Shown: in pieces, positions 1 through 64,000 of the stretch
How positions within the stretch are numbered: the first letter of the stretch is position 1
How the letters are laid out: each line of letters starts with the position of its first letter
NCBI RefSeq assembly: GCF_963678975.1
Contig: NC_089274.1
Location: 4,018,001-4,082,000 of the forward strand
Source of the DNA: Dysidea avara
Taxonomy: Eukaryota; Porifera; Demospongiae; Dictyoceratida; Dysideidae
DNA length: 64,000 nucleotides
Direction of reading: 5' to 3'
Program-made: the position numbers and the translations under genes
Notes under the pieces: generated by a model
Seen by the model: only the letters and a program-made list of their open reading frames with translations
Databases searched by the model: none
What the model was told of the DNA's origin: nothing

Positions 1-2
1 TA

Positions 3-951
3 GTAGGACCACTACCAATATCGCAGGGATTCACTTATTTACTTACTTGTGTAGACCGATTTACCAGATGGCCAGAAGCAGTACCAATTACAGATATCTC
101 AGCTGAAACAGTAGCACAAGCCTTTGTTAGTAGCTGGATTGCTCGATTTGGTGTACCTTCCACTATTACTACTGACAGAGGGTCTCAATTTGAATCATCC
201 TTGTGGACACAGTTGATGAGACTCCTAGGCACAGAAAGAATACGGACTACATCATACCACCCAATAGCTAATGGTCTAGTTGAACAATTCCATCGCCAGT
301 TGAAGGGGTGCACTGAAGTGTTTAACTGACACCACTCATTGGACTAAAGCACTACCACTTGTGCTGTTGGGCATTCGTACCACCCTTAAGCAAGACTTGA
401 AGTGCACCCCTGCTGAATTAGTTTATGGAACTACTCTACGTCTTCCAGGTGAATTTTTCACACGTGATTCTTCCAAAGACATTTTAGATCCTACATCGTA
501 TGCTACACACCTCAAAACTTTTATGCAACAGATCCAACCAAGTCCTGTGCGACAACAACAACCGAGAAAGTCATATGTAAGTACAGATTTATCTACATGT
601 CCATATGTTTTTGTGAGGTACGATGGAGTAAAAAGATCACTACAAGCTCCTTACGATGGACCTTTCCGGGTATTGAAGAGACATCACAAACACTACACCT
701 TGGATATTTCTGGACAGTCTAAAGTTGTTTCACTTGACAGACTTAAACCAGCCTATATCGATAACAACAGTCCTGATGCAGCTATTGACTCTAACATGTC
801 ATCTTCACCAACCATCCGTATCACCCCACAGTCATCAAGACCTGCTACTCCTCTATCATCCCAGTCAACATCACAACAACCACTCAGAACTCACTCTGGT
901 CGCCATGTCCATTGGCCTAAACGGCTGGCAGACTACAGACCGCTCACATAG
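3..951 (+). pseudogene. Ty3/gypsy-like retrotransposon integrase, frameshifted
   Basis: The window opens inside the integrase core of an LTR retrotransposon polyprotein. The first frame (about 3-308) shows the core signatures YLLTCVDRFTRW, TDRGSQF and NGLVEQFHRQLK, which carry the second and third acidic catalytic positions; the first lies outside the window. A one-base gain in the G run near 306-309 shifts the frame. The second frame runs to the TAG at 949-951 and holds the rest of the integrase, including a GPY/F-like module (YDGPFRVLKR, then SLDRLKPAY) and a Ser/Thr/Gln-rich tail. A polypurine tract and probable LTR follow directly, so this is the 3' end of the element. Integrase would insert the cDNA copy into the genome; this copy is broken by the frameshift. 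The family assignment rests on motif recognition. Confidence 0.88.
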
Positions 952-977
952 CAGTACAGTTCACTGGGGGGGAGTAT

Positions 978-1303
978 TGTAGCAGTTGCACTGAAGCCAT
1001 CTGACTGTGAACTCTAGTGCACAAACAAGTGATTTCATCATGCACACACTTTAATTATTATGTATCTATTTTTAGTAGTTAACCTTTACATTTTGTAATC
1101 CATTTAGCTTATTGTATTCATGTACTTGTAATTGCTTGTAACCATATTCTTTTTATTGGTCTTTTGTCCTTTTGTATTTTCTTGTGTATATGTGTATTGT
1201 ACTTCCTTATTATAAACAGTGTTGTTATCAATCTACTTGTGAGTTGGAGCAAATTATCTTAGCTTTAATTTGGCGACCTTTCAGGTCGGACAACATTGTT
1301 ACA
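978..1303 (+). repeat. Probable 3' LTR of the gypsy-like element
   Basis: A G-rich polypurine tract (966-976) is followed by TGTAGCA, and about 326 bases later the sequence reads TGTTACA. The two ends form a 6-of-7 inverted match of the TG...CA type. A TATAAA-like box lies near 1210-1217. The position directly after the integrase stop fits a 3' LTR. The 5' LTR is outside the window, so the boundaries are inferred only from the termini. Confidence 0.6.
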
Positions 1304-2192
1304 GACCTCGGAAAGTAATAGTGTTTGGTTTGTGCGTAGTTAGGTGGTTTCCATTTTTCTAGCTGTTCACTGCTAAATAGTCTTAAGCTAATGCAAAGCA
1401 TGAGTTGGTAAGTTGTCTAAAACTTTTCCCTGAGCACTTCTATACTTTTCAAGGGGTTTCGTTATGTACAGAATCCTACGGATCACGTGATTACTATTTA
1501 TGACGTTATACCGGAAACTTTACTTTATGCGTACTTGCGCCACGTGCACGAAACTATTCATGCTCCATGGAGTCAGTGGTGTTGCTAGGACTGCTGTAGT
1601 TTCTTAGCCTACCCAGCTCAGAGTAACCGACCCAATTTTGCACAGATTACGTGACACCTTAAAAATTGCTGTAAAAGATCGAGATACTCTAATAGAACAG
1701 TCAGTTAGTACAATTTTGATTTCAAATATAATGCTAGTTATCTGTAAATGTATAACCAGCGTGTTCCTCACCCCTGGCAAAGAAATTTATGATAACACCA
1801 GTGCAATGTTCATTGAACTAGCTATGTTTAGAGTAGGTGCTGGTAGTATGGGTCAGGGGATATTGTGAGTCACATAGCTTAAAATAAATTTTAATACATT
1901 GAATCATGTAGATTTAAGATGAAAGGGATGGTACTACTTTAGATCAACATAAAAAGTGATCATAAGCTAACCACAAATCCAATTAAGAGGTTACAGTGCT
2001 TTCAACTATGTCACTATAGAAATACCATTCCAGATTAGCTACCTGTACCCCTTAACATGCAGTAAGCCGGACAAAGACATGAAGTGTATGTACTAAGTTA
2101 ACTAAGGTGTTTTGACAATCTTCAGAGTTGCTGCAAATGTTTCCATAACATTTACCATAATTTGACATGAAATGATGACCTAATGAACATAG
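1304..2192. other. Gene-free stretch
   Basis: No convincing exon, RNA gene or complete element is seen. One degenerate copy of the dispersed TCTAATAGA motif lies near 1683-1700. The short open frame at 1638-1868 has no recognisable content. Confidence 0.6.
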
Positions 2193-2486
2193 TGACTCAT
2201 AATACCCCCATATAACTCATAATACCCCCATATGACTCATAATACCCCCATATGACTCATAATACCCCCATATGACTCATAATACCCCCATATGACTCAT
2301 AATACCCCCATATGACTCATAATACCCCCATATGACTCATAATACCCCCATATGACTCATAATACCCCCATATGACTCATAATACCCCCATATGACTCAT
2401 AATACCCCCATATGACTCATAATACCCCCATATGACTCATAATACCCCCATATAACTCATAATACCCCCATATGACTCATAATACC
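2193..2486. repeat. 20-bp minisatellite, about 14.7 copies
   Basis: The unit ACTCATAATACCCCCATATG repeats head to tail with almost no variation; two units read ATAACT instead of ATGACT. The homogeneity implies recent expansion or ongoing homogenisation. The array ends inside the left arm of the hairpin at 2483-2574. Confidence 0.97.
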
Positions 2487-2574
2487 AACACTTACATGGC
2501 TTCAGTGAAAAGATCATACCATAGATTATCAAGAGAGTCTATGGTCATACACCCAACACATGTAAGTGTTGGTA
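2483..2574. repeat. Hairpin next to the minisatellite
   Basis: TACCAACACTTACATG (2483-2498) is repeated as its exact reverse complement at 2559-2574. A second inverted pair around ACCATAG / CTATGGT lies inside, so the segment can fold into a long stem. It looks like a small palindromic element whose left end abuts, or seeded, the array. Confidence 0.85.
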
Positions 2575-3120
2575 TAGAAATTTTAGGATAATGTAACATA
2601 TGGTTACACCTTTCCCTACCAGTAGTATGAATATTGGGGTCATTGTATCAGATGATAGCAGTGCTTTTTAACTTAAGTGACTCTTAATTACCACAGCCAC
2701 TCTATCCGTTTTCCATTAGAAGAGATTTATTTGATAGGTCCACATACAGCTTTAATGTGACTTACTGATCTATTATATGGCTTGTAACCAGAAATCATAA
2801 GCATGTACATATCTAAAAATAAGAATATTATAGTTAACAACTTTTCAAATAGGTATGGCCTAAATGTTCTTAATTAGCTAAAACGGTCTGGTCATGTGTG
2901 TGTGCATTTAAATAAACAACAAACTTTTCTCTGCACTGCATCGCCTTTCAACTACTGCTCTTCAAAGCTACATGTCTTGTTCTATGCTGCAGGACGACAC
3001 AAGCTGTGGCCATTTTAACTAAGATGTCGTTATGGTAACGATCACGTGTTCTGAACGCTACAACGCGAGTGTTATAGTGGTTGAACATGTTGAGAGTGAT
3101 TTTATCTGCGAGATAATATC

Positions 3121-6100
3121 ATGTTGCGACGGGTGCTTAGAAGATTGGCCAAGTGGCTACCACGCTTCCCCGGTATGATTTTACAATTAAACAAGTTGAT
3201 GTTGTGCTACTTCTAAAAACCAGGCGCCATGCAGCTAGCTAACTCATCTGGAGTAACTATAGACAGTATATGAATTAACCAACTATGTATTACTACTTTA
3301 CAATATGGTAGTTTGGGTTGTGCAATAATATAATTAGCTATTTCTCGTAATTCATGAAATATTTGTAATTCATTCAATTACGTTGCTATGCACTGCTAAG
3401 GAAGCGTTTGTTAAATAAACCGCTTTTACCAACATATTACGCACAAAACTATCTTCTAAACTGTTTTATAGTGTGACTAACGTGTTTTTTCCCACAAATT
3501 CTCTCGACAAAGCCTCAAAGCTGCTCTTCATTTTCGTTCGCGTACGTAAGGGATGCGCCCCCTTTCAACTCGAAGCGATAGGCTATTCCTGGCAGTGTAC
3601 GAGGCCTGCACCGTTGTTTTTCAGTTGCTAAATGCCTGAAAACCTCAAGGGGAAGGTAGTCTGAGGAAAGTCACCGCACCCGTATTTCAGTCCGCCGAAA
3701 AGAAACCACCTCAGAGCAAAGTTCACCTGTGCAGAAGTTTAATACAGACTTCATTTCACTTTTACTTCTTACGTAAAAGCTGCTTTCACCGTTATTAAAC
3801 GATTTTGCTCACGTGGGTGCGTACGGACAAACATAGGTAGATAGGTATCGCGGATTGCACATCCGTGGTCACCAGTGTCTATGGTGTCACGTGAAAATGG
3901 GCCAATGAGAACAAAATTTGAATGGAGGTCCTCACATTTGATTGGCTATTTGGTCAAATCCCCAAAAAATTTATGACAACGGATGCGCAATCCACGATAC
4001 ATAGGTAGATAGGTACACACACACACACTTTTACGGAAACAATTACAGTAAACCAGGCGCACGCCCACAGCCGGCCTTCGGCCGGCTGTGGGCGTGCGCC
4101 TGGTTTAAAAACGAGTGTTTAGCTGCTATAGCTAGCTTGATCACTGTTGCTATTAAACCGTACGCATCTCTCAGTATAACTACATGTAAACACTAGTTGT
4201 ACTTAGGTAGTCAGTTTATATTGTGTTTAAGTGTTATACTTTCTTGTTTTAGTTAAGCGGAAGCGTTCCAACAAGGATGATTGGATAGTCGATGCTGATG
4301 ACATCATTTTCATCGCATCATATGAAACCATTGAAGGTAGCTATAGCTACGTAGATATATAGAGTAGTTGTGAGTTAGGTCCACTGTAACTATCAGGGGC
4401 GGATCTAGGATTTATAAAAGGGAGGGGGGCTAACTCAATGTACTAATCTCTTGGGTATAGGGGTGTGAAGCAGCATGCTGGAACTAGGGGGGTCTGGGGG
4501 CATGCCCCCCCCAGGAAAATTTTGAAAAATAGATGCTAAAATACTGCAATTTGGAGACATTCCCATATAAAATTCATACCTGTAGATATTTTATATACTG
4601 CCTTTAGATTATAGGTGTGGCTCTCTGAAGCATTTTGCTAATGGAAAAGTTTAGGTAGGTACAGACAACCAAGTACATGATGTACCCCTCTCACAATTGC
4701 ACAACACTGAATAGGTGCATGTTAGAATAAGAATGTTGAAAGTGGAAAATTTTGAAATTTGAACAATACAAGATTGAATCTGAGAGCAAATTAAGTATTG
4801 CCATACATATTAACTACACAAGTAGATGAATGAAGCCCTTTAAACAGATCAATGCACTTCATTGTATGTATAGGTGCAGGCAGATTTAGAAAAATTCCAT
4901 AACAGAACCAACTACGCGTTTCTAGTGAATGTTCTATTAGAGTAGTTAGCTGACTGCTCTATTAGAGTATCTCGATCTTGTACACCTCCAATGCTGATGT
5001 GGGTCCTTGTTGCATAAACTTTAGCATAAATCCACTGATAATACCTTGGAAAGATGTTTATAAGGTGGTTTTATGAGTATTTGTATTATTAGTGATCATA
5101 TAATTATGCTAAGACAAAATTTCATTATAATACTCAGTATATTGATCAAGTAAAGCCTAAATATGAAGGGGGGGCTTCAGCCCCCAAAGCCCCCCCCCCC
5201 CCCCCCCCCCCCTGGATCCGCCCCTGACTATGTGAAATGAGAGCTACTAGTGAACGTTGTATTAGAGTAATTTAAATAACTGTACTGGTCCATGGCACAG
5301 TACAACTTTACCTGTACAACTAGCTAACTAAACTCTATATATTTAGTACACCCTAAAGTAAAATAATAAATAAATAAATAAATATGGTTTATGGATCAAT
5401 TTAGCTTGAGTACTCCATACACATTGCTTTAGCAAGTTAGTTGTAACATCAAAAATTTTGCTTTCATGTTTGATACTGCAACATTCCCTCTGTTATTGTT
5501 TCCTTGAGCAAAAAAATTGTTTGAATAATATTACATTCAGTTCTACAGTTTACTCAGCTGTATAATGGGTGTACTGGTGTGACCTGGTGTCAATTTCATT
5601 ATAAGCATTCCGGATTACACTAAAGACACATTTAGGCCCCTAGTCAATATTGCCAAGGCACCACATCAAGCATTGTGATATTTGTTTCACAGTGGTGACT
5701 CCAGGGGGTTTCTGAGGTTTCCAGAATCTGGTAAAGTGTATTCAAGCATGCAGTTAAAATATATTTTGCATTGATTTGCAAAGGCACAAAACATTCAGAT
5801 CAAGATACTCTAATAGAGCAGTCAATCACTCTAATAAAGCAGTCACAGTATTCGGAGTAGTGTAGGCAAGCTATGTAGCTATAAATAAGGATATATTAAT
5901 ACATAGTTAGTTGATGGCAGTTATTCTCAGCAGATAGTTACCTTTTTTATTTTGGTCTTCACCAGAAGTCTAGCTATGTTCCTGATCAGAAACCAGTCAT
6001 CAAAAATTCTGGAGCTGCCTATGTTTCAGGTCAATGTTTTATGTGGGAAAGTGAAAAACTTATACAAGTATAATTAGAAGCAATACTAAGTACTATAGGT

Positions 6101-9100
6101 ATAGTGGATCCTTGAACTTCAGTTATCCAAACACCTTGAATATTGTTCAGATACGTGAACTTGTTTGGATAAATGAAGCCCATTGATTCAAATATAGACC
6201 TCTGTTCAATTACTCTAATAGAACAGTCATTTATTCTAATAGAACACACACTAATAACAAAATACTCTAATCAAACAGTCAGTCTTAGTGTTTGGCTTTT
6301 GTCTAACTCTAGGAACAAAGGTGTTCGGATAACTGAGGATCCACTATACTACATTAAATGGTGTTTTACATCTCATGTGTTATTTGCAGTTGATGAGCCT
6401 GATGATCATTTAATGGTACAGACCAGGTTTACTGTTGGAGACTATGATGATGAACCAAAGACCAGATCTACAGTAGGCTCTACAGTAGGAGACAGTGTTG
6501 ATGAACCAGAGGCCAGTTTTACTTTGGAATCTGTGGTGGTAGAGACTGCGTCTACTGTGGAAGATGAACCTGTGGTGGTAGTAAAGAGTCTAGAGACCAC
6601 ACCTATGCTGGGTGACAATGTTGATGAACCAGAGACCAGATCTACTTCAAAACCTGTGGCGGTAGAGACCGTGTCTACTGTGGAAGATGTGGTAGAGAGT
6701 CTAGAGACCACACCTATGTTGGGTGACAATGTTGATGAACCAGAAACCAGTTCTACTTCAAAACCTGTGGTGGTAGAGACCATGTCTACTGTGGAAGATG
6801 AACCTGTGGTGGTAGAGAGTATAGAGACCACACCTATGTTGGGTGACAATGTTGATGAACCAGAGACCAGTTCTACTTCAGAACCTGTGGTGGTAGAGAC
6901 TGTGTCTACTGTGCCTGTGATGGTAAAGAGTCTAGAGACCACACTTATGTTGGGTGACAATGTTGATTCATGGTCAGTGGCTGCATACACATCATTTGGC
7001 CGTACTTATACTTAAAAGGTTATTGCTTGGGCCTTACCAACCTCTTTCAGTCAATTTGCAATACAATGGTTTTTCATTGTAATCCTCTTGATAAATTCAT
7101 TAGCAAATGCAGTAAAATAATGGAACGTTTTATTGTGTCTTTCTTGCCATATTACCAACCTGCAGCTGAGTTTCAAATAGGTATCTATTGTCTAGCAGGA
7201 CCCAAATATATCTTGTGCACATTGTACTGATATATACATACAATACAATACATCTGTAAGTACCTTTTGCGTACATACATAATACTTGCTAATAATGGCA
7301 ATGTAAAAATACTTCATACATACATGTAGCAATGAAGAGCTCTCTACCACGTCACCACAAGAACTGGAGGTTAATGATGGACCTCTGGAGGAGGTATAGA
7401 AACACACACCACACATACTGTTAGTATACGATAATTACCATAATTTATAACAAGTTGTATTCAAGGTCAAAACTTAATTTCCCTATAATTATTTTGATAT
7501 TGTGAATTGATATACCTAACCAGCTAATCTCCTGTTTAGTGTAAATTATTAAATTTGTGGATCATGTCACTAAAGTTATACTCTAGGAGATTAATCTGGG
7601 TGGGTTCTTTAGATATGCGGTGTGAGAGTATACAAAGCACACCTATTTGCATGCTGGAATCTGGGCATGCGCCCCCCAGGAAAGTAGTTGAATTTGGTGA
7701 CATTTCAGTCGCTAAAATTTTTAGGCTGGACTTTTGCTACTAAAATGTTAGACTTTTGTACTAGTGAATTTGTGGACCTTTTCACTAAAATTGTGGGACC
7801 CCTTCCCTATGCCTATACAGGCCTGTAATGACTGGAAATAGTTGTAATTCATACAGCATTCCCCAGCACCATTGAAAGTATTGTGTATTAGTGTCACAAT
7901 TAGTCAGCTGAGGCTATACAGCTGCTGTTAATTTGTGTCCATTCATCTGTGATGGGATCAGGTGGTATATGTTACTGTATAACATGTATGTACATGTTAC
8001 TAGCTACATTTGTGAGCATTGCAAATATTTACAGAGTTGTACATCAACAGAAGAGAATGGTTTCAATGTTAATACAACCATTGTATCAATTTCAAACAAC
8101 ATATTCTCAATGAAAAGCAATTCTACTATCTCTGAGATAGACATTTCTCCACCTGCTACACCATCTACTACAACTATTAATAGTGAACACTTTGTGGACA
8201 ACAGGGATAGTGGTATTGTAGAGGACAACATGGAGGATGATACAACAATGTTGAATTCAAGAGGAGAAAGTGTAGAGGTACATATTTTAGTGTATTATAG
8301 TTGTGAGGTATTATTGTATACAACACTTGTAGGAATGTCAATATGATTTGAAAGAATTCATGACAATGGTGAGGTTGCATTCTATACATTTTCAATCTGA
8401 AACAATTTCAACTATACAGTGCACAGTACACCCTCACTTTCAATGATCCAAATAGTTATAGTGACTGTTTGATAAGTGTATTCCACAAACATCTGTGTGT
8501 TAGGGGATGGTAGAACCCTCAATATTCAAAAGGTTCTGTTGTAACGGTTTCAACCTGACCACTTTTTGGATCAAGTAAAGCAGTCATGTTACCTTCTTTA
8601 TTGGATTCATGCACTATACATGTACTGTGGTATGCCAAAAGGCACCTGCTAGGCAGAAGTGACATTGAACTGTGAAAAATTCAACTTTAGCCAATATTGA
8701 TTTATGTTTGTCTGAAGGCATTATTAGCAAGTCAGTCAGTCAGGCAGTAGAAAATTCCATTGAATAATATTTTGTAGCAATCTATTGGAAGTCGTACTGT
8801 GGAATTTGTTGTACATAATCAATACTGCCATGACACCAGGAAGGTATTGTGAAGCTGGTTTTTGGTTGATATTTTTGGTCAGAAAAATCCACACCTTTGT
8901 GATCCCTAGTACAAGACTTATATGGTTTGATTGTTCACAGTATACGAGGAGACAAAGTGGAAGATCTTACGTCACACGAGTGGCTAAATCATTTGATGAT
9001 GAAAGAATTGTGACCATCTACTTGTCAAACATATACAAACAAAGAAGAGAAAATGCTGCCATGGTCCCAACAAGAAAGAAACTTGGGAAAATTGATAAAG

Positions 9101-9231
9101 TTTTACTGCTGCAGATGGACAAGACTCTGCCAATGAAGTCACCAGAAGAGAACAACTGTTTTGACAAACTTAAAAAATGTTTAAAGGAAAGAAAACTAAT
9201 GATAGACCAATTTATTTTTGGCATGGAATAA
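3121..9231 (+). CDS. Spliced gene of unknown function, acidic repeat protein (7 exons)
   Basis: Unrecognised protein. Exons: 3121-3172, 4253-4336, 6390-6972, 7330-7393, 8035-8277, 8778-8843, 8941-9231. All introns are GT-AG, and the phases sum exactly to 1383 nt, or 460 residues. The N-terminus is basic (MLRRVLRRLAKWLPRFP, then KRKR) and could be a mitochondrial presequence or a nuclear signal. Exon 3 encodes an acidic Thr/Val/Glu-rich stretch with four imperfect copies of a 37-40 residue unit around ETTPMLGDNVDEPET. Exon 5 is Ser/Thr-rich (SPPATPSTTT). The last exon is basic and probably folded (RIVTIYLSNIYKQRRENAA). The stop codon lies within an AATAAA at 9228-9233. Start chosen: the first ATG giving an open exon with a good donor. 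The exon 3 donor (gtcagt at 6973) is the least certain junction. Confidence 0.72.
3190..3670. repeat. Dispersed repeat D, copy 1 (in intron 1 of the 3121 gene)
   Basis: This segment matches 57412-57865 over its whole length in the same orientation. Shared blocks include AACCAGG-GCCATGCAGCT, ACATATTACGCACA, TTCTCTCGACAAA and GATAGGCTATTCCTGG. It begins near AAAAACCAGGCGCC, and the palindrome at 4050-4106 ends GCGCCTGGTTT, so the full element may span about 3214-4112 with those sequences as terminal inverted repeats. Confidence 0.8.
3831..4015. repeat. Small inverted-repeat element with 17-bp flanking duplication
   Basis: Core 3848-3998 has inverted ends around GCGGATTGCACATCCG and CGGATGCGCAATCCACG. 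It is flanked by identical ACATAGGTAGATAGGTA at 3831-3847 and 3999-4015. The direct repeat may be a target duplication or part of the element. Confidence 0.7.
4050..4106. repeat. Perfect GC-rich palindrome, 27-bp arms, 3-nt loop
   Basis: The left arm AAACCAGGCGCACGCCCACA, continuing GCCGGCC, is followed by TTC and then its exact reverse complement. The hairpin is much more GC-rich than its AT-rich surroundings. It probably forms the end of repeat D rather than an intron-specific signal. Confidence 0.95.
4393..5227. repeat. Family A element, copy 1 (about 835 bp)
   Basis: Terminal inverted repeats TCAGGGGCGGATCTAGG (4393) and CCTGGATCCGCCCCTGA (5211-5227) bound the copy. It holds a run of more than 20 C near the right end and two copies of the CTCTATTAGAG motif (near 4930 and 4957). 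Internal sequence matches 62062-62802, and a diverged relative lies at 11660-12415. No coding capacity is seen, so it is non-autonomous. It lies in intron 2 of the 3121 gene. Confidence 0.85.
5801..5970. repeat. Fragment of family C (CAGGGCCGCCCA-type) element
   Basis: A pair of TACTCTAATAGAGCAGTC-type motifs, then CAGTATTC, a region with AAGCTATGTAGC and the ending TTTTGGTCTTCACC match the interior of the element at 13932-14286. Both termini are missing. Confidence 0.65.
6100..6348. repeat. Family B MITE (pogo/Tigger-like ends), copy 1
   Basis: Ends TATAGTGGATCC (6100) and GGATCCACTATA (6337-6348) are inverted, with further internal complementarity (CAGTTATCCAAACACC / GGTGTTCGGATAACTG). The TATCCGAACA-type end resembles Tigger/pogo termini. 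It carries three CTAATAGA/CTAATCAA motifs and ends 41 bp before exon 3 of the 3121 gene. A second copy is at 44095-44313. Confidence 0.8.
7640..7835. repeat. Fragment of family A-like element in intron 4 of the 3121 gene
   Basis: GCATGCTGGAATCTGGGCAT followed by GCCCCCCAGGAAA, then phrases of the type GGACTTTTGCTACT and GGACCTTTTCACTAAAA, parallel the segment at 11670-12415. No termini are kept. Confidence 0.55.
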
Positions 9232-10080
9232 ATATCACAAATCAGAGTAAAACAAAATAAATAAATAAATAAAAGTAAGAAAAAAAAACATATGACTATA
9301 TAAAAAAAAGAGAAATAACAAAAAAAATCTTAAAAATATGAAAACCAATAAAAATCTAAAATGCAGGTAATACTATAATGTTAATTTCTTTCCTTTCTTG
9401 TTCTAATGTAATTTATTTGTATATTATATAATAGTTATAGTCCAGTCATTTTATGAAAAAAAAGGGGTCAACCTTTAACTAATTGCAACACAAATGGTTT
9501 CAACAGTTTCTAGCACAGAAAAATGTACTCTATAACATATCAAAAGTCCCGGAAAATCCCATAAGGGGAAAGTGACCTTTTGCATGACCTTTTTTGCCAT
9601 TTTTAGGAAAAAATTAGGATTTGTGCTTCTATTTCAGCTATACATTATCCAAACTATTTATATTTGGTATCAAATGATTGCTCTCACTATAAGGAACAAG
9701 ATGACACTTGTTTGGTATCCATAGCTTAATCTGTTCTAAAGGTATCATCATTTTACTGGACAAAACTAATATTATTTAGTCCCGCCCACGTACTTAATTA
9801 AATTTTGGTTTAAGTTATTTATTGCTTGTCTAATGATAGTTTTCCCATCGCAAGGGACTATTTTCATAACAGAGGGTCATAATGAAGACTAGAAGGTGCA
9901 CGTGTTACCATGGAAACCGAGAAATAGCATAGCTTTATATACAATTCGGTTGTTTTCATTCTCCATTGTCATGAAGATGGATTTAATTCTTTACAACTCG
10001 AAACCTGACATTGTACAAGTTAAGTTAGGTACATACACAATGACACACGTTAACCATGGCCATGGTAAGGGATAATCTAT
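9232..10080. other. Intergenic, no gene seen
   Basis: AT-rich 3' flank of the 3121 gene with AAATAAATAAATAAA and A-rich runs at 9258-9350, then unremarkable sequence. No exon with plausible splice sites and no recognisable RNA gene. Confidence 0.55.
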
Positions 10081-10112
10081 TCCCTTGTGTATATAAATGG
10101 TAAGTTTCGCTT

Positions 10113-10720
10113 TCATTCAGTGGTATCTGTATCATCTTCTTCATGGATTGAGGTGTCTGAGTTTGTGCAGCCTGTTCCCTTGCAGTTGCCACAAACAGAA
10201 GAGCATTTCACCTTGTATTTCTTGCAAGTGCATCTCATGCTGCTGCAGTCAGTGTGGCAGTTACATCTAATCATTTTCAACAGCTTATCAGGAGCAGGTG
10301 ATAGATCAGTTAGCACTTGCAGGCATCAGTTTTCCATCATAGTCTTTCTACCCCCATGCAGTTGGCTGCATTTCACTGGCATCACCTTTCCACTCTTGTG
10401 TTTGGAATTATACATGGAAACTGTGATATTTAGCAGCAGCTGAAGTAGGTGGCAAAGTTTGTGGAAGAACAACTGTAGTGTTTTTAGCTACCTATTCACA
10501 AAAACGCTTGTATTGGAGAGAGTTTAATCCTTCCTTTGGACTTCCACTGTATAAATCCACTAGTGCTTGCTCTCCTGCAGCCACGATGTCATTTGGTGTA
10601 GATGCTACTGCACTGAACACTTTGGCCTGCATTTGAAAGTAATTACTGGATTTTACCTTTCCCAATGTCATACAGCTGTGGTGTTGTGTCACATCCAACT
10701 ATTCCAGTTGTTGGTACCCA
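10113..10720 (-). pseudogene. GCDTT/CXC-like cysteine-rich ORF, decayed
   Basis: Read on the minus strand, this carries in order GCDTTPQLYDIGKG (around 10715-10680), AAGEQALVDLYSGS, a LPPTSAAAKYHS segment, and a cysteine cluster beginning IRCNCHTDCSSMRCTCKK and ending CKGTGCTNSD (10250-10140). This order is known from a multi-copy family of animal proteins whose genes behave like repeats; the Cys cluster resembles a tesmin/TSO1 CXC zinc-binding fold. In-frame stops near 10400 and 10345 and one frame change make this copy dead. Its upstream edge abuts the F-box fragment at about 10720. Whether the family is a transposon or a domesticated gene is not settled by the sequence. Confidence 0.7.
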
Positions 10721-10724
10721 TCAC

Positions 10725-11310
10725 AACTGGAATAGTAGCTTCTCTACCAAAGTCTAACTGAAATTCTGGTAGGACTGAAAACAAATTTAATGGAGCTTTC
10801 TGACTGCCATAAAGCCTAAAATGGCTGGTGTGACCAGCTGGTCATTTGGAGTTTGAATTAACCCAATATTCCCAGATCGCAATTGTGCCATAATATACAT
10901 TATCATCATATGAAGTAACAAGGTTCAAATTCTGTAACATCCAAAAGTGCACCAAAGATTTAGTTAATCCTGTGTGTATCGTTGGTATGTCAATCCTGAT
11001 TGTAAGTTCTTTCAAGTTAAGACCAACTTTTCCAAATAACTGTTTAACATCTTTGTACCACTGAATATCCAACTTCTGTAGATGTCCCATGTGTAGTAGA
11101 ATCATCCCTAGCTTCTTGTGGCCCAACATGGTTGTTAGTTCTATCACATTGCTACAATGCTCTAACATTTTCACTATTTTGATGGTACCATGTGATGGGG
11201 AAAGCACAGTCGTTTCATGTGTTGTCCATACACCTTCAACACGCTATTCACACACCCTTCATCACCAGTGTGGTAATAAGGCCAAACAAACTCCCTCCAC
11301 TATGCCTGAG
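10725..11310 (-). pseudogene. F-box/LRR family fragment (reverse copy)
   Basis: The minus strand matches the F-box/LRR genes at 32438 and 42388 from just after the F-box motif. Block WREFVWPYYHTGDEGCVN lies around 11300-11245, followed by the HCSNVIEL segment, then HLQKLDIQW and LKELTIRIDIP (open 10842-11207). F-box start and C-terminal half are missing and the frame is broken near 11205. It is the only copy on the minus strand and lies more than 15 kb from the cluster, so it was probably carried here by segmental duplication or inversion. Confidence 0.85.
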
Positions 11311-11659
11311 CCCCTATATTATAGGCTCTGTATATTATAGCCCCTGTATTGATAGCTCAGCTGTTTTGCTTTTTGGACAAATTGGACCCAGCAACTAATC
11401 AGTGTACTGAGATGTAGCTAGGTGCTCACTGCTCAGTCATGCTGGGACTGCTCCCACAAGAATTTTGGGGACTACAGCTGTTTTCCAAACCGGACTTTTA
11501 GCTACATTTTTTTCTTCAAATATTTGGTTAGGGAAAACAACATCAGCCAATTGAAGGAAGGCTGTTTTCAGCTGTGCGTCATGGTAGCCAGACTTTTATC
11601 TGGGTAGCTAGGTTCTTTTAGAAGAAAAGTGGACCTTTTTATATGGAATGATGTAGATA

Positions 11660-12415
11660 CACACGAAGCATGCTGAAACTAGGGGGGTCTGGGGGCATAC
11701 CCCCCCAGGGAAATTTTTTGAAAATAGATACTAAAAGGCCGAATTTAGTGGTAATTTAGTCAATAAAAATAACAATTTTTTAAGTACGCTCAAGACTAGC
11801 TATATGGATAACATCTGGGAAAATATCTCTACATGCTACTGTAATTATACTGTCTGTATATGCATGTGTCTATACATAATGTATTGGAATGTCACAGTGA
11901 ATAAGAATGGGAAAGATCGAATGCTCTGTCATGATCAATAGGGGTAGTGGAGCAGAACAAAATAGTTTTTAAACAATGAAATTTACACATTACATGGAGT
12001 TGAAGCATGCATGGATGCTATTCATGGGCTCTGCATATGGGGGTGGGGCTTGCCTACCAAAATTTTAATGATAGCTCTAATTTAGATAATCTCAATATAT
12101 GTTGTGTAAATATATTAAGCAGTTATATACAGCTTTTAAAGGAAAATGCAATTGTGACTGTTCTATTAGAGTGATTGTTCTATTTGAGTGGTCGACTGCT
12201 CTATTAGAGTATCTCGGTCTTGCATTGCATTGCAAGCACTGAATGAGCTAGTTACTCGGAATACTTAATTTATAGCTTCTTATTAGTGGTATTTAGTAAA
12301 CTGTAGCTAATGGACTTTTGCTACTGAAAATTTGGACTTGTACACTAAAACTATGGACCTTTTTCCAAGAGGGCGGTTCTTCAGAACCCCCCAATCTCCC
12401 CCTGGCTACGGGCCT
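11660..12415. repeat. Diverged family A-like element
   Basis: GCATGCTGAAACTAGGGGGG, then GGCATACCCCCCCAGG and AAAATAGATACTAAAA, match the interior of the 4393 and 62062 elements (AACTAGGGGGGTCTGGGGG). A triplet of CTCTATTAGAG-type motifs sits at 12160-12215. The right end (12380-12415, CCCCTGGCTACGGGCCTG) differs from family A, so this may be a sister family or a composite. Confidence 0.65.
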
Positions 12416-12419
12416 GCTT

Positions 12420-12965
12420 GAGAACACAATAAAATACAAGATACAGTACACATATACACATAAAAGAAAAATTAGCTAAATTACACAATACAATTTTTTT
12501 AATTCATCGACAGTCTTAGCACCATAGTGCTTTAGGTAAACTGTTCCAAATGGCTGTGCCCCTAAATGTCAGTGACTGCTTACTATAATTGCTCCTCACA
12601 CTGGGAACAAACAATCTACATACATAACATTATATTTACAATTTCGTAGAAAGGAAGGCACAGCTACACCTATACCTTATAACTAACAGCTAGGTGAAAC
12701 ATGCAATTTAGAGGGTTTGGGGACATGCTCCCTTAAGGTAAAGTTCTGAAGTTAGTGGCCCGATCGGTAACTACTTAGTAAATAACTCAACTCAGGAATT
12801 GAAACTTTAGTATGTGTAACTATTTACCATTAATTTCTTACTGCTGTGGTTCAAATGAGCATCTTTATGATTACAGCAGTTCCGAAGATTCTGCATGCCT
12901 CTATCATTCTATACCATTTCTTCTTGTATACCCATATTTTTGCCAGGAATTACACTGCATAAACT
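12420..12965. other. Gene-free stretch
   Basis: No exon or element with clear ends. The short open frame at 12812-13009 has no recognisable content. Confidence 0.5.
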
Positions 12966-13135
12966 CAGGGCCACCCAGAGAAATTAAGGGTCCCAGGGCA
13001 AAGAGTTAAAGTGGGGCCCCAGGGGCAAGGAGGGTTCCACTCTCTGAATCACAACTTCACCCAAGCTGCAAGTCGAAGACCAAAAAAAACAACAAAAAAG
13101 GTCATTATGCCCCCTCCCCCCCGGGGGTGGCCCTG
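12966..13135. repeat. Family C hAT-like MITE, short copy
   Basis: Ends CAGGGCCACCC (12966) and GGGTGGCCCTG (13125-13135) are inverted. The flanks CATAAACT and TATAAACT match at 7 of 8 bases, the size of a hAT target duplication. Interior matches the right part of 13932-14286 (GAGAAATTAAGGG-CC and GGGCAAAGAGTTAAAGTGGG, in the opposite orientation). Confidence 0.85.
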
Positions 13136-13539
13136 TATAAACTACTTGACCCCTCAGAGGTTTTAAATTCAAATTCAGTTTCAAGCTCCAAAAAATAAAA
13201 ACAACAAAAGCATTGCATGTTTGGAAAAATTTCCAGCATACAAACAGAACAATTTTAGTAACTCACAACTGTAAACATATTATGATCATTTGCTTAAAAC
13301 ATGCACTACTGTTGTTACAGTGTGATACCGTAAGTAACACTGACAACACAGAACTTGAGATAATCAAAACAGTAAAATTTCTGACTAATGTGGAACCAAT
13401 AATTATAAAATTAATTATAAAATAATTCTCTATCAGATATGCACCTATTACATATTCACCATAATTTATATAGTTAATCAGGTATACCATAATAAGATTG
13501 TGGTTGTATTATAGTTATTTGTAATAGGTAGAATTCTCA

Positions 13540-16500
13540 TCATGCAATCAAGTGCTGGTTGCACAGGAAGTTGGTTTGTACTTGTCTCTCCAGTTCAGCT
13601 AGTTTCTTCACAGATGGTGCCAGTTGTTCCACATGATCCATGTAAGCTGCTCCTATATGGACAGACAATTAACACACACTCTGTAGCCATGTCCTGGAAG
13701 TTTGACAGAGGAAAACTTTGAATAATGAGCAGTATTTTGTGGCAGTACATTACAGCTATTGTTGATCTATAAAACTCATCCACCAAACTTATTTTCATAA
13801 CTCAGGGAAGTGTCCACAGTGGTTGGGACCAGCCACCATTCAAATAAAACAGCCACCACTACCACTCACCAACCCACCTCTTATTTACACAAGTTAAGGT
13901 CCCACACATTTTATCATACAGCTCTTGACTCCAGGGCCGCCCACAGGGGGGGGCAACTGGGGCATTTTGCCCCGGGCCCCAGCCTGAAAGGGGCCCCAGG
14001 AGGCCCCATGAAGGCCCCCCTGAATACCTGTTTAAAAGATTGATATACTCTAATAGAGCAGTCAGATCTAAATACTCTAATAGAGCAGTCACAGTATTCT
14101 TCAGAGGAGCAGTGTAGCAAGCTTATAGATAAGGAGATATGGTTGGTGATGGGTAGTTATTGTCATTGCCAGCAGGTTGTGACCTTTTTTTTTTTTTTTT
14201 TTTTTTGGTCTTCACCTTACAACTTGGGTCAAGGGCCCCACTTTAACTCTTTGCCCTGGGCCCCTTAATTTCTCTGGGCGGCCCTGCTTGACTCAACCAT
14301 GTTTCTTGTAGCCACCACTATTCTAAACCTGGACGCAGCCCTGATAACTGATTTGTCAATGTTTTCCTGCCAAACTTTATTGCAGAAAAAAGATGAGGCG
14401 TGTTTATATAACAGAAATTAAGGCCATCTTATGTTTCATGGATCTAGTAGCGACTTGGCAAGTCGAAAAAAAGGTCAGCTGTACCTGACTGTTTTGTTGA
14501 GTATATATGACTGCTCTATTAGAGCATTTCAACCTTTACATTGATGCTGGAGCTCATAAGTCATCTTTGCTTCTAAACCATGATTGATTGTATAATCTAC
14601 ATTCATTTTAACACTCTGACTAAATGATCACATGACTAAATGATCACATGATTTAAATCAATTTTTTGGGTTTGCCATAAAACTACCACATTCATGAAAC
14701 AAAAGTCATGGCCTAAGATATCCAGTGAGTCATGGCCTAAGATATCCAGTGAGCTCACAATCATTACTGTGGTCCATGGATCACTATACTATTACTTCAG
14801 ATGTGTGGCATACCTTTATTTGATCTCTTTTGGCCATACACAACTTTCCCATCAAAGTCATCAGTCTCCACCTTCAAACTGCGATCTGTTTCAGGAATAG
14901 ATACTCCAAGGTGTTCCTCAATTTCTGCCAAATACTATAGAGAATAGCATACCAAATTATGTAATAATGCAGTGTGGGGTAGTTCAGCTATAACAAATAT
15001 CAAGGTTTTCAAAAGACACATTAATAAGTTGATAGAGGTTTATCCAACAGTCATGATAAGACAGCTGCTGTACAGTAGGCAGTATAAAACTTTGGTGAAT
15101 CTGCAAATAATCTGAATGGCGAAAAAAAGAAACTTCGGCAATTCACTGTGTTTTGTCACATGTCACTATTCATTGCATATATGTAACATATGGTGGCTGG
15201 AAATATACTTTAGTGCAAAGCAATTAAAGGCTAATTTGCCAAGTTTTATACTGCCAAAGGTTTCTACTCAGTTCATTCAGTACAGGCTAGTAAGGATGAC
15301 GCATGTAGATTGACATTTTCCTGCTAAAATTCTCACTTGAAATTTACTTGGCTGCATTGGGTAGTATAATAGTAATTAAAACACCAATACAACTCATGAT
15401 CATTTTGATAAAGTTAACAAATCTTGCTTTATGTTTAATGGGACAATGACATACATAAACAGTAGTAAGCTACCGTGATAAAATTGTCTTCATTATTGAC
15501 ACTTATTGGATGCAATTTTTCTACACATTATTGCTCTTTGTGTATACCAAAATGTATGGAAAACAACATCAATTAAAATTTTTACAACTGATCTGACCTG
15601 TTTTTCATCATACCAGATGGCACATCCTCCACGTTCTTTTAAGTTGGTGTTGTTGCAGCTCTTGCCTCGACTGGGGCAGGAGTGGTACCACACCTTCTCC
15701 TTCACTGTGGATACCAGTGAGATGGCTAGTCCCATACGATCTGCTCTCCCCACTCGACCAATACGATGAATGTAGTTTTGTTTATCATCAGGCATTGTGA
15801 CATTGACAACTAAAAAGAGGTACTTCATGAGCATTGTTACACAAAGAGCATGCCCGAACAAATAAGGAAAGGACACACACACTTACTCACACACCACAAA
15901 CACAACACACACACCACATGCACACACGCACGCACGCACAAACACAACACACACACACACACACCATAAGGAATTCCATGTACATCTATACCCCTGGCAG
16001 CTACATCTGTACATATCAAGAAACGGACTTCTCCATCCTTGAATGCCTGCAAGTTAGCTTTACGTTCTTGTGGTCTACGGTCTCCATGAAGGCACACACA
16101 TGAGTACTTGTTCACCATAGAACTGTGACCTGCACCATATACACAACGTTAACCAGAAAATTCCATTACACTTATAGGTAGTAGGGGAAAACTTCTCACT
16201 ACCATTCCTTCACACATCCCTAGCCATTAAAGAATAGCATTATTATTATTATTATGATTTTACTGCTGAAAACAGTTGTACAAACATGAATACAAAATTA
16301 AGTGAAGGTACAGCAGCTGGTATACTGATAAGAACCATCAGTACTCAGAATTACATAACAGGAGAACAACTGAATTACAAGCATAAAACTAATTACTTAA
16401 TTAATTAAACAAAGGGGTAATTGGAGTGGAACTACACTTGTGACAGGGATGTACAACGTGATAAGTACAGTAATTATTATTGTCAAACTTTGAAGTGAAC

Positions 16501-19500
16501 AGAAGGTGTTGTTTAACTGTCGCTTTAGTGTTTCTGTTGACAAATCAAGAATCATTGCTGGTGGTGAGAAGAATTATAGTATTTCGTGTGGTTAAACTAG
16601 TTAAGTGAGATGAGGATCTTGTAGTGCTGTTGCTGTTAAAGTGGATCCACTTGGTGAAGTCAAAGTGTGAGGATGGATTCTTGGTGAATTTAATAAAAAC
16701 AGCAAGTCATTTAGTGCATAGATAAACATGAGGAGGAGCATGGACAGTTTCTGTAGTCTGGTTCTGTAAGATGAAGTGTAGCCATTAAGAATGTATTTTG
16801 TAGCTCTTTGCTGAACTTTTTCTAGAAGCTGATGCCTTGAATAAGGTTGGGTTGCCAAATTTGAGAACAATATATAAGTTGCGAGTGCACCAAGGAAATA
16901 TATAACTGCTTCTTGCTGCAATGAATCAAACCTAACTGTTTGCCTTGGATGCAAGACCAAGAGAGGTCAGCAGTTATCAATAATAAACTAAGGTCTTTAT
17001 TATTGAGAATCTTGGCTCAATTATAAATGACAAATTGCGTATCACGGACTAATTGCTGGCTAAATAAAGATCTACTTGTGTAATATTGAAGTTTTCAGTA
17101 GTCTTAGCTACAAGCATACGCTTCATGTCATCAGCAAATATAAAAGGCAGCATTTCTTATAAAAATGAAGGAAGATCATTGATATAGATGATAAAAAGAA
17201 GAGGGCCAAGGATGCTACCTTGGGATACTCCAGATAGCACAGGTAGTACCTCTGAAATGGAATTATTAATATGTACACATTTCTTTTTATCAAAGAAGAT
17301 AAGCATTAAACCATTCCCGGGGACCATAACTTGGTTAGTAAATCATTATGGGGAACAGAATCACATCCTTTTCTTATTATCAAGATAAATAGCATCCATG
17401 GGAGTGGATGATTTAATTACAGTATTGATAAACATGAGAATGAAACCAAACTGTAATGGCAAGACAAGCTTGATTACTTTGTCAACTACCTTTCCATATA
17501 TTATTAATCTTTCCAAGATTATGGAAAGAATACAAAGTAGAGAAATTGGACAATAGTTCTTGATATCTGTTTTTAATGCTTGGGGTCCTTTGTTGTCTCA
17601 ATCAAACATTCATTGCTTACAACATTTACATAATTGGGGTATGCATATCAGTGCCTCGTTACAGAAATTTGACCCAGATATATTACCAACCAAAATGGGC
17701 AAGTTTATTGTTGCAATTAAACACTTAGTTGGTGGATATAGAACACTATATGTGGTTAATTCAATTGATCCACCGATGGATAATGAGTAAATGTTTTGCC
17801 AATAATTCTGGGACTATATATTACCTTGGTCCAGTAACCAATGCATCAGTTATTGATTGCAGATTATTGACAAACAGTAGTAAAGGTGGAAAATAATTCC
17901 AGCTAATAAGCCACAAGCATAGAAAATGTACAATACAGGCAAAACATTAAACATACTCTTTACCTTGTTACCTAGCACATCGACTGGTTGTTCATGAGCG
18001 CATTAGCTGGCTGTTCATACTGGGAGCACATATGTTGAATACAAAATTAACTGTTACACATTAAAACATACTTATAATCTTGTTGTTTACGTGTACAAAG
18101 GCCTCTAGCTTCACTCCACAGATGGTCACTGATCTTCTCTTTTGCTCGATACAGAAGTGTGATACCTGCTTTGCAATGGGAATTATTTAGAATTACACAT
18201 TCGTTTCAAGTCACCAGCATGAACAGGCATAATTATTATATGTTTGTGCCTTCGTTCAAAGGCAAATCTATCCCGGTTAGTACATGTCTGTAGGCCTCGT
18301 CGTTTTAGAGAACATTATTTATTAATTATTTATTTATGACATAATTTTAACCGCATTTCTTATTATTCTTAGTACTTTGTTGTATAATTATTGTTTTCAG
18401 GCAATCATAAGTGTTCAAATGTTGAAGTCCATTCAAGTTCTCTGTTCAAATACTTTAATAGAAGACACACTCAACAAACAATCTAATTGAACAGTCACTA
18501 TTTGCAAGGGCATGAATTTGAAAGACACTCTTAATAACATGTAAACCGTTTTGTACAACGAACAACATATGTACTCTTGCTAATCAAATGATGCTCTTGA
18601 TTGTATTAAGCTATTTCATAGACTTCTGGATTATGAATTTACATAGATAACACCATAGACCGAAGTACAGCAAAGATACAAGCATATTCATGAAGCAGCA
18701 TAAAGAAATGGGAGAGGAAATCGCTTTAATAAGCAGCATAATGAAGGATATGTTTTCCAGATGTGTCAATCCTTGGTAACACTTTGTAGTGAGTACTATG
18801 GTAGCAGTGAAATCATGGTAGTAGTGAAGTCTTGATAATGACTATGAAGTTATGGTAAGTTTATACAGAGGCATGTGTAAAAGCAGATATATTTTCAAAT
18901 TGTTTCTAATTCAATTGGAAGGTATAATAACTCTTTTGTTATGATTTGTATAAACAGTTCTGACATTGAAAAAGCTTCAAGGCATCAACAAGTGTTTTGG
19001 GAGGTGGCCAGTAGTAGTAGGGTCATGTCTTACCCAATAATGAACCACAATCACTCACCTCCATGTGACATAAGGTACTGCTCCATGTTGTCACAATCAA
19101 GTTTAGTACGACAGAACAAGATGGCCTGGTCCATCTCATGTTCATCAATTGCTCTCAACAGATACTCAGCCTTGAGTAGCTTCACTGCTTCTGAGAGCGT
19201 CTCTGTGTGTGTACATTCACATCTACAAATGAAGTTGTGAGACTGGGAACAGTGTACCTGCTGATCGTCTGCCAGGTTTAGTATCATCATGATAGTGAAT
19301 ACTATCAGTCTGTGTAAAACAAAATAAATATACATATTGTACCCTTGGAATGACATAGTCAAGGCAGTCTTATTCCTTAGGTAATGAAGTACCACCTTAG
19401 CTGTGTCCATAAAAGTATCCCTCATTTTACATAATAAAGTACCTTGATTCTTTTTGGCAGTTTGTGCCAGCTGGTATCACCAACAGGATCGACATAACAT

Positions 19501-22500
19501 ACAACATGATGGACTGTGTCCGGTACAGAGTCCTGCCCCTTCAGGTCCACCCAGGTAGGGAAGTGCATCAACTTGTCCTAGTGACATATAACAGTTCACT
19601 CTAGGAAACTAACAATCATTTACTCTCGCTTACTGCCAGTTTCTTCACTTCAAATGAATGGAGAGTTGCAGAGCAAACTATCATCTGTAAATGTAGCTTA
19701 AAATATTTAACTGAATTCAAGACAGTATTCAGATAAAGATCAGGGGTTCAAATGAGCAACCACAGAGTCACACCTTACAACTTGTAAGGTCTTACCTGCA
19801 GCCTTCTTCCAATTGGCGACACTTTGGGTATCTGCTGGTATATCTTGTCAACCAGACTGCCATATCCTTGAGACAATAGTCCATCCTAAAAGAGATGTCC
19901 CATGTGAGACTATTATAATATGATCAAGCAGTACTCACAGCTTCATCCAGGACAAAAAACTGAATCTGTTAAAAATACAAAGAGATGAAACAATAACAAC
20001 AGTGAGGCCGTATCAATAATGAGGTTCCCTTATAAAATGACCACAAATACATAGCTGAGTTCAGAACCTCACGGTAGTCTTACTGAGGTTTGCTGTACTG
20101 TTCAAATTGTGTAACAAACACGTGGGGCATGAGCATAATGCTATGTACGACACTGCAGTCATGCCCAAGTCAAAAAAATGCAAACGTTGGTATTAATTAA
20201 TGAGGTCATGAAATAAACCTTGACTATGTTTGAACCTGATTGACTATATAACGAGGTGGTCTTGCTTATGAGGCACAGTGGAACCTCTCGGTAACAAACA
20301 GTGGGACGAAGGATTTGGTCCTTTGTAATGCAAAACAGAAGTTCTTTTAGAGGTAAAAATGTATGGAACCAAACCCACTCATTGGTTATTATCCACTGAG
20401 CCCTAAATTCTGAAAGGTTTCTTAGTTGTAAAGTGAGGGCTTACATTTGACAAATCCAATTTTCCAGTGCTGATCATGTCATCAAGTCTGCCAGGTGTAC
20501 CACACACTATGTCAACCTGAGAGGGGAGGAGTTGTGGAGTAATTGTACCACTATCATATAGCATTAAGTATACACTAACTCCATTAGACAGTGCTCTGAT
20601 TTGATCCTTTGCACTATCACCTCCAATCACCAAAAGCTCCCTAAATAATAAAAACACACAAAAAAAAGCAAAATTACAACATTGATACATTGTACCAGAC
20701 AAATTCAGTTGTAAACTTTGTAATTTCGATTTCAATGCTTACAAGAATTTATCACCCATGCATAGTACTTCACTCAGGACACTTCCCTCATAAAGAAGCT
20801 ATGAACCTCCTGAATAATTGACAGACTTACCTAACACTAGGTGACTTTAGATACTTCTTGAACAATGTTATCTGGTCGTGTGTTTGCTGTGCAAGTTCTC
20901 TGGAAGGCTACAAGAAATCTTTTTACAGTCAGTTCTCTACCAAAGATGGACATACCTCAATAATCAGAGCAAATGGTGCCTTCAGGTTGACATGGCCTGT
21001 CTTAATCTGGCTTGCTCCAGCAGCTACCAGGTCTTGAGCTTTAGCTAGTCCAACAAAACCACCCTGTAGCGTAAGACAACACTCTGTTTTCTCACATGCA
21101 AACTGTGCACTAATATTTCTGTATACACACACGCACGCACGCACGCACGCACACAACACACACCTTTGGAGGGTACTTAAAAGGGGAATCACCAAAGTTA
21201 AACTGTATCTCAGCATTCTAAAGAACACATATTATTGGTCATGAATAATAAAGCAGCAAATGGAATCACTGACTTTCAGTGTCACTGCAGCAAAAAATGT
21301 GCTACCCTGCAGTCGCTTAGGAATATTGAACGCTTCACCAAGGTCAGCACCTACACAACAAAACATTTACACAAAGCATCAAAGAACTGAGGATTGACAC
21401 AGTGAAACCTTAATACAAGGATCACATATTGACTGAAAATTCCTTGTCTTTACAATGTTGTCGCTATAATGAGGTGGTCTTACTAATGAGGTCATGAAGT
21501 ACATGATAGCTATGGTTGGGGCCTATTCAACATGGTCATGGTCTTATTAATGGAGTCACCACTAGGTGAGATTACATTGTCATTTCTTACCATTCTTTGA
21601 AAAGGAAATAGTGAATACTTCCAAGTCCAGGAAGCAGCCGATGGTGTCTGCTTTACCAAAAGACTATGTGTGAGCATAAAAACTACATGAATTATGAGTA
21701 AGATACTTACAATAACCACTTTACTAACAAAAACTACTATAACAGAACTGATGTAATCATTACTAAATACCATATACAGCAGAAAGACCATTGTTTTCCC
21801 ACCAGCTAGCTACACCATAGATTATTTAACTAGATAAGAAACTCATCACGTGATGAACTGTAAAACGGATCAAATTGTCCAAATCTGAAGCCTAACAGTA
21901 AGGATGATGGTGTTTATTTTCAATTACAAATCAGGCTTGGGTCAGAAAATTCTTTGCCTAGAGCATGTTTTACAAGTGCTACAATGACTTCAGGAACATA
22001 TGCACTTTATTGGGAATATGGTGACTTTTGTGAATCTTTCATCATACAGTCCATAAAACCATCTACAGTTTGTGTCACGTTTTGCTGCATCCCATAGTGA
22101 GCTGAAGAGTACTCCTTTGTATGGATTAGAGCATAGCATTCATTTATGGAACAGGAAAATGAGCTCTAAAACTCTTGCAAGTAACAAGTAAGACACACTG
22201 ATACTTAACCTGCGTACAGGGTCAAATATCTCTGGTTTGGCAGGGTCAAATATCTCTGATCTAGCCAGACCTATCACTGATACAGTGAGCTGTCCAATCA
22301 GGCTACCTGTTTGTTGAGGTCACCTGTATAAACCAGCCATTGTAAAAGTCCTTAAGTATGTACTTAGTGTACACAATGCTGAATAAGAAATTTTGGCCTA
22401 AGGGCGACTGGAATAAATAGATTTCACTGTACAGCCAGTGCTAGTGTAGCTAGCAATACTCACACCCACCACTGCTACAGCTAGCCAAACCCTACACTGC

Positions 22501-23811
22501 TCACCTCTCCATAATCATCAAACTGGCTGGAGGATGATTTTTTACCAGTTCCACCATATCCAAACCCATGCTCATCTTTACCTGTAGTAGAGAGGGGTAT
22601 TATATGTGCCATGAAGTATGAGAGGAATTACCTAGCTCATGAGTGGCCTTTCTTGTAGACCAACCAATCCTGCACAATCCTTCATCAGTGACAGTAGCTT
22701 CGTAGTATACCTTCCCTGAGTATGTAGTGGGCATATAATATAAAAATTATGTAGTGTTCATTTGTTCATTCCTCCGTGTGTGTTTGCGCGTGTGCATGTG
22801 TGTGTGTATGCGTGTGTGTGTGTGTGATGCATGCATAGCATTGTATACAACTGCATAAAAACAATGACTAATGTTAAATTCACCTGCGCCAACCCCATGA
22901 GAGGAACGACAGCCCTCCCAAGCTCGTTGTTCGCGACACTGACACAGCAAACCATCTGGACTAATGGCTAAAATCAAAAAACACACCACAAATGAAGGTT
23001 AAATTAATGTAGTCACAGCATACCAAAATTTTCTCCTCTGTCAAACGCACTTAGAGTACACTTCTTTGACCCAGCGGCTAATTAACAGAACACACCATAA
23101 TATTGGTCACATGTCAACTACAAGCACTTACCTGTGGTAAGAGCCCTCGGTGTTCTCCCCTCTTGCCGATCACGTAAAGTCTCGTGAACAATTTGAATAA
23201 TGGGAAGGCAAAATGCCTAAGAAACAGGATAACATACAACACTCCTACATCTAAAGATCCTCACCCCAGTTTTTCCACTGCCAGTCTCAGCAGCCTGAGA
23301 ACAAAAGTTAAGGATAATGGAAAGTTCATTAGGCCATCATTATTAAATTCCTTGTTTCCCGTCACCGCCCACATCAATTCTTAGGTAGCCGCACCAAATT
23401 TTAATTATTTGATTATAGATCACGTGAATACACTATTTCATGATGGAAGGAGACACAGAGTGACCAAGCTTTAAGGTAAATGCATTAGCTTATAAACATA
23501 TAGTAGAAGGATGGAAGTCCCTCCACTCTTGTTCCACAGGGTGCATGGGTATACAAACCTGGCAGCCTTCAAGATCAAGATACTCTAATAGAGCAGTCAG
23601 AGACTGAAATAATAAGAGTCAAGTGTATAATTAATAGTCAATAATCACCTCCCACCCACATCAATTTTTGTTCTATTGGGTGATGGGAAACAAGCAATAT
23701 AATAATGATGGCCTTATTATGCAGACAGTAATAATATGATTTATTAATGCCTTTTGGTACCACCCTGTCTTTTTGACTTTATTTTTATCCAAATTGGAAA
23801 GGGTGGCATCA

Positions 23812-23842
<31 letters not shown>

Positions 23843-25961
23843 TAGATAGATAAACGTCATTAAATGTACAATATAATTACAAGGGGTCAGGAGTCTAGTC
23901 CCAGGGTTACCAAGTTACTAAAAGAAGTACCGTATTTTGCCGGTTAATAGCCATGGCTCGTATAATAGCTGCCTTTGCATAGTGGCCGCAGGGTTGTCCT
24001 TGCTGAAAGTTATAGTAGCCGCAGCTATCAACTGGTCAAATACAGTAATAATAACTGGAGCCCTGGCAAGACAAAAATAATAAATAGCTACCTATAATCA
24101 TACCAATAATTCAACAGATTGACTATGAGCTGCCTGCTGAAGTATGCACTCTTCAGTAGATGGCATACATTGCTAAGTTTTGTAACGGTCACTGACATGA
24201 GATGGCCTAGAGAGCCAACTTCAACTGTCACAAGATCAACTGAAAATCCAGCATGTTAAAGGTCAAGCAGTATTGAACTATAGCAATCTTCTTTACGGCT
24301 CCTTGCAGTGATGCTGAGTATTAGTAGCCGCAGAGTTCTAATACGACAATGAAATTTGTGGAAACTAGCACAAGTTCAGGTCTAGATATGATATGAGGTG
24401 GAATAGTACTTGGGGGGCTAACACTACCCAGGAAGATCAGCATAAGGCTTATAACTAGGTGGTAAATACTTTTTAAAGTTGTGAACAAGAACCTGAGCCA
24501 TGAAGCCAAGTGATTCTCCCTTGATCAAGTATGGAACAACCAGTTAAAATGTAGAGTACATGCTGGATTAATGATTATATTCCAGTGAGCCAGATTCAAT
24601 GGTGTTGGAAAGGTGTCACAAATGGCTCATACATCAGTTTTTTTTCCACAGGGGACATTCTTGTTTAGTCTTGTGTGGTCAGGCCATTTTTTTTCTCTTT
24701 GTCATTGGGTAGGGAGAAAAAAGGGTCTGGTCTGGTTCAAATCCCACAATTGTTTTGACACATCATGCAGTTATGTCACAAGTATGCAGTGTTTATGGCA
24801 CCATGCGCTTAAACTCCACTGTAATAAAACTACCGTAGTACAACAATAATGCTTACTGGTGAATCAATAAAACACTTATAACTGATTCAATCATTGGTAG
24901 ACACCAAAGCAGCTTTAGACATTGCACTTGTAATTCATAGACGCAAGCGACCACTATTTGAAAACGCATCAAGTTTCTTTGGTTACCACGGGTTAACACT
25001 ACCCAATTATTCAGGTAGTGTCAAGACAAGTGTGGGAATCGAACTGCACCAGACCCTTATTTCTCCCTACCCAATGACAATACCATGCGAGACTAATTTT
25101 TGTTCTAGAGTAAGGCCCCTATTTGGTGATTATTAGTTTCTCATCCAGTCTTTCTAAATATTATGATGCGGGCGGGAGGGCATTACCATTAGGCCATTAC
25201 AATATTAATACACTGATGTTCAAATTTTCCTTCTTTCCTCCCACAAATTAATATTGGTTTTTAGCTGCAATCATGCTCTATCGACTTCATCATAGCGGGA
25301 TTTCAGTTGAATGTTGAAAAATTGCCGAAAATAGAATCCACTGTAGTAATTTGTCAAGGAAACAACAATTCTCCTTGTGATGCATAGCCTTAATTAAAAA
25401 ATGCCGTCATGTTTCAATGCAAACTATGACGGTTTGGTATCACGTGTTCTTCTGAGCATGCACCGAGTAAATAATGGCTTACCATGCGGTAGCCTAAGGA
25501 CGCAGGCGGTGGATGAGAAACTAATAATCACCAAATAAGGGCCTAACTATTTCCAGAAATTGATTCTGTACGGTGATGGATGCTAGGCCTGCACATGAGT
25601 ACTTCCCCAAAATTTCTCACAGGTCCCTAGTGGGATAGCATTCACTTAATAAAATGTTACATACCCACATACAAGACACAAAACTAACTACACTACCCAT
25701 GCAGGCCCTGGGGGAATACTTACCATTAAAACATCTCCTCCACCTAAAATAAGAGGCATGGCTTCTGCTTGTATGTCAGTCGGCAGTCTTAAAAATACAA
25801 GAAGGTACGAATCAGAATTTATACATATAAATCACAGACTTACAGCCAGTCTATATCTTCAATGGCTTGCACTATCTCTGGCATGACGCCAAGTTCTGTC
25901 AGAGACGAGTGGTATGTGCATTACAATGTAACCATTTGCACTTACCAGCAAAAGCAGTCAT
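13540..25961 (-). CDS. DDX1: ATP-dependent RNA helicase DDX1, complete, 26 exons
   Basis: DEAD-box helicase with an inserted SPRY domain. It unwinds RNA and RNA/DNA duplexes and is known from the tRNA-ligase complex, 3'-end processing and break repair. Exons 5' to 3': 25946-25961, 25844-25895, 25724-25787, 23265-23294, 23132-23216, 23024-23077, 22884-22967, 22632-22715, 22505-22581, 21591-21663, 21274-21350, 21164-21217, 20956-21063, 20831-20907, 20580-20640, 20445-20516, 19939-19965, 19796-19885, 19634-19684, 19443-19577, 19258-19309, 19059-19202, 15965-16129, 15598-15809, 14814-14934, 13540-13652. All phases agree: 2178 nt, 725 residues (human about 740). Visible motifs: AETGSGKTG (46-54), SPRY about 83-250, PSREL (287), TPGR (339), DEAD split between exons 17 and 18 (363-366), SAT (400), TDVAARGID (563), HRIGRVGR (592-599). 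The start matches the family N-terminus (GVMPEI). The C-terminus ends slightly early and differently. No breaks found. Confidence 0.96.
13932..14286. repeat. Family C hAT-like MITE, full copy with 8-bp duplication
   Basis: Ends CAGGGCCGCCCA (13932) and GGGCGGCCCTG (to 14286) are inverted. Perfect 8-bp target duplication CTTGACTC at 13924-13931 and 14287-14294. Interior has two TACTCTAATAGAGCAGTC motifs and a run of about 20 T. It lies in the last intron of DDX1. Eight-base duplications and CAG-start termini are typical of the hAT superfamily. Confidence 0.92.
14705..14752. repeat. 24-bp tandem duplication
   Basis: GTCATGGCCTAAGATATCCA plus GTGA occurs twice in direct succession in the last DDX1 intron, with the second copy running into GCTCACAA. 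No function apparent. Confidence 0.9.
15877..15964. repeat. CA-rich microsatellite touching a DDX1 donor
   Basis: Imperfect CA/CACG repeat. It runs directly into the donor of the exon at 15965-16129, so on the transcribed strand the intron begins with a GT repeat. Length polymorphism here changes the intron only downstream of the donor. Confidence 0.85.
16570..18200 (-). mobile_element. Degenerate LINE reverse transcriptase in DDX1 intron 22
   Basis: On the minus strand the reverse-transcriptase order is readable through stops and frame changes: [10 protein letters not shown] (near 17550), [11 protein letters not shown] (17400), [14 protein letters not shown] then IIYINDLPS (17225-17165), FADD (17130), then the C-terminal connection in the open segment 16601-16960 ([20 protein letters not shown]). 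This is the arrangement of jockey/CR1-type LINEs. A further open stretch at 18060-18200 may be its 5' linker. It lies in the host gene's sense orientation. No tail or target duplication was identified. Confidence 0.88.
21124..21163. repeat. CACG/CA microsatellite next to a DDX1 exon
   Basis: Short ACGC and CA repeat directly downstream (transcript sense) of the exon at 21164-21217. As at 15877-15964, the donor site is embedded in a GT repeat. Confidence 0.8.
21400..21550. repeat. Fragment of a dispersed repeat (AGTGAAACCTT type)
   Basis: CAGTGAAACCTTAATACAAGG followed by ATAATGAGGTGGTCTTACTA and ATGAGGTCATGAAGTAC. Similar phrases recur at 20225-20300 (AACGAGGTGGTCTTGCTTAT) and, reversed, at 56900-57060 (ACTTCATGACCTCATTA). 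It looks like a worn DNA element; full ends were not identified. Confidence 0.5.
23330..23715. repeat. Inverted-repeat element in DDX1 intron 3
   Basis: Left arm begins TAGGCCATCATTATTA with CTTGTTTCCCGTCACC; right arm ends ATAATAATGATGGCCTTA with GGTGATGGGAAACAAG. Arms of about 55 bp are diverged inverted copies. One CTCTAATAGAG motif lies inside (near 23580). Confidence 0.8.
23928..24047. repeat. Short MITE (about 120 bp)
   Basis: TACCGTATTTTGCCGGTTAA at the left and AACTGGTCAAATACAGTA at the right are inverted, imperfect termini around a short core. Non-coding. Confidence 0.7.
25113..25544. repeat. MITE with about 33-bp inverted ends, DDX1 intron 3
   Basis: AGGCCCCTATTTGGTGATTA, then TTAGTTTCTCATCCA, at the left is mirrored at the right by GGATGAGAAACTAATAATCA then CCAAATAAGGGCCT. 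The arms differ by only one or two bases, so the insertion is fairly recent. No coding capacity. Confidence 0.88.
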
Positions 25962-26104
25962 CTTGACTCTAGCTTTGCCTGTAGTAAAAGTGTTGTGCGT
26001 TTGCGAATATTAAACCCACTATCGAAAGCTTTTAGCTGAAATCATGCGTGCCATACCGGAGCTATCCAGTGTTATCCGTAAACGTGAACATGCAGGGTAT
26101 GCAG

Positions 26105-26647
26105 TAGTCTCGCGTGCCAGACGGTTTGTGTGGGGGCGGCAAATAAACCGTCTGGTCACTGTTGCACACTTTCCGTGAACTCACTGGAATGCAATTAGAT
26201 TACATCACGGCATTGTTTTTGCGCCAAGGATGATGCAATAATCGTTCCAATCACCTCTTTGAGCAGACTAAGACAATAATTGTACTGGTAATGTCCTGGT
26301 GACGTATTCGAAACATTGCTGAACGTCTTCCTAGACAATTCTGTCGTTTCACAAATCCGTAGCGAACCACGATCGTTCTTATACGAACGCTTTTAAGAGC
26401 CCTGTACTAGGGAAACAAAGATCCTAAGCCCATGGCGTTGTTAAACTTTCGAAAAAGTGATCTGTAGCCGAGATTCAGTTCTTTATTACACTAAGAATTT
26501 GAATTATTAGTGGTTGTTTCGTCACAGAGTGCGCGAAGCGATCTGATTGGCTCTGCCAACATTCCGGCAGTGGTCCCGGAATGTGTGCAACAGTGACCAG
26601 ACGGTTTATTTGCCGCCCCCACACAAACCGTCTGGCACGCGAGACTA
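26105..26647. repeat. Inverted-repeat element upstream of DDX1, nested hairpin ends
   Basis: Outer arms of about 65-75 bp begin TAGTCTCGCGTGCCAG and end CTGGCACGCGAGACTA and are nearly identical. Each arm itself contains a hairpin: CCAGACGGTTT and AAACCGTCTGG around a GC-rich loop. The flanks both read GGTATGCAG (26096-26104, 26648-26656), a possible 9-bp target duplication, although this phrase is tandemly repeated just to the right. The left end is 143 bp from the DDX1 start codon, so the element is in or next to the promoter. Confidence 0.9.
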
Positions 26648-26824
26648 GGTATGCAGGGGTATGCAGGGGTATGCAGGGTATGTATGGAGAGCAGAGATAG
26701 GACCAAACCACTCAAACCTACTCATCCGTGTGTTTTGACAAATTAGATGATCTGCCAACTGAGTTGTTAGTTTTTGTCTCGGTTTTTGTAATGTCATTTT
26801 TAGCAGCCTGAGCATGTGAGAACT

Positions 26825-27485
26825 CTAACTGCTACCCTGTTGACTGAAGTATGCTCTCAGGTAGCTGTTGAACCAGAGCTCCAGCCGGTTTCACAGCAGG
26901 ACTACCCTGCTTCTGCCAATATCCAAGATGGTGCCCGTCTTGACATCGCCATGAATGGTTTTTGGGGTGGAAGAAGTGAAAGATGTTTTGTGGATGTGCG
27001 GGTGTTCAACCCTCTGGCTGCTTCTAATGCGTCCTCATCACTGGCCTCCTGTTATCGGAGGCACGAGAACATTAAGAAACGTGCGTATGCTCAGAGAATT
27101 CGTGAGGAGGAGCATGCCTCTTTTACCCCCCTGGTAATGTCTGCCTCTGGTGGTCTGGCTCATGAGGCTTCTGTTTTTTATCAACGCTTGGCTCATCAAC
27201 TTTCAAACAAGTGGGGCGATGATTACTCTGTTGTCATGGGGTGGTTAAGGTGCTGTCTATCTTTTTCTCTCTTGCGGTCCTCCATACAATGCATCCGCGG
27301 AGCCCGCTCATCCATCGGTCACTATGTTAAGACTCCCCCAATTGTGGAGCTGATTCGGGCAGAGTCTCAGTTTGCCGTGGACTAAGAAAGTCCCGGTTTG
27401 TCCAGCACAGGCCATTTATGTGCTGGGGGTGGTAGGCAAGGGCAGTCCATCAAGCCCGGGTAAAAAAAAAAAAAAAATTAAAAAA

Positions 27486-27516
<31 letters not shown>
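26825..27516 (+). mobile_element. 5'-truncated LINE-type insertion with poly(A) and target duplication
   Basis: The insert carries one open frame (to the stop at 27383-27385) with the conserved blocks GARLDIAMNGFWGG, CFVDVRVFNP and HASFTPLVMSASGG, then VMGWLRCCLSFSLLRSSI. These are recognised from the C-terminal region of invertebrate retroelement proteins. The spacing of acidic residues in LDI...VDVRV suggests a PD-(D/E)XK-like nuclease fold (inference). An A-rich tail follows (27463-27516). A 14-bp target duplication AGCATGTGAGAACT flanks it (26811-26824, 27517-27530). Truncated 5' end plus tail plus duplication indicates target-primed insertion, here into the F-box gene. Confidence 0.92.
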
Positions 27517-27517
<1 letters not shown>

Positions 27518-28360
27518 GCATGTGAGAACTTAAAGTGAAGTTGCGATACGTTTCACGAAGATTGCGAAGTGTAGATGAAACACCGTCACTTTGGAGAGAG
27601 TTAGTGTGGCCTTGGCACCACACTGGTGATGTGAACAACGTGTTGAAGGTGTGTGGACAACATGTGAAACGACTATTCTTTCCTAATCATATGACATTCT
27701 CAAAACTAATGAAGATATTAGAGTATTGTAGTAATGTGATGGAACTTAGTCTACCAACAACCATGTTAGACCCTGTCCAACTAAAAAAGATTTTACTACA
27801 CATGAAACATCTACAGAAACTAGACATTCAGTGGGGTGATGATACTGAGTTACGAGAGCTATTTGGAATGGACTTAAAGGAGCTCACCATCAGAACAGAC
27901 GAGAAATCACCATCAGGGTCCTATCAACAAACTGGACCCTGGGAACCAATTGAAGATTGGATGATTAAAAAGTTTGTCCCACAAAAGTTAAACGTTATTA
28001 CTTTACACTGTGATATGTATTCATCAGAATTCTGAGATTTTGGGTTGCATCAAACTCCAAGTCACCAGCTGGTCACTTTGGCCATGTAAAGATTTGTAGA
28101 CACTGGAACACTCCATTAAATTTATTTCCTGTTCTACTGGAATTTCAGTTAGACTTTGGTCAAGGAGTGAATTCTCCATTTGTAATGGGCACCAGTGTTG
28201 GAACACATCAGGATAGTTTATTAATGATAACTGATTGTGATAATGGTGGTAGGATAGCATGTAGGGCAAAAGTGAGATGTACAGTTGCTCCTGTAGGAAT
28301 AGATAAGGATCAATTAAATCATACCATTACCAACCTTGAATGTGTGGCCGAATTTGTTAT

Positions 28361-28626
28361 TAGCGCTTTATAGTGACCAGCACTGAAGGTCTAACAGCAA
28401 TATGCGCTGCAGCCTTAGGATTACCTAACCTAATTGCAAGGACTTAGACTTAGTGACTTATAGCTGATGAAAAGGTGTAATAGAAAAGGGGCCAAAGTAA
28501 GGAAGAAAAAAAAATCCCTCCAACCCCAGGATTCAAACTGCAGGTCACCCAATGTCTAGTCGGGGCCACACTCAGTCTCCTCCAGGAGGGATGGATTTTC
28601 TTCCTTAAACCTAAAGTATTTATTGT
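28361..28626 (-). mobile_element. tRNA-derived SINE inserted in F-box copy 1
   Basis: On the minus strand a tRNA-like head shows TGGCCCCGACTAGAC (A-box-like) and GCAGTTTGAATCCTGGGG (B-box-like). It is flanked by a perfect 10-bp duplication AATTTGTTAT (28351-28360, 28627-28636) that is part of the F-box coding sequence. The tail ends CACTATAAAGCGC, as in many SINE/LINE 3' ends. Confidence 0.85.
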
Positions 28627-28929
28627 AATTTGTTATGAGATCTGATGGGTTTGATTCCAAACACTTGGAACAATTAGCTGTTACATGTCCTAACCTTCAG
28701 CGACTTGATGTGCGTAATAACAAATCTTGTTTGAACAATTTACAAGGTTTACAAACCATTACCAGTTCCTGTCACAACCTACAAGGACTAAACTTGTTGG
28801 GTATACCAGTTAGTGAGGTGGAGGATCAGACACAATTGTGGGAAATATTAAGTGATATGAAGTTGACCCACTAGCAGTGGAGCTGTGTCTTTTTCACACA
28901 TTTTACATGCCAGCAAACAAACCATTAAT

Positions 28930-31145
28930 TATAACAATAGACTGTAACCAAATACTGTAACTCACTTACTCGTGGAAATTTCAGACAGTTATTAAAAAGT
29001 TTAAAAAATGGGTCAACTTTTTGTGTGTGAAGAGTTAACTTTTCACAAATCCAGTCTTATAATGTTAGCTGAAAATCTGAACATTTGCATTGCACTATAT
29101 ATATATATAATAGCTATATGTCCTCTAGCTATATATGTTTAAGTTGTGGTTGTCTATTTATATTATTGCTAAGTGCAGTGAAACCTCATGCAGTGGTTAT
29201 CCAAACACCTAGTCCTCAGATAACTGAAAAGTCCATTAACACTACACACTTGTAACTTTTACTACTCTCACTGCTCTAATAGAATGCTCACTACTCTAAT
29301 AGAATAATCATTTTTGGAGTTCTATGTTATGGCGTGTTATGCTTTCTTTGATGACATGGACCAGACTGTTACGGTTTTGTCTTGCCAGGGATCCAGCTAC
29401 CTGCTGTGTTTCAGGTAGTTGTGTACCTCTGAGTCTAGGCCCCCCTTACCTTACCTTGTAGCTATTCCTGTATGTTGTCATTATCATGACGTTCACTATA
29501 CTACTATATAGATTGAAGCAAATTTTTTGGACAAACAATTGTTTGTACATGTAGCTAGTGAGACATCAGTATCATTCACTGACATTCTGGCTGACTTGCT
29601 ACAGAATAGAGGGTCTGTTTTAGCATCATTGTATTGCTAAATAACATGCAGTATAAGTGTATGCCTAGAACTTAAAGAAGAGAGTTTCCTTAAACCCGTC
29701 ATGCTGATTTCAACTGAACACAAAAAAATTGTGAGGGAAGGCCTGAGGCAGTCCTTCTTCAATATAATACAGATTGTGAAACTGATGTGCTATATAAAGA
29801 AGTCATCACTGCATGAGTTGTGTTTCATCAGTTAGGTATATACCCACCATTGGCCCAGGCTTGGGGTCAAATACTTTGAAAAGTATTTAAATACAAATAC
29901 TCTGAAAGTATGAAATGCAAATACTTATACCTAGGATGTATTTCAAATACAAATACTTTTAAAAGCATTTAAATACTTCTAAACTATACTTCTGTACTTT
30001 GATCTGAACTACATGTTACACAACAACCCAATAGTACACATCTGTTTTAACATTGTTCTAATAAAATTTTGCAAGTGTATGGTAAAAGCAGCTGACCACT
30101 CATAATAGCTTAGTAACTAGCTAGCTACTTAACTTTTTAAATACATATCTTATAAACATATATTCCTCAAATTGTTTGTCAGTTAAATGGCATCAATCAG
30201 GGTGAAAGACTTTACCTGCTATGCTAAACAGTCTTTCTACGGGTACTGAGGATGCAGGTATGCAGAGAAATCTACAAGCCATTTTGGCTAAAGGTAGAAA
30301 TTTTGTTTGATTTACTTTCCGAAACACAAGTGGGTCTTCTTGTGGTATGCAGGGTGAAAGTAAGTACTCTGTTTAAATCCTTGGAAGTATCAGCAGTTGC
30401 AGAGTCAGACTCATTAAATCACTGAAAAAGGTTTTATTTTCGTGGGTGGAGGTTCAGATTCTTCCTCTATTTGTTCAGAAATTTCAAAAGCAAAGTATTT
30501 GAAGTATTTGCAGAAAGTATTAAGTTTTTACACAAAGTATTTAAGTACAAATACATGTTGTTTCAAAACTTCAAAATACAAATACTCATGTATTTGACCC
30601 CAAGCCTGCATTGGCCACCAAGTTATTAATTAATTAATTATAGTTATGCCACTGCCATGCAGTAATGCATTTTCCTGCCTCCACAGCCAATACAGATTTC
30701 CTAATTTTAAGATGTAAGTTGAGGTTTGCTGCATGGCCATTGGGTAAAAATGGGCAGCTGCGGTCACTGTAACTCTAAGCTAAGATGTCATGATGATCTA
30801 TTTTAAAGGGTTTTGCCACTATATACTACAGAGATTTTAGTAGAAGTGAAAGGGGACTTATAAACAGCCCCAAGACATCGCAAGGTTGACTGCATGAAGC
30901 TGGTATACATGATAGGATGACCACAGGAGATTTCCCAAGGGGGGGCGGTGAGGATTAAGTTAGGGGCACCACATCTATTAGTGCAAATGTTTGGATTTTC
31001 AACTAACATTATGTGACCAGATTTGTGAAAAGTTATTCTTCACACACACAAAAAAATTGACCCATTCAACGTTAATCATAGCATATAACTGTCTGAAATT
31101 TCATGCATGAGTGAGAGCGAGTTACAGCATTTAGTTACACTTAAC
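28930..31145. repeat. About 2.2-kb element with about 165-bp inverted ends
   Basis: 28935-29100 and 30980-31145 are diverged inverted copies. Shared phrases include AAATTTCAGACAGTTAT, AATGGGTCAA, AACTTTTCACAAATC and ATAATGTTAG. The interior has no transposase except the nested hAT remnant at 29856-30608, so this looks like a non-autonomous element later used as a target. Confidence 0.8.
29856..30608 (-). mobile_element. hAT transposon remnant with 8-bp target duplication
   Basis: Inverted ends CAGGCTTGGGGTCAAATAC (29856) and GTATTTGACCCCAAGCCTG (to 30608). Perfect 8-bp duplication CATTGGCC at 29848-29855 and 30609-30616. The minus strand around 30350-30190 reads DPLVF, LAKMACRFLCIPASSVPVER and LFSIAGKVF, the hAT C-terminal dimerisation motif. 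The rest of the transposase is deleted, so the copy is non-autonomous. TATTTAA-rich sub-terminal repeats surround both ends. Confidence 0.95.
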
Positions 31146-31749
31146 CAGTAGCTAACAATTGAAATACTCTAACAAAACAGTCAACTACTGTAATATAACA
31201 ACCATCATTAAGGAAATAAGACCAGTGTGTATGCTGGAAATCGAACCTCTTCTTGACCTGTGCTCTACTGTCTCATGCATGCACTGTTGTGCCAAACATC
31301 ATGTGATATGACTAACTGCCAGAGTGCTATACTGTACAAAAGGAAATTTGACAAATCCACACTTGCAGTAGTATTGACAAATTAAAATATTGACAATAAT
31401 CAAGAAATCAATTAGAGATGTTTGACGAAGCTAACTGATTCACTCTTTTATCAAAATCTATGCTATCATACGGTACCTTTTTTATTGCTGATACTGTGAA
31501 TGAGTGGACATCAATTCTTCTTGAAAGGCTATTTTGAGAATAACCTCCTTCGGTTAAAGGCTCTATAAATGACAAAGTACACCATGATCACCATCGCCTT
31601 AAATTTTTCAAAGGAGAAATTCAGAAACTCCAAACCATAATACCTTCATGTTCTTTGGGCATGTGATTGAAAACTCTTTGAAGGTAGTTGTACTGCATAG
31701 TTGTGGTTTTATGTTGTATAGTGTTATGGCTATTTCAATTAGGCCGCTA

Positions 31750-31985
31750 TAGAATCCGAGGGATAGCTAACGTCTTGGGACTCTCGTACACTATCTGAGA
31801 AATCCAATTATAAATACATGAAATATTTATTAAAATAATACAGAAATACATTTTGAAATACTTAAATATTGGGACTCTCGTACACCGTGTTGGGTTTTTG
31901 CGTGGGCGCTGGCTACCCCCCCGATAGAATCTTACTTCAAATTTGAACCATGCTGCAGCATTTATGCTGTGCCCTTTAGGCATAA
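31750..31985. repeat. Dispersed repeat E, copy 1
   Basis: AAATATTTATTAAAATAATA, ACTTAAATATTGGGACTCTC and GTGGGCGCTGGCTACCCCCC match, in reverse, the segment 42073-42180 (GGGGGTAGCCAACGCCCACG, GAGTCCCAATATTTAAGTAT). GGGACTCTCGTACAC occurs twice inside this copy. Ends undefined. Confidence 0.7.
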
Positions 31986-32437
31986 TGACAGCTACTTAAT
32001 ACTGAAATACTATTCGGATTATGCTCTCTGTTTCAGCCCTATTTTGTTTAAGCAATTTCAGTGATACAATATCATTATACCACTGCATTATGATGTACCA
32101 CAATCCCACAACAACCCCTGATGCACCATGCCACATGATGGCATACTGCACAGTGTTTACACCCAAGAGGAATCATCACCGGTACCTGAATATTTGGTTG
32201 GGCTAATTGCATTTCAAGCATTGGCGGAACCCGTCCTACGCAAATGCGAATGTGCGGGCGCCGTCAGACTTATCATCCTGGTTAGGAGCCGGCGCTACCT
32301 ACCAAAATAGGGAGCTAGGTTACAAGGCGCTATCTCTCAATGCGATATAGACACCAGTCCGAGCACCAGTCGCAGTCCCAAGGATATTACAGTGCCTGAA
32401 CCTGTGAGAGAGCGCGATCGGCTCAGTATCAAATCTT

Positions 32438-34372
32438 ATGGGGTTGTCACATTGTAGCAGACGTGACGCATCTCCCCTCAAGGCCACCGTACGGTTCAAC
32501 GAAGAACCTCCAAACACCTTTTTGTCCCTTCCGATGGATTTGTTGGTTTCTATCATATCGCTTTTACCAGCACATGACAAAGTGAAGTTACGATACGTTT
32601 CACGGAGGTTACGAAGTGTGAGCGAAACACCATCACTGTGGAGGGAGTTGGTGTGGCGCTATTCCCACACTGGTGATGAAGGGTGTGTGAATAACGTGTT
32701 GAAGGTGTATGGACAACACGTGAAGCGACTGTCCTTTCACGTGACACCATCAAAGCTAAAGATGTTAGAGTATTGTAGCAATGTAGTGAAACTTAGCCTA
32801 CCAACAACCAAGTTGGACCCTGAAAAACTAGGAAAGATTTTATTGAACATGAGGCATCTACACCAACTGGATGTACAGTGGGATATTGAAATCAGACATT
32901 TGCTCGAGCTACCTACCTTGAATTTAAAGGAACTAACTGTCAGGATACATAAAGTAACGTTTACAAAGATATTTAGTTCAACACGAGCATGGGTGCATTA
33001 TTGGATTTCAAAGAGCGGGTGTATCCCAGAGAAATTAAACATTGTTACAGAATCATATTCTGATTACTTTATAATTGCTGTGTGGAAATCTTGGATCCAA
33101 TTAAATTGTAATTCATTAGCTGGCCACACTGGATGTTTTAGCCTTTATAGTAGCTTAAAAGTTCCGCTGAATTTCTCTCCTATTCTGCCAAAATTTCAGT
33201 TATACTTTGGACAAGCAGTTGCTTCTCCATTTGTAAAGTGCGGTGGCGTTGGATTGCTGGGGCTAGAGAGTAGATTGTTGCTGTTAACTGACTGCATTAG
33301 TGGTGGTAAGGAATTTCACAAGGCCAAGCTGATACAAGAAGACTCTTTAACTGGTGCCTTAGCTAAGGATCATCTAAACCCTGGTGTTACCAACCTTAAA
33401 TTTGTGACAGAATTTTGTGTTTCATTTGTTGGATTATATTTTGAACACTTGGAACAATTAGCTTCTGTGTGTCGTAACCTTCAAAGGCTCAACTTGTATA
33501 AAAGCACAAACTGTTTGAAATGTTTACAAGGCCTCCGTACCATTGCCAACTCCTGTCACAACCTACGAGGACTAAACTTGTTGGGTATACCAGTTAGTGA
33601 GGTGGAGGATCATACACAATTATGGGAAATATTAAGTGATATGAAGTTAACTCACCTAGCAGTGGAGCTGTGTGTCTTGTTACCATCGGTAGAAGGTGGA
33701 GCTGAAAGGTTGACTGATCTGTTCCAGACATGTACAAATCTGCAAGCTTTAGAATCTAGATTTTCTCATTGTGATTCATGTGTGGTAAAGTTTGTTGATA
33801 GGAGTCTGTCAGTTTTGTCAAATTTCTCATCACTTATTCACTATATTGCTGATTTTAGTGTCCGTCTTCGTAGCAGTAATAATACTTCTCTGCAGGACAT
33901 ACTAACCAATTGTAAGCAGATAAAGTATTTATATTACTCTTTCGGTAAAAATATGCAACAAACATTTGTTTTAATGCCCTATCATAACCTACAGCAGTTG
34001 TGTATAAAGTTTGAATCCTCTGATTTTCCTGATACTTTTATGAGTACAATATCAGCTCATGGTGGACTCGTACATGTAGTGTTGTGTGTGAGATCTGTGA
34101 CCAGTGAAAGTGTTACTGTACTTGTAAGGAACTCCCCGAATCTATTTACCCTATATGTTGTTGTATATGGTTGGATTTATGATACCAGTGGTGCTTACGT
34201 TCAACCAAAAGTATTGCAAACTAAACTAAAACAAGAATTTTCTCACCGACAATTGTTTGTGACAGGTAGGTATATAGTAAAGGTTGTTTATGCAGATTAT
34301 GAACATGAGAAGTGTGCGGAGTACTTAGATCAAGAATGCCAATGTAACACTGATTTGTTTTCGTTGTGGTAG
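32438..34372 (+). CDS. F-box/leucine-rich-repeat protein, intact single exon
   Basis: 644 residues from ATG 32438 to TAG 34370-34372 without introns. An F-box occupies about residues 27-72 (LSLPMDLLVSIISLLPAHDK, then LRYVSRRLRSVSETPSLW). Leucine-rich repeats follow, clearest near 345-430 (HLEQLASVCRNLQRLNLYKS and CHNLRGLNLLGIPVSEVED) and again near 520-570. F-box proteins bind SKP1 in SCF ubiquitin ligases and use the LRRs to hold substrates, so a substrate-adaptor role is the expected one (family knowledge). The start is supported by homology with the copy at 44633, although the first 25 residues differ. It is the only intact member of six in the window. The C-terminus ends LFSLW, shared with the copy at 42388. 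Absence of introns could mean retro-origin or simply a single-exon family. Confidence 0.93.
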   Translation: MGLSHCSRRDASPLKATVRFNEEPPNTFLSLPMDLLVSIISLLPAHDKVKLRYVSRRLRSVSETPSLWRELVWRYSHTGDEGCVNNVLKVYGQHVKRLSFHVTPSKLKMLEYCSNVVKLSLPTTKLDPEKLGKILLNMRHLHQLDVQWDIEIRHLLELPTLNLKELTVRIHKVTFTKIFSSTRAWVHYWISKSGCIPEKLNIVTESYSDYFIIAVWKSWIQLNCNSLAGHTGCFSLYSSLKVPLNFSPILPKFQLYFGQAVASPFVKCGGVGLLGLESRLLLLTDCISGGKEFHKAKLIQEDSLTGALAKDHLNPGVTNLKFVTEFCVSFVGLYFEHLEQLASVCRNLQRLNLYKSTNCLKCLQGLRTIANSCHNLRGLNLLGIPVSEVEDHTQLWEILSDMKLTHLAVELCVLLPSVEGGAERLTDLFQTCTNLQALESRFSHCDSCVVKFVDRSLSVLSNFSSLIHYIADFSVRLRSSNNTSLQDILTNCKQIKYLYYSFGKNMQQTFVLMPYHNLQQLCIKFESSDFPDTFMSTISAHGGLVHVVLCVRSVTSESVTVLVRNSPNLFTLYVVVYGWIYDTSGAYVQPKVLQTKLKQEFSHRQLFVTGRYIVKVVYADYEHEKCAEYLDQECQCNTDLFSLW

Positions 34373-34762
34373 TGTGTGTATACATATTATACTGTTGTCA
34401 CTGTTTGTTTATGCATGTGTAAATGCATAGCTGTACAAGTGTCATGCCTTAACAGGCCAATATTATATACAATTATTGACAATTAAAATGTAATTTACCT
34501 ATTTATTGTCATTGGTTCTAAAAAAACAATGCGCACGATATAATTATACTGTACATTGGGATACTGTGGTGGTATAGAACAGTTTGGTGAAATCCCATTG
34601 GCGAAAACAAACTTTGGTGATTTGCTGTACTTCATCACAGCTCACTACACATTGCATATAGCTGAAAATTTACTTCAGCAGAAAGGTTTAGCAAATGAAA
34701 GTGCAATTCGCCTAATAATGTATTATACTACCAACATTAGCCACCAGAAGACTCCTGTCTCC

Positions 34763-35730
34763 TGTTCTACCAGAATTTCAGTTAGACTTTAGCCAAGGAG
34801 TTAATTTTCCATTTGTGAGATAACTGAGTGTTGGAACATGTTGGGAAAATTTGTTACTAATAACTGACTGCACTTAAAAAGGTAAAGTGGTATGTATAAG
34901 GGAAACATGAGATCAACTAAATCACTTAAATGAATATCATAAACCTGGAATGTGTGACCAAATTTGTTATTGAACTTGATGGAATTGATTCTGAATATAT
35001 TTGCTAAGCTATATATTGTGTGTCTTCAACTTGACATACATAATAACAAAATTTGTTGAATAATGCACAAGATTTACATGCCAGTTAACAGACACAATTG
35101 TGAGAAATATAGAGTGATATGAAGTGACCCACTTATAGCAATGGAGCTGTGTGGTGTCTTGTTACTATCTGTGAAAGGTTTGATCGCATTATTTCATAAT
35201 AATGTAAGGCATTTGAGTCTCATATTGCATCGATGACTGTTGCTTGGCAATGCTTGCATATCTAAATTTGTTGACAAGAGTGTATTAGTGTTATCACACT
35301 TCCCATCACTTATTCATTGCATTGATAAGTTTGGACTCTCGAATATAGAGCTTTGTTCTTCAGGGAATCCTTACCAACTGTGAAAAAATTATGATCATGG
35401 TGGAGGTTCACTAGAACATTTAATGGTTTTAAAAATGTTCTAAACTAGAACAGTTATCTATACTGATTTGGTTTCCACCAACCTTTCCAAAATGTATGAG
35501 TACAATATCAGCTCATGGTGGACTGGTACATGTAGTGTTGTGTGTGAGATCAGTAACCAGTGAAGGTGTTACTGTACTGGTAAGGAACTCCCCAAATCTA
35601 TTGACATTTTGTGCTCGGGTGTGTAATGCTGCTTTTGACATAGTGAGCAAGAAATACTTAAGACTAGATAAAGACAAAAAAAATTTGACAGACATTTGTT
35701 TGTGATGGAACGTAAATAGTAAGAGTATAG
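34763..35730 (+). pseudogene. F-box/LRR copy 3, C-terminal remnant
   Basis: Starts at a CTGTTCTACCAGAATTTCAG segment equivalent to about codon 250 of the intact gene and runs through diverged LRR sequence with many stops and deletions. The best-kept block is 35496-35620 (MSTISAHGGLVHVVLCVRSV, then NSPNLLTF), nearly identical to the intact gene. It ends near the TTTGTTTGTGATGG equivalent of the C-terminus. The 5' half is missing. Confidence 0.88.
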
Positions 35731-35765
35731 GGTAAACGGACACTCTGCCTACAGATTACAAAATA

Positions 35766-35975
35766 CACACTGTAAAAAATTTGTAGTCAATTTCACTACT
35801 AATTTCTGCCACAATACTCGCTGTTTTTGTGTAGTGACGTTCACTACTTTTGTAGCGACTTTCACTACCTTTTTGTAGTGACCCTCACTACATTATAGTG
35901 AACGTCACTACACAAAAATAGTGAGTATTGTGGTAGACATTAGTAGTGACGTTCACTAGTTAGTTTTTACTGTGC
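35766..35975. repeat. Palindromic MITE
   Basis: CACACTGTAAAAAA at the left and TTTTTACTGTG at the right; inside, ACAATACTCGCTGTTTTTGT and GTAGTGACGTTCACTA are mirrored by TAGTGAACGTCACTAC and ATAGTGAGTATTGT. Most of the element can fold on itself. Several GTAGTGACGTTCACTA-type units recur within it. Confidence 0.85.
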
Positions 35976-36244
35976 AGATCTACCACCTGTTGAGTTACAA
36001 AATATAGATCATGCAGTTTTCATTGTGTGCATGACTACAAGAATAACCTGTATACAGTACGTACTATACATGCTATAGTACTGGGAAGACAAATGCATGC
36101 AGCTAGCACAGCTGATATACTCCCAGGGAAAAAAAGAACAATTAAAGTTAACTATAAGGTTTCCACCCTGGTCAACTATTCTTCCTCCTGTGTGCAGCAT
36201 CTGATACTCTGCCTACAGCTGTTAATTTACAGTGCAAGTGGTGG

Positions 36245-36880
36245 TCAAATGTGATGCGAAGTGCTTGCTTTATGACTCAAACTGTCCTACGACTGCCCAT
36301 GTTTTAAGCAGCTGCCCTACTGCTTAAACCCAGCAATGGTATATACTTACAGGCACAATCAGGTTCTTTCCATTCTGACCTCTACACTTGCTGAAGTCTT
36401 TGCTAATACTCCATTTGTCAAAGTGTATTTGCTGATTTACCCAATTTTTATGCTGATAATGCCTCCCAAACAACCATTCCAACTGATTTAATAACTTCTT
36501 ACCATCCAGACATTGTGATATACAATTCCTGAAGCCCATCTATCTCCCTGCTAGAGTTAACTTGTCCTATTGACTCTGCTCAGCATATTCAGGCTGGAAA
36601 CAGAATACATGCAGTTGAATATCTTTAGTTGCTGGCTGAATTTTGACCACCTTAACATCCCTAATTGTTGAGATAACATAACATCCCTAATTGTTGAGAT
36701 AACAGTGCTGAGCCACTACCAGCTTTCTACAATCAAGAATCTGCTTAATTTATTAAATTTTGTTCGTCCTGAGTTGAGTACATCAAAGTCTTCCATCAAC
36801 ACTGGACGATGCTGCCTCTGCCAGTATATTGGCATCTAGGAAAAATTTTCTAGCAAGGCATTGTAGGAGTGGAACACTAA
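36245..36880 (+). mobile_element. LINE C-terminal remnant
   Basis: The plus strand shows, through stops, CPTTAHVLSSCPTA, YTYRHNQVLS, a Pro-Asp-Ile-Val region near 36510, LTCPIDSAQHIQAGN and LSHYQLSTIKNLLNLL, then FVRPELSTSKSSI. The same order occurs at 59190-60371, and is known from multi-copy invertebrate retroelement proteins. A 26-bp tandem duplication at 36654-36705 (TAACATCCCTAATTGTTGAG and ATAACA) adds a local break. Confidence 0.8.
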
Positions 36881-37329
36881 GTACTTATATTGTATTTTTA
36901 ACTATCTTGTGGTTTATTATTTTCCTTGCCCACATTGACCATTCATGTGGTTGCATGTTGCTTGAGGACTCACATGCTTACACTTTTTGTTAATGTTTTC
37001 ATTTAGTTGTACATAATTTTGGTTCTCTCTCTCTCTCATAATATTAATTAATTTAAATCTTTGCTTGAATTGTGTAGTTAATGATAAGGATATGACAACA
37101 CTTGGTGGTAATGTGTGTGGGTAAAAGCTATTCATATATGAAGATGCATGTTCTTAATCAGTGAAGTCCGTTTGATTAGAATGTACATGGTTGAAAATGT
37201 GATGGAATTCAGAGGCTGTTCTTAGCTTTGTATTGTAGAGCAGGAATAGTTTAGCCTTCTTACATCTCTCTCCTAAAGTAGACCATTTTAATTGGTGAAG
37301 CACTGCTGTATCTGACTGTATTTATTTAG

Positions 37330-37800
37330 TATCCAGCAAGCAGCATATGGTCAGGAGGTGACTACAACCTACCTGAAATTGACTGGATAAACCTCAAAAC
37401 TTGAGGAAGCCCTCATATGGCCCTTTAAATGATCACCTAGTAGACATGCTTGCTATCTCAAATAGCTACTTTCCCTACAAGAGAAAACTCTGTCCTTGAC
37501 CTTTTTATCACTAACTGACTCACCTTCTTTATTATCAATAACATAAACCCAATTCCCGGAATATCTGACCATGAGATAGTGTACACCGAATCTACCTTAT
37601 AAATTGAAAACTCCAAACATCATTGCAGGATAGTTCAGCGCCGTGCTCACCAATGCATATATTCTAGTGTCACCACAACAATGTCTCGGCTCCAGTGGGA
37701 AAACTTAGAGGAAAGAATATCTAAGACTTGTGTCATCTTCGAGGTCACCCTTGTTTACAAAATCATTAAAAAATTAGGTATTCACAGTCATGGGTTTGAA
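37330..37800 (+). mobile_element. LINE endonuclease-domain remnant
   Basis: SGGDYNLPEIDWINLKT near 37350 and IPGISDHEIVYTES near 37560-37590 are the GDFN...DW and SDH signatures of an apurinic-type LINE endonuclease, with intervening stops. It is probably not the same copy as 36245-36880, because an N-terminal domain lies 3' of a C-terminal one. Confidence 0.75.
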
Positions 37801-38980
37801 TAAGCATGCCTGTTAGTCGAAACCACACATTCCACAGGCAGTTAGTGAGAAACCACAAGATTTGCACATGTAACAGTAAATGATGGCCGTACAGCCTGAG
37901 CCATACTTTATCATTCAACCACCAGATAACCTTAATCTACAGCGCACCTGACCTCCTAACTATATCCCAACATGCTTTGCTAGAACGGACTGTTCATTAC
38001 CCAAAGATACTTTTGACAGAGACCCAGATCTAGATGACCTAAGTACAATACTGCAATCAGTTAACATTAATTAGAACACAATCATACACTCACTGTAATA
38101 TTATTAGTCTAAATTATTACAGAATCGTTATTGTATGACGGAGCAATTACAAATAAATAATATCAATATATGCCGCCACACTGCAAGTATAATAATGTGT
38201 GCATGTAGTTTAGTTAAAACAACAGAGCTTTAGCTAAGTTAAGACAACTGCAGTATTGTGCATATCTAACTATATCTTTTCCACACAGGTGCAAACCATA
38301 GATATGAGGCGTACCTGTCATGCACAGGTGATCCATTTCAAATTATACATGACATTATATAACAAAAGCAATGAATTTGTATATAATGTAGCACTGGTAC
38401 CCATATATATAATATATATATACAGGCAGTAGAAAGAGAGGGGGGATGATATCTCACTGAAATTATCCTTCTTGGCAGAGTGGGGCTGAAAACTTGGAAA
38501 ATGATTGATATACTCTAATAGAATGCTCTGATAGAACAATCAAAATGCTTCATAAATGAAACGTGTTCCTAAAAGTGGTCTAAAAATCATCTACTGAGAG
38601 TTGGTGTATTACTGCTTCACCAAGTATTTCCAGAAGGCTATTTTGTATTGCTTATAAATGCTGTATGTTTATTAACCTAGGTGTAGTCAACATTGCCAAA
38701 AGAGCTATTATTAAATGCAAATGACCTGTTTTAACTTGTACCTATAAATTAATTGTGATGAACTTTGAGACATGTATCATAAAAGATAAAATGGTTACAG
38801 CTGTGCCCCCCTCCCCCCTGCTGCCACAGATTCAATACTCTGGTCAGCCCTCCCCCCGTCACATCAACTACTTCCTCTGCCACTGCTGGTACCTGCACCA
38901 CAGTAGAACTTGCCCTGTAGTATGTGTGTGTTACACAAATAATTCTTGTGCAACATTATATATATTTTAATAGGTACCAT
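37801..38980. other. Gene-free stretch
   Basis: No exon or complete element recognised. One pair of degenerate CTCTAATAGAA motifs at 38512-38540 and a short TATATA run near 38400-38425. Confidence 0.5.
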
Positions 38981-38999
38981 GGCTACGAGGGATTTCCTG

Positions 39000-39075
39000 A
39001 TATATATGCCCAAGCCCGAGGGCTGCAGGCCTGAAGGTGCAGGCCTGAGGGTGCAGGCCCGAGGGTGCAGGTATT
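39000..39075. repeat. Short GC-rich tandem repeat
   Basis: TGCAGGCCTGAAGG-type units (about 17 bp) repeat three to four times. The flanks (TTCCTGATATATATGCCC and TATTTATATCAGACAAGT) are partly inverted, suggesting a small element with an expanded core. Confidence 0.65.
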
Positions 39076-39173
39076 TATATCAGACAAGTCCTGGGTATGA
39101 GTAATATATACCACTGCACTCAGGTCTGTTCACCTAATAGGTGAAGGAAGGTGTCAAAGTAGTATATATACTG

Positions 39174-39378
39174 TATAGAGGGAAACTTTGGCGGGGGTAA
39201 ACTTTAACGAATAGCAAGCTAAATTGTATTTGGCGAAGTAAACTTTGGCGAATTCAAACTCAGTGTTTAGTAATAAAGATGCTTATCCGAATAATTGGTG
39301 GATTAAAACTATGGCGAATTGAATTCATAGCAAACTGCCAAATTTGCCAGTTTCCACCCACCAAAGTTTTCCTCTATA
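39174..39378. repeat. MITE, GAGGGAAACTTTGG ends, copy 1
   Basis: TATAGAGGGAAACTTTGGCG (39174) and CCACCAAAGTTTTCCTCTAT (to 39378) are inverted. A second, left-truncated copy lies at 53760-53923. Repeated AACTTTGGCGAATT phrases fill the interior. Confidence 0.85.
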
Positions 39379-39445
39379 TGGTATATATTAATGCTTTCTG
39401 CAATATTATTTAAATAAATAACTTTTATGTTATGTAGTACTATAT

Positions 39446-39629
39446 CTACTCAAAAACAGCCAAGCTGTAAAAAAAGAGTGCAGCCTTCAAAAGCTTTAAT
39501 GGTGACTCTGTAAATTTATTATCATTAACATCATTGCAGCCATTTCGTGGCTGCCACCTTTGATTTCAAGGCGACACTTTCAAGGCCGCACTCTTTTTTT
39601 TTACAGCTTGGATGTTTTTGAGTGGATTT
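39446..39629. repeat. MITE, CTACTCAAAAACA ends, copy 1
   Basis: CTACTCAAAAACAGCCAAGC with TGTAAAAAAAGAGTGC is mirrored by GCACTCTTTTTTTTACAGCT with TGGATGTTTTTGAGTG. A weaker relative lies at 49745-49985. Non-coding. Confidence 0.82.
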
Positions 39630-39910
39630 CACTTCATTTTTGTATTTTCAAAATCAAGGCTTTGAGGTTTACTACTTCTTATCTACAGATCATAACTGCT
39701 ATAACAACAATGATGATCATACAAGTTATAGAGAATATTACCTACTCATCATGGACAGCTACCAACAAAGAGAGAAAACCATCAGTATCATTGATGATGA
39801 AAAAACAAACAATTTAGATAAGGGTGTCCTCGGACATGTGCTAGCTACCACAAACATTATTTGCTTGTTCATGTATGCATGATGGCCATAATATAAAGTT
39901 GTATTATATG

Positions 39911-40803
39911 TAGAGTAACTCACCAAATATCAGACAGGCTCCAAAATTGGATGCAATTACTTGAGCTACAACAGGAATTTTTGAACAATTTATATGGTCT
40001 TTAGATAGTTCAAGGGTGTGGGACTTTGCACACCAAGTATCAGCTTTTCGGCTTCTTTGTCTGGTGGCAGCAGCCCTGCAGAGTCATTTCTGATTAATAT
40101 GTATAATCTGGGAAAGAAATTGATTCACGGACACCCACAGTTCACAAATCACACTTACATTCAATCAACAGTTTTATATCTTCTTTGTAGAACAACTCAT
40201 CTACTTTCTCTAAATATCCCCAGTTTATTTAATCAAATCCTTTAAATCATGAATTACAAATCAAATATAATGAGACGTCACTGGAGTAATAATCGCACCA
40301 TGAATTTAAGTGTATGGAAGTATATGGTGTTTGTAAAAGTATTCGGTACACATTTTCCCATAAACCTATCTCAAACAACATATACTTAATCCAGTTTTCG
40401 TATACTTAAATTTATGGTGCGATTATTACTCCAGTGACGTCTCATTTTATTTGATTTGTAATTTGTGATTAAAAGAATTTGATGAAATAACTGGGGATAT
40501 ATAGAAAGTAAATGAGTTGCTCTACAAAGTGAAGATATAAAACTGTTGATTGAATGTAAGTGTGATTTGTAAACTGTGGGTTTCCGTGAATCGACTTTTT
40601 TTCCAGGTTATACATATTAATCGGAAATGACTTTGCAGGGCTGCTGCCACCAGACAAAGAAGCCAAGGAAGCTGATACTTGGTGTGCAAAGTCCCACAGC
40701 CTTGAACTATCTAAAGACATACAAGTTGTTCAAAAATTTCTGTTGTAGCTCAAGTAGTCGTGTCCAATTTTGAAGCCTGTCCAATATTAGGTGAGTTACT
40801 CTA
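39911..40803. repeat. Long foldback element, about 400-bp arms
   Basis: Almost the entire segment is an inverted repeat: it begins TAGAGTAACTCACC and ends GGTGAGTTACTCTA. Internal landmarks such as TGGTGGCAGCAGCCCTGCA appear as TGCAGGGCTGCTGCCACCA. The loop (about 40310-40405) is near 100 bp. The arms differ by scattered substitutions and small indels. The paired open frames at 40018-40245 and 40469-40720 are mirror images of one arm, not genes. Confidence 0.95.
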
Positions 40804-42072
40804 TTTATTTCCACTATAGTGAAAGTGAAGGTATGCATGATTGTAGAATATTTTATTTTGCAGTGACTGTTCTAGCTATTAGAATATCTCGATTTTTCAT
40901 GTGAATGTGAAAAGGTGCATCTGCTCAACTTTAAACAAAGCAAATCCTGCACCGTTTTTACTGGAATATGATTTCCAGCCTGTTGTATCACAAGTTTTGC
41001 TAGCATAGCACTTATTATGATGATTATGATTGGCACGAGTCAGTCATACTAGTCTGCTCGCAGACCACCTGGGGGCGAGACTGTGAGTTAATACTACCAA
41101 TAAATATACTACTGATCGATACGAAAATGGTTCCAATTTGATAAAATAGCTACTAGACTGAGCCTCAAAGTGTTACAACGATAGAATGGTGCTAATGCTC
41201 TAATAGAGCGCACATTTTTCCTTTCGTTGAAATTGTCTAATAGAACACATCTCACTTTAATTAAGGATGGTATATCCTATGCAATCCTTAAGAGGAAGGT
41301 TACTGAAGCAGTTAAAGTGAAATAAAAGAAATTGCACATACCGCTCACAGGTGTGGCATGCATGTTGCCAGTACACACATGCTATATATGGTGATGCTTA
41401 CAGTTTTGCATGTAAGTGCATACGTATATATGTAAGCTCAAAGCATAATATATAAGTGCATGCAGATATTTTGGATAGCGTAAGTATGCATACATAGCAA
41501 AGAAGTATAACACAAAGTACAAACAAATTTATGAAGAATTTTTCACCTACTCTATTAGCTACAATGCACAGAACAAACAAATATCTGCACATACTGAGCA
41601 TGCCCTACTCACAAATGTGGTCTAAGAGTGCTGTAAAAAAATGAAGTGTGTCCGGCACACCAAAATTTCAATACACACCAATATTATGCCAATTGGTATG
41701 CATATTGTGACATAAAATTGGTGTGCAGCTATATAAGGCAGTGCTGAAAATCTTTGACCATAAGACAGTGTGGGATAAAAATTATATAGAAACAAACGAG
41801 GTACACTGAAAATTATTTTCAAGTGTGCAGCTATAATATAAAAGGATATAAACTTGAACTAATAACTGGATTTGAACAGATTGAACCTACCTCCTGCACG
41901 AATGCACACAAGTTTGGCATTCTACTGAACTGCCACTATAAACAGTTTGTGTAGTGGTTTTTAAAGGAATGTTATCTGTATTATCTATAACCTTCCTAGA
42001 GTACAACAGTGCTCACCAGATAGTGTTCACCAGTTTTTTGATCGGAGTTTTGACGGTGGTTAGCTACTGTGA

Positions 42073-42387
42073 CATGCGGGGGGTAGCCAACGCCCACGCA
42101 AGAGTCCCAATATTTAAGTATTTCAAAACGTATTTCTGTTAATAAATATTTCATGTATTTATATGTATTTATTATAATTGCATCTCCTTATCTATAAGCT
42201 TGCTACACTGCTCCTCTGAAGAATACTGTGACTGCTCTATTAGAATATTTAGATCTGACTGCTCTATTAGAGTATATCGATCTTTTAAACAGGTATTCGG
42301 GGTGCCCTCCATGGGGCCTCCTGGGGCCCCTTTCAGGCTGGGGCCCTGGGCAAAATGCCCCAGTTGCCCCCCCTGTGGGCGGCCCTG
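42073..42387. repeat. Repeat E fragment fused to truncated family C element
   Basis: 42073-42180 matches repeat E (31750-31985) in reverse. 42181-42387 matches family C (13932-14286) in reverse, with two TCTATTAGA motifs and an intact CAGGGCCGCCCA-type end at 42376-42387. The family C terminus abuts F-box coding sequence with no spacer. The family C left end is missing at the junction with repeat E. Confidence 0.85.
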
Positions 42388-43749
42388 CACAGAGGCTACG
42401 AAGTGTTAGCGAAACACTCACTGTGGAGGGAATTTGTGTGGCCTTATTACCACACTGGTGATGAAAGTTGCATGAATAACGCGTTGAAGGTGTGTGGACA
42501 ACATGCGAGTCGACTGTGCTTTCCCCATCACGTGACCCCACCCAAACTAGTGAAGATATTAGATTATTGTAGCAATGTGATAGAACTTAGTCTACCAACA
42601 ACCAAGTTAGACCCTGACCAACTAGCAAAAGTTGTACAAAATGTGGAACATCTATGGCTGCTGGATATTCAGTGGAACAGTAATATTAAACAATTGCTAG
42701 AGCTAGTTGGAATGAGCTTGGAGGAACTTTCCATCAGAATGGACAGAATACTTGTGCACTCAGAATATTTTAACTCGACTGAATCTTGGCTGCACTACTG
42801 GATGTCAAGAGAATTCATTCCACGAAAATTAAACATTGTTACTGCGTATTTTGCTTCATTCACAATACAGGCAATATGGAAGTATTGGAATACTTTAAAC
42901 TCAGATGGCCACACTGGTCATGTTAAAATTTATAGTGGTCAGAAAACTCCATTAAATTTCCTTCCTATTCTACCAGAGTTTCAGTTAGACTTTGGTCAAG
43001 GAGTTAAATCTCCGCTTGTGATGGGAAGTAGTGTTGGAACACATTGGAACAACTGGTTTCTACTAACTGACTGTATTTACAAAGGTAAAGTGATGTGTAG
43101 AGCAAAAATGAAACAAATATTTGCTCATATCAGAGTAGAATCAGTAGATCAATTAAATCATAACATCACTGACCTTGGATGTGTGACTGAATTTGTTCCA
43201 GAAGTATATGGATTTGATTCCGAATATTTGCAACAACTGTCTATTGTGTGTCCTAACCTTCAACGCCTTAACTTACATAAGAACACAAATTGTTTAAGAA
43301 GTTTACAGGGTCTGCATGCCATTGCCAATTCCTGTCACAACCTACAAGGACTAAACCTTGGTGTTACTGCTGTGGAAGATCATGCTCTATTGTGGGAAAT
43401 ACTATAGTAGTTCCCACAATAGAGCATGATATTTCCCACAATAGAGCATGATCTTCCACAGCAGTAACACCCTGCAACCAACTTTCCCTTATCTTCTGCA
43501 GATGGTAGCAAGACACACAACTCTATAGCTAAGTGGGTCAACTTAATATCACTTATATTGGTGTTACTGCTGTGGAAGATCATGCTCTATATGGGTGAAC
43601 CAGAATTGTTGGAGACTAAATTGAAGAAACAATTTTTCAACAGACAACTGTTCATGATAGGTACTTATGCAGTCAAAGTAGAGTCTAGAGACATTCTGGC
43701 TGTTGAACTACAGCATACAGATCTGTTTTCATTGTGGGAGTATGTGTAA
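42388..43749 (+). pseudogene. F-box/LRR copy 4, 5' end replaced by an element, 3' end inverted
   Basis: Open from the element junction to the stop at 43405-43407, encoding the region after the F-box core (HSLWREFVWPYYHTGDES through LQRLNLHKNTNCLRSLQGLH). The true F-box start is missing because a family C element ends where it should begin. After VEDHALLWEIL the sequence doubles back: 43408-43556 contains the next coding segment in reverse (ISDIKLTHLAIELCVLLPSA on the minus strand). The normal orientation then resumes with the C-terminal block GEPELLETKLKKQFFNRQLF ... LFSLWEYV, ending at 43749. The LRRs in between are lost. Confidence 0.9.
43358..43600. repeat. Local inversion with three copies of one segment
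   Basis: GGTGTTACTGCTGTGGAAGA followed by TCATGCTCTAT occurs at 43358-43390, reversed at about 43440-43472, and direct again at 43559-43590. A shorter palindrome (CCCACAATAGAGCATGAT) lies between the first two. Confidence 0.92.
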
Positions 43750-44094
43750 CGCATTTTCTATTGGTACTGTCTTTAGCTTGAATTTGCTGTCTCTCTATGT
43801 GATGAAAATTTGCAGCGAATATATAGTATATGTTGCATGTGATCACTTGACTTGGCTGCATAGCTATCTATATATGTAAGTATCAATTAAGAAGCTGTAT
43901 AATGTACCGGTGGTGCAGGTAGATAGCTGCATGGCCAGCTGCAAGAAACAGCTTTTAAGACTATGCAGATAACAATCAGCAGCAGCCAGCTTCTTACAGC
44001 TGGCTGCTGCTTCCTGTACTACTGCTTGTTGTTACTTGCAGTTGGCTGCTTCTATTGTTTAAATTTGTGCTGCTTGCAGCTTTAGTTGCTTGTA

Positions 44095-44313
44095 CAGTAG
44101 GACCTCGATTATCCGAACAATATAAGTGACTGCTCTATTAGAGTATTTCTCCATTAGGTGAACGTTCTATTAGAGTAAGTGTATGTTCTATTAGAGTATT
44201 TGAACATAACTCTATATAAAAAATGGGCTTCATTTATCCGAACAAATTCAGTTATCTGAACACTTTTATGATTAAACTGGCACACAGGTGTTCGGATAAT
44301 GAAGGTCCTACTG
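44095..44313. repeat. Family B MITE (pogo/Tigger-like), copy 2
   Basis: Ends CAGTAGGACCTCGATTATCC and GGATAATGAAGGTCCTACTG are inverted, and a TA precedes the left end. The CAGTA-GACCT--ATTATCCG pattern is close to Tigger/pogo termini. Three TCTATTAGAGTA motifs lie inside. The right end touches the CTG tract upstream of the F-box gene at 44633. Confidence 0.88.
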
Positions 44314-44322
44314 TTGTTAGAT

Positions 44323-44522
44323 GTTGCTGCTGCTGCTGCTGCTTGCTGCTGCTGCTGCTGCTTGCTGCTGCTTGCTGCTGCTGCTGCTTGCTGCTGCTGC
44401 TGCTTGCTGCTGCTGCTTGCTGCTGCTGCTGCTGCTGCTGCTTGCTGCTGCTGCTTGCTGCTGCTGCTTGCTGCTGCTTGCTGCTGCTGCTTGCTGCTTG
44501 CTGCTGCTGCTGCTGCTGCTGC
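44323..44522. repeat. CTG/CAG triplet tract, about 200 bp
   Basis: Almost pure GCT/CTG triplets interrupted by frequent GCTTGCT steps. All six frames are open through it, giving artefactual poly-Gln, poly-Ala, poly-Leu, poly-Cys or poly-Ser reading frames. It ends 111 bp before the ATG at 44633. Confidence 0.97.
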
Positions 44523-44632
44523 ATTGAACAGTTTTATGTTTTCATTGCAGATTACAAAGTACATTTTTTTACCTGGGGAGGGATACCTACAGCCACGCCC
44601 AGTGTAGCTATTCTATATAAAGCGCATTATCA

Positions 44633-46514
44633 ATGGATGGACTCGATGGCAACGGAAGGGCCTTCAACACCTTACTGGCTCTTCCGACAGAATTGTTAGT
44701 TCATATAGCATTATTCTTGACTGAAGCGCGCGACAAGGCTAATTTACGATACGTTTCACGGAGGCTACGAAGTGTAAGCGAAACACCGTCTTTGTGGAAT
44801 GAATTTGTGTGGCCCTATTACCACACTGCTGATGAAGGGTGTGTGAACAACGTGTTGAAGATGTGTGGAAGTCATCTGAAACGACTATCTTTCCCACATC
44901 ATATGACATCGTCCAAGCTAACGAATATGTTAGTGTAGCAATGTGATTGAACTTAGTCTACCAACAACTAATTTATACCCTGAGCAACTAGGAAAGACTT
45001 TACCAGCTATGAAACATCTACAGAATTTGACCATTCAATGGAACACTGATATCAAACACTTATTTGAAGTAGTTGTTGGTACAAACATGCAAGAACTCAT
45101 GATTGTAGTGGCAACTAAAACAGAGCCAATTGTTCACTCAACAAAATCATGGATACATTATTGGATGGTAAAACAGTTTGTGCCACAAAAGCTAAACATT
45201 TATACTGCTTTTCAAAGTTTTTGCCGTGACTACAAAACAGCAATGTGGAATTGTTGGATATCCACAAATTCTAAATCACCAGCTCACAGCATTGGTCACC
45301 TTAAACTTTATAACAGTATGAAAGTTCCATTGAATTTTTCCCCTGTTCTACCAGCATTTCAGTTAGAGTTTGGTCAAGATGTAGATTCCCCATTTGTAAA
45401 TGCCAGCAGCATTGGAATCTTGGGATTAAACAATGACTTGTTAGAATTAACTGACTGCACTTGCAATGGTAAGATGGCATGTAAGGCCAAAGTTGAATAC
45501 AGTTGTGATGTCAAGGTAGCTAGAAATCAAGTAAACCATAGAATAAGCAATCTTGAATTTGTGACTGACTTTGACGTAATGATTGGTTGGCCATTTTGTT
45601 CTGAGCAGTTAGAACAACTAGCTGTCACATGTCTTAACCTTCAACGGCTTAACTTGTATAAAAGTATGTACTGTTTGAAAAGTTTACAAGGTTTACGTGC
45701 CATTGCCACTTTCTGCAACAATCTTCAAGGACGAAACTTGTCGGGTATACCAGTTAGTGAGGTGGAGGATCAGACACAATTGTGGGAAATATTAAGTGAT
45801 ATGAAGTTGACCCACCTAGCTATAGATTTCTGTGTATTACTGCCTTCCGCAGAGAACAAACAAAAGTTGATTGTACTATTTCAGAAGTGTACCCAACTAC
45901 AAGCATTACAGTGTGATAACTCACATTGTCTCATCTGTGATTCTAAATTTGTTGATATTAGTATTTCAGTGCTTTCTCAGTTCAAAGCTCTGATGCACTA
46001 TATAATTTTTGTTGGTTTCTATCATAGTCCCATTACTCTACAGGGCGTACTGACCTGCAAAGAGCTGAAGTATTTGAATTATACTACAGACAATTATAAT
46101 ACTGAGAAATTGTCTTCATTAACCCACAATAATTTGCAACAGATTCGACTAAAGTCAATTTCTACCGTTATTCCCAACAGTTTTATGAGTACAATATCAT
46201 CTCATGGTGGACTGGTACATGTAGTGTTGTGTGTGAGATCAGTGACCAGTGAAGGTGTTACTGTAGTTGTAAGTAACTCCCCAAATCTACTAACATTTCA
46301 TGCTATCGTTCATGTGTTTTATGACAAAAATGGTTCCAAACTGCAGCCAATGGAACTAGAAGCTAGTCTAAAACAAGAATTCTTCCATAGACAATTGTTT
46401 ATATTTGGTAGCTTCATAATAAAGTTAGGACATGTGGATCATGAATTTGAGGGATATTTTCAGGTTCAGTATAACACGGACCTGTTTTCAGTGTGGAATT
46501 TCAGTATAACGTAG
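44633..46514 (+). pseudogene. F-box/LRR copy 5, near-intact with one frameshift
   Basis: ATG 44633 opens a full F-box (LALPTELLVHIALFLTEARD, then LRYVSRRLRSVSETPSLW). At 44930-44938 the codons equivalent to MLEYCSNV have lost 5 nt and the frame ends. The rest is open in another frame from 44943 to 46514 (523 residues; LRRs include LEQLAVTCLNLQRLNLYKSM and NLSGIPVSEVEDQTQLWE). The C-terminus ends TDLFSVWNFSIT. The single lesion and otherwise complete reading frame suggest recent inactivation, a segregating null allele or an assembly error. Role would be as for the intact copy. Confidence 0.9.
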
Positions 46515-49062
46515 AACAGAGTGTATATTAGCTTGTTATATACTGTGTATATACCCTAATAATAACAATGTTATTAGGTCACATGTAAACACTGGATTTT
46601 TATTTTTTAAATATAATATTTTAACATTAATTTTCTATACAAGTTTTATAACTCTTCATTTGTATGTTTTTATCAAAAAAATAAGTTGTTAAATATCTGA
46701 TTACTACTACAGATTAAAATGCTTCCATTTACAGCTACCTAAAACATTAATACTAGTGAAAATTTTTAAGAAATGTAATTTTATAGTATAGTGCATGGAT
46801 GGGCTGTGTCTCGGCATTCTATGCTCCTCTTTTCCATATTTAGCAGGTGAGCTAATATATATCGTTACTTGTATCTTGCTGTTGAATAGATATATTTCAT
46901 CTGCATGGCACAAAAAAGTAATTGTAAGGGAATGTCAACTGGCTTAAATGCTGACAAGATAAACTCTGTCAAGACTTTAAATCCTTTCTTAGGTTTGCAT
47001 TCTCTTAAATTAGCAGCTGTAAATTCAGACCTGTAGCTATACTCCTCACCTTGTTAGCCATCAATGACAACATGCACATGATCACATTGTGTCACACATG
47101 ATCACATTGTGTCACACATACATGTACAGTAATAATAACACTACAATACATGTAAATGATAAAGGTCCAAGTATTGTAAATTAAAATTTACTAACATTCA
47201 GTTTCTTGGCCACTCCAGATATCAATTCTTTTAGTGGTCAATTACACTTTCTCTCATCGATGTGTCCTTTTTTGTAGCCTAGCTGTTTTTGCATGGATAT
47301 GTGAACTTAAGAGGGAAAATTTCATATACTGGTAGTACATAGCTAAATATTAAGTTGGGAAAATTTCTGAAAGCAGCAACCACATTTTTGGATCGCACAC
47401 TTTTAATCAAGCAGTATACACTGCAAAAGAGAATTTTAAGTAGTTATTATGGGAACTGATCATAATTTTAATTATATATGTAATTACATAACTGTGATTT
47501 AAATCCAGAATAACATTTTTGTAGATTTAGATTAGAAACCAAGCAAGAACACAGTTGTTAACAAACAATATGGCTGATGTAAAAGATGAACCCATGATCA
47601 CATTTAGTCTACCATGCGGATTCTTGTAATTAGGTTTAAAGTTACAATGTTGTATGGTGAATGTATACATGTTCCATATTTTGTAGATTTCTAACCATGA
47701 AAACTCTAAACTAACTTAGTTGGTTAGCGAACTGGTAGCTACAGGTTTAATAAAGCTGTTACATGCTTAAGCCACTATACTGAGTCCAGCCATTATTGGC
47801 ATGTTATCCTGCCATTGTCCATTGATGATACTAGTCTTACTAAACTTGATAATAACTTTTAGACACAAAAGCACATGTAACTAAGAGCACTGGAATGTAG
47901 CTATAGTTATATAATGTATAGATTGCTGCATATGTAATATAAAACAAGAGACAGCTAGTATGTTAAGCTGGTAATAATAGAACTGCTAATGGTATATACA
48001 CATCATAATTATGGATATATATTATATATAATGGATAATTTTTACATTTATTTTCACAATGAAAATTTAAGGTCAGTGCTATATCAAGACTTGATTATAT
48101 ATTATACCTCCCCCAATATACACTCTTGGCTATATTTACCCATACACCCAGTATTAATTAATTGTTCATTCAAAATAGCCAGGGCTTGTTCCAGTATAAT
48201 TGTCTGGTCTTACCATAAAGTAATGCAATATGAAATATTTGTAGACTAGGGGTCAGTGTTACTTACACTCACTGGTTACTGGATCTCATACATGTATATA
48301 CCAGTCCAGGTCCATGAGTAGGGTCAGTAAGAATCACGGATATATATATATAGTACTTGTTGCAACAAGTAGAGCAGCATATACATATTATTTTAAACAC
48401 TCCTTGCAACTGGACAGTGTGATGGCATCTGTGGTATGATAAAGATGGCCTGAGTCAAATATGCTCAAAATTTTTCCCCTTCAGTGTTTCCAATATGCTT
48501 GTAATATGCTTGTAGGTTAGCAACACTTCTACAATTTTCTTGGTACATTTTAATCAGTGAATGCCTTATATAGTTTGCTACAAAGTGACTGTTCTATTAG
48601 AGAGTATTGATCTAAGGCACTATGTACAATGCTCTATTAGAGTTTGCAGTTTTCAATGACTGCTCTATTAGGGAGTATCGAATAAAGTTTGAATTATCCA
48701 CCTAATTTTTACGAACTAACTTGTTATGGCAGCAAAAAAAAAAAGGCTCCAGCTGTTTATGTTGGACAAAAGCGTTTTGCGACATATCTGCAACTGAAAT
48801 TAACTGTATCACATAGCTAGTGGAATATTCTATTGTGACAATTGAAACATTTACTGTAGGGCGTTTTGACTATTGATATATAGTGGAACTAATGGCAGAT
48901 GTAAACAAATAATATAGTACATTAATGAAGATTTCAACACACAGGGGGTTATGGTTCAGAAGAGGGAATACCCACTGGTACAACTGCAGTGGTTGTGGGA
49001 CACTGCTGCAAAGAGAGTATAAATGTAATTAACCAGATCAAATACACAACATGTAGCAGTCT
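46515..49062. other. Intergenic, no gene seen
   Basis: AT-rich sequence between the F-box cluster and the 3' end of ACAD11. Contains a two-copy direct repeat of CACATGATCACATTGTGTCA (47076-47119) and three CTATTAG-type motifs (48585-48680). No exon with convincing splice sites. Confidence 0.6.
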
Positions 49063-51350
49063 TTATAGTTTTGATTTAATCTCCTCCTTGCAGACAGTTT
49101 CTAGGTGTACCTCATCAGGACCATCAGCAATACGTAGTGACCTAACTCCAGCATAGCAACGAGCAAGTATAGTATCCTGACTGAGTCCCTCTGCTCCATA
49201 CACTTGTATAGCACGATCAACTATCTTACAACCTGCCCTTGCTGCTGCCACCTTGATCATGGCTATCTGTAAATAAGACACTATTTATAATTACAGTACA
49301 ATAAATGCTACTTGCATGTATGGGGATACAGAGAATTCCTGAAAATTTTGCTGCTTTGTGCTATAAACTCAAAACCAGCAGGCTTAGTACTTACGTATTT
49401 AGCATCTTCATTGACACAATTCTTCAAATTAATGAATTACATAATGTATAGCAACCATAAAGTGGTTCTCCTTCAAGTACACAAACAGTATTATAGTCCA
49501 GTAGAGTTGCTGAGCTTTACTATAAGTTATCTAATCAAGCTGTGTAGTAGGTTAGGTGCAGGGATGTACCTGGGCCTCTTTGGATGTTACACATGGAACA
49601 TTAAGAAATTAAAACTCCAGGTTTTGAGATCCAAGATTATAATTTATCTTGGTTAACCATTTTTCTCACATGAAAGTAAAATTTAGTTTAATAGTATTAT
49701 TTATTCTACAGCATAAGTAACAGGCTTTAAGTACTCTAATAGAACAGTCACTAAGACTACAGTGGAAACTTTTCTTTTTTTTCCAAATTCCTGTGTATGG
49801 CCCTGGATGCCACATCTAAGAGTAGTTGCTAAGAATGGCCGCAATGATGTTAATGCAATAAATTTATAAAAATAATGCAAATTAATTGATATTAACATTA
49901 CTGCGACCATTTCCTCTTACTGACATCCTTTGAAATCACATTTTTGCAAGGATCTTGTAGCTACACTCCTTTTCCACAGCTTGGTTAGATCATACTACTA
50001 CACTACAATTTGAATAATGTTGAATATTAGGTAGTTGTAATCTGGCTGGCTTTCATGACAGTAGGCATGGCAAATTGCATTTCGGCTGCTCTATAGTATT
50101 AGCATCTTGATTGTACATGTTTGAGTTTTTGCAATGATCTTTTGTCTAATTACCATCATAACCACACAGTGATTTAGTTTGCCGCAATTAATTCCAAATC
50201 ACGTGGATTGTGTTTGTAATTGTACTGTAAAACAGCCAATGACCACAGAAGCCATTTAATCTGGCAAAGAAGTGGTATGATAAATGCCTATTAAATAGAC
50301 TAAAAGTAGAAGCCTTTTAAGTGTAACAAGTATCAATATTATTTTTGGATAGCCAATCAGAATTGCTGATATATCAATCCCTGTATAAGTGCAACAAATC
50401 TGGTTAAGAAGCTATTTAAGTACTGAAAGAATGATGCAATCAACAGTTAGAAGTTAATGAGTGGATACATGTACACTACAAAGCACAAAGGGTGGTTATT
50501 ATGTGATTAGTAGGTAGGTAATCACACAGACTTTCATGCATTTGTGGAATAATTGTACCTGTAACAGCCAAAATTGTACTCTTGTTTCACCTTGTGCAGT
50601 TCTCCAATTGCTCCCTAATTGTACTCAACTATGTGTGATTATGCATACAAATTACTGAGATCTGCAAGAAAAATCGTGGCAGGCATGACAACAATCATAC
50701 TTGGGAATTTTCAACGATTGTTCATAATTCTCTCTAGATATTAGATGTGCTTTAGTTTCAGATCACTACTAAGTTATGAATGTAAGAATATTTAGTTCTT
50801 GTGCAGTACGCACTTTTAATCTATCACGTTCCCTCTCTAGGCTGCACAACATGTTATCATGTGTCTTGATACACTTACTTCTTTTTTGGCAAGTTTAGGT
50901 CCTCCACTGTCAATAGCTTGAGCAGCTTGTAATACCAGTAACCTGACCTGGTCCAGCTCCATGCGTGACTCAGCAATCCATGTACGCATTGTTTGCTGTA
51001 ACAATACTGTATAGCAGTGTGTGTGAGTGTGTGTAGTGTGTATGCATGCATGGTATGTGGGATGCCTGTGCACCACTCAGGTGCTTGAGCCTTGTTCAGG
51101 TAAATCCTCCTGGGGTAGGGCTAGTAACCCATAGGAGGACTGTCCAGGTTTCATGGAGAGAGGTCACGGAACCCGAAGTTCCACTTCAACACCTCTAAAT
51201 GAGACAACGACAGTTGGGAATTCGCTTCCCCAGTAAATATCAGATACCCACTGATGTTGCAGCTGGGTGGGCTGCTTCCTCAGATGACACCAGGCCACCA
51301 GCTGGATAGACTGGAGCAATGTGTGTGTGAAGTTTCTTATTCATGAACAT

Positions 51351-51432
<82 letters not shown>

Positions 51433-54400
51433 CCCCTTACATGTTTCAGAAGTTCTCTTCCAAACGTCTTCCTCACCATCGTACGTTGGCACATTGTGTC
51501 AAGCACACGTTCACACAATCCAACCAGTCTCATACAATGGTGGATTCTACCAGGACCAAGACGTCCCTGGGCTATTTCAAAGCCCCTCCCCTCACCAAGC
51601 AGCAAGTTTTCTGAAGACACTAACACATTATCAAACTCCACCTCAAAATGACCATGAGGAGAATCTACAAATACCACATAGAAATACAGACGTCAATATA
51701 TTTCTAAATCTCACCATTATATCCAAATACAGACATAGGTCTGATCTTCTTAACACCTTTTGTATCCATGGGAACAATTATCATTGAGTGTTGGTGTAAC
51801 CTTGGTTGTTATGGAAACCATAACATACAAAATTATGCAAGAATAACACAGAACTGACCTGTCAGCATTTTTATCAGTCACACCCATCACTATGGCAACC
51901 TTACAACGGGGATCCCCTGCCCCACTACTCCACCACTTCCTTCCATTAACGAGGTAGTTATTACCATGACGAGTAACACTGCAATTAATATTAGTAGCAT
52001 CACTTGACCCCACCCCTGGCTCTGTGTAAAATATAAACGTTTAGTTATGGACATGTAGTACAACATAACTTTGTCGGAAACAGTGTAATTACAATGAGTA
52101 AAAAAAGGGTTTCACCATATAAATTCTTATCATAGAACACAAGAGCAACGACAACACAGCTAACATTACAGCAACAATCTACTCACCTGTCATGCAGAAA
52201 CAAGATCTTATCTTCCCATCCAGTAAAGGCTTCAACCATTTTCTCTTCTGCTGCTCATTCCCATAATTCCACAGTACTTCCATATTCCCCGTATCTATAG
52301 CAACCACAGCTCAACAGTAGCCATACAACTAACATACTCCATACCTGGAGCACTGCAATTGAAGACTTCAGGAGCTAATGGTGATCGACCCATTTCTTCT
52401 GCCATAGGAGCATATGCTAGTTGAGATAGACCAGATACTCCGGGGAGAAACAAGTTCCATAAATCAGCCTCCATTGCTTTAGATTTCATTTCTTCTACTA
52501 TTGGAGGAATCTTCCATTCTCCCAACTGCTTAGCCTGCTCTTCATAAACCTGTTGTGATAAATTAATACACACTAACACACAATCCACATTATTTATATG
52601 CTGGAATGAGGCCAGCATGTGATAAAAGTGGTTTATTTCAAGTCATCTTGTATTAATGCTAAGTCAATCTTGCATGCAAAACCTTCTGGGTGAGCATTAC
52701 ATGTGCGGAGGTTTTCAAGTTATAACAATACTTCACAATGTATTCATTACCGGTTCATTAGGAATGACAATCTCATCAACAAACGTCTTCACTTTATTCA
52801 ACAACACTTTAGCATGTGATGGGTAGTGGACCAGATCAAGAGCTGCTGACTTAGATGAACTACACATGAGAATAATGAACAATAACCACAGTGCGTCAGT
52901 GTGTGGTTAATACAGTGATGTGTTACTATACTAGTACAAAAAGGATGGACATTGTCAATATTTTCCAAGGGTCACTTATTCTACATTTTACAAAACCAAT
53001 TCAAATTTCACAATGAGCAAATACCATGACAGCAACTAAGTAACTACACTACCAAATTATTTTGGTCATAAGCCCCATTCCTCAAACAACACGGGATTGG
53101 GTTTAGGAGTTGAGCGGTATAACAAGCTCTAATGGCAATTTCTGAGCTTGAAGGACCTGAATGTACAGGATGGATGGCCTTACAAACTGGCTAAAATTAA
53201 TGTTTTCTGTGTTGATTTAGTTACATTATGGCCTTCAATCATTGTCCCTGTCAATTTTGGATGAAAACCTCCACCTAGCCACCCTCCAACTTAACTGAGC
53301 ACTTTTGATCCTACTGTACTCCTCTGAATAGGAAGAAAATACAAACTAGCAGCTGGTAAAGATTCTAAAAGGTATTACACTGACGGATCTTTGTTGAAAC
53401 TTTCATACTGGCCTGTCCATCCTATACCAAAAGTATACGTTTTTTTTTTGCGGATTAACAAAATTTCAATTTGGGTTTGTTTTCGAGGCTGGATTCACTT
53501 AGGTTACCTATTACATAGCATAGAGCTCTAATAATCGTTAGTTTTCAAGGATGAAAATTTCATGGATAGTGAAGCAACCACAAAATTTACATTGCTTGAA
53601 AATTTGTATGGTGAAGTGAATTTAAGTACACAACTTTATAAAGGGCATCACTGCACTTGTGATGAAGATCAATAAGTATTAATGAAAGGCATAGCTGTTA
53701 TGATACATCAATATAATGTACAATCATTCTGACTCCCTGTATTATACAGCCCTACCTTTCTAGCTAGCTAAATTACATTTGGCAAAATAAACTTTGGTGA
53801 ATTCAGGTGCTATAAAGATGCTAACTTCAGGTACTACGAGTAATTGACGGGTCAAACTTTGGCAAATTTATAGCAAATCGTCAAATTCACCAAAGTTTTC
53901 CACCACCAAAGTTTCCCTCTATACGTTATGTGGTATCCACCAGAGCTACTGTTTGCTACTGATATGCATGTGACTGGATTTAAGAAAACTGATCCGAATC
54001 ACACATCAATAATTTTAGCCAATACATCTCACTAAGGCCAGTGAGCATGTGTACAAGTCACTACAATGATTACGTTGTTTTGAGATCTGCATATTTGTAC
54101 AGGGCATATAAATATTCAATCCACTATTTTACTTGTGTTCTCTATCTATTGTACCACAATAGGTGTATAATATTACCATGCCATAGGCTGAGGAAATGGA
54201 GGGTGGGGCTATGGCCTTCCACTGATAATGGATGATCAAGATATATCTCAAGCAGTCAATCACTCTAATAGAACAGTTACTTTTACAAAACTGTCCATAT
54301 TTAAAATATTTATTTATCTTAGCACTTCTAAATGATAAACCCATGAATGGTCTGTCGTAAGCTTCAAACTCCATTGTGTAACTTCACATTGTATCTTGTG

Positions 54401-57400
54401 AATAATCAACATATTTTACTCAAAGCATACACCACACACACACACCTGGTAAAAGACAGTCCAGCTACAGCTAGTGGCTTCACCATACTCCAGACATGTT
54501 TGGCTGACTCTTCATTACTAGCATTACCCCACACACTCCTAGCATACACACCCTGAATAATTGATGCCAGTCGGTAGCAGGACAATGCCTGGAAGTAACT
54601 CAGACCAATTAGTGGGAGCTTCAAGTCTCGTTGGTGTGCATATGATTTAACAAGTGATGGTTCATCTGGCATTCCTGCCACTGGCTTAGCTGTATGAACA
54701 ATAAAATGCATGAAAGTACACACTACACTCGCACTCTGCACACATGTGCGTGCACACACACAGAAAGTCACTTCCTGCAGCTGTGTGAAGCACAGCTATT
54801 GCCACCCAGTGAACCAGCATTGATTTCTGTGCACCACTCAGACACTTGAGTCTTGTGCAGGCAAATCCTCCTGGGACAGGACTAGTAACCCGCAGGAGGT
54901 ATCACAGAGAGAGGTCACAGAATCCAAAGTTCTACAATGACCGCAACACTGCTAAGTGAGACCTGAGCAGTTGGACATTTCTTCCCCAGTAAACACTAGG
55001 TACCCATTGATGTTACAGCTGGACGGCTGCTTCCCTAATTGACGCCAGGCCACCAGGTCCCCATTATGTAGCTGGGTAGATTGGAACAATGTGAGCAAAG
55101 CTTCTTGCTCAGAAACACCCAAATAGGCATAGATCTTGAAACCTTTCAATTGCCAGGCCGATGCTCTAGCCACTTGGATGCTGCTTCACACATACACAAG
55201 TGCACGCATACACACACACATACATACCTACACATGCACACACACACAAACTACACACAGAGCAAAACTACACATGCACACACAATACTATAAATAAGGA
55301 ATAAAAGATCTGATTGATGTAATAAAAACCTTGTTGGTCCAGTCCACTGCACCTAGCTGGCAATACGAAGTTCCTTATGATTAGAATTTTACTGTGCTGA
55401 AGCACAATAGAATTAACTAATTTCTTGGTGGCAATTAATGAATTGCTACAACTGTACAAAAAAAATCATCCTTTAAGTTTTTGTCAATGCAGCAAACACT
55501 AAAATTTCCTGATTTACAGTGTGATACAGACAAGAGTTCAAAAACACATCGGGTGGCTATTGGCCATGTAAATTCACTTTGCAACTTTGTGAGGTATATG
55601 GTAATTACATTTACTCAACTGGTGATCAGTGAATTATTTGCAGTTTTAAAAGCAGCCAGTCATTTTTTTTCTTATTCCTATTACAAAGTATGCTACACAT
55701 CTACCACATTTCTGATACACAGATTGTACTCACTTAAATTAAATGGTGAAGTTTCAACTGGTAAGAATACCATTAACATGTACGCCAGATCAGCAAGGGG
55801 ATTCCCCAGTGTAGACAGTTCCCAGTCAATCACAGCCAACACACGTGGCTACCAACAACCAAACAAAACATCACAACAGCCAGGAGGAGGGTACGGCTCA
55901 AAAATACAACAATACCTCAGTAGGGTGAAATATAATGTTCTCCATCCTAAAGTCACCATGAACCACACCTGAAGATATTTTGAAACTCTAATAAAGGTTT
56001 ATGAATAACATGACCACCTCATTATAGTAACCATGTCAAGTAGTTCCCAAACATAACTTAGAATATGGTATGCATAAAATCCTTTGATCTTTTGGAGATA
56101 ATGATCCCTAAGAGACGAGGTTCTCTAAAATGGTAGACCTATCTTCAGTTGAGGGAGTCAACACACACATCACACCTCACTAATGATCACTGATGTGCTG
56201 AGTAGCATTGCAGATCTCACAGTTGATCACTGAACTGCTATGCCTCACTCAGGAGGCATAGCAGATCAGTGAGCTTTCTTTTGTACACAACAATGTGGAA
56301 AGTAATTGTGGGTTTACATTTTGTACAAGATATGATGTTTTACTCTACCCACAATCAATCAGGGGTGTACGCAGGAATTTGAAAAGGGGTTTCCACTATA
56401 GCTAAGTGACTGTTATATTAGAGTAGTTTATACTACCTGACTGCTTTATTAGAGTATCTCGATTAGAGTATCTCGATCTTTTCACCAAAATCATAATTCA
56501 GAACAATGCTATAAGTGGTGCTGTCATGTGAGAAACTATTATTTAAAGATAAAAGTTTAAAATGTGTCCTGTTCCATGATAGATTCCAGATTCTGGGAAC
56601 CTGAAGTTTCAATTTCTTAATGTTTCAAGTAGTGTGTAAATCCAAAGGGGTTTCCTGAAACCCCTGGAAACCCCCCTTAGTACGTCCCTGTCAATCTATC
56701 TATCTACTAGTAACAATAAGATGACATGATGATGTTTTACTAAACCCACACCATCTACTAGTATAAATACACCCACACCATTTTCTAAGTCAGTTAGAGC
56801 CCGCCCACTCAGATCTTTGTGGCTTTAAAACACCTCGGCTTCACCTCGGGTTTTTAAAATCACGAAGATCCTTGTGGTAGGTCTCTAACTATTACTAAGA
56901 TGTACTTCATGACCTCATTAATAAGACCACCACCTCATTACAGTGACCATGTCAAGCAAGTCTTAGCATGTACTGCACATGTACAAGACCACTTTATTAT
57001 GGTGATCACATCAAGTAAAAGATTATTGTAAGCGTACTCCATGACCTCATCAAAAAGACTACCTTATTATCAAGGTCATAATATTATTGCTGATCCCAGA
57101 GGTGGTCCTATTAATGTGTAACATACACAGTTTTGCTGGATCATGCGGTGGGCTCTTTTGCTTCAGCCAGTCGCAAAGTTGTTCCATCTCACGTATGGCA
57201 CCAGCTCCCTTCACACAAGCAGCATTGTAGTTACCACTCCACACCTTCATCTGTAAGGGAACATGTGTTACAATATTGGCAAATTGCTGACTGTTATATT
57301 AGAGTATTTTACGAATCTTTTGCACTATTTTACCATGTTGACTATAGCAAAATATCCTGTGCAGTTACATGATCCCACAGCAAAAAAAAAAAAAAGTTAA

Positions 57401-58858
57401 AAATCAGTAGTAAACAAACAAATTGATGTGCTACTTCAAAAACCAGGTGCCATGCAGCTGACTGACTCGTCTGGAATAAACCAACTACATTATTACTATG
57501 TTAGCTTTTTGGTTTTGCAATAAATAAGTAATTTTGGATTTTGTAATTCATGATATTTTTATAATTCTTCAATTATGTTGCTATGCAATGTAAGGAAGCA
57601 CTTCATAGACAAACCACTTTTTAAACAACATATTACGCACAGAAGTATCTTCTAAACTGTTTTATAGTTTGACAATCGTGTTTTTCCCATAGATTCTCTC
57701 GACAAAACATCAAGGATGCTCTTCATTTTCGTTTGTGTACGTAAAGGACATGCCCCTTTCAATTTGAAGGGATAGGCTATTCCTGGTAGTCTACATAGCC
57801 TGCACCATTATTTTCAGTTGTTAAACTGCAGTAAAACCCAAAGAGAAGGTAATTCACAAAGTCTGAGTACAAGGTGTTTGGGTGTCTTGAGGTCACTCGT
57901 GAACTTCTTAGGTAGCTAACATAGACAAAATCACATAACACACTTGTATTAACTGACACTATCACATTCAATGTGTCTCCTCACTTGTCTCTTGCAGTAA
58001 TCAGTGTTAGGGAAGTCATTCAGGCCGAGCGATTGTAGTGGGATGGAGTGAAGGTGTACCACTGTGTCCAACATGCTTTGGTAGATGGCACTACGTTCCC
58101 AAGGTGCTTGATCAGACAATGTCACATCATGAAACACACGACCCTAACACAAGAAAAGTTGTAGGTTCAACACCTCTATTTAGAGGTATGAAAGTGTTTT
58201 AATTAGTTACTAAAATTACCTGAGGCACCACACATAAACATTAATATTTATTATTAGCAGACGCAGACCCATTTATCTACATGGCAGTTATCGATTAGAG
58301 ATTATAATGTAAATAATGCCATGCAGAGAAAAAGTTCTTATAATAGGATTACTATGTGATGTATATACCTTGACATATTCCATGAGATAAAATGGTGTCC
58401 CTATTATGTTGGCATCATCACAGTATAATAGGGGGCAGGGTACAGGAAAGCCAACCCGGTGGAGAGCGCTGATCATACGATACTCACGATCAACCTGCAG
58501 GATCAGGTGAAATAAATGTAATACTGAAAAAAATAACAAACACGCCCACCAGTAAACTACCTTGTGTGCTTTGTGTAAAAGATCACCTGGAGGCTTCTTC
58601 CGTAGCACGCAGGTTTGTCCACTGTTTGATGTTAACAAATACGTAGGATTTGACTGACCATGCCTGCAAACAAACAGTAAAACAGTTTGAAGTAAAAGGT
58701 CGTTTATACTTGAAGAACTGGATTGAGATTCCACGCGGGCCGTTGGCTGTTGTCTTGAAAAAGCTTCTTAAATGTGTTCTTAAATATCTTTCCAACGAAT
58801 CCACATTGAACTGAAGTTTACTGGGCACAGCGATGAGCCCGTCACCTTTGGACGTCAT
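49063..58858 (-). CDS. ACAD11: Acyl-CoA dehydrogenase family member 11, complete, 16 exons
   Basis: Two-domain enzyme: an N-terminal APH/kinase-like domain and a C-terminal FAD acyl-CoA dehydrogenase, known for breakdown of long-chain and 4-hydroxy fatty acids. Exons 5' to 3': 58710-58858, 58561-58663, 58369-58494, 57985-58143, 57127-57250, 55916-55968, 55734-55848, 54446-54689, 52751-52859, 52345-52549, 52187-52294, 51859-52021, 51715-51800, 51441-51664, 50879-50995, 49063-49266. Phases agree: 2289 nt, 762 residues (human ACAD11 about 780). Kinase-like motifs: [23 protein letters not shown] (224-231) and IDWE (245-248), with catalytic Asp and Asn kept. Dehydrogenase motifs: [11 protein letters not shown] (496-506), KWWSSGAG (527-534), [28 protein letters not shown]. 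The protein ends EEIKSKL, so SKL is a canonical PTS1 signal and a peroxisomal location is expected. ACAD10 is the alternative family name; no HAD domain is present, which favours ACAD11. Confidence 0.96.
49745..49985. repeat. Relative of the 39446 MITE in the last ACAD11 intron
   Basis: GGCCGCAATGATGTTAATGC and ACTCCTTTTCCACAGCTTGG parallel the 39446-39629 element (CATTAACATCATTGCAGCC; CACTCTTTTTTTTACAGCTT). The left end is poorly preserved. Confidence 0.6.
51066..51346 (-). mobile_element. SINE family 2, truncated copy in ACAD11 intron 14
   Basis: TGTGCACCACTCAGGTGCTT, AAATCCTCCTGGG, GAGAGAGGTCACGGAA, CTTCCCCAGTAAA and ACACCAGGCCACCA match 54827-55186 throughout. The tRNA-like head seen in that copy is missing here. 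Confidence 0.8.
51350..51431. repeat. TG microsatellite
   Basis: About 80 bp of TG with two GC interruptions, ending 9 bp short of the donor of the exon at 51441-51664. Long Val/Cys or Thr/His reading frames here are artefacts. Confidence 0.97.
53760..53923. repeat. MITE, GAGGGAAACTTTGG ends, copy 2 (left-truncated)
   Basis: Matches 39174-39378 (AAACTTTGGTGAATTCA, GATGCTAACTTC, TTATAGCAAATCGTCAAATT) and keeps the right end CACCAAAGTTTCCCTCTATA. It lies in the intron between ACAD11 exons 8 and 9. Confidence 0.8.
54827..55186 (-). mobile_element. SINE family 2, copy with tRNA-like head
   Basis: On the minus strand the copy starts AGCAGCATCCAAGTGGCTAG, continuing AGCATCGGCC (A-box-like) and AAAGGTTTCAAGATC (B-box-like), followed by a body shared with 51066-51346. 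This is a tRNA-derived SINE, in ACAD11 intron 7. Confidence 0.86.
55187..55280. repeat. CA-rich low-complexity tract
   Basis: ACACAT/CACACA repeats next to the head of the SINE at 54827-55186, transcript-upstream in an ACAD11 intron. Confidence 0.8.
56788..56888. repeat. Small palindromic element
   Basis: AGTTAGAGCCCGCCCA with GATCTTTGTG is mirrored by CACGAAGATCCTTGTG with GTAGGTCTCTAACT; the centre has a second inverted pair (TTTAAAACACCTCGG / CCTCGGGTTTTTAAA). In ACAD11 intron 5. Confidence 0.75.
57412..57865. repeat. Dispersed repeat D, copy 2
   Basis: Colinear with 3190-3670 (CAAAAACCAGGTGCCATGCA, TTCTAAACTGTTTTATAGT, GGGATAGGCTATTCCTGGTA). The 3' part, including the GC palindrome found with copy 1, is absent. 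In an ACAD11 intron. Confidence 0.8.
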
Positions 58859-59189
58859 CACAACAAGTTATACGGAATTCCGTAAAACTAATCTAGTGGT
58901 TTCATACAATCATCAAACTGTGTCTCCACATGCATGCTCCAGTGGCTAGAATCATCTAGACTTTAATAGCACACTGGTTTTCCTTGTTGCACCTAAAAGT
59001 TCTTCTCATAGAGAGAGAGCCATCATTACATGAGAAATATGTACAGGAATGAAAAAGAAAGAAGCCCTCGGACTGCATGCGACCACAGAGTAGGCTGCCT
59101 AGAGCACCACTGTGGGCATGGCAAGGTACAAAGAGAGAAAAAAAACACACACACACAATTACAATGACAATTACAATATTAGCTAACTA

Positions 59190-60371
59190 CGTATCTAGTT
59201 CGGACACCACTCTTTACATTGTCTCGCCATGAAAATCCTCTGAGAGGCAGAGATACTGGCAGAGGCTGCTTCATCTAACCAACTCCTGATTCCACTTTTT
59301 GATGTGTTTAACTCAGGAAGGATAAATCTAAACAAATTGACCAACTGAAGTTCTGGATAGAGGAGACTTGGTAATGCCCCAATACTGTTATCTCAATTGT
59401 TTCATAATAATTAGCGATGTTGAGGTGATCCAATTCAGCCAACAACTGAAGGTAATCAGTTTTGTTCTGTTTTCTAGATCGAGCCGACTGAATATGTGAC
59501 TGGATTTGTGAAAAGGGGTCTTCCACACACATCCAATTCTACAAACTTGGAAGAGCATAACTCAGTGTTCAAGTAATATATAAACCTGAAATTTTCTGCA
59601 TCCATTAAGCTATGTTGATGCTCACTGCTGAACAACTTTCAAGTTGTTAGCTTTATCCAATCCAAAGTTATGGATTGTCAAAGTTGGTAAATTGGATGTG
59701 TGTGTGTAAGACCCCTTTTTGCAAATCTGGTCACATATGATGAATAGAGTCTAACGGACATGTTAATTTCAACAGTGCAATGGATGAGCTGAGAGGGTTA
59801 TAAATTACAATATCAGGATGGTAGGGGGTAATAAAAAGACTCGCTGGAATTGTTGACTGGGGAGTGTTATCAGCATGGAAATCTGGTAGATCTGCAAACA
59901 CTTTGATGAAAGGAGTACTAGTGAAGGTTTCAACAAATTTAGCTGCTAAAACGAAAAGCACTTGGTTATGCCGATACGTATACCTCTGTTGAGTCAATGC
60001 CACATGGCAGCCGCTCAGAACATGAGCTGTGGTGGGACGGTTTGTATCACAAAGTGAACACCTTGCACAACACTGTAGTGACCATCACTGTAAATTAACT
60101 GGAGTAGGGAGAGTAACTATCAGAAGCTGCCCGTAGGAGGAATGACAGTTGACCAGGATGAAAGCCTTTTAAAAGCCTATTCCAAGTTTTACAGGAATTC
60201 TTGAGTTCAGCTGAGCCCTCAAACTTGGACTGAACAGACAGTGTCTGCAGATGGTCTTCACATTGACTCTTAGTATAGTCTCTCAACTGATTCTTGGCTT
60301 TAACATATAGGGATCGAGCAGATGGAAGTGTAGATAACTGTTTCTTGTGAAGGGGAGCACGTTTACAGGCT
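59190..60371 (-). mobile_element. LINE C-terminal remnant split by a MITE
   Basis: Minus-strand order: SLYVKAKNQLRDYTKSQ, WNRLLKGFHPGQLSFLLRAA (to 60095), CSLCDTNRPTTAHVLSGC (zinc-binding Cys/His), YTYRHNQVLFVLAAKFVE, TPYHPDIVIYNPLSSS, LLKLTCPLDSIHH. A MITE (59490-59740) follows, then SARSRKQNKTDYLQLLAELD, YYETIEITVLGHYQ and AASASISASQRIFMARQC. These blocks belong to a repeated invertebrate retroelement protein. The PD-x-V and E/K-L-T spacing resembles a restriction-like endonuclease (inference). Stops and frame changes make it inactive. Confidence 0.85.
59490..59740. repeat. MITE inserted in the LINE remnant
   Basis: TATGTGACTGGATTTGTGAA with AAGGGGTCTTCCACACACA is mirrored by TGTGTGTGTAAGACCCCTTT with GCAAATCTGGTCACATA. 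It interrupts the LINE frame between CPLDSIHH and SARSRKQ, with TA at both junctions, fitting Tc1/mariner-type insertion. The arms share GATTTGTGAAAAG with the ends at 28930/31145. Confidence 0.88.
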
Positions 60372-60567
60372 TAGCCTTTTGTGTACCCTTGTCTTTTGAC
60401 AAAAATGGATAATCTAATCTAATCTAATTCTTGGCAATCGACAAGATGGAGTAGTCATTGTCACTAATTTGCTCTAATAGAGCGTTCATTTTTTCTCTAG
60501 GTCACATGCTGCAGTATAGGTGTGGTTACTGTTGATGATGTGTCACGTAGCAAGTTACCTCAAAGAA

Positions 60568-63500
60568 ATGTCTGACCTCCGTGAAGGCCAAGAGTTGAGG
60601 TCCAGGGAAGAGAAAAAGGTACACAAGTGTAATAAGTTCATATGTATGCAAACTGTACTCACAACTTCTTTTCGCTGAAAAATAATCGGGTACCAGTGTT
60701 TGTATCATGATGTTGGCGCTGTTTTTTTTGTTTTTTTTCAAACGATATTATTTTGCTCTCAGGGGGTGATTTACGAGCATTTGTTGCGCAGTCGTGTAGC
60801 GGTTGTGTGTTAGCTTGTCATCGCTCGCCTGTGGTCATGTTGAACAGTTGTAAACCTCCTAAATCATTGATTGCTCAAATTCTTGTGGTATTTTATATTT
60901 GTGGATTATAAGTTGGTGTGTTCTTAACAGGACAAACCTGGTGAAGGCGAGGACACTGGAAGATCCACAGCACCTCCCAAGTAAGCTGAGCTATTATTGG
61001 TGTGGAAGATTCAGTATAGGTTCTGTGTGGTGAATGAATATACCATTAGCTAGTTCATTTATATAGGGTTTAATACAGTGTTTAGCATCCAATCAACACC
61101 TTAGCACTTTATAACATAGAGGCTTTACACCAATAATAGTTGATGTACACAATGCTTGATGTGGTTTGTAGATGTATATTTTTGCTCTTTAATTTTACAA
61201 TATGTTTTACCAACAGTTCATAATACTATATAATTTTTATTATGAATTATATATTTTCTATAATACTATGAACTCTTGGTTTTACTCATAACAGGCTGCA
61301 CACATCCTTATCCATGTACTCAACTAGCTAGCAGGTGTCACGGTTTCTATGCTACTAGACACAACTAAACAGATCATAAAAAAAATTTGTTTCTGAAAGT
61401 AGTTTGTGAGATTTGGTCCAGCTGCATATATCAAACAGTACGGTAATACTGTTTAAGTAGGAGTGACACATGCCACAAAAAATGCCACCTTTAAAAATCA
61501 TTCCTAGAGACATCTCATGCGACAAAAATCACCTTTATGGAATAATATCAATCCATCTAATTAAAAACAAGAAAACACGTACAGGCAGCCAGATATAGAA
61601 TTTTTTTTAAATTCAAAGTTTCGTCTGCCTGCCAGACCACAGTTGCAAGGCTGGAGGCCAAATGAAGCAGTACACGGCCACCATTTATTCACACACAAGT
61701 GGCATGTTCCTTTTGTGTGGGTTAGTTTAGCGGACACATGGTTATGTGATCTGCTGAGCAAAAACCAGCCGTTTTTGGAAAATTCTATTTTGCTATAAAA
61801 GTGTATTGAATAAACTGGGTACCTATATGCGTGCTACATATTACATATATATCCATTCATAAATTGTAACATGTAAGGCCTGTTCTTAAGTTCTAACAAG
61901 CCATAGTGAGCACTGATAGTGTATATATTGCTCGTCATAATGATGCCAAAGTTGGTGGTTGAATCTGTATAATTATGGGGCCATCCAAAATTTTGAGGGG
62001 AAAATTTTTGGGTCTTTCATGCATTTTTGATCTAACTGCAAATTTCGAGGGGGTTCATCCCCAGGGGTGGATTTAGGAATTTACAGGGGGGGGGGGGGGG
62101 GGGTGGTAGGTACTAATCTCTTATGTGAAAGAACCAGGGCAATCTGGGGGGCATCCCCTGGGAAATTTTTGAAAATAGATGCTAAAATGCTGCAATTTAG
62201 TTTAGGTGTAGCTCTGCAGCATTTATTAATGAAAGGTTTGAGTAGGTTCAAACAACCAACATCCTCACACAATTGCACAACAACAAGTGCATATCAGAAT
62301 AATAATGTAATTGAAACTGGAATTTGAATGATACGAGATTGAATCTGAGTGGCATGTGTATAATTAAGTATTGCCATATGTAATTGACTATACAAGTATA
62401 GATGAATCAGTTATAAATGAAGGCCTTTTAAATAGATCAATTTTAGATGTAGACAGGTATGGATAAATTCCATTGCAGAGCCAACTATTGTGTAACCGCT
62501 GAATGTTCTATTAGAGTAGTTAGGTGACTGCTCTATTAGAGTATCTCAATCTTGTGTGCCTCCAATGCTGATCCCAGTGATCCAGGCCCTTGTTAGATAA
62601 CTTTTAGCACAAATCCAGTGATAATGCATTGAAAAGATGGTTATATGGTGAGTTTAATGAGTATTTTCACTATTAGTCATCTTTTTAACTATGCTATGAC
62701 AAAGGTTCATTATAATCTTCAGCATTTTGATCAAGTAAAGTCTAAAGGTGAAGAGGGGAGGGGCTTCAGCCCCCATAGCCCTTCCCTGAGATCTGCCCCT
62801 GATCCCAGAGGGATTTTTCCTTTCTTTGTCCCATTTTCTGTTTCACATTATTCTGTTAGCTAATGTAGGTTAAATATTGTTTAAGTCTCTAGTCTCTGTT
62901 TGTTAGGATAATCTGTAACACATGTTGTTCAGTGCTGGCCACTATAAAGATCTAATGATGCTACCAAGTACTAAGAATAATAGAAATGGGATCAAGTTAG
63001 AATTGTTGGTATACCACATATCACATGTTTCCTTTGGTGTACTGCAATTTATAATACTCCTCTTGAGTAGGAAAGTAAGATGATATCCAAGTTTTTTGCC
63101 ATAAGTCTTTCTTTGCCATGAACAAAGCATTAAAACGTTATGCTGTAATATTAACATATAATTATATGCTTTCTACTGTAACATTTATGCTTGCACTGCT
63201 ATGTTGGGTTTTTGCAGATCTGGTGGCAAATATGGCCCATGTTTGGTAAAGCACCTGCATCATGTTTACACCATTGTACTATTTTATTTGAGATATTCTT
63301 TATGTGTGTAGTGCTTTATTGGTGAACAAATTGCTGCTAAAGTAATCTTACAATGCATCTTGCATTTCCTCGTTCGTAGCTCAATGAAAATTTGGGCTAT
63401 AGTTTTTGGCATATGTGTCTTGCTAGATGTTTTACAGTGTGATTTCTGCTGTAGGAAGAAATGGCAAAGACGTTATCGCATCTTCAGGCTGAAAGAATCC

Positions 63501-63718
63501 GTTTTAACGTGAGTTGAGCATTATCACTGTACACAGCTATAAGATGTAAGCAATATGTGACCTAATTTTAGAAAACCGTCGATATCCGCACAATTTTCAA
63601 AATGCATTTATTTGTTCTTTGTTTTCTACAGGGACAGAGGAATGGACTTGCTAAGATTCAGCTTCAGAAGTTAAGCAGCGTTGGAAATACAGCACTAGAC
63701 AGCCGGACGAGCAAATAA
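60568..63718 (+). CDS. Small spliced gene of unknown function (5 exons, 89 residues)
   Basis: Not recognised. Exons 60568-60618, 60931-60980, 63218-63245, 63455-63508, 63632-63718; all introns GT-AG, phases consistent, 270 nt including stop. The protein is highly charged at the N-terminus (MSDLREGQELRSREEKK), then SGGKYGPCL, then a probable helical segment (EEMAKTLSHLQAERIRFN; GLAKIQLQKLSSVG). An AATAAA overlaps the stop (63713-63718), a sign of a true 3' end. The large second intron (60981-63217) holds a family A element. The first exon is the weakest call: an alternative is 60838-60887 (ATG LNSCKPP...), which would splice in the same phase but through an unusually short 43-nt intron. Confidence 0.65.
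61000..62050. other. Intron sequence without recognised content
   Basis: Within the large intron of the 60568 gene. AT-rich; no exon, RNA gene or complete element seen. Confidence 0.5.
62062..62802. repeat. Family A element, copy 2
   Basis: CAGGGGTGGATTTAGGAATT at the left, a run of about 20 G, internal matches to 4393-5227 (AATAGATGCTAAAATGCTGCA; GAATGTTCTATTAGAGTAGT; CCTCCAATGCTGAT), and ATCTGCCCCTGA at the right. Two CTATTAGAG motifs keep the spacing seen in copy 1. Confidence 0.87.
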
Positions 63719-63784
63719 ATTGAGATGTACAGAAGCTATTGAGAAAAGAATCTACAGGCGCTTACATAAACCATCATAACTTAC

Positions 63785-63874
63785 TGATACAATGGTATAC
63801 GGAATTGAATCTTCGCCCATTGTGTTCGCCATGAATTTGTGCATCCACCAAGGTATAGTGTTTGTCCCAGACAT
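63785..63874 (-). CDS. Possible first exon of a minus-strand gene
   Basis: On the minus strand, ATG at 63874-63872 opens a 30-codon frame (MSGTNTIPWWMHKFMANTMG, then EDSIPYTIVS) ending at a strong donor GTAAGTTA. No downstream exon was found: to the left lies the plus-strand 60568 gene and its introns. It could be a chance ORF or belong to a gene overlapping antisense. Confidence 0.25.
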
Positions 63875-64000
63875 GTTTCTGTGTTCAAGAAGGAAGGCAA
63901 ATTCGCTGAAAAATGATCGTCGGTAAATTCTTTCGTCACCGCAACGTAAACAAACGTCTGTAACTTTGAAATCCTTCGTGTATGGAGATGAAACAAAGAT

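Follow-up and report, generated by a model that had tools for sequence, protein, structure and literature searches.

A polar 29-bp sequence module, TGACTGYTCTATTAGAGTATCTCGATCTT, is carried in tens of thousands of copies by unrelated transposable elements of the sponge Dysidea avara. At least seven repeat families contain it, namely four hAT-like families, one pogo-like family, one Harbinger-like MITE and one tRNA-derived SINE, often in short arrays. It is also more conserved than the rest of the element in the one family studied closely, and the same picture is seen between copies of two further families. We favour, at about an even chance, the reading that the module is a cis-acting predicted protein-binding site in transposable elements that is under selection at the level of the element and has been spread by unrelated transposons. 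The coordinates below refer to the window, the whole 64-kb stretch of DNA that was analysed (Table 1).

Sequence, number and arrangement of the module

The alignment of 124 copies, selected as matches to the first 19 bp of the module, gave a sharp and polar consensus of 29 bp and no consensus in the flanks outside it. The module consists of a near-palindromic core, CTCTA-T-TAGAG, between an asymmetric left arm, TGACTG, and a right arm, TATCTCGATCTT. The 11-mer CTCTANTAGAG occurs 13 times exactly and 33 times with at most one mismatch in the window; at the latter threshold, 100 dinucleotide shuffles gave a mean of 1.71 and a largest count of 5, and none reached 33. With the 18-mer GACTGCTCTATTAGAGTA and at most five mismatches there were 54 raw matches in the window, some of which are both strands of one site, and with the 19-mer and at most four mismatches there were 42 after the removal of overlaps. 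An earlier note on this DNA had estimated about 35 copies, in agreement with the counts of 33 and 42. All 14 positions that it listed are real, each within 5 bp of a CTCTANTAGAG copy (4932, 4957, 5808, 12199, 14048, 14075, 23583, 42262, 44133, 48632, 56444, 60472, 62506 and 62531), and three of these sites (4932, 56444 and 62506) have one mismatch in the 11-mer.

The 550.8-Mb genome contains 50,229 exact copies of the 19-bp core TGACTGYTCTATTAGAGTA, against 0.02 expected by chance, and 22,288 copies of CTCTANTAGAGTATC, while the reversed-sequence controls for CTCTANTAGAGTATC and TGACTGYTCTATTAGAGTA have 2 and 0 copies. A chance origin of the motif is ruled out by the shuffles, the genome counts and the reversed controls. 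A known structured RNA is likewise ruled out by the lack of any Rfam match at the gathering threshold in the window. The same applies to a bacterial or viral origin, since TGACTGYTCTATTAGAGTA had no match in viral contigs and only three in 257 Gb of prokaryote contigs, a search space in which chance alone would give about 3.7. In the literature, nothing was found on shared internal motifs, and the exact-letter matches, among those listed, were incidental by title.

Modules often stand in same-strand arrays. Sixty-eight of 72 neighbour pairs within 120 bp of each other share orientation, and their spacings are mostly 17, 21, 23, 25, 27-28 and 31-32 bp, in a set that includes a few overlapping loci. 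The pairing and tripling of the motif had been described before with a spacing of 18-30 nt, which is slightly too narrow for the observed 17 to 31-32 bp. The continuation TCGATCTT, also described before, is present in its exact form in a minority of copies, and the one-base variants TTGATCTT and TCAATCTT are common too.

Table 1. Module sites and their host elements in the window
Feature	Position	Strand	Remark
Module	1675..1703	-	full 29-bp form
Family A element	4394..5226	+	ends CAGGGGCGGATC...GATCCGCCCCTG; 5-bp duplication ACTAT
Two tandem modules	4926..4979	+	within family A element
Two modules	5796..5845	-	diverged relative of family C group
Family B (pogo-like) copy	6106..6342	-	bounds are the outer GGATCC of each end
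Three modules	~6200-6291		family B 6-kb copy
Three-module array	12155..12221	+	
Family C relative	12966..13135	+	without module
Family C hAT-like MITE	13932..14286	-	CAGGGCCGCCC...GGGCGGCCCTG; 8-bp duplication CTTGACTC
Two modules	14036..14091	-	family C copy
Family H MITE	23332..23713	-	Harbinger-like; long inverted ends GGCCATCATTATTA...; TAA both sides
Module	23571..23599	-	family H
Palindrome variant GCTCTATTAGAGC	41197..41209	-	13 bp, perfect, centre base aside
Truncated family C copy	42182..42387	+	
Two modules	42229..42284	+	truncated family C copy
Family B pogo-like MITE	44095..44313	+	CAGTAGGACCTCGATTATCCGAAC end
Three modules	44127..44199	+	family B 44-kb copy
Family G copy, part	48446..48681	+	GGCCTGAGTCAAATATGC end
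Family G modules	48585..48678	+	M2 ~48585-48602, M3 ~48657-48678
Palindrome variant GCTCTATTAGAGC	60471..60483	-	13 bp, perfect, centre base aside
Second family A element	62062..62801	+	5-bp duplication ATCCC
Two tandem modules	62500..62553	+	second family A copy

Repeat families that carry the module

One internal module is indeed common to elements with different ends, as the earlier note had proposed for families A, B and C. Its presence in these three was confirmed, and the set of hosts is wider. The module is neither confined to one element family nor present at a chance frequency. The claim that it also occurs alone was not borne out, since both sites examined (48.6 and 23.6 kb) lie inside further repeat families, which are MITEs. 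Nine of the 24 module clusters in the window were assigned to a repeat family. When the surroundings of four copies (42.2, 48.6 and 23.6 kb in the window, and locus L039) were searched genome-wide, all four were found inside a repeat family. The genome-wide candidates numbered 2,004 for family C, 1,763 for family G, 695 for family H and 1,506 for the SINE. Families with the module have listed copies on contigs C1 to C15.

The host families with hAT-like ends (A, C, E and G) have two lengths of target-site duplication among them. In family C, which is about 350 bp long, the duplications match at 7 or 8 of 8 positions in 10 of 11 fetched copies, two of the 11 being one duplicated locus; the window copy has CTTGACTC on each side, a duplication of the 8-bp hAT type. 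Both copies of family E that were checked have 8-bp duplications identical at all eight positions, GCTATTAA around L009 and AAGTAGTG around L038. Of two family G copies, L068 has TCAACCAG on both sides and L064 matches at 5 of 8 positions. In family A no 8-bp duplication was found; its two window copies have 5-bp repeats, ACTAT and ATCCC, and the hAT-like label, which is taken from the CAGGGG ends only, is provisional. A hAT clade with a 5-bp target-site duplication is known.

Family B has TA on both sides of its copy at 6 kb in the window; its copy at 44 kb, the inverted ends of which were found by a structural scan, is flanked by TA and TT. In the one family H copy studied, that of the window, TAA flanks GGCCATC...GATGGCC and the inverted ends match at 35 of 39 positions. 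A 3-bp TWA duplication and inverted ends starting with GG define PIF/Harbinger elements, and this copy has both. Different integration machineries are indicated because the duplications differ: 8 bp in families C and E, 5 bp in A, TA in B (one of two window copies) and TAA in H. Descent from one ancestral element family is ruled out, as the families differ in their ends, duplication length and class.

The SINE has a B box (GGTTCGAAYT) and an A-box-like stretch in its tRNA-like head (two copies), and its 3' end is fixed, with 37 of 40 scored copies stopping at query positions 218-227, within 10 bp. Pol III boxes, a fixed 3' end and many copies characterize a tRNA-derived SINE. ARAGORN called no tRNA in it, and no target-site duplication was found around two SINE copies, the bounds of both being uncertain. 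The module was read in two copies, and the alignments of the others extend across it. These two copies had suggested that the module is the 3' tail of the SINE; this was ruled out by the genome search, which placed it internally, about 50 bp before the 3' end.

In 184 kb, the structural scan called 32 elements with inverted repeats. Four of them overlap modules, and two of these four are spurious, the called ends being the modules themselves. The scan missed known copies of families A, C, G and H. Most of the called elements have no module, which rules out a universal feature of MITEs.

Conservation inside the elements

Where it was measured, the module looks to be under constraint and is better conserved than the remainder of the element. 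Detailed measurement was made in one family, G, with 20 copies. Divergence was 2.0% in module M1, 1.4% in M2 and 4.8% in M3, versus 8.0% elsewhere. Shared variants were found in 0 of 39 columns of M1 and M2 versus 89 of 314 elsewhere (p = 7e-6), and in 0 of 31 versus 49 of 212 when CG/CA/TG columns were removed (p = 0.0012). M3, with shared variants in 5 of 22 columns, was no different from the rest in this respect (p = 0.81). Two of the modules form the longest variant-free runs (29 and 24 bp), and the run at the inverted end is 11 bp. The conservation of M1 was not caused by the search, because M1 is broken in the query copy. The right arm is unconstrained in this family (7.5-11% divergence), and divergence jumps from 1.8% to 7.5% when a 20-bp window is moved by 10 bp. 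Across the genome, 125 of 293 anchored family G copies have the module segment intact, versus 13 of 107 for a neighbouring segment (p = 3e-9).

Private variants, counted only in columns where query and consensus agree, were also fewer in M1 and M2 (13 of 764 cells versus 136 of 3,777, p = 0.005; M1 alone, p = 0.11). This deficit is not predicted by selection in source elements alone, unless many of these "private" variants are subfamily variants that were not sampled. In the window copy of family G, M1 (at about 48.55 kb) is broken, and the exact 11-mer at 48632 is an additional stretch, where most other fetched copies that have that part show CTCTATTGCAG or a similar sequence.

The two window copies of family A are 78% alike; they share their longest runs, of 24 and 23 bp, at the two modules, and the next run is 17 bp. 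In family E, a comparison of L009 with L027 (63% alike) places the two longest runs within modules (20 and 18 bp), and one of L009 with L038 (81% alike) places them at the ends, not in the modules. In the family B pair w44/L025 the longest shared run is outside the modules; pairs with w6 were left out, as the MAFFT alignment had one copy reversed. In a pooled comparison with flanks 85-90% alike, the modules were less alike than the flanks (0.844 versus 0.873). The C-group alignment has TGTGACTGCTYTATTAGAGT in 8 of 8 loci, which was not counted as constraint because the loci were picked by strings ending in the first bases of TGTGACTGCTYTATTAGAGT. Most C-group loci were fetched via the module, and the family E loci via one of their three modules. 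The form of the module is specific to the family, GTGAATGCTCTATTAGAGTATTTCAC in G and TGAATGTTCTATTAGAGTAGTTAG in A.

A portable binding site and its alternatives

The earlier note had offered three candidates, a micro-element that targets its own sequence, a bound site and a silencing target. Of these, the bound site is in best accord with the conservation of the module in lineages that propagate, and this conservation in active lineages argues against a pure silencing target. A dimeric or multi-finger DNA-binding protein would most likely recognise the core and its asymmetric arms. The module stands in the interior of each of the unrelated non-autonomous elements, in many cases as a short array on one strand; the lineages that kept it would have left more copies, leading to its retention in source elements, and transposition of these would have copied it to tens of thousands of places. 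The binding protein is probably one host factor that all families share, not a single transposase, and binding would help mobility or avoid silencing. The module may have passed between families by exchange among nested elements. The modules of the relatives L009 and L010 are at different places, a hint of repeated gain or rearrangement.

It is unlikely, although worth weighing, that the module hitch-hiked neutrally through nesting, recombination or template switching, and that its conservation reflects homogenisation by gene conversion among many short homologous stretches. Donor copies are very numerous (22,288 and 50,229), chimeric short elements such as HaSE2 are on record (PMC3272025), and homogenisation would give fewer private variants in modules, as seen in family G. 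However, conversion tracts would need to end within about 20 bp to produce the step in divergence in that family, and the modules keep their family forms rather than converging on one sequence. An origin as the tail or a conserved body domain of one LINE or SINE, with the copies in DNA transposons being retroposed or truncated insertions, seems to us quite improbable. The SINE with its 1,506 candidates carries the module, the arrays have a fixed polarity, and short same-strand arrays look like retroelement tails; against this, the SINE module is internal, two SINE copies of uncertain bounds had no detected flanking duplication, and inserted fragments of a retroelement are not expected to be the best-conserved part of several MITEs.

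We would give still less weight to a host regulatory or chromatin-boundary site that was seeded by transposons and is selected by the host at many positions. The lowered private variation in modules of old copies and the occurrence of module-bearing families on contigs C1 to C15 are consistent with it, but a general explanation by host selection would have to act on tens of thousands of copies, which is implausible, and in one family 168 of 293 anchored copies have lost the intact form. The self-inserting element of the earlier note, here an independent micro-element of about 29 bp that prefers its own sequence, is unsupported and very improbable. The sharp edges and the tandem arrays with variable spacing would agree with it, as would the relatives L009 and L010 (about 60% alike), in which the modules are at different places. 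However, the four copies searched all lie within repeat families, the arrays resemble tandem duplications, and no empty site was found in the local sequence set. Among 443 module-spanning local alignments there was no clean empty site, and the eight gapped at the module (labelled by eye) comprised five changes of array length in family D, two of family B against a relative and one of family E against L010.

Parallels to the proposed binding site exist, with differences. The short protein-bound motifs of hAT and pogo subterminal repeats resemble the module, for which binding is predicted, in being repeated within an element; they are tied to a single transposase and placed close to the ends, whereas the module is interior and spans superfamilies and a SINE. 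In vertebrates, transcription-factor or CTCF sites have been spread by several transposon families, so that one site is dispersed by unrelated repeats. They resemble the module, with its predicted binding, in this respect, but are usually shorter and looser, while the module is nearly fixed over up to 29 bp and conserved inside elements. Internal, non-terminal sequences affect the mobility of rice Stowaway Ost35 and of mariner (PMC3660474, PMC2642840). As described there, these enhancing sequences belong to one element or superfamily and one transposase, unlike the module, which is the same across different machineries and whose effect on mobility would be of a similar kind. A further likeness is to the central domains of SINEs (CORE, V-domain, Deu-domain, Ceph-domain and HaSE1/HaSE2), short internal sequences of distinct families under presumed constraint, argued in PMC3272025 to be important for retroposition; HaSE2 is there a SINE with a mariner-like 3' region. 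The module is likewise internal, common to distinct families and more conserved than the rest (measured in G, A and E). However, the central domains in that account are common to SINEs, and the module, 29 bp long and in arrays, is also found in the inverted-repeat DNA elements A, B, C, E, G and H. Its span of three DNA-transposon superfamilies and a SINE is unusual compared with the known analogues.

Why some non-autonomous elements explode in number and others do not is an open question. That hAT-, pogo- and Harbinger-like elements and a SINE of one genome have all kept one short site suggests a host-side requirement common to them. The families and copies with and without the module form a natural experiment, and the 29-bp module provides a handle for finding the protein that links unrelated transposons. 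Our results suggest that the site aids the spread of mobile elements and was for this reason taken up by different ones. More tentatively, the module itself might be the selfish unit of selection, moving between element classes, recruiting one host factor, boosting the element that captures it and spreading on several machineries. If this is true, such a selfish cis-module would be a passenger of parasites that pays its own fare.

Sequence, abundance and arrangement of the module

The earlier note had suggested testing the CTCTA-T-TAGAG motif for enrichment over shuffled sequence: CTCTANTAGAG, with at most one mismatch allowed, has 33 matches in the 64-kb window versus 1.7 in dinucleotide shuffles. 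Alignment of 124 non-identical copies, taken from the window and the fetched loci L001-L044, gave a sharp module, TGACTGYTCTATTAGAGTATCTCGATCTT, and no consensus outside it. Because the hits were chosen on positions 0 to 18, these are near-fixed. In the right arm, on which there was no selection, T is found at +21 in 91% of the copies and the sequence is otherwise looser (TATCTCGATCTT). The CpG of this arm is frequently TG or CA, as would be expected in a methylated genome. Neighbouring modules (≤120 bp apart) share their orientation in 68 of 72 pairs and are mostly spaced by 17, 21, 23, 25, 27-28 or 31-32 bp.

Throughout the genome assembly (550.8 Mb, 108 contigs), CTCTANTAGAGTATC has 22,288 matches against 2 for the reversed control and about 7 expected from base composition, and the 19-mer TGACTGYTCTATTAGAGTA has 50,229 against 0 and 0.02, respectively. 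In prokaryote contigs this 19-mer has 3 matches, no more than chance would give (about 3.7), and in viral contigs it has none. Twelve arbitrary 10-kb regions, on contigs C1-C12, contain 42 modules (≤4 mismatches) in 120 kb, with none in three of the regions; extrapolation suggests some 190,000 modules genome-wide. When non-simple 11-mers in 184 kb were ranked by distinct 500-bp bins, the most widely spread were pieces of the module. Behind the module, the units of family D rank among the non-simple words with the widest dispersal in this sample. In this family, a unit of roughly 30 bp (e.g. GTAGCTGAACTCTCTACAAGGTGACTTCTTCTAGCTGATCTCTCTACAGGGTGAC, which is two units) is repeated in long arrays, and the arrays seen carry one to three modules at one end.

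Element families carrying the module

That a single module is common to elements with different ends was borne out for families A, B, C, E, G and H and a tRNA-derived SINE (Table). Of the window's 24 clusters of modules, nine were assigned: two each to families A, B and C, and one each to a C-group relative, G and H. The terms hAT-like, pogo-like and Harbinger-like were assigned from ends and duplications, following the usual criteria for these families. Family C has 2,004 candidates genome-wide, with 96-100% identity to the query in the 40 scored. Its duplications match at 7 or 8 of 8 positions in 10 of 11 fetched copies, two of which (L054 and L055) are one duplicated locus with flanks in common. 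Duplications of 8 bp are present in both family E copies checked, and TA flanks one window copy of family B on both sides and the other on a single side. The module letters come from one copy for family H and from two for the SINE; the remaining listed alignments span the module.

Families E (L009, L038) and G (L063-L083) have ATTATGC/GCATAAT subterminal repeats in common despite their different ends, and possibly belong to one transposase group. In the C-group, GAAGACC and GGT(C/A)A enclose a poly-A run, variable in length, that persists in most of eight aligned copies, while the rest of the element has diverged. The window also contains five related gene-like copies, recognized by DNA similarity and open frames. 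The open frame of the 32.4-kb copy includes an F-box, and a truncated family C copy directly adjoins the 42.4-kb copy. The 215-codon open frame resembles the end of a Ty3-type integrase; a Pfam search with it gave no match at E 0.001.

Module-bearing families and other features (positions are those of the window; L numbers are fetched loci)
Feature	Position	Description
Family A		740-833 bp in window; CAGGGG ends, 5-bp duplications
Family B		pogo-like MITE; subterminal TTATCCGAAC repeats
Family C		hAT-like MITE, ~350 bp; CAGGGCCGCCC ends
C-group	e.g. 13932-14286; L028, L033, L035	poly-A run
Family C relative	12966-13135	170 bp, without module
Family D	L007, L034, L037, L039:5700-8200, L044:4650-6700, L058	arrays
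Family E		TAGGGACCCGCCGATTATGC ends; modules in both arms
Family G	includes 48.6-kb copies	TAGGCCTGAGTCAAATATGC end, ATTATGC repeats, three modules; 1,763 candidates
Family H	includes 23.6-kb copy	GGCCATCATTATTA ends, TAA duplication; 695 candidates
tRNA-derived SINE		module within body; 1,506 candidates
Gene-like copies	10717-11300 (-), 27526-28373, 32408-34372, 42423-43407, 44794-46514	
Tandem array	2188-2486	~15 copies of 20-bp unit CATATGACTCATAATACCCC, 98% matches
CTG/CAG array	44325-44522	198 bp; starts 12 bp past family B copy end
Open frame	304-951 (+)	215 codons

Sequence constraint on the modules

Conservation was analyzed copy by copy in family G only, using 20 copies with the query (48.6-kb) copy left out. 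Pairs of them differ by 14.4% on average, which is close to a star phylogeny. Divergence from the consensus is 8.0% outside the modules, and 2.0%, 1.4% and 4.8% in the three modules M1, M2 and M3. A variant shared between copies indicates that it was propagated by a source element. None of the 39 columns of M1 and M2 carries one, compared with 89 of the 314 columns elsewhere (p 7e-6); when CG/CA/TG columns are left out, the counts are 0/31 and 49/212 (p 0.0012). The longest and second-longest variant-free runs in the element fall on M1 and M2. M3, with shared variants in 5 of 22 columns, does not differ from the rest of the element. Each of the 13 variants that M1 and M2 do contain is private to a single copy, and private variants are also rarer there (13/764 versus 136/3,777, p 0.005), a deficit that selection on sources alone does not explain. 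The 20 copies were among the top-scoring search hits, which may bias M2 and M3; since M1 is broken in the query, its conservation cannot come from this bias.

A count-only check compared 15-bp segments of family G lying between 10-bp anchors on each side. The module core is exact in 125 of 293 anchored copies genome-wide and one neighbouring non-module segment in 13 of 107 (Fisher p 3e-9), with anchor sets that are imperfectly matched because those of the module overlap its outer arms. The first 46 module copies listed, all on contig C1, are exact in 27 cases, above the whole-genome rate.

In family A, the 62-kb copy was paired with three others (75-78% alike). The longest shared run lies in a module each time, and so does the second-longest in two pairings; in the pairing with L022, the second-longest length, 16, is tied between a module and two other runs. 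Likewise, the longest shared runs of the family E copies L009 and L027 are in modules. For L009 and L038, which are 81% alike, the two longest runs correspond to the element ends instead of the modules. Pooled pairwise comparison of the other families is given little weight, since the loci had mostly been retrieved through the module itself. In it, module identity exceeds flank identity where the latter is below 85%, falls short of it at 85-90% (0.844 versus 0.873), and is higher or roughly the same above 90%.

A possible host factor

The module might be the site of one transposase. That alone is unlikely to account for everything, since the carriers of the module integrate by different machineries: their duplications are 5 bp, 8 bp, TA or TAA, and one carrier is a SINE. 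A host protein common to all families would be the simplest common cause. Such a protein might open chromatin, aid transposition or transcription, or shield the elements from silencing. The near-palindromic 11-bp core suggests binding by a dimer, and the arms suggest further protein contacts. The families may have acquired the module by nesting and recombination among short elements. PMC3660474 and PMC2642840 describe mobility-enhancing interiors within one superfamily, whereas the present module occurs in several element classes. Conserved interiors across SINE families, one with a mariner-like 3' region, are on record in PMC3272025. The family C relative that lacks the module is a natural control for its importance.
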